Of a stretch of 63,132 bases of DNA, positions 1-63,132 are shown one piece after another. This DNA comes from Lachnospiraceae bacterium MD335 (GTDB lineage: Bacteria; Bacillota; Clostridia; Lachnospirales; Lachnospiraceae): positions 386,412 to 449,543 of the forward strand of contig KE159617.1 in NCBI GenBank assembly GCA_000403335.2, read 5' to 3'. The position numbers and the translations under genes were made by a program. A model generated the notes under the pieces. The model did no database searches and had not been told where the DNA came from. It saw only the letters and a list, made by a program, of their open reading frames with translations. Within the stretch, counting starts at the first letter, position 1. Every line of letters begins with the position of its first letter.

Positions 1-13
1 ATACAAAACATAG

Positions 14-50
14 GGAAGAACGGATTCTTCCGTGAGAGATACAAGGAGGT
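14..50 (+). promoter_or_regulatory. Flagellin 1 leader: GGA-loop hairpin plus Shine-Dalgarno
   Basis: A 7-bp perfect stem (GGAAGAA at 14-20, TTCTTCC at 25-31) presents the loop CGGA. Twelve bases later comes AAGGAGGT (43-50), preceded by ATAC. A GGA in a hairpin loop followed by a second GGA in the Shine-Dalgarno is the known layout of CsrA sites in flagellin leaders such as B. subtilis hag. That CsrA acts here is inferred. Confidence 0.55.
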
Positions 51-61
51 GTTAACAGAAT

Positions 62-1537
62 ATGGTAGTACGGCATAATTTAATGGCAATGAATGCGGGC
101 AGAATGCTGAAAAACATACAGAGCGCCTTAACCGTCTCTACGGAAAAGCTGTCGTCAGGATATGCGATTAACCGTGCGGCGGATAATGCGGCAGGGCTTG
201 CGATTTCCGAGAAGATGAGAAAACAAATCAGAGGTCTTACACAGGCGTCTGCAAACGCTGAGGATGGTATCAGCGCGGTGCAGACGGCAGAGGGAGCGCT
301 TACGGAAGTGCACGAGATGCTCCAAAGATTGAATGAACTGGCAGTGCAGGCGGCAAACGGCACAAATTCGGAAGACGATCGTTCTTATATTCAGGATGAG
401 GTTGATCAGATTACACAGGAAATTGACCGTGTGTCTGAGACGACGAAATTCAACGAGACATATCTTCTAAAAGGCAATACGCTCGGCGTTAAGGGATATT
501 CGTTCCGGTATGCGAAAGGCAATGCGGCTCAGAAGGCTTCTGTTTCTTTTGACGCTGACGGCGCAACAGGCGCAACGCTTACGATTAGCTTTGAAAATCC
601 TGATACAAAGGATAAGATATCCGTAAGCGACCAGAACAACCTTGCGAAGGCATTAAGAGATCAGGGCGCGACGGTTTCTGCAAAGACCGTTACTTCAACG
701 GACCCGGCAACCGGTGCAACAACTGCTTCAAAAGAGTATGTTTTTGAGCTGAATGGCAGCGATGCGAAAGCAAATTATAAGGTTATTACGACAGATGCAA
801 AAGCAGGTACATTTGAGATTCAGGATTTAGACGGAAACAAGATTGCAACTGTTAAAGCAGGCGTAATTGGAGCAGGCGAGAGCGCTGTTATGACGGCAAA
901 GACGGCTGCTGCCGCTAAGAGTGAAAATGAAGTTTATGCATTCTATGATAAGGATAGCAATGCGATTTCCGAGAACAGTTTAGGCAGGTATCTTGCAGTA
1001 AGTTCGACAGGCACAGTCATCGGAAGAGCAGACGCACCGGCGGTCTATGATGCGCTTGGAAACGAAATCAGCCTTAAAACGGATGTAGTAGACAATAAGC
1101 TGGTTGCAGGCACAAAGAATATGACAGCGGCATTGAAGATGAGTTTCCATGTAGGCGCTGACGGAACAGACAACAACAAGATTAATATCAATATTGATGC
1201 AATGACAGCAAAAAGCCTGGGGTTAAACGGTTTAAAGGTGAGTGGAAGAGACGGTACAAACGCGACAAAGGCAATTGATATTATCAATGCGTCGATTCGG
1301 ACGGTTTCAAGACAGCGTTCTGCGCTTGGTGCGGTTCAAAACCGTTTGGAGCATACGATTAAGAACTTGGATAATGTTGTTGAGAATACGCAAAGCGCAG
1401 AAGCGGCAATTCGTGATACGGATATGGCGGCGGAGATGGTGAAGTATTCTAACACGACAATTCTTGCGCAGATGGCACAATCCATGCTTGCACAGGCAAA
1501 CCAGTCGAATCAGGGTGTTCTTTCAATCTTAGGATAA
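62..1537 (+). CDS. Flagellin (paralogue 1)
   Basis: Structural subunit of the flagellar filament, secreted by the flagellar type III apparatus. The 491-residue product has the conserved N-terminal D0/D1 part (ends near residue 140, with NRAADNAAGLAISEKM and NELAVQAANGT, the region TLR5 recognises) and the C-terminal D0/D1 part (SAEAAIRDTDMA, ending GVLSILG). Between them is a variable D2/D3 domain with NNKININIDAMTAKSLG. The ATG follows AAGGAGGT by 11 bases. It is more diverged from the other two paralogues (2999-4471, 4849-6318), for example MVVRHNLMAMNAG against MVVQHNLTAMNSN. Its promoter lies left of the window. Function is certain; the exact gene name among paralogues cannot be assigned. 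Confidence 0.97.
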   Translation: MVVRHNLMAMNAGRMLKNIQSALTVSTEKLSSGYAINRAADNAAGLAISEKMRKQIRGLTQASANAEDGISAVQTAEGALTEVHEMLQRLNELAVQAANGTNSEDDRSYIQDEVDQITQEIDRVSETTKFNETYLLKGNTLGVKGYSFRYAKGNAAQKASVSFDADGATGATLTISFENPDTKDKISVSDQNNLAKALRDQGATVSAKTVTSTDPATGATTASKEYVFELNGSDAKANYKVITTDAKAGTFEIQDLDGNKIATVKAGVIGAGESAVMTAKTAAAAKSENEVYAFYDKDSNAISENSLGRYLAVSSTGTVIGRADAPAVYDALGNEISLKTDVVDNKLVAGTKNMTAALKMSFHVGADGTDNNKININIDAMTAKSLGLNGLKVSGRDGTNATKAIDIINASIRTVSRQRSALGAVQNRLEHTIKNLDNVVENTQSAEAAIRDTDMAAEMVKYSNTTILAQMAQSMLAQANQSNQGVLSILG

Positions 1538-1572
1538 GATTTTCTTAGGATAAGATTTTCTTAGGATAAGAT
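1529..1572 (+). repeat. 16-bp tandem repeat over flagellin 1 stop codon
   Basis: The unit TTAGGATAAGATTTTC occurs twice in full and a third time in part. The first unit contains the last codons and the TAA of the flagellin. The same unit occurs three and a half times after flagellin 2 (4463-4516), and a degenerate form follows flagellin 3 (from 6309). It may arise from strand slippage, or it may matter for the 3' end of the mRNA. Confidence 0.9.
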
Positions 1573-1617
1573 GGATTGCTGATAAATATGTAAAATGTCC
1601 AAACAGAAAAACGAGGG

Positions 1618-1647
1618 GCTGCCGTACTATTGTACGGCGCTTTTTTT
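1618..1647 (+). terminator. Intrinsic terminator after flagellin 1
   Basis: Stem GCTGCCGTAC / GTACGGCGC with loop TATT, followed by seven T. It separates flagellin 1 from the glycosyltransferase gene. Confidence 0.85.
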
Positions 1648-1676
1648 GTAATGAATAAAAGAAGAGGGGAGAAACT

Positions 1677-2732
1677 ATGGCAAAGTTACCGATTTCAGTA
1701 TGTATCATAGCAAAAAATGAAGAAAAATATATTGGGGATTGTCTTAGCCGGATAAAACGATACGGTTTTGAGATTGTGGTTACGGATACGGGATCTACGG
1801 ACAGCACAAAAGAAATCGCGCTGCAGTATGCGGATAAAGTAATTGATTTTGAATGGATTAATGATTTTGCAGCCGCAAGGAATTACTGTGCAAAGGCGGC
1901 ATCCTATAACTGGATTTTGGCGTTGGACTGTGATGAGATGATGGAAAGTTTTGATGAAAAAGCGGTCCGTATGATGACACAGAAATACCCAAAAGACAGA
2001 GGAATGCTGAATTTTAAGCTGATGCTGCGCAACGCGGTGGGAGAAGAGTGTTTTGAATGGGACAAGATGGTACGGCTGTACAACAAAAAATATTATGAAT
2101 TTCAGGGGGCGATTCATGAGCAGATTGTTCCAAGAAACGATTTTGATACAAGAAAACATAACCCTGCCAATATTATATTACCTGTGAATATTGTGCATTT
2201 GGGCTATAGTATTTCGGGTGAGGAAATGGAAAAAAAGCAGCAGAGGAATATTGAACTCTTGAGAGGGTGCGTGGAAAATGAGCCTGGGAACTCTTATCTT
2301 TGGTTTCAGTTAGGTCAGTCACATTACATTATCAAAGATTATGAAAATGCTGTTTTGTATTATAGAAAATCATTGGAGCTTTTGAATGGAAATTTAAGTG
2401 CAGGACATGCGCAGGAGCTGCTTATTTCTCTGAGTAAAGCGTATGCAGGGCTGGAGCAGTATGAAGCGACGCTTGAAGTTCTGCTAGAGTATGCGGACCG
2501 TTGTAAATCAGCGAAGTATGCGTATGCTACGGCATTAGCATATATTGAAAATGAAGCGCCTGTGAAGGCGATGCTTGAATTTATAAAAATTATTGCTTTG
2601 CCAGATGCGGAAACATTAGGTTCCGATCTTGAAACGTGTTATGGATGTATTATTGATTTATATGAACAAATGGGGGACCCGGGAATGGCTGAGTTTTTCC
2701 GGAACAAGCGAAATGAACGATTTTATAACTGA
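1677..2732 (+). CDS. Family 2 glycosyltransferase with C-terminal TPR-like repeats
   Basis: Probably transfers a sugar from a nucleotide donor. The N-terminal ~150 residues are a GT-A fold: ISVCIIAKNEEKYI, the VVTDTGSTDST donor-binding stretch, and DCDEMM as the DxD-type metal motif. Residues ~190-340 hold helical repeats of TPR type (WFQLGQSHYIIKDYENAVLYYRKSL). This architecture is common in Clostridia near flagellins and in glycopeptide glycosyltransferases. The position between two flagellin genes suggests flagellin glycosylation, which is an inference. The ATG follows GAGGGGAGAAACT. Acceptor and sugar are unknown. A sister gene lies at 8550-9644. Confidence 0.85.
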   Translation: MAKLPISVCIIAKNEEKYIGDCLSRIKRYGFEIVVTDTGSTDSTKEIALQYADKVIDFEWINDFAAARNYCAKAASYNWILALDCDEMMESFDEKAVRMMTQKYPKDRGMLNFKLMLRNAVGEECFEWDKMVRLYNKKYYEFQGAIHEQIVPRNDFDTRKHNPANIILPVNIVHLGYSISGEEMEKKQQRNIELLRGCVENEPGNSYLWFQLGQSHYIIKDYENAVLYYRKSLELLNGNLSAGHAQELLISLSKAYAGLEQYEATLEVLLEYADRCKSAKYAYATALAYIENEAPVKAMLEFIKIIALPDAETLGSDLETCYGCIIDLYEQMGDPGMAEFFRNKRNERFYN

Positions 2733-2875
2733 GTTTGGTAAAAAGAATAAAAAATTCAAATAATTTCAAAAATTTGAAAAATAGATATAAAGTATTCAGA
2801 AAATGAGTCGATATATTAATCAGATGGTGAAAATAAACCATAAATGATTGGAAGGGTGATAAATAGGTAATAACT

Positions 2876-2920
2876 GTTCTGACCGGTCGGGGGTGGGCCC
2901 ACCCGGTGAACCGGCAGAAC
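2876..2920 (+). promoter_or_regulatory. Long GC-rich leader hairpin upstream of flagellin 2
   Basis: Nested stems GTTCTG/CAGAAC and CCGGT/ACCGG enclose the palindrome GGGTGGGCCCACCC. There is no T-run, and GGATATTATAAAT follows directly. A related structure with compensating changes sits upstream of flagellin 3 (4626-4677), again followed by GGATATTATAAAT. This points to a conserved RNA or DNA structure rather than chance. The role is unknown. Confidence 0.6.
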
Positions 2921-2952
2921 GGATATTATAAATTAATTTAATAAGGAACATG

Positions 2953-2990
2953 GCGGGAGAAAGGATTTTCCTGCGTCAATACAAGGAGGT
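2953..2990 (+). promoter_or_regulatory. Flagellin 2 leader: GGA-loop hairpin plus Shine-Dalgarno
   Basis: Stem GCGGGA/TCCTGC (2953-2958 with 2969-2974) encloses GAAAGGATTT. The sequence ATACAAGGAGGT then carries the Shine-Dalgarno and resembles the CsrA consensus RUACARGGAUGU. Same layout as in the other two flagellin leaders. CsrA control is inferred. Confidence 0.55.
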
Positions 2991-2998
2991 AAATTATT

Positions 2999-4471
2999 AT
3001 GGTAGTACAGCACAATTTAACAGCAATGAACTCTAACAGAATGTTAGGAATTACAGTAGGAACATTATCGAAATCTACAGAGAAGTTATCGTCAGGATAT
3101 GCAATTAACCGCGCAGCAGACAATGCAGCAGGTCTCGCAATTTCAGAGAAAATGAGAAAGCAGGTCAGAGGTCTTACACAGGCATCTGCAAATGCTGAGG
3201 ACGGCATTAGTTCCGTACAGACAGCAGAAGGCGCTTTGACAGAAGTACACGACATGCTTCAGAGAATGAACGAGCTTGCAGTTCAGGCAGCAAACGGAAC
3301 AAACTCTGCAGACGACCGTTCATATATCCAAGATGAAATTGATCAGATTACACAGGAAATCGACCGTGTAGCTGAAACGACAAAGTTCAATGAAACCTAT
3401 CTTTTGAAGGGTGATACGCTTGGTATTAAGGGATATTCTTATCAGTATGCAAAACCGGCCGCAGCACAGAAAGCAGTTGCCGAGTTTGATGATGATGGAG
3501 CAACAGGAGCAACATTTGAGATTACGTTTGAAGATCCTTCTACCCAGGATAAAGTATCGGTTAGCGATGCAAATAATCTTGCAAAAGCGTTAAGGGATCA
3601 GGGTGTTACCGTTTCCGCAAAGACGATTGTCTCTACAGCTTCAGACGGTACGACAACTGCGTCAAAGGAATATGTTTTGGAGCTGAACGGAAGCGACGCA
3701 AAGGCAAATTACAAGGTTATTACAACGGATGCTGCAGCTGGAGAATTTGAAATCCAGGATTTGGATGGAAATAAGATTGCAGTAGCAACAGTAGGAGGCA
3801 TTAAAGCAGGTGAAAATGCTGTTATGACAGCAAAAACAGTTGTTGCCGCCCTGAGTGCAAATGAAGTTTACAAATTCTATGACAAAGACGGTAACGCAGT
3901 TTCAGAGAATAATCTGAACAAGTATCTTGCGACAGATGTAACAGGAGCTGTAATCGGTAAGGCAGATGCACCGGCAGTATATGATGCACTTGGAAATGAA
4001 ATCAGTCTCAAGACGGCTGTTGTTGATAAGGATATGGTTGCAAATACCAAAAATCTGACGGCAACATTAAAGATGAGCTTCCATGTAGGCGCTGACGGAA
4101 CAGACAACAATAAGATTAACATCAATATCGATGCAATGACAGCGAAGAGTCTTGGCGTAAACGGTTTAAGAGTAAGTGGAGATGACGGCACAGATGCAAC
4201 AAGTGCAATCGACACAATCAGTGCGGCAATCAGAAAAGTATCGACACAGCGTTCAGCGCTCGGTGCAGTTCAGAACAGATTGGAGCACACAATCAAGAAC
4301 TTGGATAACATCGTTGAGAACACAACTGCGGCAGAGTCAGCAATCCGTGATACAGATATGGCGACAGAGATGGTTCGTTACTCTAATTCAAACATTCTTT
4401 CACAGGCAGGTCAGTCTATGCTTGCACAGGCTAACCAGGCAAATCAGGGTGTCCTTTCAATCTTAGGATAA
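2999..4471 (+). CDS. Flagellin (paralogue 2)
   Basis: Filament subunit of 490 residues with conserved N- and C-terminal D0/D1 parts and a variable middle. The N-terminus MVVQHNLTAMNSNRMLG and the 5' leader (AAGGAGGT, AAATTATT, ATG) are nearly identical to paralogue 3, pointing to recent duplication or gene conversion between them. The middle domain shares ELNGSDAKANYKVITTDA and the NNKININIDAMTAKSLG block with both sisters. The C-terminus ends GVLSILG, and the stop is embedded in the 16-bp repeat array that follows. The start is fixed by the strong Shine-Dalgarno 8 bases upstream. Confidence 0.97.
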   Translation: MVVQHNLTAMNSNRMLGITVGTLSKSTEKLSSGYAINRAADNAAGLAISEKMRKQVRGLTQASANAEDGISSVQTAEGALTEVHDMLQRMNELAVQAANGTNSADDRSYIQDEIDQITQEIDRVAETTKFNETYLLKGDTLGIKGYSYQYAKPAAAQKAVAEFDDDGATGATFEITFEDPSTQDKVSVSDANNLAKALRDQGVTVSAKTIVSTASDGTTTASKEYVLELNGSDAKANYKVITTDAAAGEFEIQDLDGNKIAVATVGGIKAGENAVMTAKTVVAALSANEVYKFYDKDGNAVSENNLNKYLATDVTGAVIGKADAPAVYDALGNEISLKTAVVDKDMVANTKNLTATLKMSFHVGADGTDNNKININIDAMTAKSLGVNGLRVSGDDGTDATSAIDTISAAIRKVSTQRSALGAVQNRLEHTIKNLDNIVENTTAAESAIRDTDMATEMVRYSNSNILSQAGQSMLAQANQANQGVLSILG

Positions 4472-4516
4472 GATTTTCTTAGGATAAGATTTTCTTAGGA
4501 TAAGATTTTCTTAGGA
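4463..4516 (+). repeat. 16-bp tandem repeat over flagellin 2 stop codon
   Basis: Three full copies of TTAGGATAAGATTTTC plus TTAGGA. The first unit holds the Leu-Gly-stop codons. The copy number differs from that after flagellin 1, which suggests the array can expand and contract. Confidence 0.9.
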
Positions 4517-4572
4517 AAATTTGGACAATTGCTGATAAGAGCACTATCAGAATGTTCGAACAGAAAACGAGG

Positions 4573-4604
4573 AGCTGTCGCATGAATATGCGGCAGCTTT
4601 TTGT
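4573..4604 (+). terminator. Intrinsic terminator after flagellin 2
   Basis: Stem AGCTGTCGCAT / ATGCGGCAGCT with loop GAAT, followed by TTTTTG. It makes flagellin 2 and flagellin 3 separate transcription units. Confidence 0.85.
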
Positions 4605-4625
4605 GCAAAAATTTAAGTTAATAAC

Positions 4626-4677
4626 CGTTTTGGGCGGTCGGGAGTGGGCGCGCCACCCGGTAGAGCCGTTCAGGACG
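4626..4677 (+). promoter_or_regulatory. Long GC-rich leader hairpin upstream of flagellin 3
   Basis: Outer stem CGTTTTG/CAGGACG, then CGG/CCG pairs, then GTGG/CCAC around GCGC. It matches the hairpin at 2876-2920 in layout and in the following GGATATTATAAAT, with base changes that mostly keep pairing. The gene start is about 170 bases further on, so this 5' leader is long. Confidence 0.6.
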
Positions 4678-4801
4678 GATATTATAAATAGATTGGCTAA
4701 TATATTAATCAATCTGATTAAGAGGAAACAATATCCAAGGTTTCCAAGGCTGATTACAGCAAAGACTGTAATGCGGTTTTTACAACTACATAAAGAACAG
4801 G

Positions 4802-4840
4802 GCAGGAGAAAGGATTTTCCTGCGTCAACCACAAGGAGGT
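4802..4840 (+). promoter_or_regulatory. Flagellin 3 leader: GGA-loop hairpin plus Shine-Dalgarno
   Basis: Stem GCAGGA/TCCTGC (4802-4807 with 4818-4823) encloses GAAAGGATTT; the Shine-Dalgarno AAGGAGGT follows at 4833-4840. Compared with flagellin 2, a G-T wobble has become an A-T pair, so pairing is kept. Putative CsrA site pair. Confidence 0.55.
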
Positions 4841-4848
4841 AAATTATT

Positions 4849-6318
4849 ATGGTAGTACAGCACAATTTAACAGCAATGAACTCTAACAGAATGTTAGGAA
4901 TCACACAGGGAACATTATCAAAATCTACAGAAAAGTTATCGTCAGGCTATTCTATTAACCGTGCAGCAGATAACGCGGCAGGATTGGCGATTTCTGAGAA
5001 GATGAGAAAGCAGATCAGAGGTCTTACACAGGCATCTGCGAACGCTGAGGATGGCATCAGCTCTGTACAGACAGCAGAAGGCGCTTTGACAGAAGTACAT
5101 GACATGCTTCAGAGAATGAATGAGCTTGCAGTTCAGGCAGCAAACGGCACGAACTCTTCGGATGACCGTTCATACATTCAGGACGAAATTGATCAGATTA
5201 CACAGGAAATCGACCGTGTAGCTGAGACAACCAAGTTCAATGAGACATATCTTTTAAAGGGTGACACACTCGGCGTAAAAGGCTATTCTTACAAGTATGC
5301 GAAGGGCGCAGCACAGGCATCCATTGCAGAATTTGATGATGATGGCGCGACAGGGGCAACATTTGAGATTACATTTGTAGCTCCGGACAAAAAGAAAGAT
5401 GTATCTGTAAGCGATAATAATAATCTTGCAAAAGCATTGAGAGATCAAGGTGTTTCTGTTTCTGCAAAGACAATTATTTCAACAGATGCAGCTGGTGTAA
5501 CAACTGCTTCCAAAGAGTACGTTTTAGAGCTCAACGGAAGCGATGCAAAGGCAAATTACAAGGTTATTACAACAGACGCAGAGGCTGGCAAATTTGAAAT
5601 TCAGGACTTGGATGGCAATAAGGTTGCGGAGGCTACTGTAGGTGTAATTAAGGCAGGCGAGAGCGCTGTTATGACAGCGAAAACAGTTACCGCAGCATTG
5701 AGTGCAAATGAAGTTTATGAGTTCTATGATAAGGACGGCAATGCGATTTCAGAGAATAATCTGACAAAATATTGTGCAGTAGATTCAACCGGAGCAGTAA
5801 TCGGAAGAGCAGACGCACCGGCAGTATATGATGCACTTGGCAATGAGATTAGCCTTGCAACAGTAATCTCTACTGACAAGAGAATTACAAGTGTTCATAA
5901 CCAGACGGCAGCTTTGAAAATGAGCTTCCATGTAGGTGCTGACGGAACTGATAACAACAAGATTAACATCAATATTGATGCGATGACAGCAAAGAGTCTT
6001 GGTGTAAACGGCTTAAAGGTTAACGGCGAGAATGGCGAGAAAGCTACAGACGCAATTGACACAATCAGCGCAGCAATCAGAAAAGTATCTACACAGCGTT
6101 CGGCACTTGGTGCAGTTCAGAACAGATTAGAGCACACAATTAAGAACCTGGATAACATTATTGAGAATACGACATCAGCAGAGTCAGCAATCCGTGATAC
6201 AGATATGGCAAATGAGATGGTTAAGTACTCAAATAATAATATCCTTTCACAGGCAGGTCAGTCTATGCTTGCACAGGCTAATCAGTCAAACCAGGGTGTA
6301 CTATCGATTTTAGGATAA
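4849..6318 (+). CDS. Flagellin (paralogue 3)
   Basis: Filament subunit of 489 residues, very close to paralogue 2 at both ends. It has the N-terminal NRAADNAAGLAISEKM and NELAVQAANGT blocks and the C-terminal SAESAIRDTDMANEM block, ending GVLSILG. The variable middle differs mainly near residues 150-200 and 330-350. Start from AAGGAGGT 8 bases upstream. Only a degenerate piece of the 16-bp 3' repeat follows. Three co-existing flagellins could form a mixed filament or be expressed under different conditions. The sequence does not decide which. Confidence 0.97.
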   Translation: MVVQHNLTAMNSNRMLGITQGTLSKSTEKLSSGYSINRAADNAAGLAISEKMRKQIRGLTQASANAEDGISSVQTAEGALTEVHDMLQRMNELAVQAANGTNSSDDRSYIQDEIDQITQEIDRVAETTKFNETYLLKGDTLGVKGYSYKYAKGAAQASIAEFDDDGATGATFEITFVAPDKKKDVSVSDNNNLAKALRDQGVSVSAKTIISTDAAGVTTASKEYVLELNGSDAKANYKVITTDAEAGKFEIQDLDGNKVAEATVGVIKAGESAVMTAKTVTAALSANEVYEFYDKDGNAISENNLTKYCAVDSTGAVIGRADAPAVYDALGNEISLATVISTDKRITSVHNQTAALKMSFHVGADGTDNNKININIDAMTAKSLGVNGLKVNGENGEKATDAIDTISAAIRKVSTQRSALGAVQNRLEHTIKNLDNIIENTTSAESAIRDTDMANEMVKYSNNNILSQAGQSMLAQANQSNQGVLSILG

Positions 6319-6450
6319 AACGGTCTTAGGATAAGATTATAAGAATTGAGTTAAATACAGGTAGATAGCGTATAAAAGGCTGCATAGCCGGCCGATGTCA
6401 AAATAGCTTACAAGACGTTAGAGATTCGTTTCTACCATTAATAATGGAAA

Positions 6451-6480
6451 TAGAGACTCCGATTATGGGGTCTCTATTTT
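6451..6480 (+). terminator. Terminator between convergent flagellin 3 and coiled-coil gene
   Basis: Stem TAGAGACTCC / GGGGTCTCTA followed by TTTT. The genes on either side point towards it, so it may serve both. Confidence 0.75.
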
Positions 6481-6486
6481 CGTCTG

Positions 6487-6957
6487 TTATTTTTTATCAG
6501 GAACAAACATAAAAATCTGCCGTTGTTCCTTGGGCACTTCGCTAATCATCAAATCCAGCTCCATCGACTCTTTGCAGGCAGTAAGTTTATCAATTACCTG
6601 CGGTGTTGTAACTGCTTCCTCATTCATGATCGCGTTGATCCGGTAATATGTCAAAAGCTGCAGGTTTTCCAAGTACTTGTACATTGGAAGCTCCTCAATC
6701 TGTTGACAGATTGACATCATATTCTCAAGCTTAACATGAAGCTCCTCAACCTCAACGGAAATGCTGTCAAGCTGTGCAATCATGCGTTCCTTTTGTGCAG
6801 CGATGGCATAAACAAGATTCGCATCCGGTCTGCGCTCGTCGGATACGTCGTTTAAAAGTCTGTCAAAGCCGTCAATCTTGTCCAACATGCTAAGCATTTT
6901 GCGATACGCACTGCACAAATTATTTAAAATAAGTTCATATGTTTTTCTGTAATCCAT
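6487..6957 (-). CDS. Small coiled-coil protein, possible flagellar export chaperone
   Basis: 156 residues, almost wholly helical, with heptad-rich stretches (residues 60-105, for example EELHVKLENMMSICQQIEEL) and no signal peptide or membrane segment. Size, helicity and position between flagellins and glycosyltransferases resemble FlgN/FliT-type chaperones, but no diagnostic motif is visible, so this role is only a guess. The start follows AAGGGGG on the minus strand. A general structural protein would fit equally well. Confidence 0.65.
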   Translation of the reverse strand: MDYRKTYELILNNLCSAYRKMLSMLDKIDGFDRLLNDVSDERRPDANLVYAIAAQKERMIAQLDSISVEVEELHVKLENMMSICQQIEELPMYKYLENLQLLTYYRINAIMNEEAVTTPQVIDKLTACKESMELDLMISEVPKEQRQIFMFVPDKK

Positions 6958-7066
6958 TCCAATTTCCCCCTTGTATCCATTTTTGGGTTTCTCTATTAAT
7001 ATATCGGAGAAATTGTCGGAAGAGTTTACATAAATAGCACAATTCGACTATCAGATTGTCATAAAT

Positions 7067-8344
7067 CTAAAATTCAATCCCGCGCGTTTCGCCAATCCGC
7101 CGAAGCACAGCGGGCTGCGTGGCATACAAAAATAATTGCAGGCTTGCTTCATAATCTTTCACAAGCTTTGCATCCTCGCGCGTTGCCAGCATACGATAGT
7201 TTTTGTCAATATAGACAACTTCGTCACTGAAATCAAGAGGATAATCAAAATCCTTAATAGCAAGAATGGACTTGCAGCGCACAATTGTTACGGCGTTTTT
7301 ATTGGGAAGCTGCAAAAATTGAATGCCCGGGTTAATCTGACGGATAACCTGTTCCAAAAACGGATCGTCGTCCTCCATATAGACCGCTTCGTGTTCCTCA
7401 AAAAAGCTTACAAAGCCTAATCCGGTTTCATCATTTTCCAAAATACGGCTTGCCGGCGCCATACCGCGCAGACCGTAAATTGCATCGGTCATCGCCGCAA
7501 GGTCTGACTGCGCCATATTGTGTGCATGTCCCATGCGATGCAGATAAAACGATTCGAAAATAGAGCGCAGAAGTACAATGCTCATTCTTGTGCATTTTTC
7601 AGGATGCGTATATTTCATGAAAAAGTTTAAGCAGTTGCGCGTTAAATAGTAGTTCACTTTAGTATTGTCACACCGGCGCATCGGATTTGCAGAGTGATAC
7701 ATTTTGGCATCTGAGAGCACAGCGACTTCAAATCCCGCCTGTTTCATCAAGAATCCCCATTCCATGTCGTCCCAGTATAAAAAATTGTCATCGGGCATCA
7801 AACCAACTGTTCGGATTGCAGCGGCAGAAACCATCATGGCGCATGCGCTGACTGCGTCACAGTAGACTTCGCTCGGAATATCAAAACTGTCGGGACAATC
7901 GGCATAGAGTGTGTTCGCCCGAAAGTTTTTAAAGTCAATAGAGATTCCGAATTGTTGTATGTAATGCGGCATATGCCCATGATAAACTTTTGCCCCCGTC
8001 ATACCGACATGCGGATGAGACTGCATAAAACGCATCATAATGTGTAACGCCGTGGGTTCAACTGTCACGGCTTCTCCAAGACAACAGACATAATCGCATC
8101 CTGCATCAAGTGCCTGCCGGATTCCGATATTTAATCCGCCGCAGCTGCCTAAATCTTCATTGCAGCAGGTCAGGCTGATTTGGCTGCCGAATCGTTCCTT
8201 TATAACAGAAACAGAATTATCAGAGGATGCCATATCAACAGCAAAAATTTGGGCAGACTGCATGTTTGAGTTGAAAACCGAAGAAATGCATTCCACCGTT
8301 TTGTGTCCCATATTGTGATTTGAAATAACAATTCCAAGCGGCAT
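7067..8344 (-). CDS. Family 2 glycosyltransferase (rhamnosyltransferase-like)
   Basis: 425 residues. The GT-A domain covers roughly residues 1-250: GIVISNHNMGHKTVECISSV at the start, VDMASSDNS in the donor site, then YWDDMEWGFLMKQAGF, the WbbL-type catalytic region with its acidic pair. The last ~150 residues are an extra domain without a recognised family. GGAGG sits a few bases before the ATG on the minus strand. It probably adds sugars to flagellin or a surface glycan; only the locus supports this. It is divergently oriented from the TPR glycosyltransferase at 8550. Confidence 0.85.
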   Translation of the reverse strand: MPLGIVISNHNMGHKTVECISSVFNSNMQSAQIFAVDMASSDNSVSVIKERFGSQISLTCCNEDLGSCGGLNIGIRQALDAGCDYVCCLGEAVTVEPTALHIMMRFMQSHPHVGMTGAKVYHGHMPHYIQQFGISIDFKNFRANTLYADCPDSFDIPSEVYCDAVSACAMMVSAAAIRTVGLMPDDNFLYWDDMEWGFLMKQAGFEVAVLSDAKMYHSANPMRRCDNTKVNYYLTRNCLNFFMKYTHPEKCTRMSIVLLRSIFESFYLHRMGHAHNMAQSDLAAMTDAIYGLRGMAPASRILENDETGLGFVSFFEEHEAVYMEDDDPFLEQVIRQINPGIQFLQLPNKNAVTIVRCKSILAIKDFDYPLDFSDEVVYIDKNYRMLATREDAKLVKDYEASLQLFLYATQPAVLRRIGETRGIEF

Positions 8345-8549
8345 AAGAATCCTCCATTCAAAATATTTACTATTATTTCATTATAACATTTTGAATTGAA
8401 TAAAAATAGTAAAAAATTTAATAAATTTTCAATAAATTATGTGTTGAGATATTATGTAAAGACCGATATAATAAATGAGGGGAAAACACAGCTGCAAGCA
8501 GGTAATAGAGCTGCGTATTATGATGAGTAAATAAGGATGGAGATGCGCT

Positions 8550-9644
8550 ATGAAGTTCAGTTTATGTATGATTGTGAAAAATGAAGCGTCGATTTTAAGG
8601 GATTGTTTGGATTCTTTACAAGATATTATGGATGAAATCATTATTGTGGATACCGGCTCAACGGATGAAACGAAAAAGGTTGCCGAAAGCTATACACCGT
8701 ATGTTTATGATTACGAGTGGCATGATGACTTTTCCGCGGCGAGAAACTTTGCATTTTCAAAGGCTACAGGTGATTATATTTATTCTGCGGATGCGGACGA
8801 GGTGCTTGATGAGGAAAACCGCACAAAGCTTAAAGCGCTCAAGCGTGTCATTCTTCCGGAAGTAGAGATTGTGCAAATGATTTATGTGACGGAGCAGATT
8901 AATCACCCGACAGAGAATTTTGCGCGTGATATGCGTCCAAAGCTTTTTAAGCGTCTGCGCCAATTTACATGGATTGAACCGATTCATGAGACAATCAATA
9001 CATCGCCCGTAGTTTATGACAGTGATATTGAAATTATTCACCGTCCGCAGGGAAGTCACAGCAGCAGGGATTTTGGCGTATTTGAGCGGGTGATTGAGGA
9101 AAAGAGCTTTCTTTCGGACAGGCTGCTTGGTATGTATTTGCGGGAGCTTTATAAGGCGGGAACAGAGAAAGATTTGGAAAACGCACGTGCGTTTCTTGAG
9201 AAATCTTTAACGGAGAAACGGGAAAAGCGCAATGAGCTTTTGTGTCGTCAGATTATTGCCGTACTGTTGAAAATCTATCGTCAGGCTGACGATCCTGTAA
9301 GCATGTTAAAAGTGTCGCTGAGCAGCGAGGCGACGGTGCCTTCTGCAGAGATGTGCATGGAGCTTGGATACTTTTTCATGAAAAAGGGTGATTTCGGTGA
9401 AGCGGCGGAGTGGTTTAGCCGGGCAGCTTTTCACTGTGAGAGTGAGATTGACATTGCAAGCAGCGGAACATCTGCGCTAATGGCGCTTGCCGTTAGCTAC
9501 AGAGGACTTGCCAAATCGCCGAAGCTGCGGGCGCTGCCTCAAAAAGAGTTTGAGCGTGAGCACACAAGACTTACCGAAAAGGCGGCGGAGTATGAGCTTA
9601 TGGCAAGGAGCTGGAAGCCTGCCGAACTGGAGTTGAATACGTAA
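8550..9644 (+). CDS. Family 2 glycosyltransferase with C-terminal TPR-like repeats
   Basis: 364 residues and a paralogue of the product of 1677-2732. The GT-A domain occupies the first ~170 residues: FSLCMIVKNEASIL, IIVDTGSTDETK, and SADADEVLDEENR with the DxD metal motif. Residues ~190-350 form helical repeats (MELGYFFMKKGDFGEAAEWFSRAA). The start is ATG after GGATGGAGATGCGCT. By context it may modify flagellin. Substrate not determinable here. Confidence 0.85.
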   Translation: MKFSLCMIVKNEASILRDCLDSLQDIMDEIIIVDTGSTDETKKVAESYTPYVYDYEWHDDFSAARNFAFSKATGDYIYSADADEVLDEENRTKLKALKRVILPEVEIVQMIYVTEQINHPTENFARDMRPKLFKRLRQFTWIEPIHETINTSPVVYDSDIEIIHRPQGSHSSRDFGVFERVIEEKSFLSDRLLGMYLRELYKAGTEKDLENARAFLEKSLTEKREKRNELLCRQIIAVLLKIYRQADDPVSMLKVSLSSEATVPSAEMCMELGYFFMKKGDFGEAAEWFSRAAFHCESEIDIASSGTSALMALAVSYRGLAKSPKLRALPQKEFEREHTRLTEKAAEYELMARSWKPAELELNT

Positions 9645-9732
9645 ATCGAGTAGGGGAGAGCCATCTTCCCTACTCGCGCGCCGGGCGCATGTTGCGTTAG
9701 CAACTAATTTCCTTATGCGCCCGTGTGCATAA

Positions 9733-9765
9733 AAAATGCAGGTTTTCCAGCCTGCATTTTTAAAT
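9733..9765. terminator. Bidirectional intrinsic terminator
   Basis: Perfect 10-bp stem AAAATGCAGG/CCTGCATTTT with A- and T-runs on the two sides, between convergent genes. Confidence 0.9.
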
Positions 9766-9771
9766 CTTCAA

Positions 9772-11094
9772 TTATGTATATGTATTGAATAACATTCCTG
9801 TATAGATACTTGTCATATAGGGATTAATGTAATTTGTGAACGGGTTGGGGTATGCGCAAATCCGCCTGTCGATATACTCCATCGGGTCAAGCGAGATGGA
9901 AGTGAGCTTACGCATAATGTGGTTTCCAAATCCCTTTAATGCGTCGGTGTCTGTAATATTCTCAGGTTGTTCGTAGTCGAGGCTTGCATCTTCATTCACT
10001 TTAATACCGTATTTTTCAAGGCTTTCCCGATGTAAATCAAGGAATTTTGTCATATCCTTGGCAAGGAGTCTTGTGAGCGAGAGGTCATCCGTTTTTCCTT
10101 TTTCGTCAGGAATATCAGTGAGCACGCCGTCCAAAAAGTGATTGTAGCCGTCAACAAATGTTTCAATATTGTGCGAGAGCGATTCCGCGTCCGCGTACAG
10201 TCCGATGTCAGCAGCCCCCATGCCATTCTCAGGATGCAGCGTTACACGATAAGCGCCATGTACGTTGAACGTATTCGAATAAGAAGATTCTTCATTGCCA
10301 TTGATGCTGTAGATTGCGTTAGAGGCCTCTTTGACATTCTCATTCAGTCCCAAATAGTCCACGACACCGTTTCGGTAACTGGTTTTGTCATCATTGACGG
10401 AAAAATGTCTTGCGTTTTGAAACGGAAGACCGTATGCGTCAGAGGTAAGTTCAAGCGCGGAATGTCCGTCCTCTTCGATAACCTTGGCGGATACACCAAT
10501 ATCAGAATTGTTAATAAGGCGTGAAAGCTTGCTTTGCAGGTCTTTGTTCGTTTCTCCTTCGTTGATGTTAAATTGCAGCTCATAATGCAGCTTGTTCGTG
10601 AGAATATCAAACGAATAGCTGTCGGGCTTGAGTGTTGTTGCCTGATTAGCATTCAAATAGTTTCCTGTATTAATCTGCGGCGATGCAAAACTCTCTACCT
10701 CGAGCGCAAAGCTTGCAGGGATTTCTTCGTCCGTCTCCTCTGGTACGTATTCTACCGTTGCAAGATTTTCATTGTCGCTGTATGCTGTTTTCATAGCGAA
10801 CAAATCATTGTCGTCACCGCTTAGCGAGTTGATGGTCTGCTTTAAATTCTGAGCGCTTTCCTTTAAATGTACCGCAAATGCAATAGATTTTGGCGTCGGC
10901 TCATTCAGGTAAAGCGGAGCAAAACGGTTTTTCCATTGAATTGCACTGTATACATTTTGCAGCTCACTCTGATCATGTGTATCATACCGCGAACTGCGCC
11001 TGGTTACTTTTCGGTTGCTGCTGTCATAATCGCGGCTGCGGTAAGTCGTCAGATATTGATCATAAATTTGTAATGTTGTAAAAGAAACCGCCAT
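9772..11094 (-). CDS. FliD-like (flagellar hook-associated protein 2-like) protein
   Basis: 440 residues. Overall features fit a filament-cap protein or relative: an N-terminal helical part (LKESAQNLKQTINSLSG, near residues 80-95), a beta-rich middle (residues 130-320, with NINEGETNKDLQSKLSRLIN and HSALELTSDAYG), and a C-terminal helical part with FVDGYNHFLDG near residue 330. FliD_N/FliD_C-type blocks of the form 'sGeTnkdL' and 'fvdaYN' are known in that family. The protein lacks a signal peptide, as expected for flagellar type III export. Start ATG after GGAGGGGC. Whether it is the main cap or a paralogue cannot be told. Confidence 0.6.
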   Translation of the reverse strand: MAVSFTTLQIYDQYLTTYRSRDYDSSNRKVTRRSSRYDTHDQSELQNVYSAIQWKNRFAPLYLNEPTPKSIAFAVHLKESAQNLKQTINSLSGDDNDLFAMKTAYSDNENLATVEYVPEETDEEIPASFALEVESFASPQINTGNYLNANQATTLKPDSYSFDILTNKLHYELQFNINEGETNKDLQSKLSRLINNSDIGVSAKVIEEDGHSALELTSDAYGLPFQNARHFSVNDDKTSYRNGVVDYLGLNENVKEASNAIYSINGNEESSYSNTFNVHGAYRVTLHPENGMGAADIGLYADAESLSHNIETFVDGYNHFLDGVLTDIPDEKGKTDDLSLTRLLAKDMTKFLDLHRESLEKYGIKVNEDASLDYEQPENITDTDALKGFGNHIMRKLTSISLDPMEYIDRRICAYPNPFTNYINPYMTSIYTGMLFNTYT

Positions 11095-11464
11095 ACATGC
11101 CCCTCCCTTCCATAAGTTAATTTATAATTTATGTAAACATGATGTACAAATCGAAACAAAACCTGAAAAGCATTGTCACTTCTCAAGTTTTAGGGATACG
11201 AAACAAATATAAATGTCAGAATATTCAGACAACTTATGTCTACGAATCTCCTATATTCAAAGTACCACGAAAAGCATTAAAAATCAAGTGTTTTCAACGT
11301 AAAACATGAAAAAAAGCAGTGATATTATATTATATTAAATAGGAAGAGATTATGTTAATTGAAAAAAGCATTTATTTTAAATTGACAGACAACTTTATTT
11401 TGTAAATAAGCAAACCATATCAAAACAGGACAAATGCATACGGCGGCATATACAGAAAAAAGGC
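11095..11464. other. Non-coding gap between FliD-like gene and rpmG operon
   Basis: About 370 AT-rich bases between divergent genes. No coding frame with a credible ribosome binding site, tRNA or strong hairpin is visible. It presumably holds the minus-strand promoter of the FliD-like gene. Confidence 0.6.
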
Positions 11465-11493
11465 TTGACGGCAAAGAATACGTGTGGTATGCT
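11465..11493 (+). promoter_or_regulatory. Sigma-A type promoter of rpmG-secE-nusG
   Basis: TTGACG, 17-base spacer, TATGCT, about 100 bases before rpmG. Confidence 0.8.
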
Positions 11494-11598
11494 TGTAAAG
11501 CAAGATGCGTCTCAGGTCTTTTTTTTATGCTATAAAAACTGCGGGGGCATCTGCATGATTAGAACAAGAAGGATTAGAACGTTAGCGGAGGTGGAATT

Positions 11599-11748
11599 AT
11601 GCGTACAAAGATTACATTGGCTTGTACGGAGTGCAAGCAGCGTAACTACAATACCACAAAGGAAAAGAAAAACCATCCTGACAGAATGGAAATCAAAAAG
11701 TATTGTAGATTTTGCAAGACTCACACATTGCACAAAGAAACAAAATAA
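11599..11748 (+). CDS. rpmG: 50S ribosomal protein L33
   Basis: 49 residues, basic, with two CxxC pairs (CTEC near residue 9, CRFC near residue 36) forming the zinc ribbon of the C+ form of L33. It begins [17 protein letters not shown] and ends HKETK. GGAGGTGGAATT precedes the ATG. Gene order rpmG-secE-nusG-rplK-rplA is the standard one in Firmicutes. It sits in the large subunit near the E site. Confidence 0.97.
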
Positions 11749-11790
11749 TCGTTTTGTGTGATCACGGTTGTGATCAGATGGAGGTTAATT

Positions 11791-12003
11791 ATGGCAGAAA
11801 CAGCTAAGAAGGATGCGAAAAAAGACAGCTTCTGGAAAAGCATGAAAACCGAATTCAATAAGATTACATGGCCGGACAAGACGGAAACCGTTAAGGAATC
11901 TGTCGCAGTGCTTTGTGTTTCTGTTGTGTTGGGACTTGCGATTACACTGCTTGATACGGTTATCCTGTATGGTATCGATTTCCTGACAAGTATCGGAATG
12001 TAA
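11791..12003 (+). CDS. secE: Preprotein translocase subunit SecE
   Basis: 70 residues and the essential small subunit of the SecYEG channel. A charged N-terminus (MAETAKKDAKKD) precedes the amphipathic helix with the conserved WPDKTE motif and one membrane segment (ESVAVLCVSVVLGLAITLLD). The ATG at 11791 is chosen because GGAGGT lies 5 bases upstream. An in-frame start 33 bases earlier lacks a ribosome binding site. nusG follows within about 20 bases. Confidence 0.96.
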   Translation: MAETAKKDAKKDSFWKSMKTEFNKITWPDKTETVKESVAVLCVSVVLGLAITLLDTVILYGIDFLTSIGM

Positions 12004-12020
12004 CAGTGAGGATGAATAGT

Positions 12021-12776
12021 ATGGAAGAGAAGAAGGAAGCCAAAGCGGTAGCCAAAAAGCTGATTACCCCTACGACAAAGGAATGGCTCCCCGCATCACC
12101 CGTGATGCCCGTATCATCAGTGATGCCCGAGCCCCAGGAAACAGTGTCTGAGGAAAAGACAGAGGAAGCCGTTGCGAAGGCCCAAAAGCCTGTTGTGGAA
12201 GAACCGGAAGTGGAAGAAGTGCACAGCAAGGTGGCGCTGAGCGACAACAAGAGTGGCTTGGGAATGGGCTGGTATGTGGTTCATACTTATTCAGGCTACG
12301 AAAACAAAGTAAAGGCAAATATTGAAAAGGCAATTGAAAACAGACATCTTGAGAATGAAATCCTTGAGGTGCGCGTGCCCTTGCAGGACGTGACGGAGAT
12401 GAAGGACGGCGTGGAGAAAAGTTCACGCAAAAAACTTTTTCCGGGCTATGTGCTGCTTCATATGGACGCGGACAACAACGACGCATGGTATGTGGTGCGC
12501 AACACAAGAGGCGTGACCGGATTTGTGGGACCGGGAAGCAAGCCCGTGCCGCTGACGGAAGCTGAGCTTGCAGCGCTTGACTTCGGCGGTGAGGTAAGCT
12601 ATGAGTTTGCCGAGGGCGATGTTATTAGTGTCACTGCAGGCGTTTGGAAAGATACGGTCGGCACGGTGCAGAAGATTGACACAGTGCGCAGGACGCTTAC
12701 CATTACGGTGGAAATGTTCGGACGTGAAACGCCTGTCGAGATTAATTTCTCGGATGTAAAGAAGATGTGGGACTAA
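12021..12776 (+). CDS. nusG: Transcription elongation/termination factor NusG with N-terminal extension
   Basis: 251 residues. The NGN domain starts only near residue 80 (MGWYVVHTYSGYENKVKANIE), includes LFPGYVLLHM and WYVVRNTRGVTGFVG, and is followed by a KOW domain (GDVISVTAGVWKDTVGTVQKID). The first ~78 residues are an acidic, Pro/Val/Glu-rich low-complexity extension (SPVMPVSSVMPEP, then Glu-rich). Typical bacterial NusG has about 175-190 residues. The ATG at 12021 has GAGGA 8 bases upstream; an in-frame GTG lies at 12006. If translation began inside the extension, no other good Shine-Dalgarno is visible. Confidence 0.95.
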   Translation: MEEKKEAKAVAKKLITPTTKEWLPASPVMPVSSVMPEPQETVSEEKTEEAVAKAQKPVVEEPEVEEVHSKVALSDNKSGLGMGWYVVHTYSGYENKVKANIEKAIENRHLENEILEVRVPLQDVTEMKDGVEKSSRKKLFPGYVLLHMDADNNDAWYVVRNTRGVTGFVGPGSKPVPLTEAELAALDFGGEVSYEFAEGDVISVTAGVWKDTVGTVQKIDTVRRTLTITVEMFGRETPVEINFSDVKKMWD

Positions 12777-12784
12777 ATGAGGTC

Positions 12785-12813
12785 TTGACATTGCAGCAAG
12801 GTTATATTAAAAT
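12785..12813 (+). promoter_or_regulatory. Sigma-A type promoter of rplK-rplA
   Basis: TTGACA, 17-base spacer, TAAAAT, just after nusG. Confidence 0.8.
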
Positions 12814-12831
12814 GTTATACGGAATTTTGTT

Positions 12832-12866
12832 CCGTGTGGGAGGGTTATCCGCCCAGACAACCACAA
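12832..12866 (+). promoter_or_regulatory. Structured leader before rplK
   Basis: TGTGG (12835-12839) pairs with CCACA (12861-12865), enclosing GGG/CCC pairs around GGTTATCC. Leaders of the form GTGGGAGG..CC..ACCAC precede rplK in many Firmicutes and are thought to bind ribosomal protein for feedback. Assignment here is by resemblance only. Confidence 0.45.
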
Positions 12867-12906
12867 AACAGTTTTGAAACTGAGAATAATATAGGAGGTG
12901 CCAAAC

Positions 12907-13332
12907 ATGGCAAAGAAAGTAGAAGGATATATTAAATTGCAAATTCCTGCCGGCAAAGCAACACCGGCTCCACCGGTTGGTCCTGCACTTGGACAGCACG
13001 GTGTAAACATTGTAGAGTTCACAAAGCAGTTTAATGCTAGAACAGCGGATCAGGGAGATTTGATTATCCCTGTTGTTATCACGGTATATGCAGATAGAAG
13101 CTTTAGCTTTATCACAAAGACTCCGCCTGCAGCAGTTTTGTTAAAGAAGGCTTGCAACTTAAAAACTGCATCAGCAGCGCCGAATAAGACGAAGGTTGCT
13201 AAGATTTCGAAGGCAAAGGTGCAGGAGATCGCCGAGTTAAAGATGCCTGACTTAAATGCGGCAAGCCTTGAGGCTGCCATGAGCATGATTGCAGGTACGG
13301 CAAGATCTATGGGTATCGAAGTAGAAGAGTAA
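12907..13332 (+). CDS. rplK: 50S ribosomal protein L11
   Basis: 141 residues. It binds 23S rRNA in the GTPase-associated centre and is needed for RelA activation. It has the N-terminal [21 protein letters not shown] block with the conserved proline-rich switch, and the C-terminal rRNA-binding domain (SIMGTARSMG-like ending [13 protein letters not shown]). The ATG at 12907 is preceded by AGGAGGTGCCAAAC. A GTG nine bases upstream is in frame but overlaps the Shine-Dalgarno. Confidence 0.98.
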
Positions 13333-13422
13333 GCGGAGTTAAGCTGGAAATTGAGATTTTCAGCTGACAAATTTGTGCATGGCGTACAAATTTGCAGATT
13401 GTGAAAGGAGCATGGAGAAAGA

Positions 13423-14112
13423 ATGAAGCATGGTAAGAAATATAATGAATCCGCGAAGTTAGTAGATCGCGCAAACTTTTATGAGCTTGAAGAAGCTGTT
13501 GCATTGGCAAAGAAGACGGCAACTGCAAAGTTTGATGAGACAGTAGAAGTTCACATCAGGACAGGCTGTGACGGACGTCACGCAGACCAGCAGATTAGAG
13601 GCGCGGTTGTGCTTCCGAACGGAACAGGTAAGACTGTAAAGGTTTTGGTATTTGCCAAGGGCGATAAGGTAAGCGAGGCAGAGGCAGCAGGCGCTGATTA
13701 TGTTGGCGGCGATGAGCTGATTCCGAAAATTCAGAATGACGGCTGGTTAGATTTTGATGTTGTGGTAGCGACACCTGACATGATGGGTGTTGTCGGACGT
13801 CTTGGTAAAGTTTTAGGACCTAAGGGCTTGATGCCGAACCCGAAGGCGGGTACTGTAACAATGGATGTAACAAAGGCGATTAACGATATTAAAGCTGGTA
13901 AGATTGAGTACAGACTTGATAAGACAAACATCATTCACTGTCCGATTGGAAAGGCATCTTTTACAGAGGAGCAGCTGTTACAGAATGTCAATGCGCTTTT
14001 GGATGCGATTGTAAAGGCAAGACCGTCCGCATTGAAGGGACAGTTTTTGAGAAGCATTACATTGACATCTACAATGGGACCTGGAGTAAAGGTTAGTGTT
14101 GCAAAGTTCTAA
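13423..14112 (+). CDS. rplA: 50S ribosomal protein L1
   Basis: 229 residues, the usual length. It forms the L1 stalk and can repress its own operon by binding mRNA. Diagnostic stretches are [34 protein letters not shown] (signature near residues 120-142) and [11 protein letters not shown] at the end. It follows rplK by 90 bases with GAAAGGAGCATGGAGAA before the ATG, and is closed by a terminator at 14142. Confidence 0.98.
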
Positions 14113-14141
14113 TCATAAAAATAAGAGATATGGATATATTC

Positions 14142-14169
14142 AAAATGCAAGTCGCAAGACTTGCATTTT
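14142..14169. terminator. Terminator after rplA
   Basis: Perfect 11-bp stem AAAATGCAAGT/ACTTGCATTTT with a 6-base loop. The A/T-rich stem ends allow use in either direction. Confidence 0.8.
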
Positions 14170-14286
14170 GTGTATGCACAGTAACCAAGATGCATCAAGC
14201 CGCGGCTTTGACATTATTACATGACTTGATGTGTGTAACGGGAAGCTGAAGGCTGAACTGTTACGATTTTTGATATAAGAGGGAGT

Positions 14287-15540
14287 ATGAAAAGACAGAT
14301 TAAACTTTTTATAACAATCATGCTTTCGGTGCTGATAATCGGGACGGCAATGATGCTGCTGTATGTGGAAAAGCTTAGGACACAGGCGGGCGGTCAAAAC
14401 GGTGGAGTGCTTGTGGAGTTTCCGTTTCATTTACCGCAGACGCACGATGAACCGCAGCAGGATTTGACAGAGCAGGCAGACGGGCAAGGCGTAAATGACG
14501 GCATGGCGGCTCAGAAAAGTCTTGAACGCTATGAAGAGGCGGTTGCGCTGGGGCAAAAGGCTGTTCTTGTTGAGTGTGCCGACCCTGCACAGGTAACTTT
14601 TGCATTTGCGGGTGATATTCTTTTTGACGAGGCGTATGCTACGATGTACCGTTATATGGCGAGAGGAAGCAATGTTGACGATACGTTTTTGGCAGGACTT
14701 TTAGAGCGGATGCGCGGTGCGGACGTGTTTATGTTAAACAATGAGTTTCCTTATTCCGAGCGCGGTACACCGACCGAGGGGAAACAGTTTACGTTTCGGG
14801 CGCATCCCCGGCATGTGGGGATTTTGAAGGAACTCGGGGTAGATTTGGTATCGCTTGCAAATAATCATGCGTATGATTACGGAAACGAGGCGCTGCTGGA
14901 TACGTTTGATACATTGGAAGCGGCAGAGGTTCCGTATGTGGGCGCCGGAAGAAATTTGGAGGAGGCTTTAAAACCCGTTTATCTGATTGCGAATGGGATG
15001 AAAATTGCGGTTGTAAGTGCGACGCAGATAGAGCGCAATGCCAATCCCGATACGAAGGAGGCGACTGCGTCAAGCGCGGGTGTGCTGCGCTGCCTCGATC
15101 CGTCGGCGCTTCTGCGGGTAATTGCGGAGGCGAAGGAAAACAGCGATTTTGTGATTTTGTATATTCACTGGGGAACGGAGAGTCAGGAGGAGATTGACTG
15201 GCTTCAGCAGGAGCAGTCGGCAACGTATGCCCGTGCAGGCGTGGATTTGATAATCGGGGATCACCCGCACTGCCTGCAAAAAATTGACGTGGTGGAAGGG
15301 GTGCCTGTGGTGTACAGCCTTGGGAACTTTTGGTTTAATTCCAAAACGCAGGATACGTGTCTTGTTGAGGTTACATTGGACGGTGATGGAATTCAAAATA
15401 TGCGTTTTGTGCCATGTAAAAGTGAGGAATGCCGCACGCGGCTTCTTACGGGAACAGAGGCGGACGGCGTATTGAATTATATGCGCGGCATTTCTCCGAA
15501 TGTGTACATTGACAGGGACGGATTTGTGACGTGGGAATAA
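14287..15540 (+). CDS. CapA-family (PGA_cap) metallophosphatase-like protein, membrane-anchored
   Basis: 417 residues. An N-terminal signal anchor (LFITIMLSVLIIGTAMMLLY, residues 7-26) and a ~70-residue low-complexity linker precede a PGA_cap domain from residue ~100. The domain has the motifs FAGDILFD, NNEFPYSERG, SLANNHAYDYG (metal-binding Asn/His), YIHWGTE, GDHPHCLQ and YSLGNFWF. CapA relatives act in poly-gamma-glutamate or other cell-surface polymer synthesis, outside the membrane; the actual substrate is unknown. The gene splits rplKA from rplJL, which are usually neighbours, and has only GAGGGAGT before the ATG. Confidence 0.9.
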   Translation: MKRQIKLFITIMLSVLIIGTAMMLLYVEKLRTQAGGQNGGVLVEFPFHLPQTHDEPQQDLTEQADGQGVNDGMAAQKSLERYEEAVALGQKAVLVECADPAQVTFAFAGDILFDEAYATMYRYMARGSNVDDTFLAGLLERMRGADVFMLNNEFPYSERGTPTEGKQFTFRAHPRHVGILKELGVDLVSLANNHAYDYGNEALLDTFDTLEAAEVPYVGAGRNLEEALKPVYLIANGMKIAVVSATQIERNANPDTKEATASSAGVLRCLDPSALLRVIAEAKENSDFVILYIHWGTESQEEIDWLQQEQSATYARAGVDLIIGDHPHCLQKIDVVEGVPVVYSLGNFWFNSKTQDTCLVEVTLDGDGIQNMRFVPCKSEECRTRLLTGTEADGVLNYMRGISPNVYIDRDGFVTWE

Positions 15541-15585
15541 AATTTCAAAAAATCAGAAAAATCAGAAAAAATAATCGTGAAAGCA

Positions 15586-15614
15586 TTGACAGTAAACGGT
15601 GGATATGATATGGT
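15586..15614 (+). promoter_or_regulatory. Sigma-A type promoter of rplJ-rplL
   Basis: TTGACA, 17-base spacer, TATGGT, directly upstream of the L10 leader. Confidence 0.75.
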
Positions 15615-15617
15615 AGG

Positions 15618-15770
15618 AAAGGTTGTAAAACCATGCCGAAGACAGTAGGTGCGAGGTGATGCCGGCAGTGCATCCTTTGCGTAAGGATACCGCCTACCGA
15701 GGAAAAGAGTTTTTATGATAAGGATTTTACCTCTCTTTTTGTGTCGCGGCATAGGATGAGAGGTTTTTGT
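15618..15770 (+). promoter_or_regulatory. Ribosomal protein L10 leader with attenuator
   Basis: GACAGTAGGTGC ... CCGCCTACCGAGGAAAAGAG matches the L10(L12)4-binding leader of Firmicutes (paired AGTAGG/CCTACC). It is followed by stem ACCTCTC (15729-15735) / GAGAGGT (15758-15764) and a T-run. Excess L10-L12 complex would bind the leader and favour the terminator. The family is established; the assignment is by motif and position. Confidence 0.8.
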
Positions 15771-15942
15771 TATGCACACGGACGTCCAAATGAAATATGT
15801 CATCAAACCGACAAATCGGTTCGCTGACGGACGTCCGGCGCGCGAGCAGGGGAGGAGAGCGTCCCTGCTCGATTTAGATATCATATTACTCCTTTCGGCA
15901 GGATTTGGAGACGAATCCATAAATCTATAAGGAGGTAAGAAA
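15771..15942 (+). other. Long spacer between L10 attenuator and rplJ
   Basis: Holds a strong hairpin CGAGCAGGG/CCCTGCTCG near 15842-15870 and palindromic GGACGTCC words at 15781 and 15829. The rplJ Shine-Dalgarno AAGGAGGT is at its end. No gene seen. Confidence 0.6.
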
Positions 15943-16521
15943 ATGGCAAAGATTGAATTAAAACAGCCTATCGTTGACGAAATTGCAGCTACAGTCAAGG
16001 ATGCCGCTTCCGTAGTAATCGTAAATTACAGCGGAATTACGGTTGCACAAGATACCGTTCTTCGTAAGCAGCTTCGTGAGGCAGGCGTTACCTACAAGGT
16101 TTACAAGAACACTTTAATGAACCGTGCGTTTCAGGGTACGGAATTTGAAGGTTTGGTAGAAAGCCTTAAAGGAACCAATGCGATTGCAGTCAGCAAGGAT
16201 GACGCGACGGCTCCTGCAAGAATTATCAGCAATTTTGCAAAGGGATGTCCTGCGCTTGAGCTGAGAGCAGGCGTTGTAGAGGGTATTGTCTATGATGCAG
16301 ACGGAATGAAGGCGATTGCAAACATTCCTTCAAGAGAAGAACTGCTTTCAAAGTTCCTTGGAAGCATCAAGTCGCCGATTACAAACTTCGCCCGTGTGCT
16401 TAATCAGATCGCGGAGAAGGGCGGCGCAGGCGCATGTGAGCCTGCACCTGCGGCAGAGGAAGCAACGGCAGAAGCAGAAGCTCCCGCAGAAGAAGCAGCT
16501 GCAGCAGAAACGGCAGAGTAA
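15943..16521 (+). CDS. rplJ: 50S ribosomal protein L10 with Ala/Glu-rich tail
   Basis: 192 residues. It anchors L7/L12 dimers to the ribosome. Family features are KQPIVDEIAATVKDAASVVIVNYSG at the start, YKVYKNTLMNRAF, and the helical C-terminal region after SPITNFARVLNQIAEKGG. The last ~35 residues are an Ala/Glu/Pro-rich tail (EEATAEAEAPAEEAAAAE) that makes it longer than the usual 165-175. ATG after AAGGAGGTAAGAAA. The operon leader upstream provides feedback control. Confidence 0.98.
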   Translation: MAKIELKQPIVDEIAATVKDAASVVIVNYSGITVAQDTVLRKQLREAGVTYKVYKNTLMNRAFQGTEFEGLVESLKGTNAIAVSKDDATAPARIISNFAKGCPALELRAGVVEGIVYDADGMKAIANIPSREELLSKFLGSIKSPITNFARVLNQIAEKGGAGACEPAPAAEEATAEAEAPAEEAAAAETAE

Positions 16522-16615
16522 CCGGAAGCTGTCGGCTGCGGTATGACACAGGGAATGCCGCGGAAACAAAAGATGGATAATAAAACAATAAAAATGATTA
16601 TGGAGGAAAACAATA

Positions 16616-16990
16616 ATGGCAAAGTTGACAACAGCAGAATTTATTGAAGCGATTAAAGAGCTTACAGTTTTAGAGTTAAACGACTTGGTAAAGGCTTGTG
16701 AGGAAGAGTTCGGCGTATCTGCAGCAGCAGGCGCAGTTGTTATGGCAGCAGGCGGTGCAGCACCGGCAGAGGAAGAGAAGGATGACTTCGATGTAGAGCT
16801 TACAGAGGTAGGTCCGAACAAGGTTAAGGTTATTAAGGTTGTTCGTGAAGTGACAGGTCTTGGCTTGAAGGAAGCTAAGGACTTGGTTGACAATGCTCCT
16901 AAGGTATTGAAGGAAGCAGCGGCAAAGGCTGAGGCTGAGGACATTAAGGCAAAGCTTGAGGCTGAAGGCGCTAAGATTACTTTGAAGTAG
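16616..16990 (+). CDS. rplL: 50S ribosomal protein L7/L12
   Basis: 124 residues. It recruits translational GTPases to the ribosome. An N-terminal dimerisation helix ([22 protein letters not shown]) is followed by an Ala/Gly hinge (residues 38-55) and the C-terminal domain with [19 protein letters not shown] and [24 protein letters not shown] lies 8 bases upstream. A terminator follows at once, so most transcripts probably do not reach rpoB. Confidence 0.98.
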
Positions 16991-17015
16991 TTTTATATTT
17001 TCTTATGTTAGATCA

Positions 17016-17045
17016 GGGCGGGACAACATCCCGCCCTAAAATATT
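17016..17045 (+). terminator. Intrinsic terminator after rplL
   Basis: Perfect 8-bp stem GGGCGGGA/TCCCGCCC with loop CAACA, followed by an A/T-rich run ending in TTTTTT. Confidence 0.9.
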
Positions 17046-17260
17046 TTTTGCATTTTTATTCTTTTTTTCTGTTGAAATTTCTTGCCAACTTCTGTAAAAA
17101 TACTTAAGTTTCCGCAAAATGTAAGCCCAAAATGAATACATCTTCCCAAAGTGCCAATCTGCCGGGTTTTTTGATATTGCAGAATGACAGTTTATAAAGT
17201 AGAGGCACTTTAATAAGCCCCGCCGAAACCGGACTTTGGGGGACATATTCTTTTATCTAT

Positions 17261-18514
17261 TCAAACGGTCAGCTTAAGACAGAGCTGACGGTACTTCGGA
17301 CGTTTCGTCCGAAACCAAAGCCTGACGCCTTCTTTTGCATACGATAGTATACCAGAGATGCCTTTTGCCAGCCGGTAATAGCAGAAGAAAACTTTTTGCT
17401 TTACCGGATCTGCTGTTTTTATGATGGAAACCTTTAGCGCATTTGTCTCGGGTCCCATGGAAACCAGGCCTAGGAATGCCATGCACAAAGTAATATAAAA
17501 ATTCAGGGCATTGATTGCCTTTAACTTTCTGACACGAAAGTTTTCAAACTGGAACACCTGTTTTTTGCAGCGGAAATATTCTTCTATTTTCCAACGGGAA
17601 AAATAAGTCCTTGCAACCTGGATTGCCTCCTCCCTGGAGCTGATTTTTTTGTTGGTGGCAAGCATCATTGGATGCTCTGTGATCCCGTAAACAAGCACCA
17701 GATAAATGGCTTTCCTGGATGCAGTGATCTGCACTTTGACATGGGAGAGGTATGCCTCATGGCTCTTACCTTTGTAAAAGACATTTGTTTTAATCTTTCC
17801 TTTCCTGCGGTTACGCAGTTCTGAAGCCATTGTCCATTTGTTATGGTATAAGAGTTTACGGTTGGATTTCAGGCGGATCACATAATCCTGTCCCAGTTCG
17901 TCCAGTTTTAGAAACATTTTGTTATCATCATAGCCGCGGTCCATACAAAAGACTGCCTTTCCAAAGAGTGCCGCTCCCAGTTCCATGGACTGGAATGTAA
18001 TCGTATTTACAGACTTATAGGCTTTTTCAGAGGAAGAATGTATTTTGGAAAAAATGCTGACAGGGTGATTACTGCGTGTAAGTACACATGCCTCTGTGAC
18101 ATGGTAGCCTTTTTTGTAAACATTTTTTGTGGATGTGCTTTCAGAACCGTCCCTGACGATCCCAAGAGACTCAAATTTATGGCCGTCCGGTTTTACAACA
18201 TCACTGTCATCGATATAAACCACCGGTTCATCAGGCGTCCATTTTTTCACCTGCTGAAGGTAAGAAGCAGCTGCAGATGCAGGGGTACCTTTTTCAAGAT
18301 GTGTGGATAGCCGGTCAACGACATTGATTTTTTTGGAAGACTCGTGAAGCTGGTCAGCCACATCCGTCAGCAGGCAGCTTTTAGAAGCCAGAATGCCATA
18401 AGTGATGTCAGCAGTAAATTTCTTATTTGGTTTGGAAAGATGTTTGGAGATTTTATTTGTAAAAGTTAAAATTTTTCGTTTCAATTGGTAAGTATTTGAT
18501 GTAAAATTAACCAC
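17261..18514 (-). CDS. IS4-family transposase (outer IS), cut off from its ribosome binding site
   Basis: DDE transposase of 417 residues when read from the GTG at 18514-18512 (VNFTSNTYQLKRKILTF). It has DDSDVVKPDG (first Asp), DRGYDDNKMF (second Asp) and YFSRWKIEEYFRCKKQ (the Y-R-E-K signature with the catalytic Glu). The original Shine-Dalgarno GAGGAGG now lies beyond the inner IS at 20214-20220 (complement). The frame today continues into the inner IS repeat and meets an ATG at 18532, but no ribosome binding site is seen before it. The transposase is probably intact in sequence and poorly translated. Confidence 0.85.
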   Translation of the reverse strand: MVNFTSNTYQLKRKILTFTNKISKHLSKPNKKFTADITYGILASKSCLLTDVADQLHESSKKINVVDRLSTHLEKGTPASAAASYLQQVKKWTPDEPVVYIDDSDVVKPDGHKFESLGIVRDGSESTSTKNVYKKGYHVTEACVLTRSNHPVSIFSKIHSSSEKAYKSVNTITFQSMELGAALFGKAVFCMDRGYDDNKMFLKLDELGQDYVIRLKSNRKLLYHNKWTMASELRNRRKGKIKTNVFYKGKSHEAYLSHVKVQITASRKAIYLVLVYGITEHPMMLATNKKISSREEAIQVARTYFSRWKIEEYFRCKKQVFQFENFRVRKLKAINALNFYITLCMAFLGLVSMGPETNALKVSIIKTADPVKQKVFFCYYRLAKGISGILSYAKEGVRLWFRTKRPKYRQLCLKLTV

Positions 18515-18633
18515 AGGGAATCCCAATGTCATTTAGATAAGGACGATGCAAAGAACAGTGTATGTAGAAATATGTACCCTGTTCTTTTTTTGTATAATTT
18601 CATAAAGCACTTGACAGGATAAACCAAATGTGT

Positions 18634-18675
18634 GGCCGCTCTGACTATCTAAAAAGAAAGATAGTCAGAGCGGCC
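18634..18675 (+). promoter_or_regulatory. Long hairpin upstream of inner IS transposase
   Basis: Perfect 17-bp stem GGCCGCTCTGACTATCT with its complement around an 8-base loop. It could block read-through transcription or translation of the transposase from outside promoters, as in other IS4-group elements. The role here is inferred. Confidence 0.6.
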
Positions 18676-18718
18676 CTTGTAATCAAGAAAACATCTTGGT
18701 TGCAAGGAGGATTACACA

Positions 18719-20032
18719 ATGAATTATTCTACAGAGGTAAAGCAAAAACTATTATCCATTATTACAGAGATGGATTCTTACCGTTGGTTGTTTACAAAGA
18801 ATCCAGAAACGGATTTTTCACGTAAAAAGAAATGGTCATTTGAAGAGATAATGAAGTTTATGCTTACAATGGAGGGCAAAGCATTAAGAGATGAATTGTT
18901 GGAATATTTTGATTTTGACAGTTCCACGCCATCGGATTCAGCATTTAACCAGCGCAGGGCACAGATACTGCCAGAAGCATTTGAGTTCTTATTTCAAGAA
19001 TTCACTAAATCTTTTAATGATAATGCTGCATATAAAGGACTTAGATTAATTGCCTGTGATGGTTCGGATTTATGCATTGCCTGCAATCCTAAAGATGAAA
19101 CAACCTATTTTCAACCGCTTCCTGACAGCAAAGGCTTCAACCAGCTGCATTTAAACGCTTTTTATGATTTATGCAGCAGAAGATACACAGATGCAATTAT
19201 CCAACCTGCCCGATTGAAAAATGAAAATAGTGCTATGTGTGAATTGATTGACAGATACCGTGGCCAGCCTGCTGTTTTTATCGCAGACAGGGGTTATGAG
19301 AACTACAATATATTTGCTCATGCGGAACATAAAGGAATGTATTACTTAATACGCGTCAAAGATGTAACAAGTAATGGAATAGCTTCGAAACTAACAATGC
19401 TGCCAGAGAGTGATGAATTTGACGAATGGGTTAATCTTACACTCACAAAAAAGCAGACAAATGAAGTAAAAGCAAATCCCCAAAAATACAGAATTATTAT
19501 GAAAAAAACACCTTTTGATTATCTTGACCTGCATTTTAATAAGTTTTACGAAATAAAAATGAGAGTAGTGCGTTTTCCAATCTCGCAAGACTCTTATGAA
19601 TGTATTATTACAAATCTGCCACAAGAAAAATTTAGTTCTGGTGAAATCAAACAGTTATATGCGAAACGCTGGGGAATAGAAACCTCTTTTCGCGAGTTAA
19701 AATATGCATTAGGATTAACACGGTTTCATGCAAAGAAACCAGAATATATTGTGCAGGAAATATGGTCAAGAATGACTCTGTATAATTTCTGTGAGATTAT
19801 AGCGACTAATGTGGTTGTCAAGCAGAAAGTTGGCTGCAAATATATATATCAGCTGAATTATACCCGTGCGATGCGAATTTGCTGTCATTTTCTATCAATA
19901 AAAGAAGAAAAAGCTCCACCCGATGTAGAGTATCTAATCGGACATGAGCTTCTTCCTGTACGTTCTGGGAGAACAGACCCTCGCAAAGTCAAACCCCAGT
20001 CCGCGATAAGCTTTCTATATAGAGCAGCCTAA
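18719..20032 (+). CDS. IS4-family transposase (inner IS)
   Basis: 437 residues. DDE catalytic residues are visible in context: LIACDGSDLC (first Asp), VFIADRGYENYNIF (second Asp), and LYAKRWGIETSFRELKYALG (Y-R-E-K signature with Glu). Full length with no frameshift, and start ATG after AAGGAGG. Its sequence is only distantly related to the outer IS transposase. Probably functional. Confidence 0.92.
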   Translation: MNYSTEVKQKLLSIITEMDSYRWLFTKNPETDFSRKKKWSFEEIMKFMLTMEGKALRDELLEYFDFDSSTPSDSAFNQRRAQILPEAFEFLFQEFTKSFNDNAAYKGLRLIACDGSDLCIACNPKDETTYFQPLPDSKGFNQLHLNAFYDLCSRRYTDAIIQPARLKNENSAMCELIDRYRGQPAVFIADRGYENYNIFAHAEHKGMYYLIRVKDVTSNGIASKLTMLPESDEFDEWVNLTLTKKQTNEVKANPQKYRIIMKKTPFDYLDLHFNKFYEIKMRVVRFPISQDSYECIITNLPQEKFSSGEIKQLYAKRWGIETSFRELKYALGLTRFHAKKPEYIVQEIWSRMTLYNFCEIIATNVVVKQKVGCKYIYQLNYTRAMRICCHFLSIKEEKAPPDVEYLIGHELLPVRSGRTDPRKVKPQSAISFLYRAA

Positions 20033-20203
20033 TCAAATATTAGTATATACCATTTTTAAGACAGATGAAAGCATCTGTCTGTTTGTCGTACAAATTTATT
20101 ACGTTGAATGCTTTTAAATATAGAAAAACAGCGAATAAACAAAATGTTTACTCGCTGTAAAAAGAATCCTAACTGCAATGTTATCCTTATCTAAATGACA
20201 TTG

Positions 20204-20375
20204 CAGGGAATCCTCCTCTTTTTGTTTAGTATGATTTTATTGTGGTGATTAAATTTTACATCAAAAAGGAGAAGGATTCCTTATTTTTTGGCTTATTTTT
20301 TTAAGTTGTACATAATTAGTACATACGATTGATGGTTCTGTGGATAGAACTGCGGAAACTCAAGTAAAAATACGG
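20204..20375. other. Promoter end of the outer IS4 element
   Basis: Holds the second target copy CAGGGAATCC, the severed transposase Shine-Dalgarno (TCCTCCTC on this strand), an A/T-rich stretch and the right terminal repeat. No gene. Confidence 0.6.
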
Positions 20376-20404
20376 TTGACTTTCCAAATGACTTGTGGTA
20401 ACAT
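20376..20404 (+). promoter_or_regulatory. Promoter candidate for rpoB-rpoC
   Basis: TTGACT, 17-base spacer, TAACAT. The -35 begins 10 bases outside the end of the outer IS. About 130 bases of leader separate it from rpoB. Confidence 0.65.
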
Positions 20405-20531
20405 GTAATGTGCGCTATTGTGAAAAAGTGGCTTATTTATAATGCTTAAAATAACAGGTGTTTCTTAACATTTATTTCAATGCGGCGCATTAATTATAGA
20501 TCTTGAATGATGAAGAACGGGGTGAAATGTC

Positions 20532-23500
20532 ATGGAAAAGAACAGAATACGTCCAGTTGTCTCCGGAAAGACGATGCGTATGAGCTACCAAAGACAAGAA
20601 GAGGTTTTGCAGATGCCGGACCTGATCGAGGTGCAGAAGGACTCCTACAAATGGTTCCTCGAGGAAGGCTTTAGGGAGGCATTGGCAGACATCTCTCCTA
20701 TTACGGATTACAGCGGACGCTTAAGTCTGGAATTTGTTGACTATGTTCTCGCAGAGGACGAAATCAAGCACACGATTGAGGAGTGCAAGGAACGCGATTT
20801 AACTTATGAGGCCCCTGTAAAAATTAAGGTTCGCCTTCACAACAAGGAGAAGGAAGAAATCAGCGAGCACGAGATTTTTATGGGCAACTTTCCGTTGATG
20901 ACAGAAACCGGTACGTTTGTTATTAACGGTGCGGAGCGTGTTATTGTCAGCCAGCTCGTTCGTTCACCGGGTATTTATTATGGCATTACCCATGATAAAA
21001 TCGGTAAGCGGCTGTTTTCATGTACGGTAATCCCCAATAGAGGCGCATGGTTGGAGTACGAGACGGATTCCAATGATGTCTTTTATGTGCGCGTAGATAG
21101 GACAAGAAAAGTGCCGATTACGGTGTTTATCCGTGCGCTTGGCGTCGGCACGAACGAGGAAATTTTGGAGCTGTTCGGTGATGAACCAAAAATTCATGCC
21201 AGCTTCACAAAGGATACGGCGGAGAACTATCAGGAGGGCTTAAAGGAGCTTTACAGCAAAATCCGTCCGGGTGAGCCGTTCAGTTTGGACAGTGCAGAAA
21301 ATCTTGTGACGGCAATGTTCTTTGACCCTAGGAGATATGATCTTGCGAAGGTTGGCCGTTATAAATTTAACAAAAAGCTTGCGCTGAAAAACAGAATTCG
21401 CAATCAGATTTTGGCGGAGGATGTTGTTGATCCGTTTAGCGGAGAAGTGTTGGGCACAAAGGGTGAGAAGGTAACCGTGGAAATGGCGGATGTGATTCAG
21501 AATGCCGCGGTTCCGTTTGTATGGATACAGACAGAGGAAAGGCTTGTGAAAGTGCTTTCCAATATGATGGTGGATATTACGAACTTTGTTGACTGTGAGC
21601 CGAGAAGCCTTGGCATTACGGAGCAGGTTTATTTTCCTGTGCTTCGTCAAATCCTTGAGGAGTATTCTGAAAATCCGGAGGAGCTGGCGGATGCGATTAC
21701 GAGAAACGTGCATGAACTGATTCCGAAGCACATCACAAAAGAAGATATTTTGGCATCAATCAACTACAACATGCATTTGGAATTCGGACTTGGAAACAGC
21801 GATGACATTGACCATTTGGGCAACAGACGTATCAGGGCGGTCGGTGAGCTCCTGCAGAACCAGTACCGTATCGGTCTTTCAAGAATGGAGCGCGTGGTTC
21901 GTGAGCGTATGACGACGCACGATTCGGATGATGTGTCACCGCAGGCTTTAATCAACATAAAACCTGTACAGGCTGCCATTAAAGAGTTCTTCGGTTCTTC
22001 ACAGCTGTCACAGTTTATGGATCAGAACAATCCGCTTGGCGAGCTGACGCACAAGAGACGTCTTTCGGCGCTGGGACCTGGTGGTCTTTCAAGAGACCGT
22101 GCCGGATTTGAGGTCCGTGACGTACACTATTCCCACTACGGAAGAATGTGCCCGATTGAGACACCGGAAGGTCCGAACATCGGTTTGATTAACTCGCTTG
22201 CATCGTATGCGAGAATTAATGAATATGGTTTTATAGAAGCGCCTTATCGAAAGATTGACAAAACAGACCCGAAAAATCCCCGCGTTACAAACGACGTTGT
22301 ATATATGACAGCGGACGAAGAGGATAATTACCATGTTGCGCAGGCGAATGAGCAGCTTGACGAGAACGGATATTTCGTACGAAATTCCGTATCGGGACGT
22401 TATCTCGATGAGACGCAGGAGTATCCGAAGGCGATGTTCGAGTATATGGACGTGTCTCCGAAAATGGTGTTCTCAGTGGCTACGGCACTGATTCCGTTCC
22501 TACAGAACGATGACGCGAACCGTGCGCTGATGGGGTCGAACATGCAGCGTCAGGCGGTGCCTTTGCTGTTTACGGAGGCGCCTGTTGTCGGGACTGGTAT
22601 GGAAGTAAAGACGGCGGTGGACTCCGGCGTGTGCGTGGTTGCAAAGAAGGCAGGAACGATTACGCATGTGGATTCAAGGTTCATCCGCATTGCATATGAT
22701 GACGGTGAAAAAGCGGAGTTTAAGCTGCACAAATTTGAGCGAAGCAACCAGTCCAACTGTTACAATCAGAAGCCTATTGTATTTAAGGGCGACCATGTGG
22801 CGGCAGGTCAGGTTATCGCGGACGGCGCTTCTACAAGCGGCGGTGAGCTTGGACTCGGAAAAAATCCTCTGATTGGATTTATGACATGGGAAGGCTACAA
22901 CTACGAGGATGCCGTACTGTTAAGTGAACGGCTTGTTATGGAGGATGTGTATACATCGATTCATATTGAAGAATATGAGACGGATGCGCGTGACACGAAG
23001 CTTGGACCTGAGGAGATTACGAGAGATGTGCCGGGTGTCGGTGATGATGCGCTCAAGGATTTGGATGACAGGGGTATCATCCGCGTAGGTGCGGAGGTTC
23101 GTGCCGGTGATATTCTCGTTGGAAAGGTAACGCCTAAGGGCGAGACGGAGCTTACTGCGGAGGAGCGTCTCTTGCGTGCAATCTTTGGTGAAAAGGCGAG
23201 AGAAGTACGTGATACTTCGCTTAAAGTGCCTCATGGCGAGTACGGCGTTGTTGTGGATGCGAAGGTATTCTCAAGGGCAGCCGGCGATACGGAGCTTGCT
23301 CCCGGTGTGAACCAGTCGGTGCGTATCTATATTGCGCAGAAGAGAAAGATTTCCGTGGGCGATAAAATGGCAGGACGTCACGGTAACAAGGGTGTTGTTT
23401 CCCGTGTGCTTCCTGTTGAGGATATGCCGTATCTGCCAAACGGAAGACCGCTTGACATTGTATTAAATCCGCTCGGTGTGCCTTCGCGTATGAATATCGG

Positions 23501-24401
23501 TCAGGTGCTCGAAATCCATCTTTCACTTGCTGCAAAGGCGCTTGGATTTAACGTGGCGACACCGGTATTTGACGGTGCAAACGAGGCGGACATTATGGAT
23601 ACGCTGGAGTTGGCAAATGATTATGTAAATCTTGAGTGGGAAGCGTTTGAGGCGAAACACAAAGCGGAGCTTCTGCCTGAGGTTTTGGAGTATTTGTCTG
23701 AGAACAGAGAGCATAGAAAGTATTGGAAAGGTGTTCCGATTTCGCGGGACGGTAAAGTCAGACTGCGTGACGGAAGGACAGGCGAGTATTTTGACAGTCC
23801 GGTTACGATTGGACACATGCACTATCTGAAGCTTCATCATCTTGTAGACGATAAGATTCATGCGCGTTCTACAGGACCGTACGGAATGGTAACGCAGCAG
23901 CCGCTCGGCGGTAAAGCGCAGTTCGGCGGACAGCGTTTCGGAGAGATGGAGGTTTGGGCGCTTGAGGCGTACGGCGCTTCCCATACTCTTCAGGAAATTC
24001 TGACCGTGAAATCCGATGATGTTGTCGGACGTGTGAAGACATATGAGGCAATTATCAAGGGTGAGAATATTCCGGAGCCCGGCATTCCGGAGTCGTTTAA
24101 GGTGTTGCTTAAGGAACTGCAGTCTCTTGGTCTTGACGTGAAGGTATATGATGAGAACCGCAACGAGGTTGAGCTTAAGGAGTCTGTTGATTACAGCGAA
24201 TCCGATTTCCGTGTGGAGATGGAGGGCGACAACAAGTATGACAACAGAGAAAAGCTTGAGGGCTATCAGCAGAAGGAATTTGACGCGGCAAGCGGCGATT
24301 TGGTTGATGCTGAGGACGAAGATGATTTTGCAGATGAAGAAGATTATTCGGATGATGAGTTTGACGGTGACGACGACTTTGACGATGATTTTGATGAATA
24401 A
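20532..24401 (+). CDS. rpoB: RNA polymerase subunit beta
   Basis: 1289 residues. It forms the catalytic core with beta'. The rifampicin cluster reads [16 protein letters not shown] then [12 protein letters not shown] (near residues 495-525), with the usual sensitive-type Asp, His and Ser. The [15 protein letters not shown] motif lies near residue 945, and [21 protein letters not shown] near 1130-1150. The last ~60 residues are an Asp/Glu-rich tail ([16 protein letters not shown]), common in this family of Clostridia. ATG after GGGGTGAAATGTC. rpoC follows after 43 bases. Confidence 0.99.
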
Positions 24402-24444
24402 GGAATTATAAATTAATAGGTTACTGTTTGGAAGGAGTGCCAAA

Positions 24445-27400
24445 ATGTCTGAGATGAAAAACGAACAGAGTCAGTCTATTTCATTTGATGCCATAAAAAT
24501 AGGTCTTGCCTCTCCTGAGAAAATCAGAGAGTGGTCAAAGGGCGAAGTGACAAAACCCGAGACAATCAACTACAGAACCTTAAAGCCTGAGCGCGACGGT
24601 TTGTACTGCGAAAAAATCTTTGGTCCCAGTAAGGACTGGGAGTGCCATTGCGGTAAGTACAAGAAAATCCGTTATAAGGGCGTTATCTGCGACCGCTGCG
24701 GCGTTGAAGTTACAAAGTCAAGCGTGCGCAGGGAGCGTATGGGTCATATCGAGCTTGCGGCGCCGGTTTCACATATATGGTATTTTAAGGGGATTCCCAG
24801 CCGTATGGGCTTAATTCTTGATTTGACGCCGAGAGTGCTTGAGAAGGTTTTGTATTTTGCGTCGTATATCGTGCTTGACCCGTTATCGACGGACTTGGAA
24901 TATAAACAGGTCTTATCTGAGAAGGAATATCAGGATAATGTGGAGAAGTACGGCAGGAATACATTTCGCGTAGGCATGGGCGCAGAGGCGATTAAGGAGC
25001 TTCTGTGTGCGATTGACCTTGAGAAGGAGTGCGAGGAGCTTTCCACGGAGTTGAAAAACGATAATACGAAGGGTCAGAAACGGGCTAAAATCGTAAAACG
25101 GCTTGAAGTTGTTGAGTCGTTCCGCGCGTCAGGTAACAGGCCGGAGTGGATGATTATGGATACCATTCCTGTGCTTCCGCCTGATTTGCGTCCGATGGTT
25201 CAGTTGGACGGCGGTCGTTTTGCGACATCCGATTTGAATGATTTGTATCGAAGAATTATTAATAGAAATAACCGTTTGAAGAGGCTTTTGGAGCTTGGCG
25301 CGCCGGATATTATCGTGCGCAACGAGAAGCGGATGCTTCAGGAGGCGGTTGACGCACTGATTGATAATGGCAGACGCGGGCGTCCGGTCACGGGACCGGG
25401 TAACAGAGCGTTGAAGTCGCTTTCCGACATGCTTAAGGGTAAGTCGGGACGGTTCCGCCAGAACCTGCTCGGAAAACGTGTTGACTATTCGGGGCGTTCC
25501 GTTATTGTCGTGGGTCCGGAGTTAAAGATTTATCAGTGCGGTCTGCCCAAGGAGATGGCGATAGAGCTGTTTAAGCCGTTCGTTATGAAGGAGCTTGTGT
25601 CAAGGCAGATTTCACAGAATATTAAACATGCCAAGAAGCTTGTCGAGAAGCTCGATCAGGCGGTTTGGGATGTGCTTGAGGATGTCATTAAGGAGCATCC
25701 GGTTATGTTAAACCGTGCACCGACACTTCACAGACTGGGTATTCAGGCGTTTGAGCCGATCCTTGTCGAGGGTAAGGCGATTAAGCTTCATCCGCTTGTT
25801 TGTACGGCATTTAATGCCGATTTCGACGGAGACCAAATGGCGGTACATCTTCCGCTTTCCGTGGAAGCACAGGCAGAATGCAGATTTTTGCTTCTTTCGC
25901 CAAATAACCTGTTAAAGCCCTCAGACGGCGGTCCGGTTGCCGTTCCTTCTCAGGATATGGTGCTTGGTATTTACTATCTGACACAGGAGCGTCCCGGTGC
26001 AGTGGGTGAAGGCAAGTTCTTTAAGAATGTAAACGAAGCAATTCTTGCGTATGAGAACGGTGCATGTACCCTGCATTCAAGGATTAAAGTAAGAGTGACA
26101 AAGACGTTAGAGAGCGGCGAAACAGTTACTGCAAATGTCGAGTCGACGCTTGGACGCTTTATCTTTAACGAAATTCTTCCGCAGGATTTGGAGTTTGTGG
26201 ACAGAACAAAGCCTGAGGACGAATTGCTGCTGGAGGTGGATTTCCATGTAGGAAAGAAGCAGTTAAAGCAGATTTTGGAGAAAGTTATCAATATTCACGG
26301 CGCGACTAAGACAGCGGAAGTGCTTGACAGTATCAAGGCAATGGGTTACAAGTATTCGACGAGAGCCGCGATGACCGTTTCGATTTCCGATATGACCGTG
26401 CCTGCCGAAAAGGCAGAGATGCTTGAGGAGGCGCAGAAGACGGTTGACCGCATTACGATGAATTTCCGCCGTGGTCTGATGACGGACGAGGAGCGTTATA
26501 AGGCGGTTGTCGAGACGTGGAAAGAGACGGATGACCAGTTGACGGATAAGCTGATTAACGGTCTTGACAAATACAACAACATCTTTATGATGGCAGACTC
26601 CGGCGCCCGTGGTTCAAACCAGCAGATTAAGCAGCTTGCAGGTATGCGTGGATTGATGGCGGATACGACGGGACGTACGATTGAGCTTCCGATTAAGTCA
26701 AACTTCCGTGAGGGACTTGACGTATTGGAGTATTTCATGTCGGCGCACGGCGCTAGAAAAGGTATGTCGGATACGGCGCTTCGTACGGCGGACTCCGGTT
26801 ATCTGACGCGTCGAATGGTAGACGTTTGTCAGGAGCTGATTATCCGCGAAGTTGACTGCTGCGAGGGCAAGGATTATATTCCGGGTATGGAAGTTGCCGC
26901 GTTTATGGACGGCAGAGAGACCATTGAAGGATTAAAGGACAGAATTACGGGAAGATATTCTTGTGAAGATATTATGGACAGGGACGGAACCGTGATTGTC
27001 AAGAAGAATCATATGATTACGCCGAGCCGCGCGGCCAAGATTATGAGCAAGGGCGTCAATGAGAAGGGTGAGCCGATTGAAAAGGTGAAAATCCGAAACA
27101 TTCTCTGCTGTAAATCGCGTATCGGTATCTGCTCAAAGTGCTATGGTGCAAACATGGCGACCGGCGAACCGGTTCAAATCGGTGAAGCAGTCGGTATTAT
27201 TGCGGCACAGTCTATCGGTGAGCCGGGTACACAGCTTACGATGAGAACTTTCCACAGCGGCGGTGTTGCCGGTGATGATATTACACAGGGTCTTCCCCGT
27301 GTAGAGGAGCTTTTCGAGGCAAGAAAACCGAAGGGTCTTGCAATTATTGCGGAGATTGGCGGTACTGCAACGATTAAGGATACGAAGAAGAAACGCGAGA

Positions 27401-28110
27401 TTATCGTTTCTGACGGAATAAACGAAAAAACGTACCTTATTCCGTACGGATCACGTATCAAGATTACGGACGGCGCGGAGATTGAGGCTGGTGACGAGCT
27501 GACAGAAGGCAGCGTTAATCCGCATGACTTGCTTGAAATTAAAAAAATTGATGCCGTTCAGAATTATCTGCTCCGCGAGGTTCAGAGAGTATACCGTTTA
27601 CAGGGCGTTGATATTGCAGATAAGCATATCGAGGTTATCGTGCGTCAGATGTTAAAGAAGAAACGCATTGAGACAAGCGGCGATACGGAATTTCTGCCGG
27701 GAACACTGGTCGATGCGTTGGAGCTTGAGGAGATTAACGAGCAGCTCATTGCGGAGGAGAAGCAGCCGGCTGAGGCGAAGGATATTATTCTCGGTATCAC
27801 GAAGGCGGCGCTTGCCACGAGTTCATTCCTGTCTGCGGCTTCCTTCCAGGAGACGACGAAGGTGCTTACGGAAGCGGCAATCAAGGGTAAGATTGACCCG
27901 TTGATTGGCTTGAAGGAAAACGTAATTATCGGTAAGCTGATACCTGCGGGTACAGGTTTGAGACGTTACAGAAACGTAAAGCTTAATACGGACGTTGAGG
28001 CTGAGGATACGATTAACTTTGAGGAAGAAGATTATAACTATGAGAATGAGTACGGAATGCAGCATTCGGAGCAGACTGTATCAGAGCAGAATATGTCGCT
28101 TTCTTTCTAA
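24445..28110 (+). CDS. rpoC: RNA polymerase subunit beta'
   Basis: 1221 residues. It carries the active-site Mg-binding motif [12 protein letters not shown] (near residue 455), the N-terminal zinc finger ([20 protein letters not shown], residues ~65-85), the second zinc cluster ([13 protein letters not shown]-like, near 890), and the trigger-loop region [16 protein letters not shown]. Short spacing from rpoB with GGAAGGAG before the ATG shows an operon. Terminator follows at 28133. Confidence 0.99.
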
Positions 28111-28132
28111 GAAAATAATATAGAACGATACA

Positions 28133-28175
28133 AACAGCGTGTGCCGTATTGTGAAACGGCATGCGCTGTTTTTGT
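28133..28175 (+). terminator. Intrinsic terminator after rpoC
   Basis: Stem AACAGCGTGTGCCGT / ACGGCATGCGCTGTT (one mismatch) with loop ATTGTGAA, then TTTG. It closes the rpoBC operon. The remaining ~190 bases to the next promoter show no gene. Confidence 0.85.
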
Positions 28176-28361
28176 CATGGAAATAACCTGGCTTTGTGTA
28201 TTAAAATTCACATACCGGTTAGGATATAGATAAGGATTATGGAGATTTCCGGCAGCTGTCAGGCAGATAAAGTGTAAGACAAAATGCAACATATGAGCAA
28301 GCGGAAATAAACTTTTCACTTCAGTTAACGGAAAAAACTTAACAAAAACAGAAAAAAATAA

Positions 28362-28390
28362 TTGACAATATCAGGCGATAAACGTATAAT
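28362..28390 (+). promoter_or_regulatory. Consensus sigma-A promoter of the str operon
   Basis: TTGACA, 17-base spacer, TATAAT: a perfect consensus, 82 bases before rpsL. Confidence 0.9.
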
Positions 28391-28472
28391 AATTAAGCAT
28401 GCGTGTAAAAGAAAGCATGCGATGTGCCTAATTGACTTGGCATTTAGATAAGATTATAGGAGGTGAAAAAGA

Positions 28473-28892
28473 ATGCCAACATTTAACCAATTAGTAAGAA
28501 AAGGACGTCAGGAAACAGCTAAGAAGTCTACTGCACCGGCACTTCAGAGAGGATACAACTCTTTAAAGAAGAAAGCTACCGACACATCTGCTCCCCAAAA
28601 GAGAGGTGTTTGTACGGCAGTTAAGACTGCAACACCTAAGAAGCCTAACTCAGCGCTTAGAAAAATTGCCAGAGTTCGTCTTTCAAACGGAATGGAAGTG
28701 ACAAGCTACATCCCCGGAGAAGGTCACAACTTACAGGAGCATAGTGTTGTTCTGATCAGAGGCGGACGTGTTAAGGACTTACCCGGTACAAGATACCACA
28801 TCATCAGAGGTACACTCGATACTGCGGGAGTTGCTAACAGAAAGCAGGCTCGCTCTAAGTATGGAGCTAAGAGACCGAAGGCAGGCAAGTAA
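28473..28892 (+). CDS. rpsL: 30S ribosomal protein S12
   Basis: 139 residues. It is in the decoding centre. Contains [18 protein letters not shown] with the wild-type Lys of the streptomycin site, and [27 protein letters not shown], the second resistance-associated loop also wild type. GGAGGTGAAAAAGA precedes the ATG. Confidence 0.99.
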
Positions 28893-29084
28893 TTGTCTGT
28901 GAAGTACCACAAAAAACTAATTAGTGTTGGGATTCTGATTTAATACCTTTGAAATAAAGAAATGTTAAAATAGAAAACCGCGCGAACACAAAGTTTTATT
29001 CATGTGAGTACCGTTGATTTAATCAAATGGCGCAAAATCCGCAAAAAGAGGATTTCGTTATTCATAATTAAGGAGGGAAGAACC

Positions 29085-29555
29085 GTGCCACGTAAAGGAC
29101 ATATTCAGAAAAGAGATGTATTGGCAGATCCTATTTACGGCAATAAGGTAGTTACAAAGCTGATCAACAACGTAATGTTGGACGGCAAAAAAGGCGTAGC
29201 TCAGAAAATCGTATATGGGGCATTTGCCAGAGTAGAAGAAAAAGCACAGAAGCCGGCATTGGATGTATTTGAAACGGCAATGAACAATATTATGCCGATG
29301 CTGGAGTGTAAAGCAAGACGTATCGGTGGCGCTACGTATCAGGTACCCTTAGAGGTAAAGCCTGAGCGCCGTCAGACATTAGGTCTTCGCTGGCTTGTAT
29401 TTTTCGCACGTAAGAGAGGCGAAAAGACAATGGAGGAAAGACTGGCAAACGAGATTTTGGACGCATCAAACAATACGGGTGCATCTGTAAAGAGAAAAGA
29501 AGATATGCACAAGATGGCAGAGGCAAACAAGGCTTTCGCACATTATCGGTTTTAA
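29085..29555 (+). CDS. rpsG: 30S ribosomal protein S7
   Basis: 156 residues, the standard length, when read from the GTG at 29085, which has AGGAGGG 7 bases upstream. The in-frame ATG 81 bases upstream lacks a good site. It begins [19 protein letters not shown], includes [24 protein letters not shown], and ends [14 protein letters not shown]-like. S7 organises the 30S head and binds its own mRNA in other bacteria. Confidence 0.98.
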
Positions 29556-29596
29556 GTGTATACAGATCTGTGTTTATTATTTAAGGAGGAAGAACA

Positions 29597-31714
29597 TTGG
29601 CTGAAAGAGAATATCCTTTAGACAGGACCAGAAACATTGGTATTATGGCTCATATCGATGCTGGTAAGACTACTCTTACAGAGCGTATCTTATATTATAC
29701 CGGTGTTAATTATAAGATTGGTGATACACATGAAGGTACTGCTACAATGGACTGGATGGAGCAGGAGCAGGAAAGAGGTATCACAATTACATCAGCCGCA
29801 ACCACATGTCATTGGACACATCAGGAGAATGCAAAGACTCAGGATGGCGCTTTGGAGCATCGTATCAATATCATTGATACGCCGGGGCACGTAGACTTCA
29901 CCGTAGAAGTTGAGCGTTCACTTCGTGTACTTGACGGCGCCGTAGGTGTTTTCTGTGCAAAAGGTGGTGTTGAGCCACAGTCAGAGAACGTATGGCGTCA
30001 GGCTGATACCTACAATGTACCTAGAATGGCATTTATCAACAAGATGGACATCTTGGGCGCTAATTTCTATGGTGCGGTAGATCAAATTAGAACAAGATTA
30101 GGTAAAAATGCAATTATTCTTCAAATACCGATTGGTAAGGAAGATGATTTTAAGGGTATTATTGATTTGATGGAAATGAAAGCCTACATCTACAATGATG
30201 ACAAGGGAGATGATATTTCCATTGGAGAAATCCCCGCAGATATGGCAGACGACGCAGAGCTTTATCATGGTGAAATGATAGAGAAAATCTGCGAGCTGGA
30301 CGATGATTTAACCATGATGTACCTTGAGGGCGAGGAGCCTTCGATTGAGCAGTTAAAGGCGGCTCTTAGAAAAGGTACATGCGAATGTACGGCAGTTCCT
30401 GTGTGCTGCGGTTCTGCATACAGAAATAAGGGCGTTCAGAAGCTTCTTGACGCAATCCTTGACTTTATGCCCGCTCCGACAGATATTGCGGCGATTAAAG
30501 GTACGGATTTGGACGGCAACGAAGTTGAGCGTCATTCTTCGGATGACGAGCCGTTCTCAGCGCTTGCATTTAAGATTATGGCGGACCCGTTTGTTGGTAA
30601 GCTTGCATTCTTCAGAGTGTACTCTGGTACAATGAACTCTGGTTCTTATGTGTTAAATGCAACAAAGGACAAAAAGGAGCGTGTAGGACGTATTTTACAG
30701 ATGCATGCGAATAAGAGACAGGAGTTGGACAAGGTTTACTCCGGTGACATCGCTGCAGCAGTTGGATTTAAGTTTACAACAACCGGTGATACAATCTGCG
30801 ATGAGCAGCATCCGGTAATCCTTGAGTCTATGGAATTCCCTGAGCCTGTTATTGAGCTCGCAATTGAGCCGAAGACGAAGGCAGGACAGGGCAAGATGGG
30901 TGAAGCGCTTGCAAAGCTTGCAGAGGAGGATCCGACATTCCGTGCGCATACAAATCCGGAAACAGGACAGACCATTATCGCAGGTATGGGCGAGTTGCAT
31001 CTTGAGATTATCGTAGACAGACTTCTTCGTGAGTTTAAGGTAGAAGCAAATGTTGGTGCGCCTCAGGTTGCATACAAGGAAGCAATCACGAAGGAAGTGG
31101 ACATCGATTCGAAGTACGCAAAGCAGTCCGGTGGACGTGGACAGTATGGTCACTGTAAAGTTAAGTTTGCACCGATGGATGCAAACGGCGAAGAGCTTTT
31201 CAAATTCGAGTCTTCGGTTGTCGGCGGTGCAATTCCGAAGGAATACATTCCGGCAGTCGGCGAAGGTATCGAAGAGGCAACAAAGGCAGGTATCCTTGGA
31301 GGCTTCCCTGTTGTGGGCGTATACGCGAATGTATATGACGGTTCTTACCATGAAGTAGACTCTTCAGAAATGGCATTCCACATTGCAGGTTCGCTTGCAT
31401 TTAAGGAAGCGATGCAGAAAGCAGCTCCCGTGCTTCTTGAGCCGATTATGAAGGTTGAGGTAACAATGCCTGAGGAATATATGGGTGATGTTATCGGCGA
31501 TATTAATTCGCGTCGTGGACGTATTGAAGGTATGGACGATCTTGGCGGCGGAAAAATCGTTAGAGGTTATGTTCCTCTTGCTGAGATGTTCGGATATTCT
31601 ACGGATTTGCGTTCTAAGACGCAGGGACGCGGAAACTACTCAATGTTCTTTGAGAAGTATGAGCAGGTTCCGAAGAATGTTCAGGATAAGGTGCTGGCTG
31701 CTAAGAAGGGCTGA
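29597..31714 (+). CDS. fusA: Elongation factor G
   Basis: 705 residues. It is the GTPase driving ribosomal translocation. G1 AHIDAGKTT (residues 17-25), switch [10 protein letters not shown], and NKMD for guanine recognition are all present. Domains II-V follow, with [11 protein letters not shown] in domain IV and [18 protein letters not shown] in domain V. Start is TTG at 29597, set by AAGGAGGAAGAACA. An operon with rpsL and rpsG. Confidence 0.98.
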
Positions 31715-31752
31715 TAAAATCGTTTGAAACAGCAGTATTTTATAAATAATAC

Positions 31753-31781
31753 TTGAAAATCCCAGTATTTTCTAATATAAT
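31753..31781 (+). promoter_or_regulatory. Sigma-A type promoter of tuf
   Basis: TTGAAA, 17-base spacer, TATAAT, 80 bases before the tuf start. tuf can therefore be transcribed apart from fusA. Confidence 0.8.
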
Positions 31782-31860
31782 TAGGCTTAGTTGGGTAAGG
31801 TTTTATGTAGAATGAAACTTAATTAATTTATTAATAACTATTTTAAGGAGGACTTTTAAA

Positions 31861-33048
31861 ATGGCAAAGGCTAAATTTGAAAGAAGTAAACCCCATTGTA
31901 ACATTGGTACAATCGGACACGTTGACCACGGTAAGACAACTTTAACAGCAGCAATCACAAAGGTTTTGGCTGAGAGAGTTGCAGGTAACGTAGCAACGGA
32001 TTTTGAGAACATCGATAAGGCTCCGGAAGAGAGAGAGCGTGGTATCACAATCAATACAGCACACGTTGAGTATGAGACAGACAAGAGACATTATGCACAC
32101 GTTGACTGCCCGGGACATGCTGACTATGTAAAGAACATGATCACAGGCGCTGCGCAGATGGACGGCGCAATCCTTGTTGTTGCTGCAACAGACGGTGTTA
32201 TGGCACAGACAAAGGAGCATATCCTTCTTTCTCGTCAGGTAGGTGTACCTAAGATTGTTGTATTCATGAACAAGTGTGATATGGTTGACGATCCTGAGTT
32301 ACTTGAGCTTGTTGAGATGGAAATCACAGAGCAGCTTGAGGAGTATGAGTTCACGGATTGTCCGATTATTAAGGGTTCTGCTTTGAAGGCTCTTGAAGAT
32401 CCCAGCAGCGAGTGGGGCGACAAGATTATCGAGCTTATGAACACAGTTGATGAGCATATTCCTGATCCTGTACGTGAGACAGATAAGCCGTTCCTGATGC
32501 CGATCGAGGACATTTTCACAATTACAGGCCGTGGTACGGTTGCTACAGGTAGAGTTGAGCGTGGTACACTCCATGTTAACGAGGAAGTTGAAATCGTTGG
32601 TATCAGCGAGGAGACAAAGAAGACTGTTTGTACAGGTATCGAGATGTTCCGTAAGCTTCTTGACGAGGCTCAGGCTGGTGACAACATCGGTGCACTCCTT
32701 CGTGGTATTCAGAGAACAGAGATCCAAAGAGGACAGGTTCTTGCAAAACCGGGTACTGTTACATGCCATAGAAAATTTACGGCTCAGGTTTACGTATTGA
32801 CAAAGGACGAGGGTGGACGTCACACACCGTTCTTCAACAACTACAGACCGCAGTTCTATTTCAGAACAACGGATGTTACAGGTGTTTGTAACCTTCCTGA
32901 AGGTACAGAGATGTGCATGCCGGGCGATAACGTTGAGATGACGATTGAGCTGATTCACCCGATCGCTATGGAGCAGGGACTTACGTTCGCTATCCGTGAG
33001 GGTGGTAGGACAGTAGGGTCTGGTAGGGTTGCTACTATCATCGAGTAA
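31861..33048 (+). CDS. tuf: Elongation factor Tu
   Basis: 395 residues. It carries aminoacyl-tRNA to the ribosome. [13 protein letters not shown] (G1), [20 protein letters not shown] (G3), and NKCDMVDD (G4) are intact, as are domains II and III. ATG after AAGGAGG. The last 18 codons (from 32994) are odd: they use AGG for arginine and are repeated in synonymous form at 62754-62808. The 3' end appears to have been supplied by the mobile element that integrated here, leaving the protein unchanged. Confidence 0.99.
32994..33008 (+). other. Left attachment core of the tuf-integrated island
   Basis: The 15 bases CCGTGAGGGTGGTAG are identical at 62754-62768, 29,760 bases away. After them the two copies differ only at synonymous positions up to the stop codon. 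This is the expected pattern where an element integrates in a gene's 3' end and replaces it. Confidence 0.8.
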
Positions 33049-33070
33049 TCAATAGAATTACAGTAAATTC

Positions 33071-33105
33071 AAGGGTTTCGGAGATTTCTCCGGAACCCTT
33101 TTTAT
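33071..33105 (+). terminator. Terminator carried with the replaced tuf end
   Basis: Stem AAGGGTTTCGGAGA / TCTCCGGAACCCTT with one mismatch, then TTTTT. A different hairpin occupies the same position after the second tuf end (62832). Confidence 0.85.
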
Positions 33106-33132
33106 GTTGTGAAACAATTCAAAAATGCTCTG

Positions 33133-33151
33133 TGGTTCTAATATGGTTCTA
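33133..33151 (+). repeat. Paired 8-bp direct repeats, possible integrase arm sites (left)
   Basis: TGGTTCTA-ATA-TGGTTCTA, period 11, starting 85 bases after the tuf stop codon. The period of one helical turn suits two recombinase N-terminal domains on the same DNA face. Function inferred. Confidence 0.6.
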
Positions 33152-33190
33152 AAAAATTTGTTCATCATTAAAATACATTCAAAATATCTT

Positions 33191-33520
33191 CTAATAGTTC
33201 TCTACTGGAATATTAAATGAATTCATCAAACTGTCTATCCATATGTTGTATTCATCACTGTCAATTTTTTCGCTTTCCAGTTCTTTATTCAATTCATTCC
33301 AACGAGATACAAGAGATGCAATCTGCGGACTTTCTATGTTAATAGATGCCACTAAGCGTCGGGTAGCAGTATTGACGGACGTGGAACATTCTACTGGAAT
33401 ACCTGCTCTTATCAATTCCATGATTACCTTTAAAATATCTGAATACGTGTTAATGCTCAATTCGTCGTTGGGTTTAATTGTATATCCAAAAAATAATTCT
33501 TCTTTAATACCGATAATGGA
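33191..33520 (-). pseudogene. C-terminal remnant of an XRE-type regulator
   Basis: About 110 residues (INTYSDILKVIMELI ... SDEYNIWIDSLMNSF) resemble the C-terminal helper domain of Clostridia XRE regulators. The HTH part is absent. The resemblance seems to start near IGIKEELFFGY, so a break lies close to 33515. Low confidence in family. Confidence 0.45.
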
Positions 33521-33795
33521 ACAGAATTTTTGTATTACTTGGCTGAAAATGAAATGGAGAAGATAAAGCAAGAGAATGAAGCTGTCCGGCAGGAAACAAC
33601 GGAACTTTCCGCAACCAATGATTTATTAAGGGAACAGGCAGACGGATTGATAGAGAACAGAGAAAAGCTGATGTCTGATAATAAAGCATTGGAACAGCGA
33701 CAGAAAAAGTTGCAGCAGGATATTGAGAAAATGGCTGATTCTAAAGTGACATTGGAACGTAACATACATGCCTATGATAAAGATGCAAAATGGCA
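33515..33795 (+). pseudogene. Coiled-coil remnant of a MobV-type relaxase
   Basis: A ~90-residue frame (LAENEMEKIKQENEAVRQET ... HAYDKDAKWQF) is a long coiled coil like the C-terminal part of plasmid recombination/mobilisation enzymes. It lacks the catalytic N-terminus and stops matching near 33795, where antisense ABC sequence begins. Confidence 0.5.
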
Positions 33796-33972
33796 GTTCG
33801 TGGGTTTCATCAGGCCCGCAATTAAGCGCAACAGTGTAGTTTTGCCAGCGCCATTCTGTCCGACAAGGCCGTACACATCACCTCTTGAAACTGAAAAATC
33901 CACATCATGCAATATCTCGGCTTGACCGAAACATTTATTCAAATGTTCTACGGCAAGAATTTGTGTGTCCAA
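33795..33972 (-). pseudogene. N-terminal fragment of an ABC transporter ATPase
   Basis: About 59 residues from a TTG start at 33972 after AAGGAG. LAVEHLNKCFGQAEILHDVDF leads to the Walker A motif GQNGAGKTTLLRLIAGL. The rest of the gene is missing; the join lies after KPTN. The piece cannot make a working ATPase. Confidence 0.8.
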
Positions 33973-34267
33973 ATTTACATCTCCTTTCCGAAGCCGACTA
34001 TCAGCTTCTGAAAAGGTAGTCGTATGACAGAACAAAATCCTTCGTAAATTTCAAAAAAATTTTTGTTCAAAACCGCCGTAAAATCAGAACATGGGATAAT
34101 ACCTACCCCTCAACGGTTTTTCCTTTCCCGTTAGGAGGTGCAGGATGGCTTTAGGATTAGTATGCAGAAATATCTCTCTCAAAAAATCAGCATAATCAGA
34201 CCTATTAAACGGCATAATAAGGTTATTCATTTGTGTGAATCAGCACGATACAATATATTTGAGGTGA

Positions 34268-34630
34268 ATGATTATGCCGATTGATGATTTAACCGCTTTA
34301 GGGCAAAAAATGCGGGAAGCCCGAAAGAAAAAAGACCTGACACAGCAGGAACTTTCTGATCTGAGCCATGTATCTGTAAAACAAATTGCCAACATCGAAA
34401 AAGGAAAGATGAATCCATCTTACTTGATTTTGAAAGCATTGGCAAAGGTGCTACCGATTTCTCTGGACTCTCTAATCAACCCAGATGTTTCTCCCGAAGA
34501 TGATGGAAGCAATCAGATGAAAATGCTGTATTGCAGCTGCCCGTCAGAAATGCGTGAAACCCTCTTGCACCACACACAGGAGACCGCAAAAGAGCTAACA
34601 GAACTATCCGGGAAATTTGAAACGAATTGA
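34268..34630 (+). CDS. XRE-family transcriptional regulator
   Basis: 120 residues. The HTH domain (residues 8-65: LGQKMREARKKKDLTQQELS, then VSVKQIANIEKGKMNPS) is typical XRE/Cro. The C-terminal ~55 residues are helical and not recognised. GAGGTG precedes the ATG. It points away from the relaxase block and may regulate transfer genes or a neighbouring promoter, a guess from position. Confidence 0.85.
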   Translation: MIMPIDDLTALGQKMREARKKKDLTQQELSDLSHVSVKQIANIEKGKMNPSYLILKALAKVLPISLDSLINPDVSPEDDGSNQMKMLYCSCPSEMRETLLHHTQETAKELTELSGKFETN

Positions 34631-34873
34631 GCCGGTGAGTGAATTTAACAAATTCCTCACCGGCTTTGTTCTTTTTCGAGAAAAAGAAGGTTATCCCGTT
34701 CCGGGATAACCGTGGCAAGCAATGCCCCAGGATAGCCATACGGCTCCTGGCGCTGCTTGTTGGGGATTCCCCAAGCCCCTTTTGAACACAGAATTTCATT
34801 CTGTGGCTGCGCGTTCCTGCGGAACGCTTTTCACCTGCCTGCGGCGGTGAGAAAATGCGAAAAAACAGGCGCG

Positions 34874-36292
34874 TCAGCGGTCCTGCCCCTGTTCCTTTTC
34901 CCGGTCATTCTGGCGTTCCTCCCCGTATCCCATCAGCCGGTCCACATTGTCTTTTGCGGTCAGCAGTTCCCGCATTTCCTCGCGGGAACGCCGGTACTCG
35001 GCATAGTCTTTTTTCTTTCCTTCCAACAATGTTGCGTACTCGGCCTGCAAGCTCTTGACGGTGGGCAGCTTCTTGATACCCAAATCGTCAAATGCCTGCT
35101 TTGCGGCCTTGTGGAGCAAAATATCCGCTTCATGTTCCGCTAAAAATTTCTTGGAATATCCCGCCTTGCGGTAGGCCGCATAGACCTCGCGGGTCTTGGC
35201 GTAATTGATGATATGGGTCCGCAGTACGGCAATCTCCGCCATGCGGTTTTCCGCCGCCTTGATCTGCGCCGACAGCTCATTATGACGGGCGGTAGCAGCA
35301 GCCGCTTTTTCTTCCAAGACTGCGTATTCCAGCAGGCCATGCTCGGTGAGATAGTTCATTGTCTGCGCCATCTGTTTGAGGTTAAATACCTTTGCCCAGC
35401 GCGCGTAGCCAGCGCCTTTTCCGGCCTGCAATTTTGCCTGAATATCCACCAGAAGATTGACCTTCGGAGTGGGAGTTGAAACCGCGTCTTTTCTGCGGGG
35501 CGTATGCTGCTTTTCTCCGGCAAGGACCGCCCGTATTTCATCTTCACTATATCCCTCGCCCAGTTTTTCATCCATGCGGGCAACATTCTTCCAGCCGGGG
35601 GCTTTGAGCCGGATTGCCTGTCCCCGGCGTGACACCTCACAACCCATTTCCGCAAGCAGCTTTAACAGAGCGTCAAAGTCAGCCGGTTTCTGTTCCAGCG
35701 CCTGGTCGATCATCATGCGGAGCTGTTCCCGGTGGGAGGGCTTTGCCTGATCCCCCAGCCATTTGTTGTAGCTTTTTCCATGCGGTTTTGGGTCCTCTAC
35801 AATGGAATAGCCATTCTCAACGCAGATGGTATCATTCAGCCGCCGGACCGCGCGGGTGCTGCCCCAGAAGTTTCGGAATTTCCGGTCACAGTTCACATTG
35901 ACTGCGTTCCAGATGATGTGGTTATGGATATGGGATTTGTCGATATGGGTGCAGACCACAAAGGCGTGATTTCCCTTGGTGAACCGCTTTGCAAACTCCA
36001 CGCCCAGCCGGTTGGCTTCTTCCGGGGTAATCTCGCCGGGGACAAAGGACTGCCGGACATGGTAGGCCAGCACATCGTCCGCGCCCCGTACCCGCCCGGT
36101 GGTGGAAATGTACTCCCGTTTTGCCAGCAGAAACTCGGCGTCGGCTACCCGGCTGTCACACGCAAAGCCGGTGACGAGCCTGCCGTTATCTGTCTTTTGC
36201 GGGTTGGATACATAGTCGATAATGTCACTGACCGCCTGACTTTCGGTGCGGCCTTTGCCAATGTGCAGCGGCATGATGCGTGTGGTTGCCAT
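34874..36292 (-). CDS. Relaxase/mobilisation nuclease (MobA/VirD2-like)
   Basis: 472 residues and apparently complete. It nicks and covalently binds the transfer origin to start DNA transfer. The HUH motif is clear: THIDKSHIHNHIIWNAV (near residues 110-125). The catalytic Tyr candidates lie in the N-terminal region (IIDYVSNPQK). The C-terminal half is coiled coil (ARHNELSAQIKAAENRMAEI). GGAGG is near the start on the minus strand. It belongs to the type found in Tn1549-like elements and remains intact while most transfer machinery nearby is deleted. Confidence 0.92.
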   Translation of the reverse strand: MATTRIMPLHIGKGRTESQAVSDIIDYVSNPQKTDNGRLVTGFACDSRVADAEFLLAKREYISTTGRVRGADDVLAYHVRQSFVPGEITPEEANRLGVEFAKRFTKGNHAFVVCTHIDKSHIHNHIIWNAVNVNCDRKFRNFWGSTRAVRRLNDTICVENGYSIVEDPKPHGKSYNKWLGDQAKPSHREQLRMMIDQALEQKPADFDALLKLLAEMGCEVSRRGQAIRLKAPGWKNVARMDEKLGEGYSEDEIRAVLAGEKQHTPRRKDAVSTPTPKVNLLVDIQAKLQAGKGAGYARWAKVFNLKQMAQTMNYLTEHGLLEYAVLEEKAAAATARHNELSAQIKAAENRMAEIAVLRTHIINYAKTREVYAAYRKAGYSKKFLAEHEADILLHKAAKQAFDDLGIKKLPTVKSLQAEYATLLEGKKKDYAEYRRSREEMRELLTAKDNVDRLMGYGEERQNDREKEQGQDR

Positions 36293-36348
36293 GATGGAAT
36301 CCTCCCTTCATAACAAAACGGCCTGCATATGCAGACCGCTTGTTTCTT

Positions 36349-36558
36349 TTATTCACCATTTTTGTATCGGATGACCGGAATCTGTCTGACCTTTTTTCCA
36401 ATGGTCCGGCGTTCTAACGCAAAAATCATATCGCTGGTGCGCTCAAAAAATCCGATGTCCTTTTTCCAGCTCATCCCGCATTTACAATGCTGTAAGCCGA
36501 TAAACTGCTGTTTCATTTTTCTGCCGCAGACGGGGCAGACTTTATTACTGGTTCCCAT
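36349..36558 (-). CDS. Small zinc-ribbon protein
   Basis: 69 residues with CPVCGRKM (residues 8-15) and HCKCGMSW (near 24-31), forming two zinc knuckles. No further family evident. It ends near the relaxase gene and starts 2 bases from the end of the DUF1016 gene, so the two are probably co-transcribed. Confidence 0.65.
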   Translation of the reverse strand: MGTSNKVCPVCGRKMKQQFIGLQHCKCGMSWKKDIGFFERTSDMIFALERRTIGKKVRQIPVIRYKNGE

Positions 36559-36560
36559 AT

Positions 36561-37580
36561 TTATTCTTCCATCTTATAAAAGCTGTCCAAGTTCAGCTCC
36601 CGTTTCAGTTCTTCTTCGGATGGCAGATAAGTAAAATACTTCGACGCGAATATCTGGCGGTTATCTTCCGGCAGCGTGTATTTTACAATGGAATCTCCTT
36701 TGTCCGCGCAAAGGACAATGCCAATCGGCGGCGTATCACCGTCATTCATCATCTCACGAGTGTAATAATTCACATACATCTGCATCTGGCCCAAATCCTG
36801 ATGGGTCAGCTTGCCCATTTTCAAATCTATGAGGACAAAGCATTTCAGAATATAATTATAAAAAACCAGGTCGATGAAAAAGTCCTGCCCATCCAGTGTA
36901 AACCGTTTTTGGCGCGCCACAAATGAAAAGCCGCGTCCAAGCTCTAAAAGGAAGTGCTGAAGATGGTCAATCAGGGCTTGCTCCAGTTCGCCCTCATACA
37001 CATGAGTGTCCGGCTGGATCTGCAAAAATTCCATTACATAAGGGTCCTTGATTATTTTTTCATATTCCGGTTTTGGCTCGGTAGACTGGATTTCTTTTGC
37101 TACAAGTGATTTATCCTGACTCGCTAAAATGCGTTGGTAGTACATGGTGTTGATCTGCCGTTCCAGTTGCCGGACACTCCACGCAGATTTTGCACATTCT
37201 TCTGCATAAAAAGTCCTTGCCTGTTCATCCTGGACACGCATTAAAAGCCGATAATGGGACCAGCTCAATTCGGCACACAGTGTGTGCCGAATCGGAAACA
37301 AGCAATAAAACTGGCGCATTGCCCGAAGATTACGGACGGTAAAACCCTTTCCAAACTCAACAGTCAGCTGTTCAGATAAATAATCCAGAAGTTTTTTTCC
37401 ATACTCGGCCCGGTCATTTTCTCCACACGCTTTATAGATTTGTTCTCCTATTTCCCAGTAGGTGATTACCATTGTGGAATTTACCGCCGCGCTTAAACGG
37501 TGTTGCGCGGAAACAATCGAATTGCGGATAGAATGATAGGTCTGTTCCGCATTTTGATTGATTTGCAAATCGTGATTCAA
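36561..37580 (-). CDS. DUF1016 / YhcG-family PD-(D/E)XK nuclease-like protein
   Basis: About 340 residues. The N-terminal DUF1016 helical domain (YWEIGEQIYK, FTVRNLRAMRQFY, LSWSHYRLLMRVQD) is followed by a nuclease-like C-terminal domain: GRGFSFVARQKRFTLDGQDFFIDLVFYN and FVLIDLKMGKLTHQDLGQMQMYVNYY, which hold the D..D-x-K core. YhcG-type proteins occur on mobile elements, and their role is uncertain. I choose the TTG at 37580, which has AAGGAGGG 8 bases upstream; longer in-frame starts lack a site. Confidence 0.9.
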   Translation of the reverse strand: MNHDLQINQNAEQTYHSIRNSIVSAQHRLSAAVNSTMVITYWEIGEQIYKACGENDRAEYGKKLLDYLSEQLTVEFGKGFTVRNLRAMRQFYCLFPIRHTLCAELSWSHYRLLMRVQDEQARTFYAEECAKSAWSVRQLERQINTMYYQRILASQDKSLVAKEIQSTEPKPEYEKIIKDPYVMEFLQIQPDTHVYEGELEQALIDHLQHFLLELGRGFSFVARQKRFTLDGQDFFIDLVFYNYILKCFVLIDLKMGKLTHQDLGQMQMYVNYYTREMMNDGDTPPIGIVLCADKGDSIVKYTLPEDNRQIFASKYFTYLPSEEELKRELNLDSFYKMEE

Positions 37581-37854
37581 TTTTGCTCCCTCCTTGCCTA
37601 TGGACATTATACCACGCAATCACAAAAAAACAAATGCCCCAAAAATCTTGCTGTCTTTTTCATAAAAGCTGCGCTTTCTCTCATCAGAGATTGTAAAAAA
37701 CTTGAAATAATGTGACCACGCCAATTTAACAGACGGTGTCTGGCATTTTCCATACATCCACTCCTCTATGAAAAGACCCGCCCGTTTGCGGGACTGTCTG
37801 CGCTATGACCTTTATCAGTATATCCTATTTCATGCCGAAAGTAAATCGCCAAAG

Positions 37855-38151
37855 CTATCTGGCGTTTCCTTTTTCCCACCTCTCCAAACGGGATTGGCAC
37901 AGTGCGGCAATTTCGTTTTTATCTTCCTCCGTCACATTCCTGCATCCCTTTGTCCGCTGGATTTCCAGATAGCTTTCATAATCGGAAAGCAGAAGGTCAA
38001 AAAGCTCCTTTGGGGTATGGCAGACCATGCCGCTGCAATAGCCGGGTAATTCCCCTGTCCCATGAAACTCCACCCGGATATACCCATACCGGCTTTTGCA
38101 GACTTCCATTTCTGTATCCAATGCCAGATAGTCCCCAAAAATGTCTATCAC
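37855..38151 (-). CDS. Small protein of unknown function from conjugative element
   Basis: 98 residues with no recognised domain. The N-terminus (residues 1-45) looks beta-rich and the C-terminus (LFDLLLSDYESYLEIQRTKG) helical. It shares the GC-rich composition of the neighbouring mobilisation genes. The ~230 bases to its right-hand neighbour's promoter region (37620-37854) hold only a GC-rich hairpin near 37775-37800. Confidence 0.55.
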   Translation of the reverse strand: MIDIFGDYLALDTEMEVCKSRYGYIRVEFHGTGELPGYCSGMVCHTPKELFDLLLSDYESYLEIQRTKGCRNVTEEDKNEIAALCQSRLERWEKGNAR

Positions 38152-38258
38152 CTGTTAAAATGACATCATAGCAGTCCACTCCTTTCGTAAAACCCTGTTC
38201 TGCCGCTATTATCCATGATTCCGGCACATCCGGCAAGTTTACCGTCAAAAAGAAAAAG

Positions 38259-38300
38259 CGGAGGAAGGCGCGGCGAAGAACGCCGTTCCTCCCTCCGCAG
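38259..38300. other. Inverted repeat downstream of mobC
   Basis: GGAGGAAGGCG pairs with CGCC-G-TTCCTCC, and outer GCGGAGG/CCTCCGC can extend it. It could be a terminator for the convergent frame or a remnant of a transfer origin. Not resolved. Confidence 0.4.
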
Positions 38301-38318
38301 ATGGAGCAAACTATCCGG

Positions 38319-38663
38319 TCAGGAGAGCTTGGAAAGCTGGGCCAGTATCTTCTGCACACCGTCCCAAAGCTGTTCCTGCCGCTGGGATATATCTTCCAAA
38401 TCAGCGTCATAAACCCGCCCGGTTTCATGCACTTTACGGGTCAGCTGGTTTAAGTTGTTGCTGGAATAGCGCATCAGGGACACCAGCTCCTTCAGTTCCG
38501 GCAAATCCAGCTTTACCACATACCCGTCCAGCGCCATTTTCCGCAGGTAGGCTTCCCGGTTGACGGTTCCAAGCTGGGACATTTTCTGCTCAATCAGAGC
38601 CAGCTCCTCCGGGGAAACCCGGAAATTCATCTGTACCTCCCGTTTCCGCTTTGCCGCGCTCAT
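38319..38663 (-). CDS. Relaxosome accessory protein MobC
   Basis: 114 residues. The N-terminal ribbon-helix-helix ([21 protein letters not shown]) and following MobC block ([32 protein letters not shown]) are typical. It helps the relaxase bind and open the transfer origin. It overlaps the upstream truncated gene by 4 bases. In related elements mobC directly precedes the relaxase gene; here about 2 kb with DUF1016 and two small genes separates them. Confidence 0.9.
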
Positions 38664-39771
38664 CGTTCCGGTTCCCGTTTCTTAGGGGCGGCGGGTTTGC
38701 GTTCCGGCGGCTCCTGTTTGAGTTTTTCCAGGACAGAGCCTTTCTCCGGGGCTTGAAGGACTTTCCGCGCCTGCTTCAAAAACAGGTCGGTCAGGCCGGG
38801 GTTGCGGCCCTCGGCCTGCAATTTTTCCAGCCTTGCCTCCAACGATTTTTTGGTGCGTTCCAGCTGCTTGACGGTAAAGCGTTCCCCGCCGCTGGCCTCC
38901 ACCTCGGCAATCCCGTCGGTAATCTCGTTGATCTGCTCCCGCAGCAGGCGCTCCTGCCGTTCCCGGCTGATGGGAATACGCTCAAACTGGCTGTGTCCGA
39001 TAATCACCGCGTCATAGTCCCCGGTGGCGATTCTGGCGCAGAATTTCTTGCGGTTGTGGCTTTCAAAGTCCTTTTTCGTGGTGACAAGGATATTTGCGGA
39101 GGGGTAGAGCCGTAAAAACTCGGAGGCCCACTGTTCGGTCAGGTGGTTCGGCACCACAAAGAGGGACTTCTGGCACAGGCCCAGCCGCTTGGATTCCATC
39201 GCGGCGGCTACCATCTCAAAGGTCTTGCCCGCGCCTAACAGCTCTGCCCGCTGTGCCAGATACCGGCGCACCGTTGAATCCTTGGAATCCATTGTGTAGC
39301 GGCTGGTGACAAAGGCCACGACGCCGCCCGGACGCACCTGGTCCAGCGATTTGGCGAAAAAGTAGTTGTGAATGTTGAAGTTCAGCTTGTTATAGGCCCG
39401 GTCATGGACGGAATACTGGCCAAACGGCACATTCCCTACGGCCAAATCATAAAAATCTCGCCGGTCAGTGGTTTGAAAGCCCGCGATAGTGATGTTTGCC
39501 TGGGGATAGAGCTGTTTTGCGATGCGTCCGGTGATGGAATCCAGTTCCACGCCGTACAGTTTGCTCCCCTGCATTTCCTCCGGCAGCATACCGAAGAAGT
39601 TGCCCACACCGCAGGAGGGTTCCAGGATGTTGCCGGTCTGGAATCCCATTTTCCCCACCGCCTCATAAATGGCCTGGATTACGGTGGGGCTGGTGTAATG
39701 GGCGTTTAAGGTGGTCCCCTTGGCAGCTTCATATTCCTCCGGGGACAGCGTGGCATAGAGTTCCGCAAACT
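38660..39771 (-). pseudogene. Collapsed helicase/N6-methylase of a Tn1549-like element
   Basis: A long frame (39658 to 38660) joins a methylase part to a helicase part. First comes [15 protein letters not shown] (SAM motif I) and [10 protein letters not shown] (the NPPF-type catalytic motif), then [11 protein letters not shown] runs straight into [17 protein letters not shown] (Walker A region) and [15 protein letters not shown]. In related giant proteins these two parts are hundreds of residues apart, so a large internal deletion is inferred. Upstream, the frame shifts at about 39700-39771, where EYEAAKGTT-type sequence continues in another frame. The product cannot be a full enzyme. Confidence 0.75.
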
Positions 39772-41193
39772 CCTTGGCTTGTGGTAATGGAAACGCAGCA
39801 AGTTACGGTCTTGCGTATAGGCAGTCCAAAAGGCGGCGTATTCTTCTGTGAGGGGCTGGCGGAAAGCCGGGTCACGCAGCTGCTCAGTGAGCCATGCGGA
39901 TTCTTCTAGAAACCCGTTGCCCTTGATTTCTGACAGACTGGGTAAATATCCGGCTTCTCTGGCTTCATCGCTCAAATCGTGATACAGGTTCCAGAGCTTG
40001 TTGGCAAGGAGGGAGCGTTCATAACCCTCCGCCTCGGCAAGCTCTACATTGGACGCAAATTGACCGGATTCCAACAGCTCGCCAATACGCTCCGCCGCGC
40101 CCTCCCAGGAAATAATCTGTGCGGATTTATCATAACGGGCGGATTTTCCATGAGAGAGATGGATTCCGTCCTCGCCGTACCAGACTGTGATACGGCCTGC
40201 ATCGGTGGTGAAGCCGTTGCCGCCATGATAGAGGGATTGCAGGGCGGCGGCAATCTCCGGGATCGGCTTCTGTTTTTCAAATGCAGCTGTCACGCGCTCC
40301 CGCAGACGGTCGGTATTGCCGCCCAGCCGCAGCACAAGGTCGATGTCCTTTTGGGCAAAAGAAAAAGCAGAGGATGCTTTCACATTCTCTGCTTCATCAA
40401 TATTCTGAATCTGTTCCGTTTCGGAAAGAAACAGGTTTAAGGTCAGCTGTTGATAAGTTCCGCCAGCAGAATCTCCTCCGCCTGGGCCTTGCAGCTGTTC
40501 ATCAGGCCCACCCACTGCATAGCGCATATACTTTTCGCTCTCAAACAGTTCCTTGATGTTCTGCTCAATGCCCTCGGTGATTTCCCGCAATCGCTCCCGG
40601 TTGGTGGGTTTCTCTGCCATTTCCTTGTTTCTCCTTTCCAAATCCATGATTTTTGTTAGGTGTTCTGCAATCCATGTTTTTTGTTCCTCGATGCCATCCT
40701 CCATCAGAAAGTCCAGAAGATACTCCACATAGTCCTTTTGGTGCAGCGCCTCCACAAAAAGGGGGTGCGGCTCCGCATCCGGGGTCAGGGGCGCAAGGCC
40801 GGTTTCCCAGCCCCACAGCAGATGGGCGTAGTCTGCCAGAGCGCGGAAACACCGCTGTTTTGATTCACGGAATTTCTGCGCTTCTGACTTTTGACGGACA
40901 TAGGTTTTCTTCGGGGGCGCTTGGCTGTCATAGAGCAGGCCAAAATCCTGGGCCAGTTTTTCCGCCGCCTCTTTGGGGGAGAGGTTATAAAGTCTGGCGG
41001 CAAAGTCGATCACATCACCGTCCGCCCCGCAGCCGAAACAGTGAAAGCGGCGGTCTAATTTCATGCTGGGCGTCCTGTCATCGTGGAAGGGACAGCAGGC
41101 CATACCGTTCCGCTTTACCTCGATTCCATAGTGTTCCGCCGCTCCTCTGGTGGTGATGGACTGCTTTACCGTTTCAAAGACATTCCCGCCCAT
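39706..41193 (-). pseudogene. CHC2 primase-like gene fused to helicase remnant
   Basis: 495 residues. Residues 1-95 are a CHC2 zinc-finger primase start (ACCPFHDDRTPSMKLDRRFHCFGCGADGDVIDF). Residues ~190-225 (NRERLREITEGIEQNIKELF) resemble the N-terminus of the giant helicase protein of Tn1549-like elements. From ~245 on (QQLTLNLFLSETEQIQNIDE) it resembles an internal part of that protein. The pieces are joined by apparent deletions. The last ~25 residues ([16 protein letters not shown]) are out-of-frame reading. Parts are recognised from family knowledge; exact breakpoints need alignment. Confidence 0.7.
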
Positions 41194-41195
41194 GC

Positions 41196-41765
41196 TTATT
41201 GACCGGAGGAGGATTTCAACGGCGGCTTATAGCCTGCGGCCCTGGCCCGTTCACTGGCGGCTTTGCGCCGCTTTTCGCTGTACGGCTCCCGGACCGATAC
41301 GCAGCGTTTGGGGACAATGAAGTTGTGGGCGTCCTTTTTGATGATCTGCTCCGGGTATTTTTCCGCCAGCTGCTCCAGCTTCTTCATCAGCTTGGGGTCA
41401 TGGGTATAGACCTCTGCCGCAGACTCGGCCTGGTTATAAAGGAGAAAGGTTTCCTGGGACGCGGCCAGGTTGAGGAAGGACAGCTGGAACCGGATGGAGC
41501 TGTCAAAGTAGTTGAGGAAATCGCACCAGCCCTCGAAGATGGCGGTCTTATCCTCGTTTTGGGACAGCTGGTAATTGATGTCCTGAAACTGAATGGTCTT
41601 GGTATAGTAGCAGTCTGCCACGCGGCAGATGCCGTCCGGCCACATCCGTTCATAGGGGATGCTGTCCTGCGCGGAAATCCCCTTCTGGTCAGTGCGGCTG
41701 GCGCGGGAAATGGCGGCTTCGATCTGCTTCCGATCCGCGCGGGAGAGCTTCTTTTTCACCGGCAT
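41196..41765 (-). pseudogene. VirB4 N-terminal fragment joined to another element gene
   Basis: About 189 residues from ATG 41765, which follows GGAGGGCGAAGGGCCA. Residues 1-100 (SIPYERMWPDGICRV, TIQFQDINYQLSQNEDKTAIFEGW) match the beginning of VirB4/TraE-type transfer ATPases. Near residue 105 it changes to a small unrelated protein (LLYNQAESAAEVYTHDPKLMKKLEQLAEKYP ending KPPLKSSSGQ), as if the whole interval between two transfer genes was lost. No Walker motifs remain, so transfer ATPase function is gone. Confidence 0.7.
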
Positions 41766-42174
41766 TGGCCCTTCGCCCTCCGGCGCTCTGCCGTTTGTCC
41801 GGTTTTTCTTTGCCGTAAACAATGTCATACACCTCCTTGTCGAGTTTGTCCTGCCGCTCCAATACGGCATAGAAGTTGTTGGTCTGGTAGGGGCGCTGCC
41901 GGGGCCGGAGAAAGGATACCCGGATCATGTTGCCGATGATCTTTTCCAGCGGCTGGCCGTTCTTCTCGTACATCGCCAGCAGGAAAAAGGGCAGCATGAC
42001 AAGCATCATGCACAGGGCGGCGGCGCTGTTCCCGGCTGGCCCCCGAAGCAGAAAGAAAAGCGGCACGCCAATCAGCGCCCCGCCGCCAAAGCAGACTAAC
42101 TGCCGTTTGGTGAGGTTGAAGGCCACCTTTGTCTTGACCTTCGTTAAGTCTTTGGGTACGGGTACATAAGCCAT
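41689..42174 (-). CDS. PrgI/TcpE-like conjugal transfer membrane protein
   Basis: 161 residues. Two membrane segments (residues 29-45 LVCFGGGALIGVPLFFLL and 49-68 ALCMMLVMLPFFLLAMYE) follow a short cytoplasmic start (MAYVPVPKDLTKVKTKVAFN). This is the PrgI-family protein that precedes VirB4 in Gram-positive type IV systems. It overlaps the VirB4 fragment by about 75 bases, as in intact elements. It is whole but has no machine left to join. Confidence 0.85.
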   Translation of the reverse strand: MAYVPVPKDLTKVKTKVAFNLTKRQLVCFGGGALIGVPLFFLLRGPAGNSAAALCMMLVMLPFFLLAMYEKNGQPLEKIIGNMIRVSFLRPRQRPYQTNNFYAVLERQDKLDKEVYDIVYGKEKPDKRQSAGGRRANAGEKEALPRGSEADRSRHFPRQPH

Positions 42175-42192
42175 TTTTGCACACTCCTTTCG

Positions 42193-42545
42193 TCAGTGGG
42201 CCTGGAAAATCGCCTTTGCCATGCTGCCGCTCTTAAAGAGGGTCAGGCAGAGCAGGACCGTATATCCCACACAGGACCAGATGGCGGCAATCGTATCCTC
42301 GTCGGTGGCGATGTTCTGCACCAGGACCGCGTAGATTGCCACGCATACCATGATAAGGAACGCCTGAAAGCCTAACGCCATCAGGGAGCGCAGGTAATTC
42401 TGCCCCATGCCGCCCCATTCCCTGCCCATCATAGCGGCCATCGGGACTGGCGCGACCGAGGTGACGAGATATATTTCCAGCATACGGCCATAAATGACGA
42501 TAAAAATGCAGATGGTCAGCGCCCACATGGTAAGGCCGATAAGGG
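42193..42545 (-). pseudogene. C-terminal remnant of a VirB6/TrbL-like membrane protein
   Basis: About 111 residues remain, with three hydrophobic segments (LTICIFIVIYGRMLEIYLV, ALGFQAFLIMVCVAIYAVLV, IWSCVGYTVLLCLTLF). The sequence resembles the end of the TrbL-type channel protein that precedes PrgI. The N-terminal part is missing; at about 42545 the sequence switches to the opposite-strand recombinase fragment. Confidence 0.7.
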
Positions 42546-42547
42546 CT

Positions 42548-42842
42548 TCTTGACGAAGAAAACTATTCCATGCTCTCCGTCAAATACCGCACGGAGCAGC
42601 AACAGCTTGATGAAACGATAAAGACCGTATCCGCAAGGCTTGAGGATGCCAAAGCGGAAACGGACGATGCAAAGCGGTGGGTAGACTTAATTCAGAAATA
42701 CAGTGCCATTGATGAGCTTACCGCCCCACTTTTGAATGAATTGATTGAGAAAATCGCAGTCCACCAGTGGAGGAAAGACGAGAATGGCAAAAAGGTATGG
42801 GACATTGAGATTTATTACCGTTTTGTCGGGAAGATTGATTAG
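42548..42842 (+). pseudogene. C-terminal fragment of a large serine recombinase (TnpX-like)
   Basis: About 97 residues from LDEENYSMLSVKY to YYRFVGKID match the C-terminal DUF4368-type end of large serine recombinases from Tn4451/Tn1549-like elements, including the coiled coil (TIKTVSARLEDAKAETDDAK). The catalytic Ser domain and zinc ribbon are absent. The remnant marks one end of the collapsed inner element. A hairpin GGGGAA/TTCCCC follows at 42856. Confidence 0.8.
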
Positions 42843-42908
42843 ATTCAGAAACTATGGGGAATGTGCCATTTGCGGCAGTTCCCCGAAGGATTATCCTTAA
42901 GTAAAGTA

Positions 42909-43242
42909 AAGCGGAGATTATCTGATACCGAACTTAATTCCTGATCCGGAGCCGGAGGGAGAGTTAAGGAAATTTGGGCTGATGAGGAAATCCTATTTGG
43001 AGAATCACAGGAGAGGTATTTATTCAGGATTACTGTTATCTGGCGAATTAAAGAAACATCTGTTGACGATACAGGAGCAGGCAGAGGAAAGATTTGATTT
43101 GCTTGCGGAACAGATGGAAAAACAGGAGGGAGTGACGGAACAGTTAAAGGCACAGGATCAGATGCTTTGGGTGCGGAGAATGAATAATATTCGGGCGAGG
43201 GCAGAGGAGATTGTGAGGGAAGAAATTATATACTGTCTGTAA
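42909..43242 (+). pseudogene. TnpV-like transposon protein, 5' end missing
   Basis: The frame GDYLIPNLIPDPEPEGELRKFG ... MEKQEGVTEQLKAQDQMLWVRRMNNIRARAEEIV matches TnpV of Tn4451-type elements. A stop lies just before GDYLIP, so the first codons (usually MELKYQRV-like) are lost. An internal ATG at 42982 could give an 86-residue product, but no ribosome binding site stands out. TnpV function is unknown. Confidence 0.75.
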
Positions 43243-43287
43243 AATTTCGGAGCAGAGAAATCTGCTCCATGTTTGTATATATTTTTG

Positions 43288-43316
43288 TTGATATCCGGCG
43301 TTTTTGCGCTTATAAT
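43288..43316 (+). promoter_or_regulatory. Sigma-A promoter of HTH-hsdRMS operon
   Basis: TTGATA, 17-base spacer, TATAAT. A transcript would start near 43323, about 30 bases before the HTH gene. Confidence 0.8.
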
Positions 43317-43353
43317 ATTAATGGAATATTTTGCTTTTTGGGGGAGCGAAAGT

Positions 43354-43539
43354 ATGGAATACATTACAATTAAAGAAGCTGCAGAAAAATGGAATCTTTC
43401 AGTAAGGCGAGTACAGACTATATGTAATGAGGGTATGATACAAGGCACTATAAAATTTGGTCATGCTTGGGCTATTCCGAAAGACGCCGAGAAACCAGCG
43501 GATAAGAGGATTAAGACTAAAAAATATATGAAGCGATAA
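43354..43539 (+). CDS. Small helix-turn-helix protein before the type I RM genes
   Basis: 61 residues: MEYITIKEAAEKWNLSVRRVQTICNEGMI is a MerR/excisionase-type winged HTH, with the usual AWAIPKDAEKP wing. GGGGAGCGAAAGT precedes the ATG. Proteins of this kind often open Clostridia restriction operons. It could regulate the promoter directly upstream. It is too short to act as an integrase and no integrase is nearby, so an excisionase role is less likely. Confidence 0.75.
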   Translation: MEYITIKEAAEKWNLSVRRVQTICNEGMIQGTIKFGHAWAIPKDAEKPADKRIKTKKYMKR

Positions 43540-43585
43540 TTATAAAATATACAGTTTGAATTAGAATATGAAAGGTGCAATTACT

Positions 43586-49183
<5,598 letters not shown>

Positions 49184-49253
49184 CTAAATTTAATTTAAAT
49201 AGTATAGATGTTTGAATGAATTATTAGTTTTAGTATGAAGGGATTTATACATT

Positions 49254-52200
49254 ATGAAAAAATATTTTTTGAAAGACAAATCACTTAATAATATTGATGA
49301 TGATCAATTTAGATATCAGGATTTTGCAAATAATTTGCGGAAACTTATAGAATATAATGAGGTTCCTTTTAATATAGCTGTTATCGGGAAATGGGGATTG
49401 GGGAAATCTTCTATAGTTAATATGGCACTTGAACCTTTGAGAAAAAAGGATAGAAATAAAGAATTTCTTATATGTGATATTAATGCATGGAAATATGAGA
49501 AAGATGAAATAGGAAAAGCATTTTTAAAAGAATTATGGGAAGGTATCAGTGAACGAAATGTATTAAGCTTTAATTTTTTCCATAAAGATTACAGTGATAC
49601 AGTAAAGGAGATGCTGAAAGATGAAAATAGCACTTCAAGAAAAAATGCAGGACTTCATAAGTTTTTGAAATTTGTTGTTATAGCAATTGTACTTTCAATA
49701 ATTGCGTTTATAATCTATTGCTATTTAAGTAATGGTTTTTATGGAGTTGCCTTTCAAGGAACACAGTTTTGGGTATCAACATTTTTGAGATATTGTAAAA
49801 ATATGGGAAGCATCTTGATTATACCGTTAGTTGTTTGGCTTGGAAAGTTATTTATGGATAAGCTTAATGAACCTGCTTATAAAAATTATGAAATAAGTTT
49901 TCCACTACAGACACAAGCGGACTATGAAATGTATTTAAAAAACTTACTACAGGAATATTATAAAATAAATTCGGAAAAAAAGATAATTGTTGTAATAGAT
50001 GATTTGGATAGGCTTAGTGCAGAAAAAATCGTAGAGGCATTAGATGCATTAAAATTATTTATGGAATATGATAGATTTATATTTATTGTACCTTTTGATG
50101 ATGAAATACTCAAAAACGCTTTAAGGTCAAAAAGAATAAATGGAATTAGTACATTTGGCAATGAATATGACGGGGAGATGGTTTTAGATAAAATTTTTCA
50201 ATACAAAATGTATTTGCCGCAGTTGATTAAATATGATATGAGAAATTATGCGTTTGAAATTTGCAAAAATGATTGCAGTGATTTCATTAGAGAGTATTGT
50301 AATGATAATTATGAACTCTTTGAAGAAATAGCTGGGAAAATACTAATACATAGTGGGGTTTCAACCCCAAGACAAGTGAAAAAAATAATTAACGCATTTG
50401 TTGAAAATGTAATGATTGCTAGAGATCGGGAACAGGCGGGAAAAGTAGCGGAGGGATTTGCGACTGAAAAAATAGGGTTACAGACGATTGCCAAAATATC
50501 AGTTTTGCAGTCAGATTATAATGAATTTTATGATTTGCTTTATAAAGATGCAAATGTTATTAATGAGATACTTGAAGTTCACCGAAGTAATGGAGAGAAA
50601 GAATCACCGAAATTATTAAAAAATTATTTTGATGATAAGAATGTGCTTAAGAGAAAGTATGAGCCGTTGGTTAATTATTTGATATTTACTGAGAATTTAG
50701 GGCATAACAATATTACCCCGTGTTTGTATATGTCACAGACAAAAGAAGGGGTACTAGTCGGAGATCAGAAACAGCAAGACTTTATGGCTGCAATCGAAAG
50801 CTGTAATTTTGTTTCTGTAAAACAGTTGATAAGTGAAACGCCAGTTTTGCTTTCTTTGTTTATAGAGCAATTAAGATATAATGAGTCTCCGATGATGGGT
50901 AATATTGTATTATCTGCAATTGACTGTTATGATGCTATACCTGAAGATGAAAGGGAGAAACTGGCATTTTCCATTACGGAAAGAATTCAGGAATTTTCAA
51001 GTTCGTTAAGTGATTTTAGATATGATTTAATAAATGAAAAAAATTTGATAGCGGTATGTCACAAGGTAAATGATGAAGGATATAATGGTTTGATTGAATG
51101 CGCATTAAACAGAAATCAGCAGGATGGAAATTATAAAAATAGGGTTATCTTAATCAATAAAATTTCTCAAATAAAATATGAACTCTCAGAAGAAGCATTA
51201 AGCAAGTTTAAAATTTATACCAAAGAATGGCTGATATCAGACGAATCGGGAGTGCAGGATGTTATAGATTATGCTACAGGTGAGGAAATCAATTATTTTG
51301 CTAACGTATATGGGAAAGAGTATGTCAAAAAAATCGCAAAACATATTACGGACAATGATGATTTTGATGATACAATGCTTAAGCAGTTTGGAAATATTCT
51401 CAGTGCTTTTTTAGAGAATAACTCTATTATGGAAGTTGCAGATGCACTTGAACCATGCTATGAGTATCCAATAATGCATAAGATACTGGATGCATCAATT
51501 AGTGAGAAGAAATATAAGGAAATTCAGAATGCAAAAGATATTGCAATCAAGATAGCTTCAGTGGGTGTAAAAAATCTTAAAGGAATTTATGGGTACAAAA
51601 TTTTATCAAAATTATCATATACAGTTAATGTTGAGGAAGGAAAGAATATGGATGCATTTCTCTTGGATACTGTAGGTGAGATAGAATTTTCAGATATGAT
51701 TGAAGCATTTTCAAATAATAATACTTTAGATTTGCTACCGCAAACAATCGGTAGATTAAATGAGTATGCTTTTGAAGAAGAAGGATATGCATCTGACATT
51801 AGAAGACTTTTAAAACGATATACGAAGGAGCAGACGGAGAAATTTTGGAATAACTTAGATAATTTGTGCCGGTACTCGTCTGGTAGGGAGTATAAAATAA
51901 TAAGTGATTTAATAGTAGATTTATCAAAAGATAATCATTATGATAAAGAAGCAATAGGTGTTATTGAAAATGATATTATATCTGGGGTTGCAAACTATTA
52001 TAACCAAGATAATTATTTATTGTTTGCTATTCAGGTAGTAAGCGCATATAAAGATAAGATTTCGCAAAGTGCTCTTGATAAGTATAGTACTGTACTTTTG
52101 AAAGTGCTTGCTACTGATACGGATAATGCACTTAATGCTTATAGAGTAGTAAATAAGTTAAATAGTGAAGATTTTTGGTGTAAAAATATAGGCACTGTAT

Positions 52201-52964
52201 TAGGGTATGTCACAAAAGGAACATATGCTGTGATTTATGATATCATAACTGATCGGGTAGAGTTGTTTAATAAGGGAAATGATAACTTAACACAATTGGT
52301 TGAGTTTTTGGTTGATTACATAGACTTATCAACTAATCCTGATGATGTGATTAATATATTAGATGCACAGTTTTCAAAAATAAGCAAAGTTTCACAATTA
52401 GTTCATAAGTTGATGAGCATTGAATATGATGAAGATAATGCAAGTACTAAGTTGGCAAAGTTTATTGATAATTGCGAAGTGGGTGTTATTATAAAAATTA
52501 TTTCTGATGAATGGGGAAAAGACGATATACACAAAGAAAAGCTTGCAAGAGTGTTGTCAAAGTCAGAGAGATACTCTGTCCAAGTGCTGCTTCATCGTAT
52601 TAATGAAAATAAGGAAAGTATAAGCAAAAATGATTTGATTTCCTTATTGGAATTTTGTGAAAGTGATGTAACAGAAAACAATATTGAATCGCTTGTAAAT
52701 ATTATGAGATATTTGTTGGAAAATTATTTTGAAAAAGACATATGTACTCAAATTCTTGGGCAAATTAGTAATTTAACGCAAACAGTAATTGCTAAACAAC
52801 GAGAGAATATATGCATGATACTTATTGAAATTTTTCAAAAATCGTCTAGTGAAGAAAATAAAAGAAAGTGTGCTGTTATCATTAAAGACAAAAGATTTGG
52901 CAGGAAGATGAAAGGTAAATTAGATGAAAGTGAGTTAAAGGAATATAGGTCATATTTGTCGTAG
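49254..52964 (+). CDS. Large KAP-family P-loop NTPase
   Basis: 1236 residues. The KAP domain covers about residues 20-400: Walker A IGKWGLGKSSIVNM (near 45), Walker B KIIVVIDDLDRL (near 245), and two inserted membrane segments (FVVIAIVLSIIAFIIYCYL and ILIIPLVVWLGKLFM, residues ~140-205) as in PifA/KAP proteins. The remaining 800 residues are helical repeats without a named family. KAP NTPases are membrane-bound and some exclude phages. It starts 70 bases after hsdS on the same strand, and its AT-rich codon use matches hsdS. A defence role tied to the RM operon is plausible but inferred. Confidence 0.88.
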   Translation: MKKYFLKDKSLNNIDDDQFRYQDFANNLRKLIEYNEVPFNIAVIGKWGLGKSSIVNMALEPLRKKDRNKEFLICDINAWKYEKDEIGKAFLKELWEGISERNVLSFNFFHKDYSDTVKEMLKDENSTSRKNAGLHKFLKFVVIAIVLSIIAFIIYCYLSNGFYGVAFQGTQFWVSTFLRYCKNMGSILIIPLVVWLGKLFMDKLNEPAYKNYEISFPLQTQADYEMYLKNLLQEYYKINSEKKIIVVIDDLDRLSAEKIVEALDALKLFMEYDRFIFIVPFDDEILKNALRSKRINGISTFGNEYDGEMVLDKIFQYKMYLPQLIKYDMRNYAFEICKNDCSDFIREYCNDNYELFEEIAGKILIHSGVSTPRQVKKIINAFVENVMIARDREQAGKVAEGFATEKIGLQTIAKISVLQSDYNEFYDLLYKDANVINEILEVHRSNGEKESPKLLKNYFDDKNVLKRKYEPLVNYLIFTENLGHNNITPCLYMSQTKEGVLVGDQKQQDFMAAIESCNFVSVKQLISETPVLLSLFIEQLRYNESPMMGNIVLSAIDCYDAIPEDEREKLAFSITERIQEFSSSLSDFRYDLINEKNLIAVCHKVNDEGYNGLIECALNRNQQDGNYKNRVILINKISQIKYELSEEALSKFKIYTKEWLISDESGVQDVIDYATGEEINYFANVYGKEYVKKIAKHITDNDDFDDTMLKQFGNILSAFLENNSIMEVADALEPCYEYPIMHKILDASISEKKYKEIQNAKDIAIKIASVGVKNLKGIYGYKILSKLSYTVNVEEGKNMDAFLLDTVGEIEFSDMIEAFSNNNTLDLLPQTIGRLNEYAFEEEGYASDIRRLLKRYTKEQTEKFWNNLDNLCRYSSGREYKIISDLIVDLSKDNHYDKEAIGVIENDIISGVANYYNQDNYLLFAIQVVSAYKDKISQSALDKYSTVLLKVLATDTDNALNAYRVVNKLNSEDFWCKNIGTVLGYVTKGTYAVIYDIITDRVELFNKGNDNLTQLVEFLVDYIDLSTNPDDVINILDAQFSKISKVSQLVHKLMSIEYDEDNASTKLAKFIDNCEVGVIIKIISDEWGKDDIHKEKLARVLSKSERYSVQVLLHRINENKESISKNDLISLLEFCESDVTENNIESLVNIMRYLLENYFEKDICTQILGQISNLTQTVIAKQRENICMILIEIFQKSSSEENKRKCAVIIKDKRFGRKMKGKLDESELKEYRSYLS

Positions 52965-53114
52965 AATAGTTATATGTCTAGGAGATGCTTTCATGCTTTT
53001 AGTCAATAGCACGTAACTTGTTGCGAGGTATTTGACTGTTGTCAGAGGAAGTTGCAGGAGAAAAAGACAAAGGGAGCGCAATTAAAAATATTGGAGTAGA
53101 AAGCAGATGATGAT

Positions 53115-55849
53115 ATGAAAACAATAGACGAATACATAAAAACAGATGATAAGGCAATATGTGAGAATATAGACGATTTAGAGTATAAGACAAGAGATAA
53201 GGTTGCACAGAATATGCTGAGTTATTTTCGTAACCTTGTGGAACATATTGCAGTCAGGGTGTATGCGGAGCAACACGAAAATGCTTTTGTAGATTATGAT
53301 ACAATACCGAAGGCTGTTGAATTTTTAAAGACAAGCAATGAATTTTATTTTCTTAGGAAGTTCCATCAACTGTTGCAGGAATCGCGTTCTCATTATACGC
53401 CGGATAATGATGGGGCAGAACGGTTGCTTTAAAATATTATGAATACTTACTACAGATTAAAGATTTTGTTTATAGAAGATATCAGATGCAGATTCTTTCC
53501 AATATAGACAAGTTCCCGATTGATTTGGATGATACACTGCAGCAGTATTATGAAAAAATTGTAGAGAAATTGGATAAAGTTCGTTATCAGAAAGCTTATG
53601 AAGTATATAGTGAACGGTTTTATGTGCAAAAATCAAAACCATTTTTTGTGAATCATCATGTTTATTACGAAAATACCTTAATTCCAACAAATGATGAGTC
53701 CAGTAAATTTAATAAGTTGGTGGTATTCTCTGCCTTTAAGATTCCTGCTAATTATGCGATAAAGGTAGATTTGGATGATGATATTATCGAAATATCCGGA
53801 AAATTTATGCCAATTAAGATTGTGGCTGCATGGAGTGTATCTATAAGACCATGTGAGTTGAAAAATTTTGCAAGAATATTTGGATGTAATATAGAGGTGC
53901 GTAGCGATCTTTCGGAATATATTGGATTAATGAATTATATATCAAGAACAGGGCTTAATTTAGTTGAAATTCTGGAATTTTCAGATAGAAGGTATCAGGC
54001 ATTTAAAGAAAGAATTACGGAAAAGGCACAAAAAATTGTTTTATGTGATATTTTTGATAGAGCTAGAGATTGGATAAGAACAAATAGGTTAGGAAGTAAT
54101 AGTGTCCGCTATTTGTTATACGGTCTTAATAACAAAATAATAAAAGCGCAGTTGTCGAAGGAAGAAAATTATAGAATGAAGGGACTTTATTTAGATATTA
54201 AAGTTCTCCCATTTGAGGAAATGCCATTCAATTCAAGCCTTTGCAACCATAACCCATCAATATATGATTTGCTTTCATGCATAAAAACAGAAGGAAGAGA
54301 ACACGAATTACTAGCTCGCCGTATCAATATTAATGCAGATACATATGGGAAGTTATATACAAAAACAGATGAACTGGCAGGATTTGAGAATATTGATGAA
54401 TTGGTAAAGACTTATAATGATAGTCTATACAGAAAGCATCAAAATAGAAGACTGGAAATTATGGGTAAAAATCTTTTTGTGAAAGGCTATGAGGATGATA
54501 CAAAAGAAATAATTCAAAACCTGATTTCTTTAACAGAAGAAGGAGTGGTTGATTATAATGCCTCTGTGGAAGATTGGCTTATAGAGAATCCGAATGTGAT
54601 AGATAGTGACGAAAAGAGGGCTATCCTGCTTAGAATGTTTGAGAACTCAAGCCTTGCAATGATTTATGGGGCAGCAGGAACGGGCAAATCAACTTTGATA
54701 AAACATATTTCACAGTTTTGGAATGACGGTTCTAAGGTCTATATAGCAAATACCCATCCTGCAGTAGAGAACCTGCGAAGAAGGGTTAAAGACAATAGCG
54801 GTGAATATTTAACCATTAAGAAGTTTATTTATTCATATCCGGCTGACAAAACCGTGGATATATTATTTATAGACGAATGTAGTATGGTTAGCAATCGCGA
54901 TATGATAGAAGTTCTTAGAAAAAAGAATTTTAAATTGCTAGTTTTGGTGGGGGATATTTATCAGATAGAATCAATTCAGTTCGGAAATTGGTTTAATTTG
55001 GCAAGATATTTTGTTCCTGTAAAAGCACAATATGAATTAACAGAACTCTATAGGACAGAAAACAAGCAATTACAAGAACTGTGGAGTAGGGTGCGCAATT
55101 ATCAAGATAATATTACTGAATGGATGGGACATTGTGGATATACGACAAAGTTAGATGAGTCAATATTTGAGCGGACATCAGAAAGTGAAATTGTTCTGTG
55201 CCTTAATTATGATGGTTTATATGGAATCAATAATATTAACAGATTTTTGCAAAGTGATAATCCGAACAAAGCATTTGTGTTAGGAGTTTGGACATATAAA
55301 ATAGGTGATCCGATTTTATTTAGTGATTCCTCAAAATATGATCCTATACTATATAATAATCTTGGAGGAAAAATAGTAAATATTGAGGAAGAGGAGAACA
55401 GGGTGCTCTTTTCCATTGAGATTGACAAGGTGTTAAATAGCATCCATGTTTCAGGAACAGGACTTGAACTTATGCCAAAATTAAATCCGGGCAAGTCTGT
55501 TGTAAGATTTGCAGTAAAAAAGAAAAATGCCGGAGATGATGATAACGATGATGAAGATGCAGAAACTAATGTACCGTTCCAAATTGCTTATGCGGTATCC
55601 ATTCATAAAGCGCAAGGATTAGAGTATAATTCGGTCAAAATTGTTATTACGAAAGAAGTAGATGAAATGATTACACATAATATTTTCTATACGGCAATTA
55701 CGAGAGTAAGAGAAAATTTGAAGGTGTATTGGACGCCTGAGTCGCAGAAAAAAATTTGGGATAGTTTTATAAATGATGAAACATCATACGATGCAAAAAT
55801 TTTCTCGGCACGGACAGGATTAAAAATTATTAAGAAGCGGGTAGTTTAA
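53115..55849 (+). pseudogene. SF1 helicase / AAA ATPase with a frameshift near its 5' end
   Basis: Two frames form one protein: 53115-53432 (105 residues, MKTIDEYIKTDDK ... DNDGAERLL) and a frame continuing LKYYEYLLQIKDFVYRRYQMQILSNIDK through 55849. The shift is a single base near 53425-53432. The long part has a ~380-residue N-terminal region of unknown fold. It then has Walker A IYGAAGTGKSTLIKH, motif Ia ANTHPAVENLRRR, Walker B LFIDECSMVSN, QIES, and the UvrD-C box AYAVSIHKAQGLEYNSVKIV with FYTAITRVRENLKVYW. If the shift is a sequencing error the gene is intact; otherwise a 787-residue product from ATG 53486 would still hold the motor. Confidence 0.8.
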
Positions 55850-55869
55850 TCTATAATGAGGATAGGAAC

Positions 55870-56304
55870 ATGGAACAATATGCGCAAAATTTAATGTGTA
55901 CAGATGAAGAAAAAGTAATCACATACTGTAAAAATATTATTAAGGCAGTTGAAAAAACACATGATGTCGCTGCACAATCTAAATTAAAATCACGTAAGAT
56001 AAGGGATGCGCTTCAAACGAAGGACAAGCAGACAATGTGGAATGTGTTGCAGGAATACATACATAAGCATCCGGAATTGTTTACAATGGCTAATGACGTG
56101 CAGCTTAGACGGGTAGATGAAGATTTTTATAGAAATGTATCAGAAAAAGATGTGGCAAGGCAATTGGAAATTGTGATAGGGCTTATATATCTGAATGAAG
56201 CAAAGCATTGTGTGGCAAAAGAGACAATAAAGGCGTGTTTTAAGAAGTTATTAAAGCAATCAGGTGCATTTAGTGAGCATGAAATTGAAGTATTGCTATT
56301 GTAG
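55870..56304 (+). CDS. Unknown 144-residue helical protein
   Basis: No recognised domain. Predicted mostly helical and soluble, with charged stretches (SKLKSRKIRDALQTKDKQT, residues 40-57). It starts 20 bases after the helicase stop, with GAGGATAGGAAC before the ATG, so it is likely co-transcribed with it. The pairing suggests a partner of the helicase, but nothing in the sequence proves it. Confidence 0.7.
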   Translation: MEQYAQNLMCTDEEKVITYCKNIIKAVEKTHDVAAQSKLKSRKIRDALQTKDKQTMWNVLQEYIHKHPELFTMANDVQLRRVDEDFYRNVSEKDVARQLEIVIGLIYLNEAKHCVAKETIKACFKKLLKQSGAFSEHEIEVLLL

Positions 56305-56332
56305 GAACTAAAGCGATGGGGAGAATGTTAAG

Positions 56333-56851
56333 ATGATTGATGGAATTATGTATGGAATATCTGTATTTGTTGGAATCGTTGCAGGTATTGGGGTTACTAT
56401 TGGAGTAGATTGTTTTAGAGCCAAAAAGCAAAATGCTAATGACAAAAAGAATCTTTCATTTGAAATTAGATGTAACTTATCTAAAATAGAGAAGTGGCTT
56501 GAGCTGATTATCGAATTAAGAAATTATGTCAATAGTGATAGGATTAACCAATTTAGTGGATATTTTAATTTATCTTCGGCAATATTTACTACGACAAATA
56601 AATTGCTGCAAGATGGAAGGATTTATACATTCCTTTCTTATGATAGTATAGAGAAAATTCAGGAGAATGGCACATATCTTTCTGTAGCAGGAGAAAATAT
56701 GTTAAGTAATCAGATAATGCAGCATAAGCAAGCTGTACTGAATGGTTATATGAATGCAAAACAATATGCATCAAATGATATAGATTTTTGGGATAAAACA
56801 TTAAAGAAATGTAAAGAAAATTTCAGAGATATTTTAAAGGAATTAGAATAA
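56333..56851 (+). CDS. Small membrane-anchored protein of unknown function
   Basis: 172 residues. One N-terminal membrane segment (MYGISVFVGIVAGIGVTIGVD, residues 6-26) is followed by a basic patch (CFRAKKQNANDKK) and a ~130-residue helical domain, so the domain should face the cytoplasm. GGGGAGAATGTTAAG precedes the ATG. It is 29 bases after the preceding gene and belongs to the same run of genes. No family recognised. Confidence 0.7.
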   Translation: MIDGIMYGISVFVGIVAGIGVTIGVDCFRAKKQNANDKKNLSFEIRCNLSKIEKWLELIIELRNYVNSDRINQFSGYFNLSSAIFTTTNKLLQDGRIYTFLSYDSIEKIQENGTYLSVAGENMLSNQIMQHKQAVLNGYMNAKQYASNDIDFWDKTLKKCKENFRDILKELE

Positions 56852-56888
56852 TTAACTGAGTTGTTTGGGATGCGAAAGGAGAAGGTGT

Positions 56889-57398
56889 ATGATACATCCA
56901 GATAAAATAAGAGCAGAAGCTAAGAAAAAAGAGAACGAAAATTTTAAGTTCCGAACTTTCTTAAAATGTCATGCAGACGAGGATGAATTAGACAGTCAAT
57001 TTTTACGATTACATAAAGAACTCTTTGCAGATTATGACTGCAGCAAATGCAGAAACTGTTGCAAGATGTATAAAGGAAGTATTCCAGTGGAAGATATTGA
57101 CAGGGATGCACAATATTTAGAAATAACGCCTGAACAGTTTATTGATACTTACTTGGAAAAAGAAGAGTATGGCATAAACTATCAGACCAAGCATAAACCA
57201 TGTGATTTTTTGCAGGAAGACGGTAACTGTAAATTGGGCGATTGTAAACCTGATAGCTGCAAAAAATATCCATATACCGACCAGCCTGAAAGATTGTCAA
57301 GTTTGCTGAGTATATTAGATACGATAGAAATATGTCCGGTTGCTTTTGAAATATTTGAGAGATTAAAGCAGGAGTATAGATTTAGAACACGCAGATAA
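56889..57398 (+). CDS. YkgJ-type cysteine-cluster protein
   Basis: 169 residues. It has the cluster CSKCRNCCKMYKG (near 40) and a second group CDFLQEDGNCKLGDCKPDSCKKYPY (residues 100-124), the pattern of the CxxCxxCC (YkgJ) family thought to bind zinc or an iron-sulfur cluster. The biochemical role of the family is unclear. ATG at 56889 after GAAAGGAGAAGGTGT. An upstream in-frame start lacks a site. Such a protein is unusual in a defence-like neighbourhood. Confidence 0.8.
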   Translation: MIHPDKIRAEAKKKENENFKFRTFLKCHADEDELDSQFLRLHKELFADYDCSKCRNCCKMYKGSIPVEDIDRDAQYLEITPEQFIDTYLEKEEYGINYQTKHKPCDFLQEDGNCKLGDCKPDSCKKYPYTDQPERLSSLLSILDTIEICPVAFEIFERLKQEYRFRTRR

Positions 57399-57456
57399 AT
57401 CATTTAATGAATGTCAGAAAATAGTGTGTGGTAAATATATAATGGAGATGGGCAGG

Positions 57457-58859
57457 ATGAATTTAAAAGATATTATTGGTGAGGCAACAGATTATGATAA
57501 AAAACTTGCGTTAGAAGTGAAAAGACCAAAAAGTTGGTGCAAAAGTGTCAGCGCTTTTGCAAATGGCATTGGTGGAACTTTGATTTTTGGCGTCTCAAAT
57601 GATAATGAAGTAAGAGGGCTCTTGGATGCAGAGAAAGATGCAGAGATTATCAGTGAACAGATAAAGATACGTCTTGATCCGATTCCGGAATTTCATCTTA
57701 GTTTTTATAGAACGGAAGATGATAAGACATTAATTTTGCTAAACATTCGGCAGGGGGGGAGGAAACTCCGTATTATTATTTGGCAGACGGTGTAATGGAA
57801 GCATATGTCCGTTTGGGGAATGAGAGTGTGAAAGCAGACGCAACAGAATTAAAGCGATTGGTGCTGCGTGGAAAGAATTCATCCTATGATGCGTTGGGTA
57901 CAACCTACAGCGTATCGGATTATGCGTTCAGCAAATTACGCGAGCGGTATAAAGCATGGACAGGAGAAAGCTTGGAAGATAAAGAGCTGGTGTCATTTGG
58001 TTTAGTAGATGATAAGGGAAAACTTACAAATGCCGGAGCATTGCTGGCAGATGATTCGCCTATTAGATGGTCAAGGGTTTTCTGCACAAGATGGAATGGA
58101 TTGGATAAGGGTGGCGGCATTATGGATGCTTTTGATGATGCAGAATATTCAGGAAGTTTAATCAGTCTTTTGAATGAAGGAGCTGCATTTATCAAAAGAA
58201 ATATGAAAACAATGTGGAAAAAGACAGCCAATTCGAGGATTGATATGCCGGAATATTGTGAACGGAGTTATTTTGAAGCATTAGTTAATGCATTGGTGCA
58301 TCGGGATTATTTGGTAAATGGCAGTGAAGTCCATATAGATATGTTTGACGATCGGCTAGTGATATACTCGCCCGGAGGAATGCCGGACGGAACCTTAGTA
58401 CAGGAACGGGTTATAGATGCAATTCCTTCGACAAGGCGCAATCCTGTTTTGGCAGATGTGTTTCAGCGGTTAGGATATATGGAGCGTAAGGGCAGTGGAC
58501 TGACGAAGATAATAAATGCATACAAGAATGCAAATAATTATGATGAAAGTAAAGCGCCGCAGTTTATCTCATCAAGAGTGGAATTTACAGTTATATTGAA
58601 AAATTTGAATTATGGGGAAAACAGAGATAATAAAAGTGAAATAAATGATGTTTCACAAGCAGCTGAACAATATGTCCAACGCACAGAAGAAGTATTTCTG
58701 AATGCTTTGCGTAATAATCCGTATATTTCAAGAAAGGAATTGTCAAAGCTGTTAATGATTTCAGAAGATGGCGTGAAATATCAGTTAAAAAAATTGAAAA
58801 GAAAAGGATTGATCGAGCATATAGGCGCTTCACGGGGAGGCTATTGGGAAGTAAAATGA
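57457..58859 (+). pseudogene. AlbA/Schlafen-type ATP-binding protein, shifted at a G7 tract
   Basis: An N-terminal AlbA_2 domain (LALEVKRPKSWCKSVSAFANGIGGTLIFGVSND) is in one frame to 57795. It continues as EETPYYYLADGVMEAYVRLGNES in another frame to 58859. The break is at the run of seven G at 57753-57759; an eighth G would join the frames. The second part has the HATPase_c_4-like block (YFEALVNALVHRDYLVNGSEVHI, GGMPDG, GYMERKGSGLTKI) and a C-terminal winged helix (NPYISRKELSKLLMISEDGVKYQLKKL). Full length would be about 467 residues. A sequencing slip, true decay and phase variation are all possible. Confidence 0.85.
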
Positions 58860-58867
58860 TTTTGGAT

Positions 58868-58965
58868 ATTGTATCTCCAATTACCCCAATTACCCCAAAA
58901 CCACCCCCAAATGACTCCAAAACTACCCCAAAGTGCCTTAAAATTACTCCAAAACAAAGATTTCT
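58868..58965. repeat. C-rich imperfect repeat, G-quadruplex-prone on the minus strand
   Basis: Units like ATTACCCCA and AAACTACCCCAAA recur about seven times; the complement has GGGGG and several GGGG runs within 30 bases. In-frame it reads Thr-Pro-Lys repeats like the linkers of AlbA-type proteins, so it may be the leftover of such a gene. The 213-base gap up to the SEC-C gene holds nothing else clear. Confidence 0.55.
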
Positions 58966-59072
58966 GCTATATGAGACTACCCTAAAATATATTCAAAAGA
59001 TAAAAAATTGGAATTCTTATCTTTTGAAGAGTGTAAGAGATAATCAATCATTATTTGAGGAGAAACAGTAAG

Positions 59073-60335
59073 ATGGCTATGCGAAAGGTGTTTTATGGAT
59101 CGGAAGGTATCATGCTTAAGCACATATTGAGGATGTATGATAAAGAGAGCCTGTTGAATTATGCAAGAGATTTGGAAATAAAAAGAACATCAGGACTAAA
59201 AAAGGATGAACTTGCAGAGAAAATAGCGAATGAGTTGCTTATGCCAACAGTCATGAGAAGGCGAATCGCTGTGCTGTCACCGGAGTGCAGAATACTATTG
59301 GAACGTGCGATGAGAGAGCCACTCATTCCGACACCCGAAGAAATGGATGACGCTTTATTTCTTCATGAAAGCGATTACGCATTTCTGAATAAAAGGGAAC
59401 AGCTTGATGTTCCGGTAGATGTGAAAATAGCTTATGAAAAAATAAATACGCCGGAATTTCGGAAGTATGCCCGTAAAATGTCATGGTTATCTCAGTGCCT
59501 TAATTTTGGTGAGGTTTTTTATGGCGTTTTTGACAAAGATGTACTCCGAAAAATATATAATGTGAGAAAGGGATATCATATTTCAGAGGAACAATTAGAA
59601 AAAATGTGTAATGAATTTCCCGACGACATGACGGAATGTCATATGGAAGAAGGGCAAAGATTTATAGTAGCAGAGTATTTAGCATATCGTGACCGCTATA
59701 AGGATTTATTGGACATACAAGCGGGCAAGGATTTTTATATTCCTAATGCTCAGGAAGTGCTGGATTATGCAAGGAACCTGTATTTATCTCAAGAACCCGC
59801 ATATCAGAATTTTAGAGAGTTTTTACAGCATGAAATAGGAATGACATATGACGAGGCAGATGCAGAGGCGCTGGAGACATGGGATAAGATACAATTTGAC
59901 ATAGATTTTACTGAGATTGTTCAATATATTATAGATGTTTATGAAGATTTATTAGACGGTACTAAAATTGAGAAGATTATTCAACTTCTCCAAGAAGTAA
60001 ATAATAACACCAGAATGCGGATACATAGGGGACATACGCCGAATGAAATGATGAGAAAAGGGATGGAGGAAGACCGCTTTTCACAAAAACCGATAGTCGT
60101 ACCCGGAAGTACGGAGGCAGCTAATCTTTTGAAAAGCGCATCGGAGGAATTGAAAGAGATGGGGGTATGTGTTGACTTTGACAGTAACGCAGTGATTGTT
60201 CCAAATAATTTTTCTCAGAACAATGTGTCTGGTCAGGCGGCTAATTCAATTAAGAAGATTTATCCCAATGATTCATGCCCGTGTGGTTCAGGCAAGAAAT
60301 TTAAAAAATGCTGCGGAGGGCACGGCAAATTATAA
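59073..60335 (+). CDS. SEC-C motif protein of unknown function
   Basis: 420 residues. The C-terminus NDSCPCGSGKKFKKCCGGHG is the SEC-C zinc-binding motif found at the end of SecA and in many unrelated proteins. Residues 1-330 are helical with no family named; an early stretch (LLNYARDLEIKRTSGLKKDELAEKIANELL) resembles SAP/Rho-N-like folds, a weak impression. ATG at 59073 follows TGAGGAGAAACAGTAAG; an earlier in-frame start lacks a site. Same strand as its neighbours. Confidence 0.8.
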   Translation: MAMRKVFYGSEGIMLKHILRMYDKESLLNYARDLEIKRTSGLKKDELAEKIANELLMPTVMRRRIAVLSPECRILLERAMREPLIPTPEEMDDALFLHESDYAFLNKREQLDVPVDVKIAYEKINTPEFRKYARKMSWLSQCLNFGEVFYGVFDKDVLRKIYNVRKGYHISEEQLEKMCNEFPDDMTECHMEEGQRFIVAEYLAYRDRYKDLLDIQAGKDFYIPNAQEVLDYARNLYLSQEPAYQNFREFLQHEIGMTYDEADAEALETWDKIQFDIDFTEIVQYIIDVYEDLLDGTKIEKIIQLLQEVNNNTRMRIHRGHTPNEMMRKGMEEDRFSQKPIVVPGSTEAANLLKSASEELKEMGVCVDFDSNAVIVPNNFSQNNVSGQAANSIKKIYPNDSCPCGSGKKFKKCCGGHGKL

Positions 60336-60405
60336 GTTGATTTGAATTGGGTAAACGCCGTTTCCCCAATTCAACTGCACACATACCAATTATGGAGATG
60401 ATTAT

Positions 60406-61957
60406 ATGATTCCAATAAAAATAGAAACCCTGTTAGAGGGGCGCAAAGTAGAACGAAACCGTATAGAATACAAGGAAGGCTTTAATCCGTCAGAAATTGT
60501 GCATACCATATGCGGCTATGCGAATGATATAGCAGGGGTGGATGGCGGATATCTTGTGATTGGCGTCAAAACAGAAAATGGACGCCCTGTTTTGCCGCCT
60601 ATAGGGGTACCGGATGAATTACTTGATGATATTCAACTGAAAATATTTCAATACTGCAATAAAATTGAGCCACGTTATATTCCAAAGATTGAGATTGTGG
60701 AATATCAAGGGGTAAATTTGGTATATTTGAAGTGTGCAGCGGGCGATGCGGGACCATATCAGGCACCCGTTGATGTTTACTCTAAGAAGGAAGCTGGGAA
60801 AGAGCTAGACCGCACAATGAAATATTGGATTCGACAGCATCACTTACGGTAGAAGCCAAACAGAGCGAGATAGCGGAACTCTTTGAAAAATTTGCTGCCA
60901 TACCGTTTGTTGACCGTATCAATAATCGGGCATCTATGGAGCACATACGCAGGGGATATCTGGAGGATTTTATCAGAGGAAGTAACAGTTCACTGATAGA
61001 GGAACTTAATGTACGTTCTTTGGAGGACCTATTGGTATCCGAGGAAGTGGCGGAGGAAAAGATGAGGGAATAGCAATCAAAAATATCGGACTGCTTATGT
61101 TTGGGGAAAGACCGGATAAGTTGATTGCAGGAAGCAAGATTGAGTTGGTGCGTTTTCATGATAAGGAAGCAGAGGCGTCTGATTTTACCGAGAAGACATT
61201 TTACGGCCCGATATGGAAACAGGTAAGAGACGCGCTAGACTACATTAAGACAACTGTGATTGAGGAAAAGGTGGTAAAGGTTGATGGGAGGGCGGAAGCA
61301 GACCGATTTTTCAACTATCCGTACAATGCGTTGGAGGAAGCGCTTGTAAATGCTGTTTTACACAAAAACTATAAAGAGGATGTACCGGTAGAGATTCGGA
61401 TTTATGTGGATCAAATTCAGATTATCAATTTCCCGGGACCGGATTATTATATTGATATGGAGAAGTTTGCGGCGGGGAAAATCAGAGCGAGAAGATACAG
61501 AAATCCCAAGATTGGAGAATTTTTCAAGGAGATTGATTTGTCCGAGAAGAAATCAACGGGCATATCAAAAATTTTGCGCGAACTGAAAAGAAACGGTTCG
61601 CCCATGCCGGAGTTTAAAACGGATGTAGACAGAACTTATATGATTACTACAATAAGGATTCACGAAAGATTTGAAATTGAAAATACAAACTTCGCTCAAA
61701 AAAATGAGCGAAGTTTGAGCGAAGTTTTGAGCGAAGTTTTGACGCAAAAAGATTATAATAAAGTGAGTGCAATTGTTAGTTTTATGGAAGAGCATGGAGA
61801 AATAACTCCTAAAGAAGCCGAAGCAGTTACGGGTAAGTCTGCTGCGACTGTGCGAAGATATTTTAAAATTCTCACAGGTACAAGATATATAGTGGCGGAG
61901 GGGAGTACCAACAATATGGTTTATCATATTGCTGCGAATTTGCCAGAAGATGATTAA
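60406..61957 (+). pseudogene. Second AlbA/Schlafen-type protein, two frameshifts
   Basis: Three frames make one protein: 60406-60852 (AlbA_2 domain: RIEYKEGFNPSEIVHTICGYANDI, GGYLVIGVKTENG), then ASLTVEAKQSEIAELFEKFAA ending 61073, then DEGIAIKNIGLLMFGERPDKLI to 61957. The first shift looks like one lost base near 60834 (WIR then PASLTVEA expected), the second a one-base change near 61060. The last part holds the ATPase-like block NALEEALVNAVLHKNY and a winged helix (EITPKEAEAVTGKSAATVRRYF). Two shifts make true decay more likely than for the first AlbA gene. Confidence 0.85.
61687..61740 (+). repeat. Short direct and inverted repeats in the AlbA linker
   Basis: AAACTTCGCTC, then GAGCGAAGTTT three times with an 11-12 base period. 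The first word pairs perfectly with any of the three, giving a hairpin in the coding region. In frame it reads SLSEVLSEVLT. Confidence 0.75.
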
Positions 61958-62179
61958 AATGGTTAAAAAAACGAATTGCCTAAACAGTGATTAGGTAATT
62001 CATGTAAATGAACTTGAATGCGTTGTTAAAAAGATGTGAAAGTTGGAAATCTCAGACGAGATAAGAGGATAGAGGAACTTCATGCATCAAGACTGAATAA
62101 CGGGGAAAATCCGCCGGAACTTTTTATCATAGATTCTCAAGGTCAAGCATCAGCGAGTAAGAGATAATATATTATTAAC

Positions 62180-62204
62180 AATTGTGCAGACGGTCTGCAC
62201 AATT
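62180..62204. repeat. 25-bp palindrome, left of DUF1016 remnant
   Basis: AATTGTGCAGAC, central G, GTCTGCACAATT. The inner 21 bases are the exact reverse complement of the palindrome at 62594-62614 (only the central base tells them apart). It lies 15 bases before the start codon of the remnant. Confidence 0.85.
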
Positions 62205-62219
62205 TGGAAGGAAGGTAGT

Positions 62220-62592
62220 ATGCTTATAACATCGAATGAGTATTTGCAAGCAGTACAAGAAATAAATGATTATGTGAATCAGGCTAAATATAGAGCGTCC
62301 GTTAGTGTGAATAGTGAAGTGCTGAAAACAAACTTGTTCATTGGAAGTGTGATTATTCGTAACTCCGAATGGGGCGCTGGACGATTTGGTTAAATCCCTA
62401 GACGATAATCCATCTGTTGGATTAATATTATGTAGAGATGAGAATAGAACCATTGCAGAATATGCGTTAAGAGATATGTCGAAACCTATTGGTGTAAGCG
62501 AATATCATTTGTGTACAGATCTTCCGCTAGACTTGAAAAGTGCTTTACCAGATCCGGAGGAGATTAGAAGTAGGATTGACATGAAAAAATAA
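62220..62592 (+). pseudogene. Internally deleted DUF1016 (YhcG-like) gene
   Basis: The N-terminus (MLITSNEYLQAVQEINDYVN ... EWGAGRFG, stop at 62393) and the C-terminus (LDDLVKSLDDNPSVGLILCRDENRTIAEYALRD ... DPEEIRSRI, another frame, to 62592) are the two ends of one DUF1016 protein. About 250 residues between them, including the nuclease core, are gone, and the joint at about 62380 is out of frame. It is not the same gene as the intact one at 36561-37580. Both ends abut a palindrome. Confidence 0.85.
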
Positions 62593-62593
62593 A

Positions 62594-62614
62594 TTGTGCA
62601 GACCGTCTGCACAA
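62594..62614. repeat. 21-bp palindrome, right of DUF1016 remnant
   Basis: TTGTGCAGAC, central C, GTCTGCACAA, starting 1 base after the stop codon of the remnant. Pair of the palindrome at 62180. Confidence 0.85.
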
Positions 62615-62634
62615 ATGAATTAGAAAGAGTTTCG

Positions 62635-62653
62635 TGATAACACCATGATAACA
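62635..62653 (+). repeat. Paired 8-bp direct repeats, possible integrase arm sites (right end of island)
   Basis: TGATAACA-CCA-TGATAACA, period 11, about 100 bases before the second tuf end. Same geometry as at 33133 and 62893 but a third sequence. The stretch to 62750 also holds a dyad AAATCACT/AGTGATTT (62717-62740). Confidence 0.55.
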
Positions 62654-62753
62654 AAAATTTCAAAAACCTCAGATACGAGGTGCACATCAAAGAAAAACCA
62701 CCGAAAAAGCCCTGAAAATCACTTGAGAACACAGTGATTTCTCTCACAGAAAA

Positions 62754-62808
62754 CCGTGAGGGTGGTAGAACTGTTGGGTCTGGACGTGTGGCTACAATTA
62801 TTGAGTAA
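62754..62808 (+). pseudogene. Second copy of the tuf 3' end (right attachment region)
   Basis: Encodes [17 protein letters not shown] and stop, the same last 17 residues as tuf, with synonymous differences (for example CGT where tuf has AGG). It has no upstream part of the gene. This marks the right end of the ~29.8 kb island. Whether it is the original host tuf end or that of a second integrated element is discussed in the findings. Confidence 0.85.
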
Positions 62809-62831
62809 TCAGTAAAAAGCTAGATTTTATG

Positions 62832-62862
62832 GGGCTTTCCGAGAAATCGGGAAGCCCTTTTT
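62832..62862 (+). terminator. Terminator after the second tuf end
   Basis: Stem GGGCTTTCCGA / TCGGGAAGCCC with loop GAAA and one mismatch, then TTTTT. Confidence 0.85.
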
Positions 62863-62892
62863 GAAACTTTGCAACAGTGAAAATGTATAAAG

Positions 62893-62911
62893 CGGTGCCA
62901 AAACGGTGCCA
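62893..62911 (+). repeat. Paired 8-bp direct repeats, possible integrase arm sites (second element)
   Basis: CGGTGCCA-AAA-CGGTGCCA, period 11, starting exactly 85 bases after the stop codon of the second tuf end, as at 33133. An inverted copy TGGCACCA lies at 62935-62942. Confidence 0.6.
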
Positions 62912-62919
62912 TAAAAAAG

Positions 62920-62956
62920 AACTCCAATGAAATTTGGCACCACTTTCATTGGAGTT
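62920..62956. terminator. 13-bp hairpin downstream of the second tuf end
   Basis: AACTCCAATGAAA / TTTCATTGGAGTT with an 11-base loop, then TGTCTTTTT. It could be a terminator; it may also be a recombination-related dyad, as an arm-like word is in its loop. Confidence 0.6.
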
Positions 62957-62988
62957 TGTCTTTTTACCAACCTTTTATTTGCTTTACC

Positions 62989-63132
62989 GTAAGCGTCAAA
63001 ACGCTCGCCTTAACTAAGATTTGACTTTATGCCATAATCTAAAAGACACGAAAAAACTAGTAGTTTTTTAGAGGAGGCACAAACTGTCATGGATCAATCT
63101 ACACATGATGTACGACGCACAAACTGGCTAAA
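62989..63132 (+). mobile_element. IS66-family element, left end (runs off window)
   Basis: GTAAGCGTCAAAACGCTC at 62989 is a typical IS66 terminal repeat beginning. The preceding 8 bases GCTTTACC would be the target duplication (IS66 makes 8 bp), but the other end is outside the window. The first gene starts about 100 bases in. Confidence 0.8.
63089..63132 (+). CDS. IS66 accessory protein TnpA (partial)
   Basis: Only the first 14 residues are present: MDQSTHDVRRTNWL. The pattern of a short N-terminus leading into R..NW is the usual start of the small TnpA-like protein of IS66 elements, a helper of transposition. ATG follows GAGGAGGCACAAACTGTC. The rest is beyond the window. Confidence 0.7.
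   Translation, partial: MDQSTHDVRRTNWL

Follow-up and report, generated by a model that had tools for sequence, protein, structure and literature searches.

Stacked integrative elements with differing putative integrase arm repeats at the 3' end of tuf in Lachnospiraceae bacterium MD335 and its relatives

The window analyzed here, a stretch of 63,132 nucleotides (C1:386412-449543, contig KE159617.1), belongs to the 4.96-Mb draft genome of Lachnospiraceae bacterium MD335, which consists of 19 contigs. It contains an intact tuf gene and, further downstream, a second tuf end, the stop codons of which end at 33048 and 62808, respectively. Each stop is followed by a hairpin with a T run and then, at exactly 85 nt, by a pair of 8-bp direct repeats with a 3-base spacer: TGGTTCTA in the first case (copies starting at 33133 and 33144) and CGGTGCCA in the second (62893 and 62904). 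The sequence-only reading had described both the terminators and these equally spaced pairs of unlike sequence, and the letters of the window bear it out. No further copies of TGGTTCTA or CGGTGCCA occur on the plus strand of the window. The minus strand holds a lone TGGTTCTA at 62445. Just 5' of the second tuf end there is a third, similarly built pair, absent from the earlier description and consisting of TGATAACA copies at 62635 and 62646. The features of element 1, located between the two tuf ends, and of the beginning of element 2 are listed in Table 1.

Table 1. Features of the window at and downstream of tuf (positions are those of the window)
Feature	Position	Strand	Basis or remark
tuf (EF-Tu) CDS	31861..33048	+	ORF
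attL core CGTGAGGG	32995..33002	+	present at all four tuf ends in the G005 array, divergence among them setting in past the core
Terminator-like hairpin and T run after tuf	33072..33103	+	approximate, by eye
Left arm pair TGGTTCTA-N3-TGGTTCTA, element 1	33133..33151	+	same pair flanks both ends of integrase-bearing TGGTTCTA elements
HTH_3 regulator remnant (C-terminal part)	33191..33538	-	by eye against L099:9123-9623 (Pfam HTH_3)
Deletion joint and C-terminal remnant of Mob_Pre-type relaxase gene	33538..33798	+	corresponds to L106 14496-14756, 94%
Conjugative-element debris	33799..42912	.	Pfam
MobA/VirD2-like relaxase in debris	34874-36292		Pfam
YhcG nuclease in debris	36561-37619		Pfam
CHC2 zinc finger in debris	39706-41193		Pfam
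PrgI in debris	41689-42174		Pfam
TGATAACA-type element segment	42913..56304	+	homology to Roseburia sp. 1XD42-69 L130/L124
Type I restriction-modification in TGATAACA-type segment	43568-49183		PADLOC, Pfam
KAP NTPase in TGATAACA-type segment	49254-52964		PADLOC, Pfam
PDC-S53-like pair in TGATAACA-type segment	53115-55849		PADLOC, Pfam
Right arm pair TGATAACA-N3-TGATAACA, element 1	62635..62653	+	type unlike the left arm of element 1
Second tuf end (attI), core and 46-nt coding tail	62755..62808	+	sequence
Terminator-like hairpin and T run, second tuf end	62832..62862	+	approximate, by eye; same block in L021, L034
Left arm pair CGGTGCCA-N3-CGGTGCCA, element 2	62893..62911	+	+85 from stop; 62754-62988 97% identical to L158
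Start of IS66-type insertion breaking the left end of element 2	62989..63132	+	L158 homology ends at 62988

The block 32842-33540, which spans from within tuf across the left end of element 1, is 91% identical to L052, and the last 46 nt of the tuf CDS, located after the core, were probably supplied by the inserted element. The gene is intact (31861-33048), its tail being repeated at 62755-62808 and, in a decayed form, at C1:469525. At this third site, 19,982 nt beyond the end of the window, the core reads CGTGAGGGTGGACGTACTGTAGGTTTTGG; the first 29 nt match L024 at 28 of 29 positions (by eye) and are followed by other sequence. Exact-pattern and DNA similarity searches of the strain's own genome returned only two tuf ends, the third having been found by scanning the continuation of the contig. 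It is preceded by a right end of the TGGCTCTA type, in a block aligning to L120 over 274 columns at 85%, and is followed by a GH3 glycosidase gene. The earlier prediction that the original tuf end lies beyond the window holds as far as the existence of a third end goes, but the end that was found is decayed. The integrase gene to be looked for past 63132 was not recovered: no integrase match was obtained in element 2.

In a search of 38 genomes of the genus with a limit of E 1e-100, 24 gave a tuf match; loci cut short or lacking a readable tuf end were dropped (6 of 25 in the genus and 12 of 67 in the family). An exact pair of 8-mers with period 11 was present within 170 nt past tuf at nine of the 19 genus ends, our own included, as compared with 0.09 expected from dinucleotide shuffles. 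Seven of these nine pairs start at +82 to +85 and the other two at +139, so that at +80 to +90 seven of 19 ends carry a pair where the shuffles predict 0.01, and the idea of chance repeats was rejected on these grounds. At five more genus ends a pair starts at +81 to +87 but contains one mismatch, while L026 has a single TGATAACA copy, L036 is interrupted by Ns and L037 shows no pair even at seven of eight matching bases. In the other genera of the family, represented by the closest tuf matches and not by a random draw, exact pairs were detected at 8 of 55 loci (0.21 expected), 4 of them at +80 to +90 (0.03 expected). The period-11 repeats which the sequence-only reading had proposed to look for after tuf in other genomes are present in both genus and family, far above the level of the shuffles.

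The same layout occurs in relatives with at least six different 8-mers, each of which is found at both ends of intact elements: the left pair starts about 85 nt past the stop, and the right pair lies 121 or 122 nt before the core CGTGAGGG. A key array is that of G005, where tuf is followed by three further tuf ends. Three of its elements are complete, a fourth begins after the last tuf end, and each of the four has an integrase of its own. Element I carries TGGCTAC at both ends (TGGCTACA type), element II TGGTTCT (TGGTTCTA type) and element III GGTGCC, with the left pairs at +85 and the right pairs 121-122 nt before the core in all three; the start of element IV shows one TGGCTCTA copy. The bounded tuf-to-tuf intervals number 28. 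In 19 of them the arms match and an integrase is present, two have unlike arms with an integrase (L143 and L156), and two, both of them our own, have unlike arms and no integrase. As regards other intervals, L048 has a single TGATAACA copy at each end and an integrase fragment only, L163, an element of 1.07 kb, carries TGGTTCTA arm sequence at each end and lacks an integrase, and the arm scheme does not account for L141, L142, and L152. The array maps drawn for the 12 genomes behind the named loci include matched TGATAACA elements in G439 and G440 and further unlike-ended elements with an integrase, one each in G431 and G442. Of the 33 right ends with a known type, 31 have the arm at a distance of 121 or 122; the other two distances, 120 and 97, belong to our own elements, as would suit decayed copies. 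The left arm is more variable: it starts at +85 in 39 of 79 cases and at +81 to +86 in 59, with further clusters at 95-97, 106-110, and 138-142 and a few cases at 61 and 129 (these counts were made with a motif list without TGGTACTA, two +61 left ends having been entered under TGGTTCTA).

The backbone of the elements in relatives comprises an HTH regulator, an integrase, an AAA_25 helicase-like protein, and a Mob_Pre relaxase. Pfam identifies the relaxase in L158 and L121, and L099 has an open frame resembling it. These three elements are 6-12 kb long, and by eye their ORF lists show no transfer genes. The integrase expected of an IME is present in relatives (19 of the 28 intervals), but not in the window's own two elements. 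Mob_Pre relaxases also go by the name MobV; the combination of integrase and relaxase with no apparent transfer apparatus in the three elements resembles that of other MobV IMEs, from which our own copies differ in being decayed and fused, with separate conjugative-element debris inside.

In order to compare integrases with arm types, contigs were scanned with five integrases, giving 243 pattern matches, 176 of them relatives, of which the best 80 were kept (78 loci). From these best 80 of 176, plus four further integrases, 65 of 82 integrases were given an arm type; several of the 17 untyped ones are cut off before the left end, and others fall outside the typing rule. On the tree of the 65 integrases, the eight arm types require seven changes, which is the minimum possible, as against 40.6 for shuffled types (0 of 200 shuffles as low), although near-copies among the 65 rows inflate this contrast. 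L146, which has a frame problem and a long branch, was kept in the tree but not used for the identity values. The arm domain shows 47% identity between types, versus 68% for the core-binding and catalytic domains, while identities within types amount to 90-94%. Since the separate arm-domain, core-binding, and catalytic trees give seven changes each, these data alone do not localize arm specificity to the N-terminal domain. The domains Arm-DNA-bind_4 (PF14657), SAM-like (PF14659), and catalytic (PF00589) were all above the Pfam cut-off in five of five integrases, and based on this three-domain content the enzymes fit the IntTn916 subgroup. The best PDB match was XerA (5hxy), followed by "Int protein" (6emy/6emz), in the core-binding and catalytic parts only. 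In Tn916 itself, the arm repeats are the DR2 repeats. The fact that a given 8-mer is present at both ends of intact elements and follows the integrase clade leads us to read the pairs as integrase arm sites, which are probably bound by the N-terminal domain of the enzyme.

Neighboring elements in these arrays tend to differ in arm type. Arm types could be assigned to both sides at 23 of the 44 internal tuf ends, and same-type neighbors were observed at none of these 23, as compared with 4.87 expected; the proportion of permutations with as few same-type junctions was 0.002. These 23 junctions include our own, and several come from the same contigs. The typed junctions in the array maps of the 12 genomes are also unlike. 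We put forward the hypothesis that elements sharing an arm type exclude each other as neighbors, and it is kept as a hypothesis because recombination between like neighbors or assembly collapse could also remove same-type pairs. Indeed, the chance that same-type neighbors are missing only for these two reasons, homologous recombination or short-read assembly, and not through cross-excision by shared arms, seems to us to fall slightly below one half. Most of the genomes are drafts, same-type neighbors would differ very little in the region of the integrase, which would lead to recombination or to broken contigs, and probable collapses of unlike neighbors are visible. On the other hand, the typed junctions in long records, from G431 (a 6.3-Mb contig) and G433 (a complete chromosome), are unlike, there being only two such junctions, and the three elements for which reading frames are listed differ in cargo, a point which carries little weight as they are of three different types.

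The ends of our own elements do not match: TGGTTCTA and TGATAACA in element 1, CGGTGCCA and TGGCTCTA in element 2, and no integrase match was obtained in either. Since the integrase is missing and the arms at the two ends are unlike, each is best read as the fusion of two tandem elements, and together they look, from their sequences, like the fused remains of four tandem IMEs, two in each. In element 1, the joint can be traced. The stretch 32701-33538 is 90% identical to L106 8633-9470, and the match then resumes at L106 14496, so that 5.0 kb including the integrase (L106 10001-11050) have gone, with the joint at 33538. Over the matching stretch, L099 carries the start of the HTH_3 gene (Pfam), an integrase, an AAA_25-like frame, and most of a Mob_Pre-like frame, these frames having been likened by eye to the AAA_25 ATPase of L158 and to the Mob_Pre relaxase of L158 and L121. 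The intact TGGTTCTA element has an HTH_3 regulator beside its left end. Pfam gave no match on either the regulator remnant or the relaxase remnant of element 1 itself, the latter having been identified by eye against L099:12466-13845. Further to the right, element 1 resembles the TGATAACA element of Roseburia sp. 1XD42-69 (42913-47704 at 93.7%, 48482-49233 at 84%, 49697-56304 at 95.7%, and 62633-62810 at 86%). Element 2 starts as a CGGTGCCA-type element, 62754-62988 being 97% identical to the left end of L158, which upholds the claim that a second element begins after 62808; its right att is decayed. The sequence breaking its left end recurs on C12 at 90%, and an IS66 transposase is present in L007:1968-3605. 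About 2.2 kb of the sequence past the window is masked in the data.

We consider it improbable that element 1 is instead a single original element, the integrase of which used different arms at its two ends: unlike ends are also found in element 2, L143, L156, and the elements of G431 and G442, but the ends match in the 19 integrase-bearing intervals mentioned above, the left part of element 1 aligns to TGGTTCTA elements minus the integrase, and two long segments of it align at 94-96% to the Roseburia TGATAACA element. Fusion would also explain the unlike-ended elements that carry an integrase, the joint having been traced only in our own element 1. The earlier proposal of two related tandem elements with diverged arm sites is supported by the pairs of the same layout flanking integrase-bearing relatives, but has to be modified in that each of our own elements has unlike arms and no integrase.

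At some tuf ends no island was found. L038 and L039 show no pair; over 13 and 32 kb, respectively, they have no second tuf end, and the frames after tuf are ordinary-looking. In G015, tuf is followed by a TGATAACA pair, but 60 kb of sequence contain neither a second tuf end nor an integrase motif. G018 may also keep a pair without an island, a 100-N gap following the pair. The sequence-only reading would have taken the presence of one particular pair after tuf in genomes lacking any island as evidence against it. In view of G015 this test asks too much, since the tuf tail and the arm pair belong to the element and can remain behind. That the pairs are host-conserved regulatory or terminator-associated sites of tuf is very improbable, since despite their position just past the tuf terminator at a near-constant distance and the islandless pair of G015, the same 8-mer recurs kilobases away at the other end of the element and follows the integrase clade, L038 and L039 have no pair, and tandem copies within one genome carry different 8-mers.

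The layout, the matched ends, the co-segregation with the integrase clade, the tandem arrays, and the deletion joint of element 1 can be read directly in the DNA. It is very likely, in our opinion, that IMEs with Tn916-type integrases and private arm pairs stack at the tuf 3' end, which serves them as an attB hotspot, and that four such elements have collapsed into two composites in MD335. The crossover would take place within CGTGAGGG, and each element would bring its own last 46 nt of tuf and terminator, so that insertion rebuilds the gene. The old tuf end would be displaced to the far side of the element and, as it would still be a target, elements would stack. One 8-bp period-11 pair at each element end, at fixed distances, would be bound by the N-terminal domain of the integrase, the period presumably bringing both arm domains to the same side of the double helix. 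While the core would be common to all the elements, the arm sequence would be private to each integrase type, and distinct arms may prevent cross-excision and let siblings coexist. Deletions would then have collapsed the TGGTTCTA, TGATAACA, CGGTGCCA, and TGGCTCTA elements into two integrase-less composites.

According to two studies on Streptococcus, ICEs, IMEs, and CIMEs accrete in tandem at the 3' ends of fda, rpsI, rpmG, and rplL (PMC7563491, PMC5704250). The tuf arrays resemble them in the stacking within a gene 3' end, the displaced ends serving as internal att sites, and the integrase-less CIMEs keeping att (PMC7563491, PMC5704250), which elements 1 and 2 parallel in having kept tuf ends and arm pairs without an integrase. 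The target is different, tuf in the present case. In S. salivarius, two IMEs of the same superfamily are reported never to be in tandem (PMC7563491, PMC5704250). At tuf, by contrast, the stacked IMEs are siblings, their integrases being related and their arm sites differing in the 23 typed junctions. In IntTn916-type tyrosine integrases, as described in a third paper, the N-terminal domain recognizes the arm sites (PMC8138268). The enzymes studied here share with that subgroup the arm-binding, core-binding, and catalytic domains and the mostly gram-positive hosts (PMC8138268), and differ in combining one shared core (tuf) with 8-bp arm repeats that vary by clade. The word "tuf" was not found in the main text of these three papers (PMC7563491, PMC5704250, PMC8138268), and among the titles and abstract openings listed from the open-licence literature none describes tuf as such a hotspot or tuf arrays. 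Tandem accretion and CIMEs are already known; what appears to be new is that sibling integrases acting on a common core have many arm addresses, each different from the others.

These data point to tuf, which is essential and highly expressed, as a hotspot in Lachnospiraceae where mobile elements stack. The integrases, which use a common core but at least six arm addresses, form a natural series with which the recognition code of Tn916-type arm domains can be tested, and the coexistence of related elements at one att site also becomes directly testable. The private addresses at the ends suggest how close relatives can occupy a common landing site and yet not excise one another. The nearly constant arm distances (+85, -121/-122) give a handle for mapping element ends in draft genomes.

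Elsewhere in the MD335 genome, 11 of 17 integrase matches were compared and proved to be at most 48% identical to the tuf-type integrases. Around other integrases of this genome, a second core, GAGTTCGA, is present in seven copies in five stretches. All seven are followed by a period-11 pair at +71 or +72, and at six of them a pair can also be read at -119 to -122. In agreement with the tuf junctions, the two pairs are of the same type in none of the six; the seventh site is partly masked, and the sole visible right copy is also unlike. The 8-mer set overlaps with that at tuf, and the right-arm distance is again about 121. A TGACGGC cluster in L229 (4163-4460) was set aside as a possible same-type junction, having no GAGTTCGA core. 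We judge slightly less likely than not the general rule that sibling integrases acting on one core have diversified a private 8-bp arm address, so that many elements stack on one attB, each integrase recognizing its own ends only, that fusions leave composites with unlike arms which neither integrase would excise alone, and that the same applies at GAGTTCGA. In the one case of a GAGTTCGA-site integrase with TGATAACA arms, the core-binding domain shows no preference for the TGATAACA type, and the arm domain is nearest to that of the TGATAACA-type tuf integrases (58%, the next being 51%).

A second site at which elements are stacked, with the core GAGTTCGA, was identified in the MD335 genome itself, at the loci L229, L230 and L231 (contig C15), L232 (contig C2) and L233 (contig C12). 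The arm pairs found at this site are TGGCAACA, TGATAACA, TGGGTACA, TGATACC and TGAGATT. Both sides could be read at six of the seven GAGTTCGA cores, and all six of these are flanked by unlike arm types, the left pair lying at +71/+72 and the right pair at -119 to -122. The core resembles the T loop of a tRNA, but no tRNA was called by ARAGORN at the core site.

The tuf element of L048 (genome G014), the cargo of which is restriction-like, has a single copy of TGATAACA at each end, and its integrase is present only as a 77-residue fragment. Arm sequence of TGGTTCTA occurs at each of the two ends of the miniature element of L163, which is devoid of any integrase.

Elements at tuf ends and cargo of the window
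Feature	Locus	Coordinates	Size or remark
Type I restriction-modification genes, KAP NTPase and PDC-S53-like pair	window	43568-55849	cargo
Element at tuf	L048	150-12017	12 kb
Miniature element bordered by two tuf ends	L163	6475-7601	1.07 kb

At L050 (genome G015), the TGATAACA pair occurs 3' of tuf and is followed by ordinary-looking reading frames, and neither a second tuf end nor an integrase motif was detected in 60 kb; this pair is apparently the relic of a left end. The tuf elements of L141 and L142 are laid out differently: the right tuf end is only ~130 nt from the integrase, and the left pair is TTGTGACG-like.

The integrase of L052 (genome G003) is broken. By eye, its initial portion is similar to the TGGTTCTA type and its final portion to the CGGTGCCA type, as if recombination had occurred between neighbouring integrase genes.

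In the MD335 genome, TGACGGC repeats were observed at L229 (4163-4460, contig C15), a region from which the GAGTTCGA core is absent. They form two clusters ~260 nt apart, between which there is a small reverse-strand reading frame.
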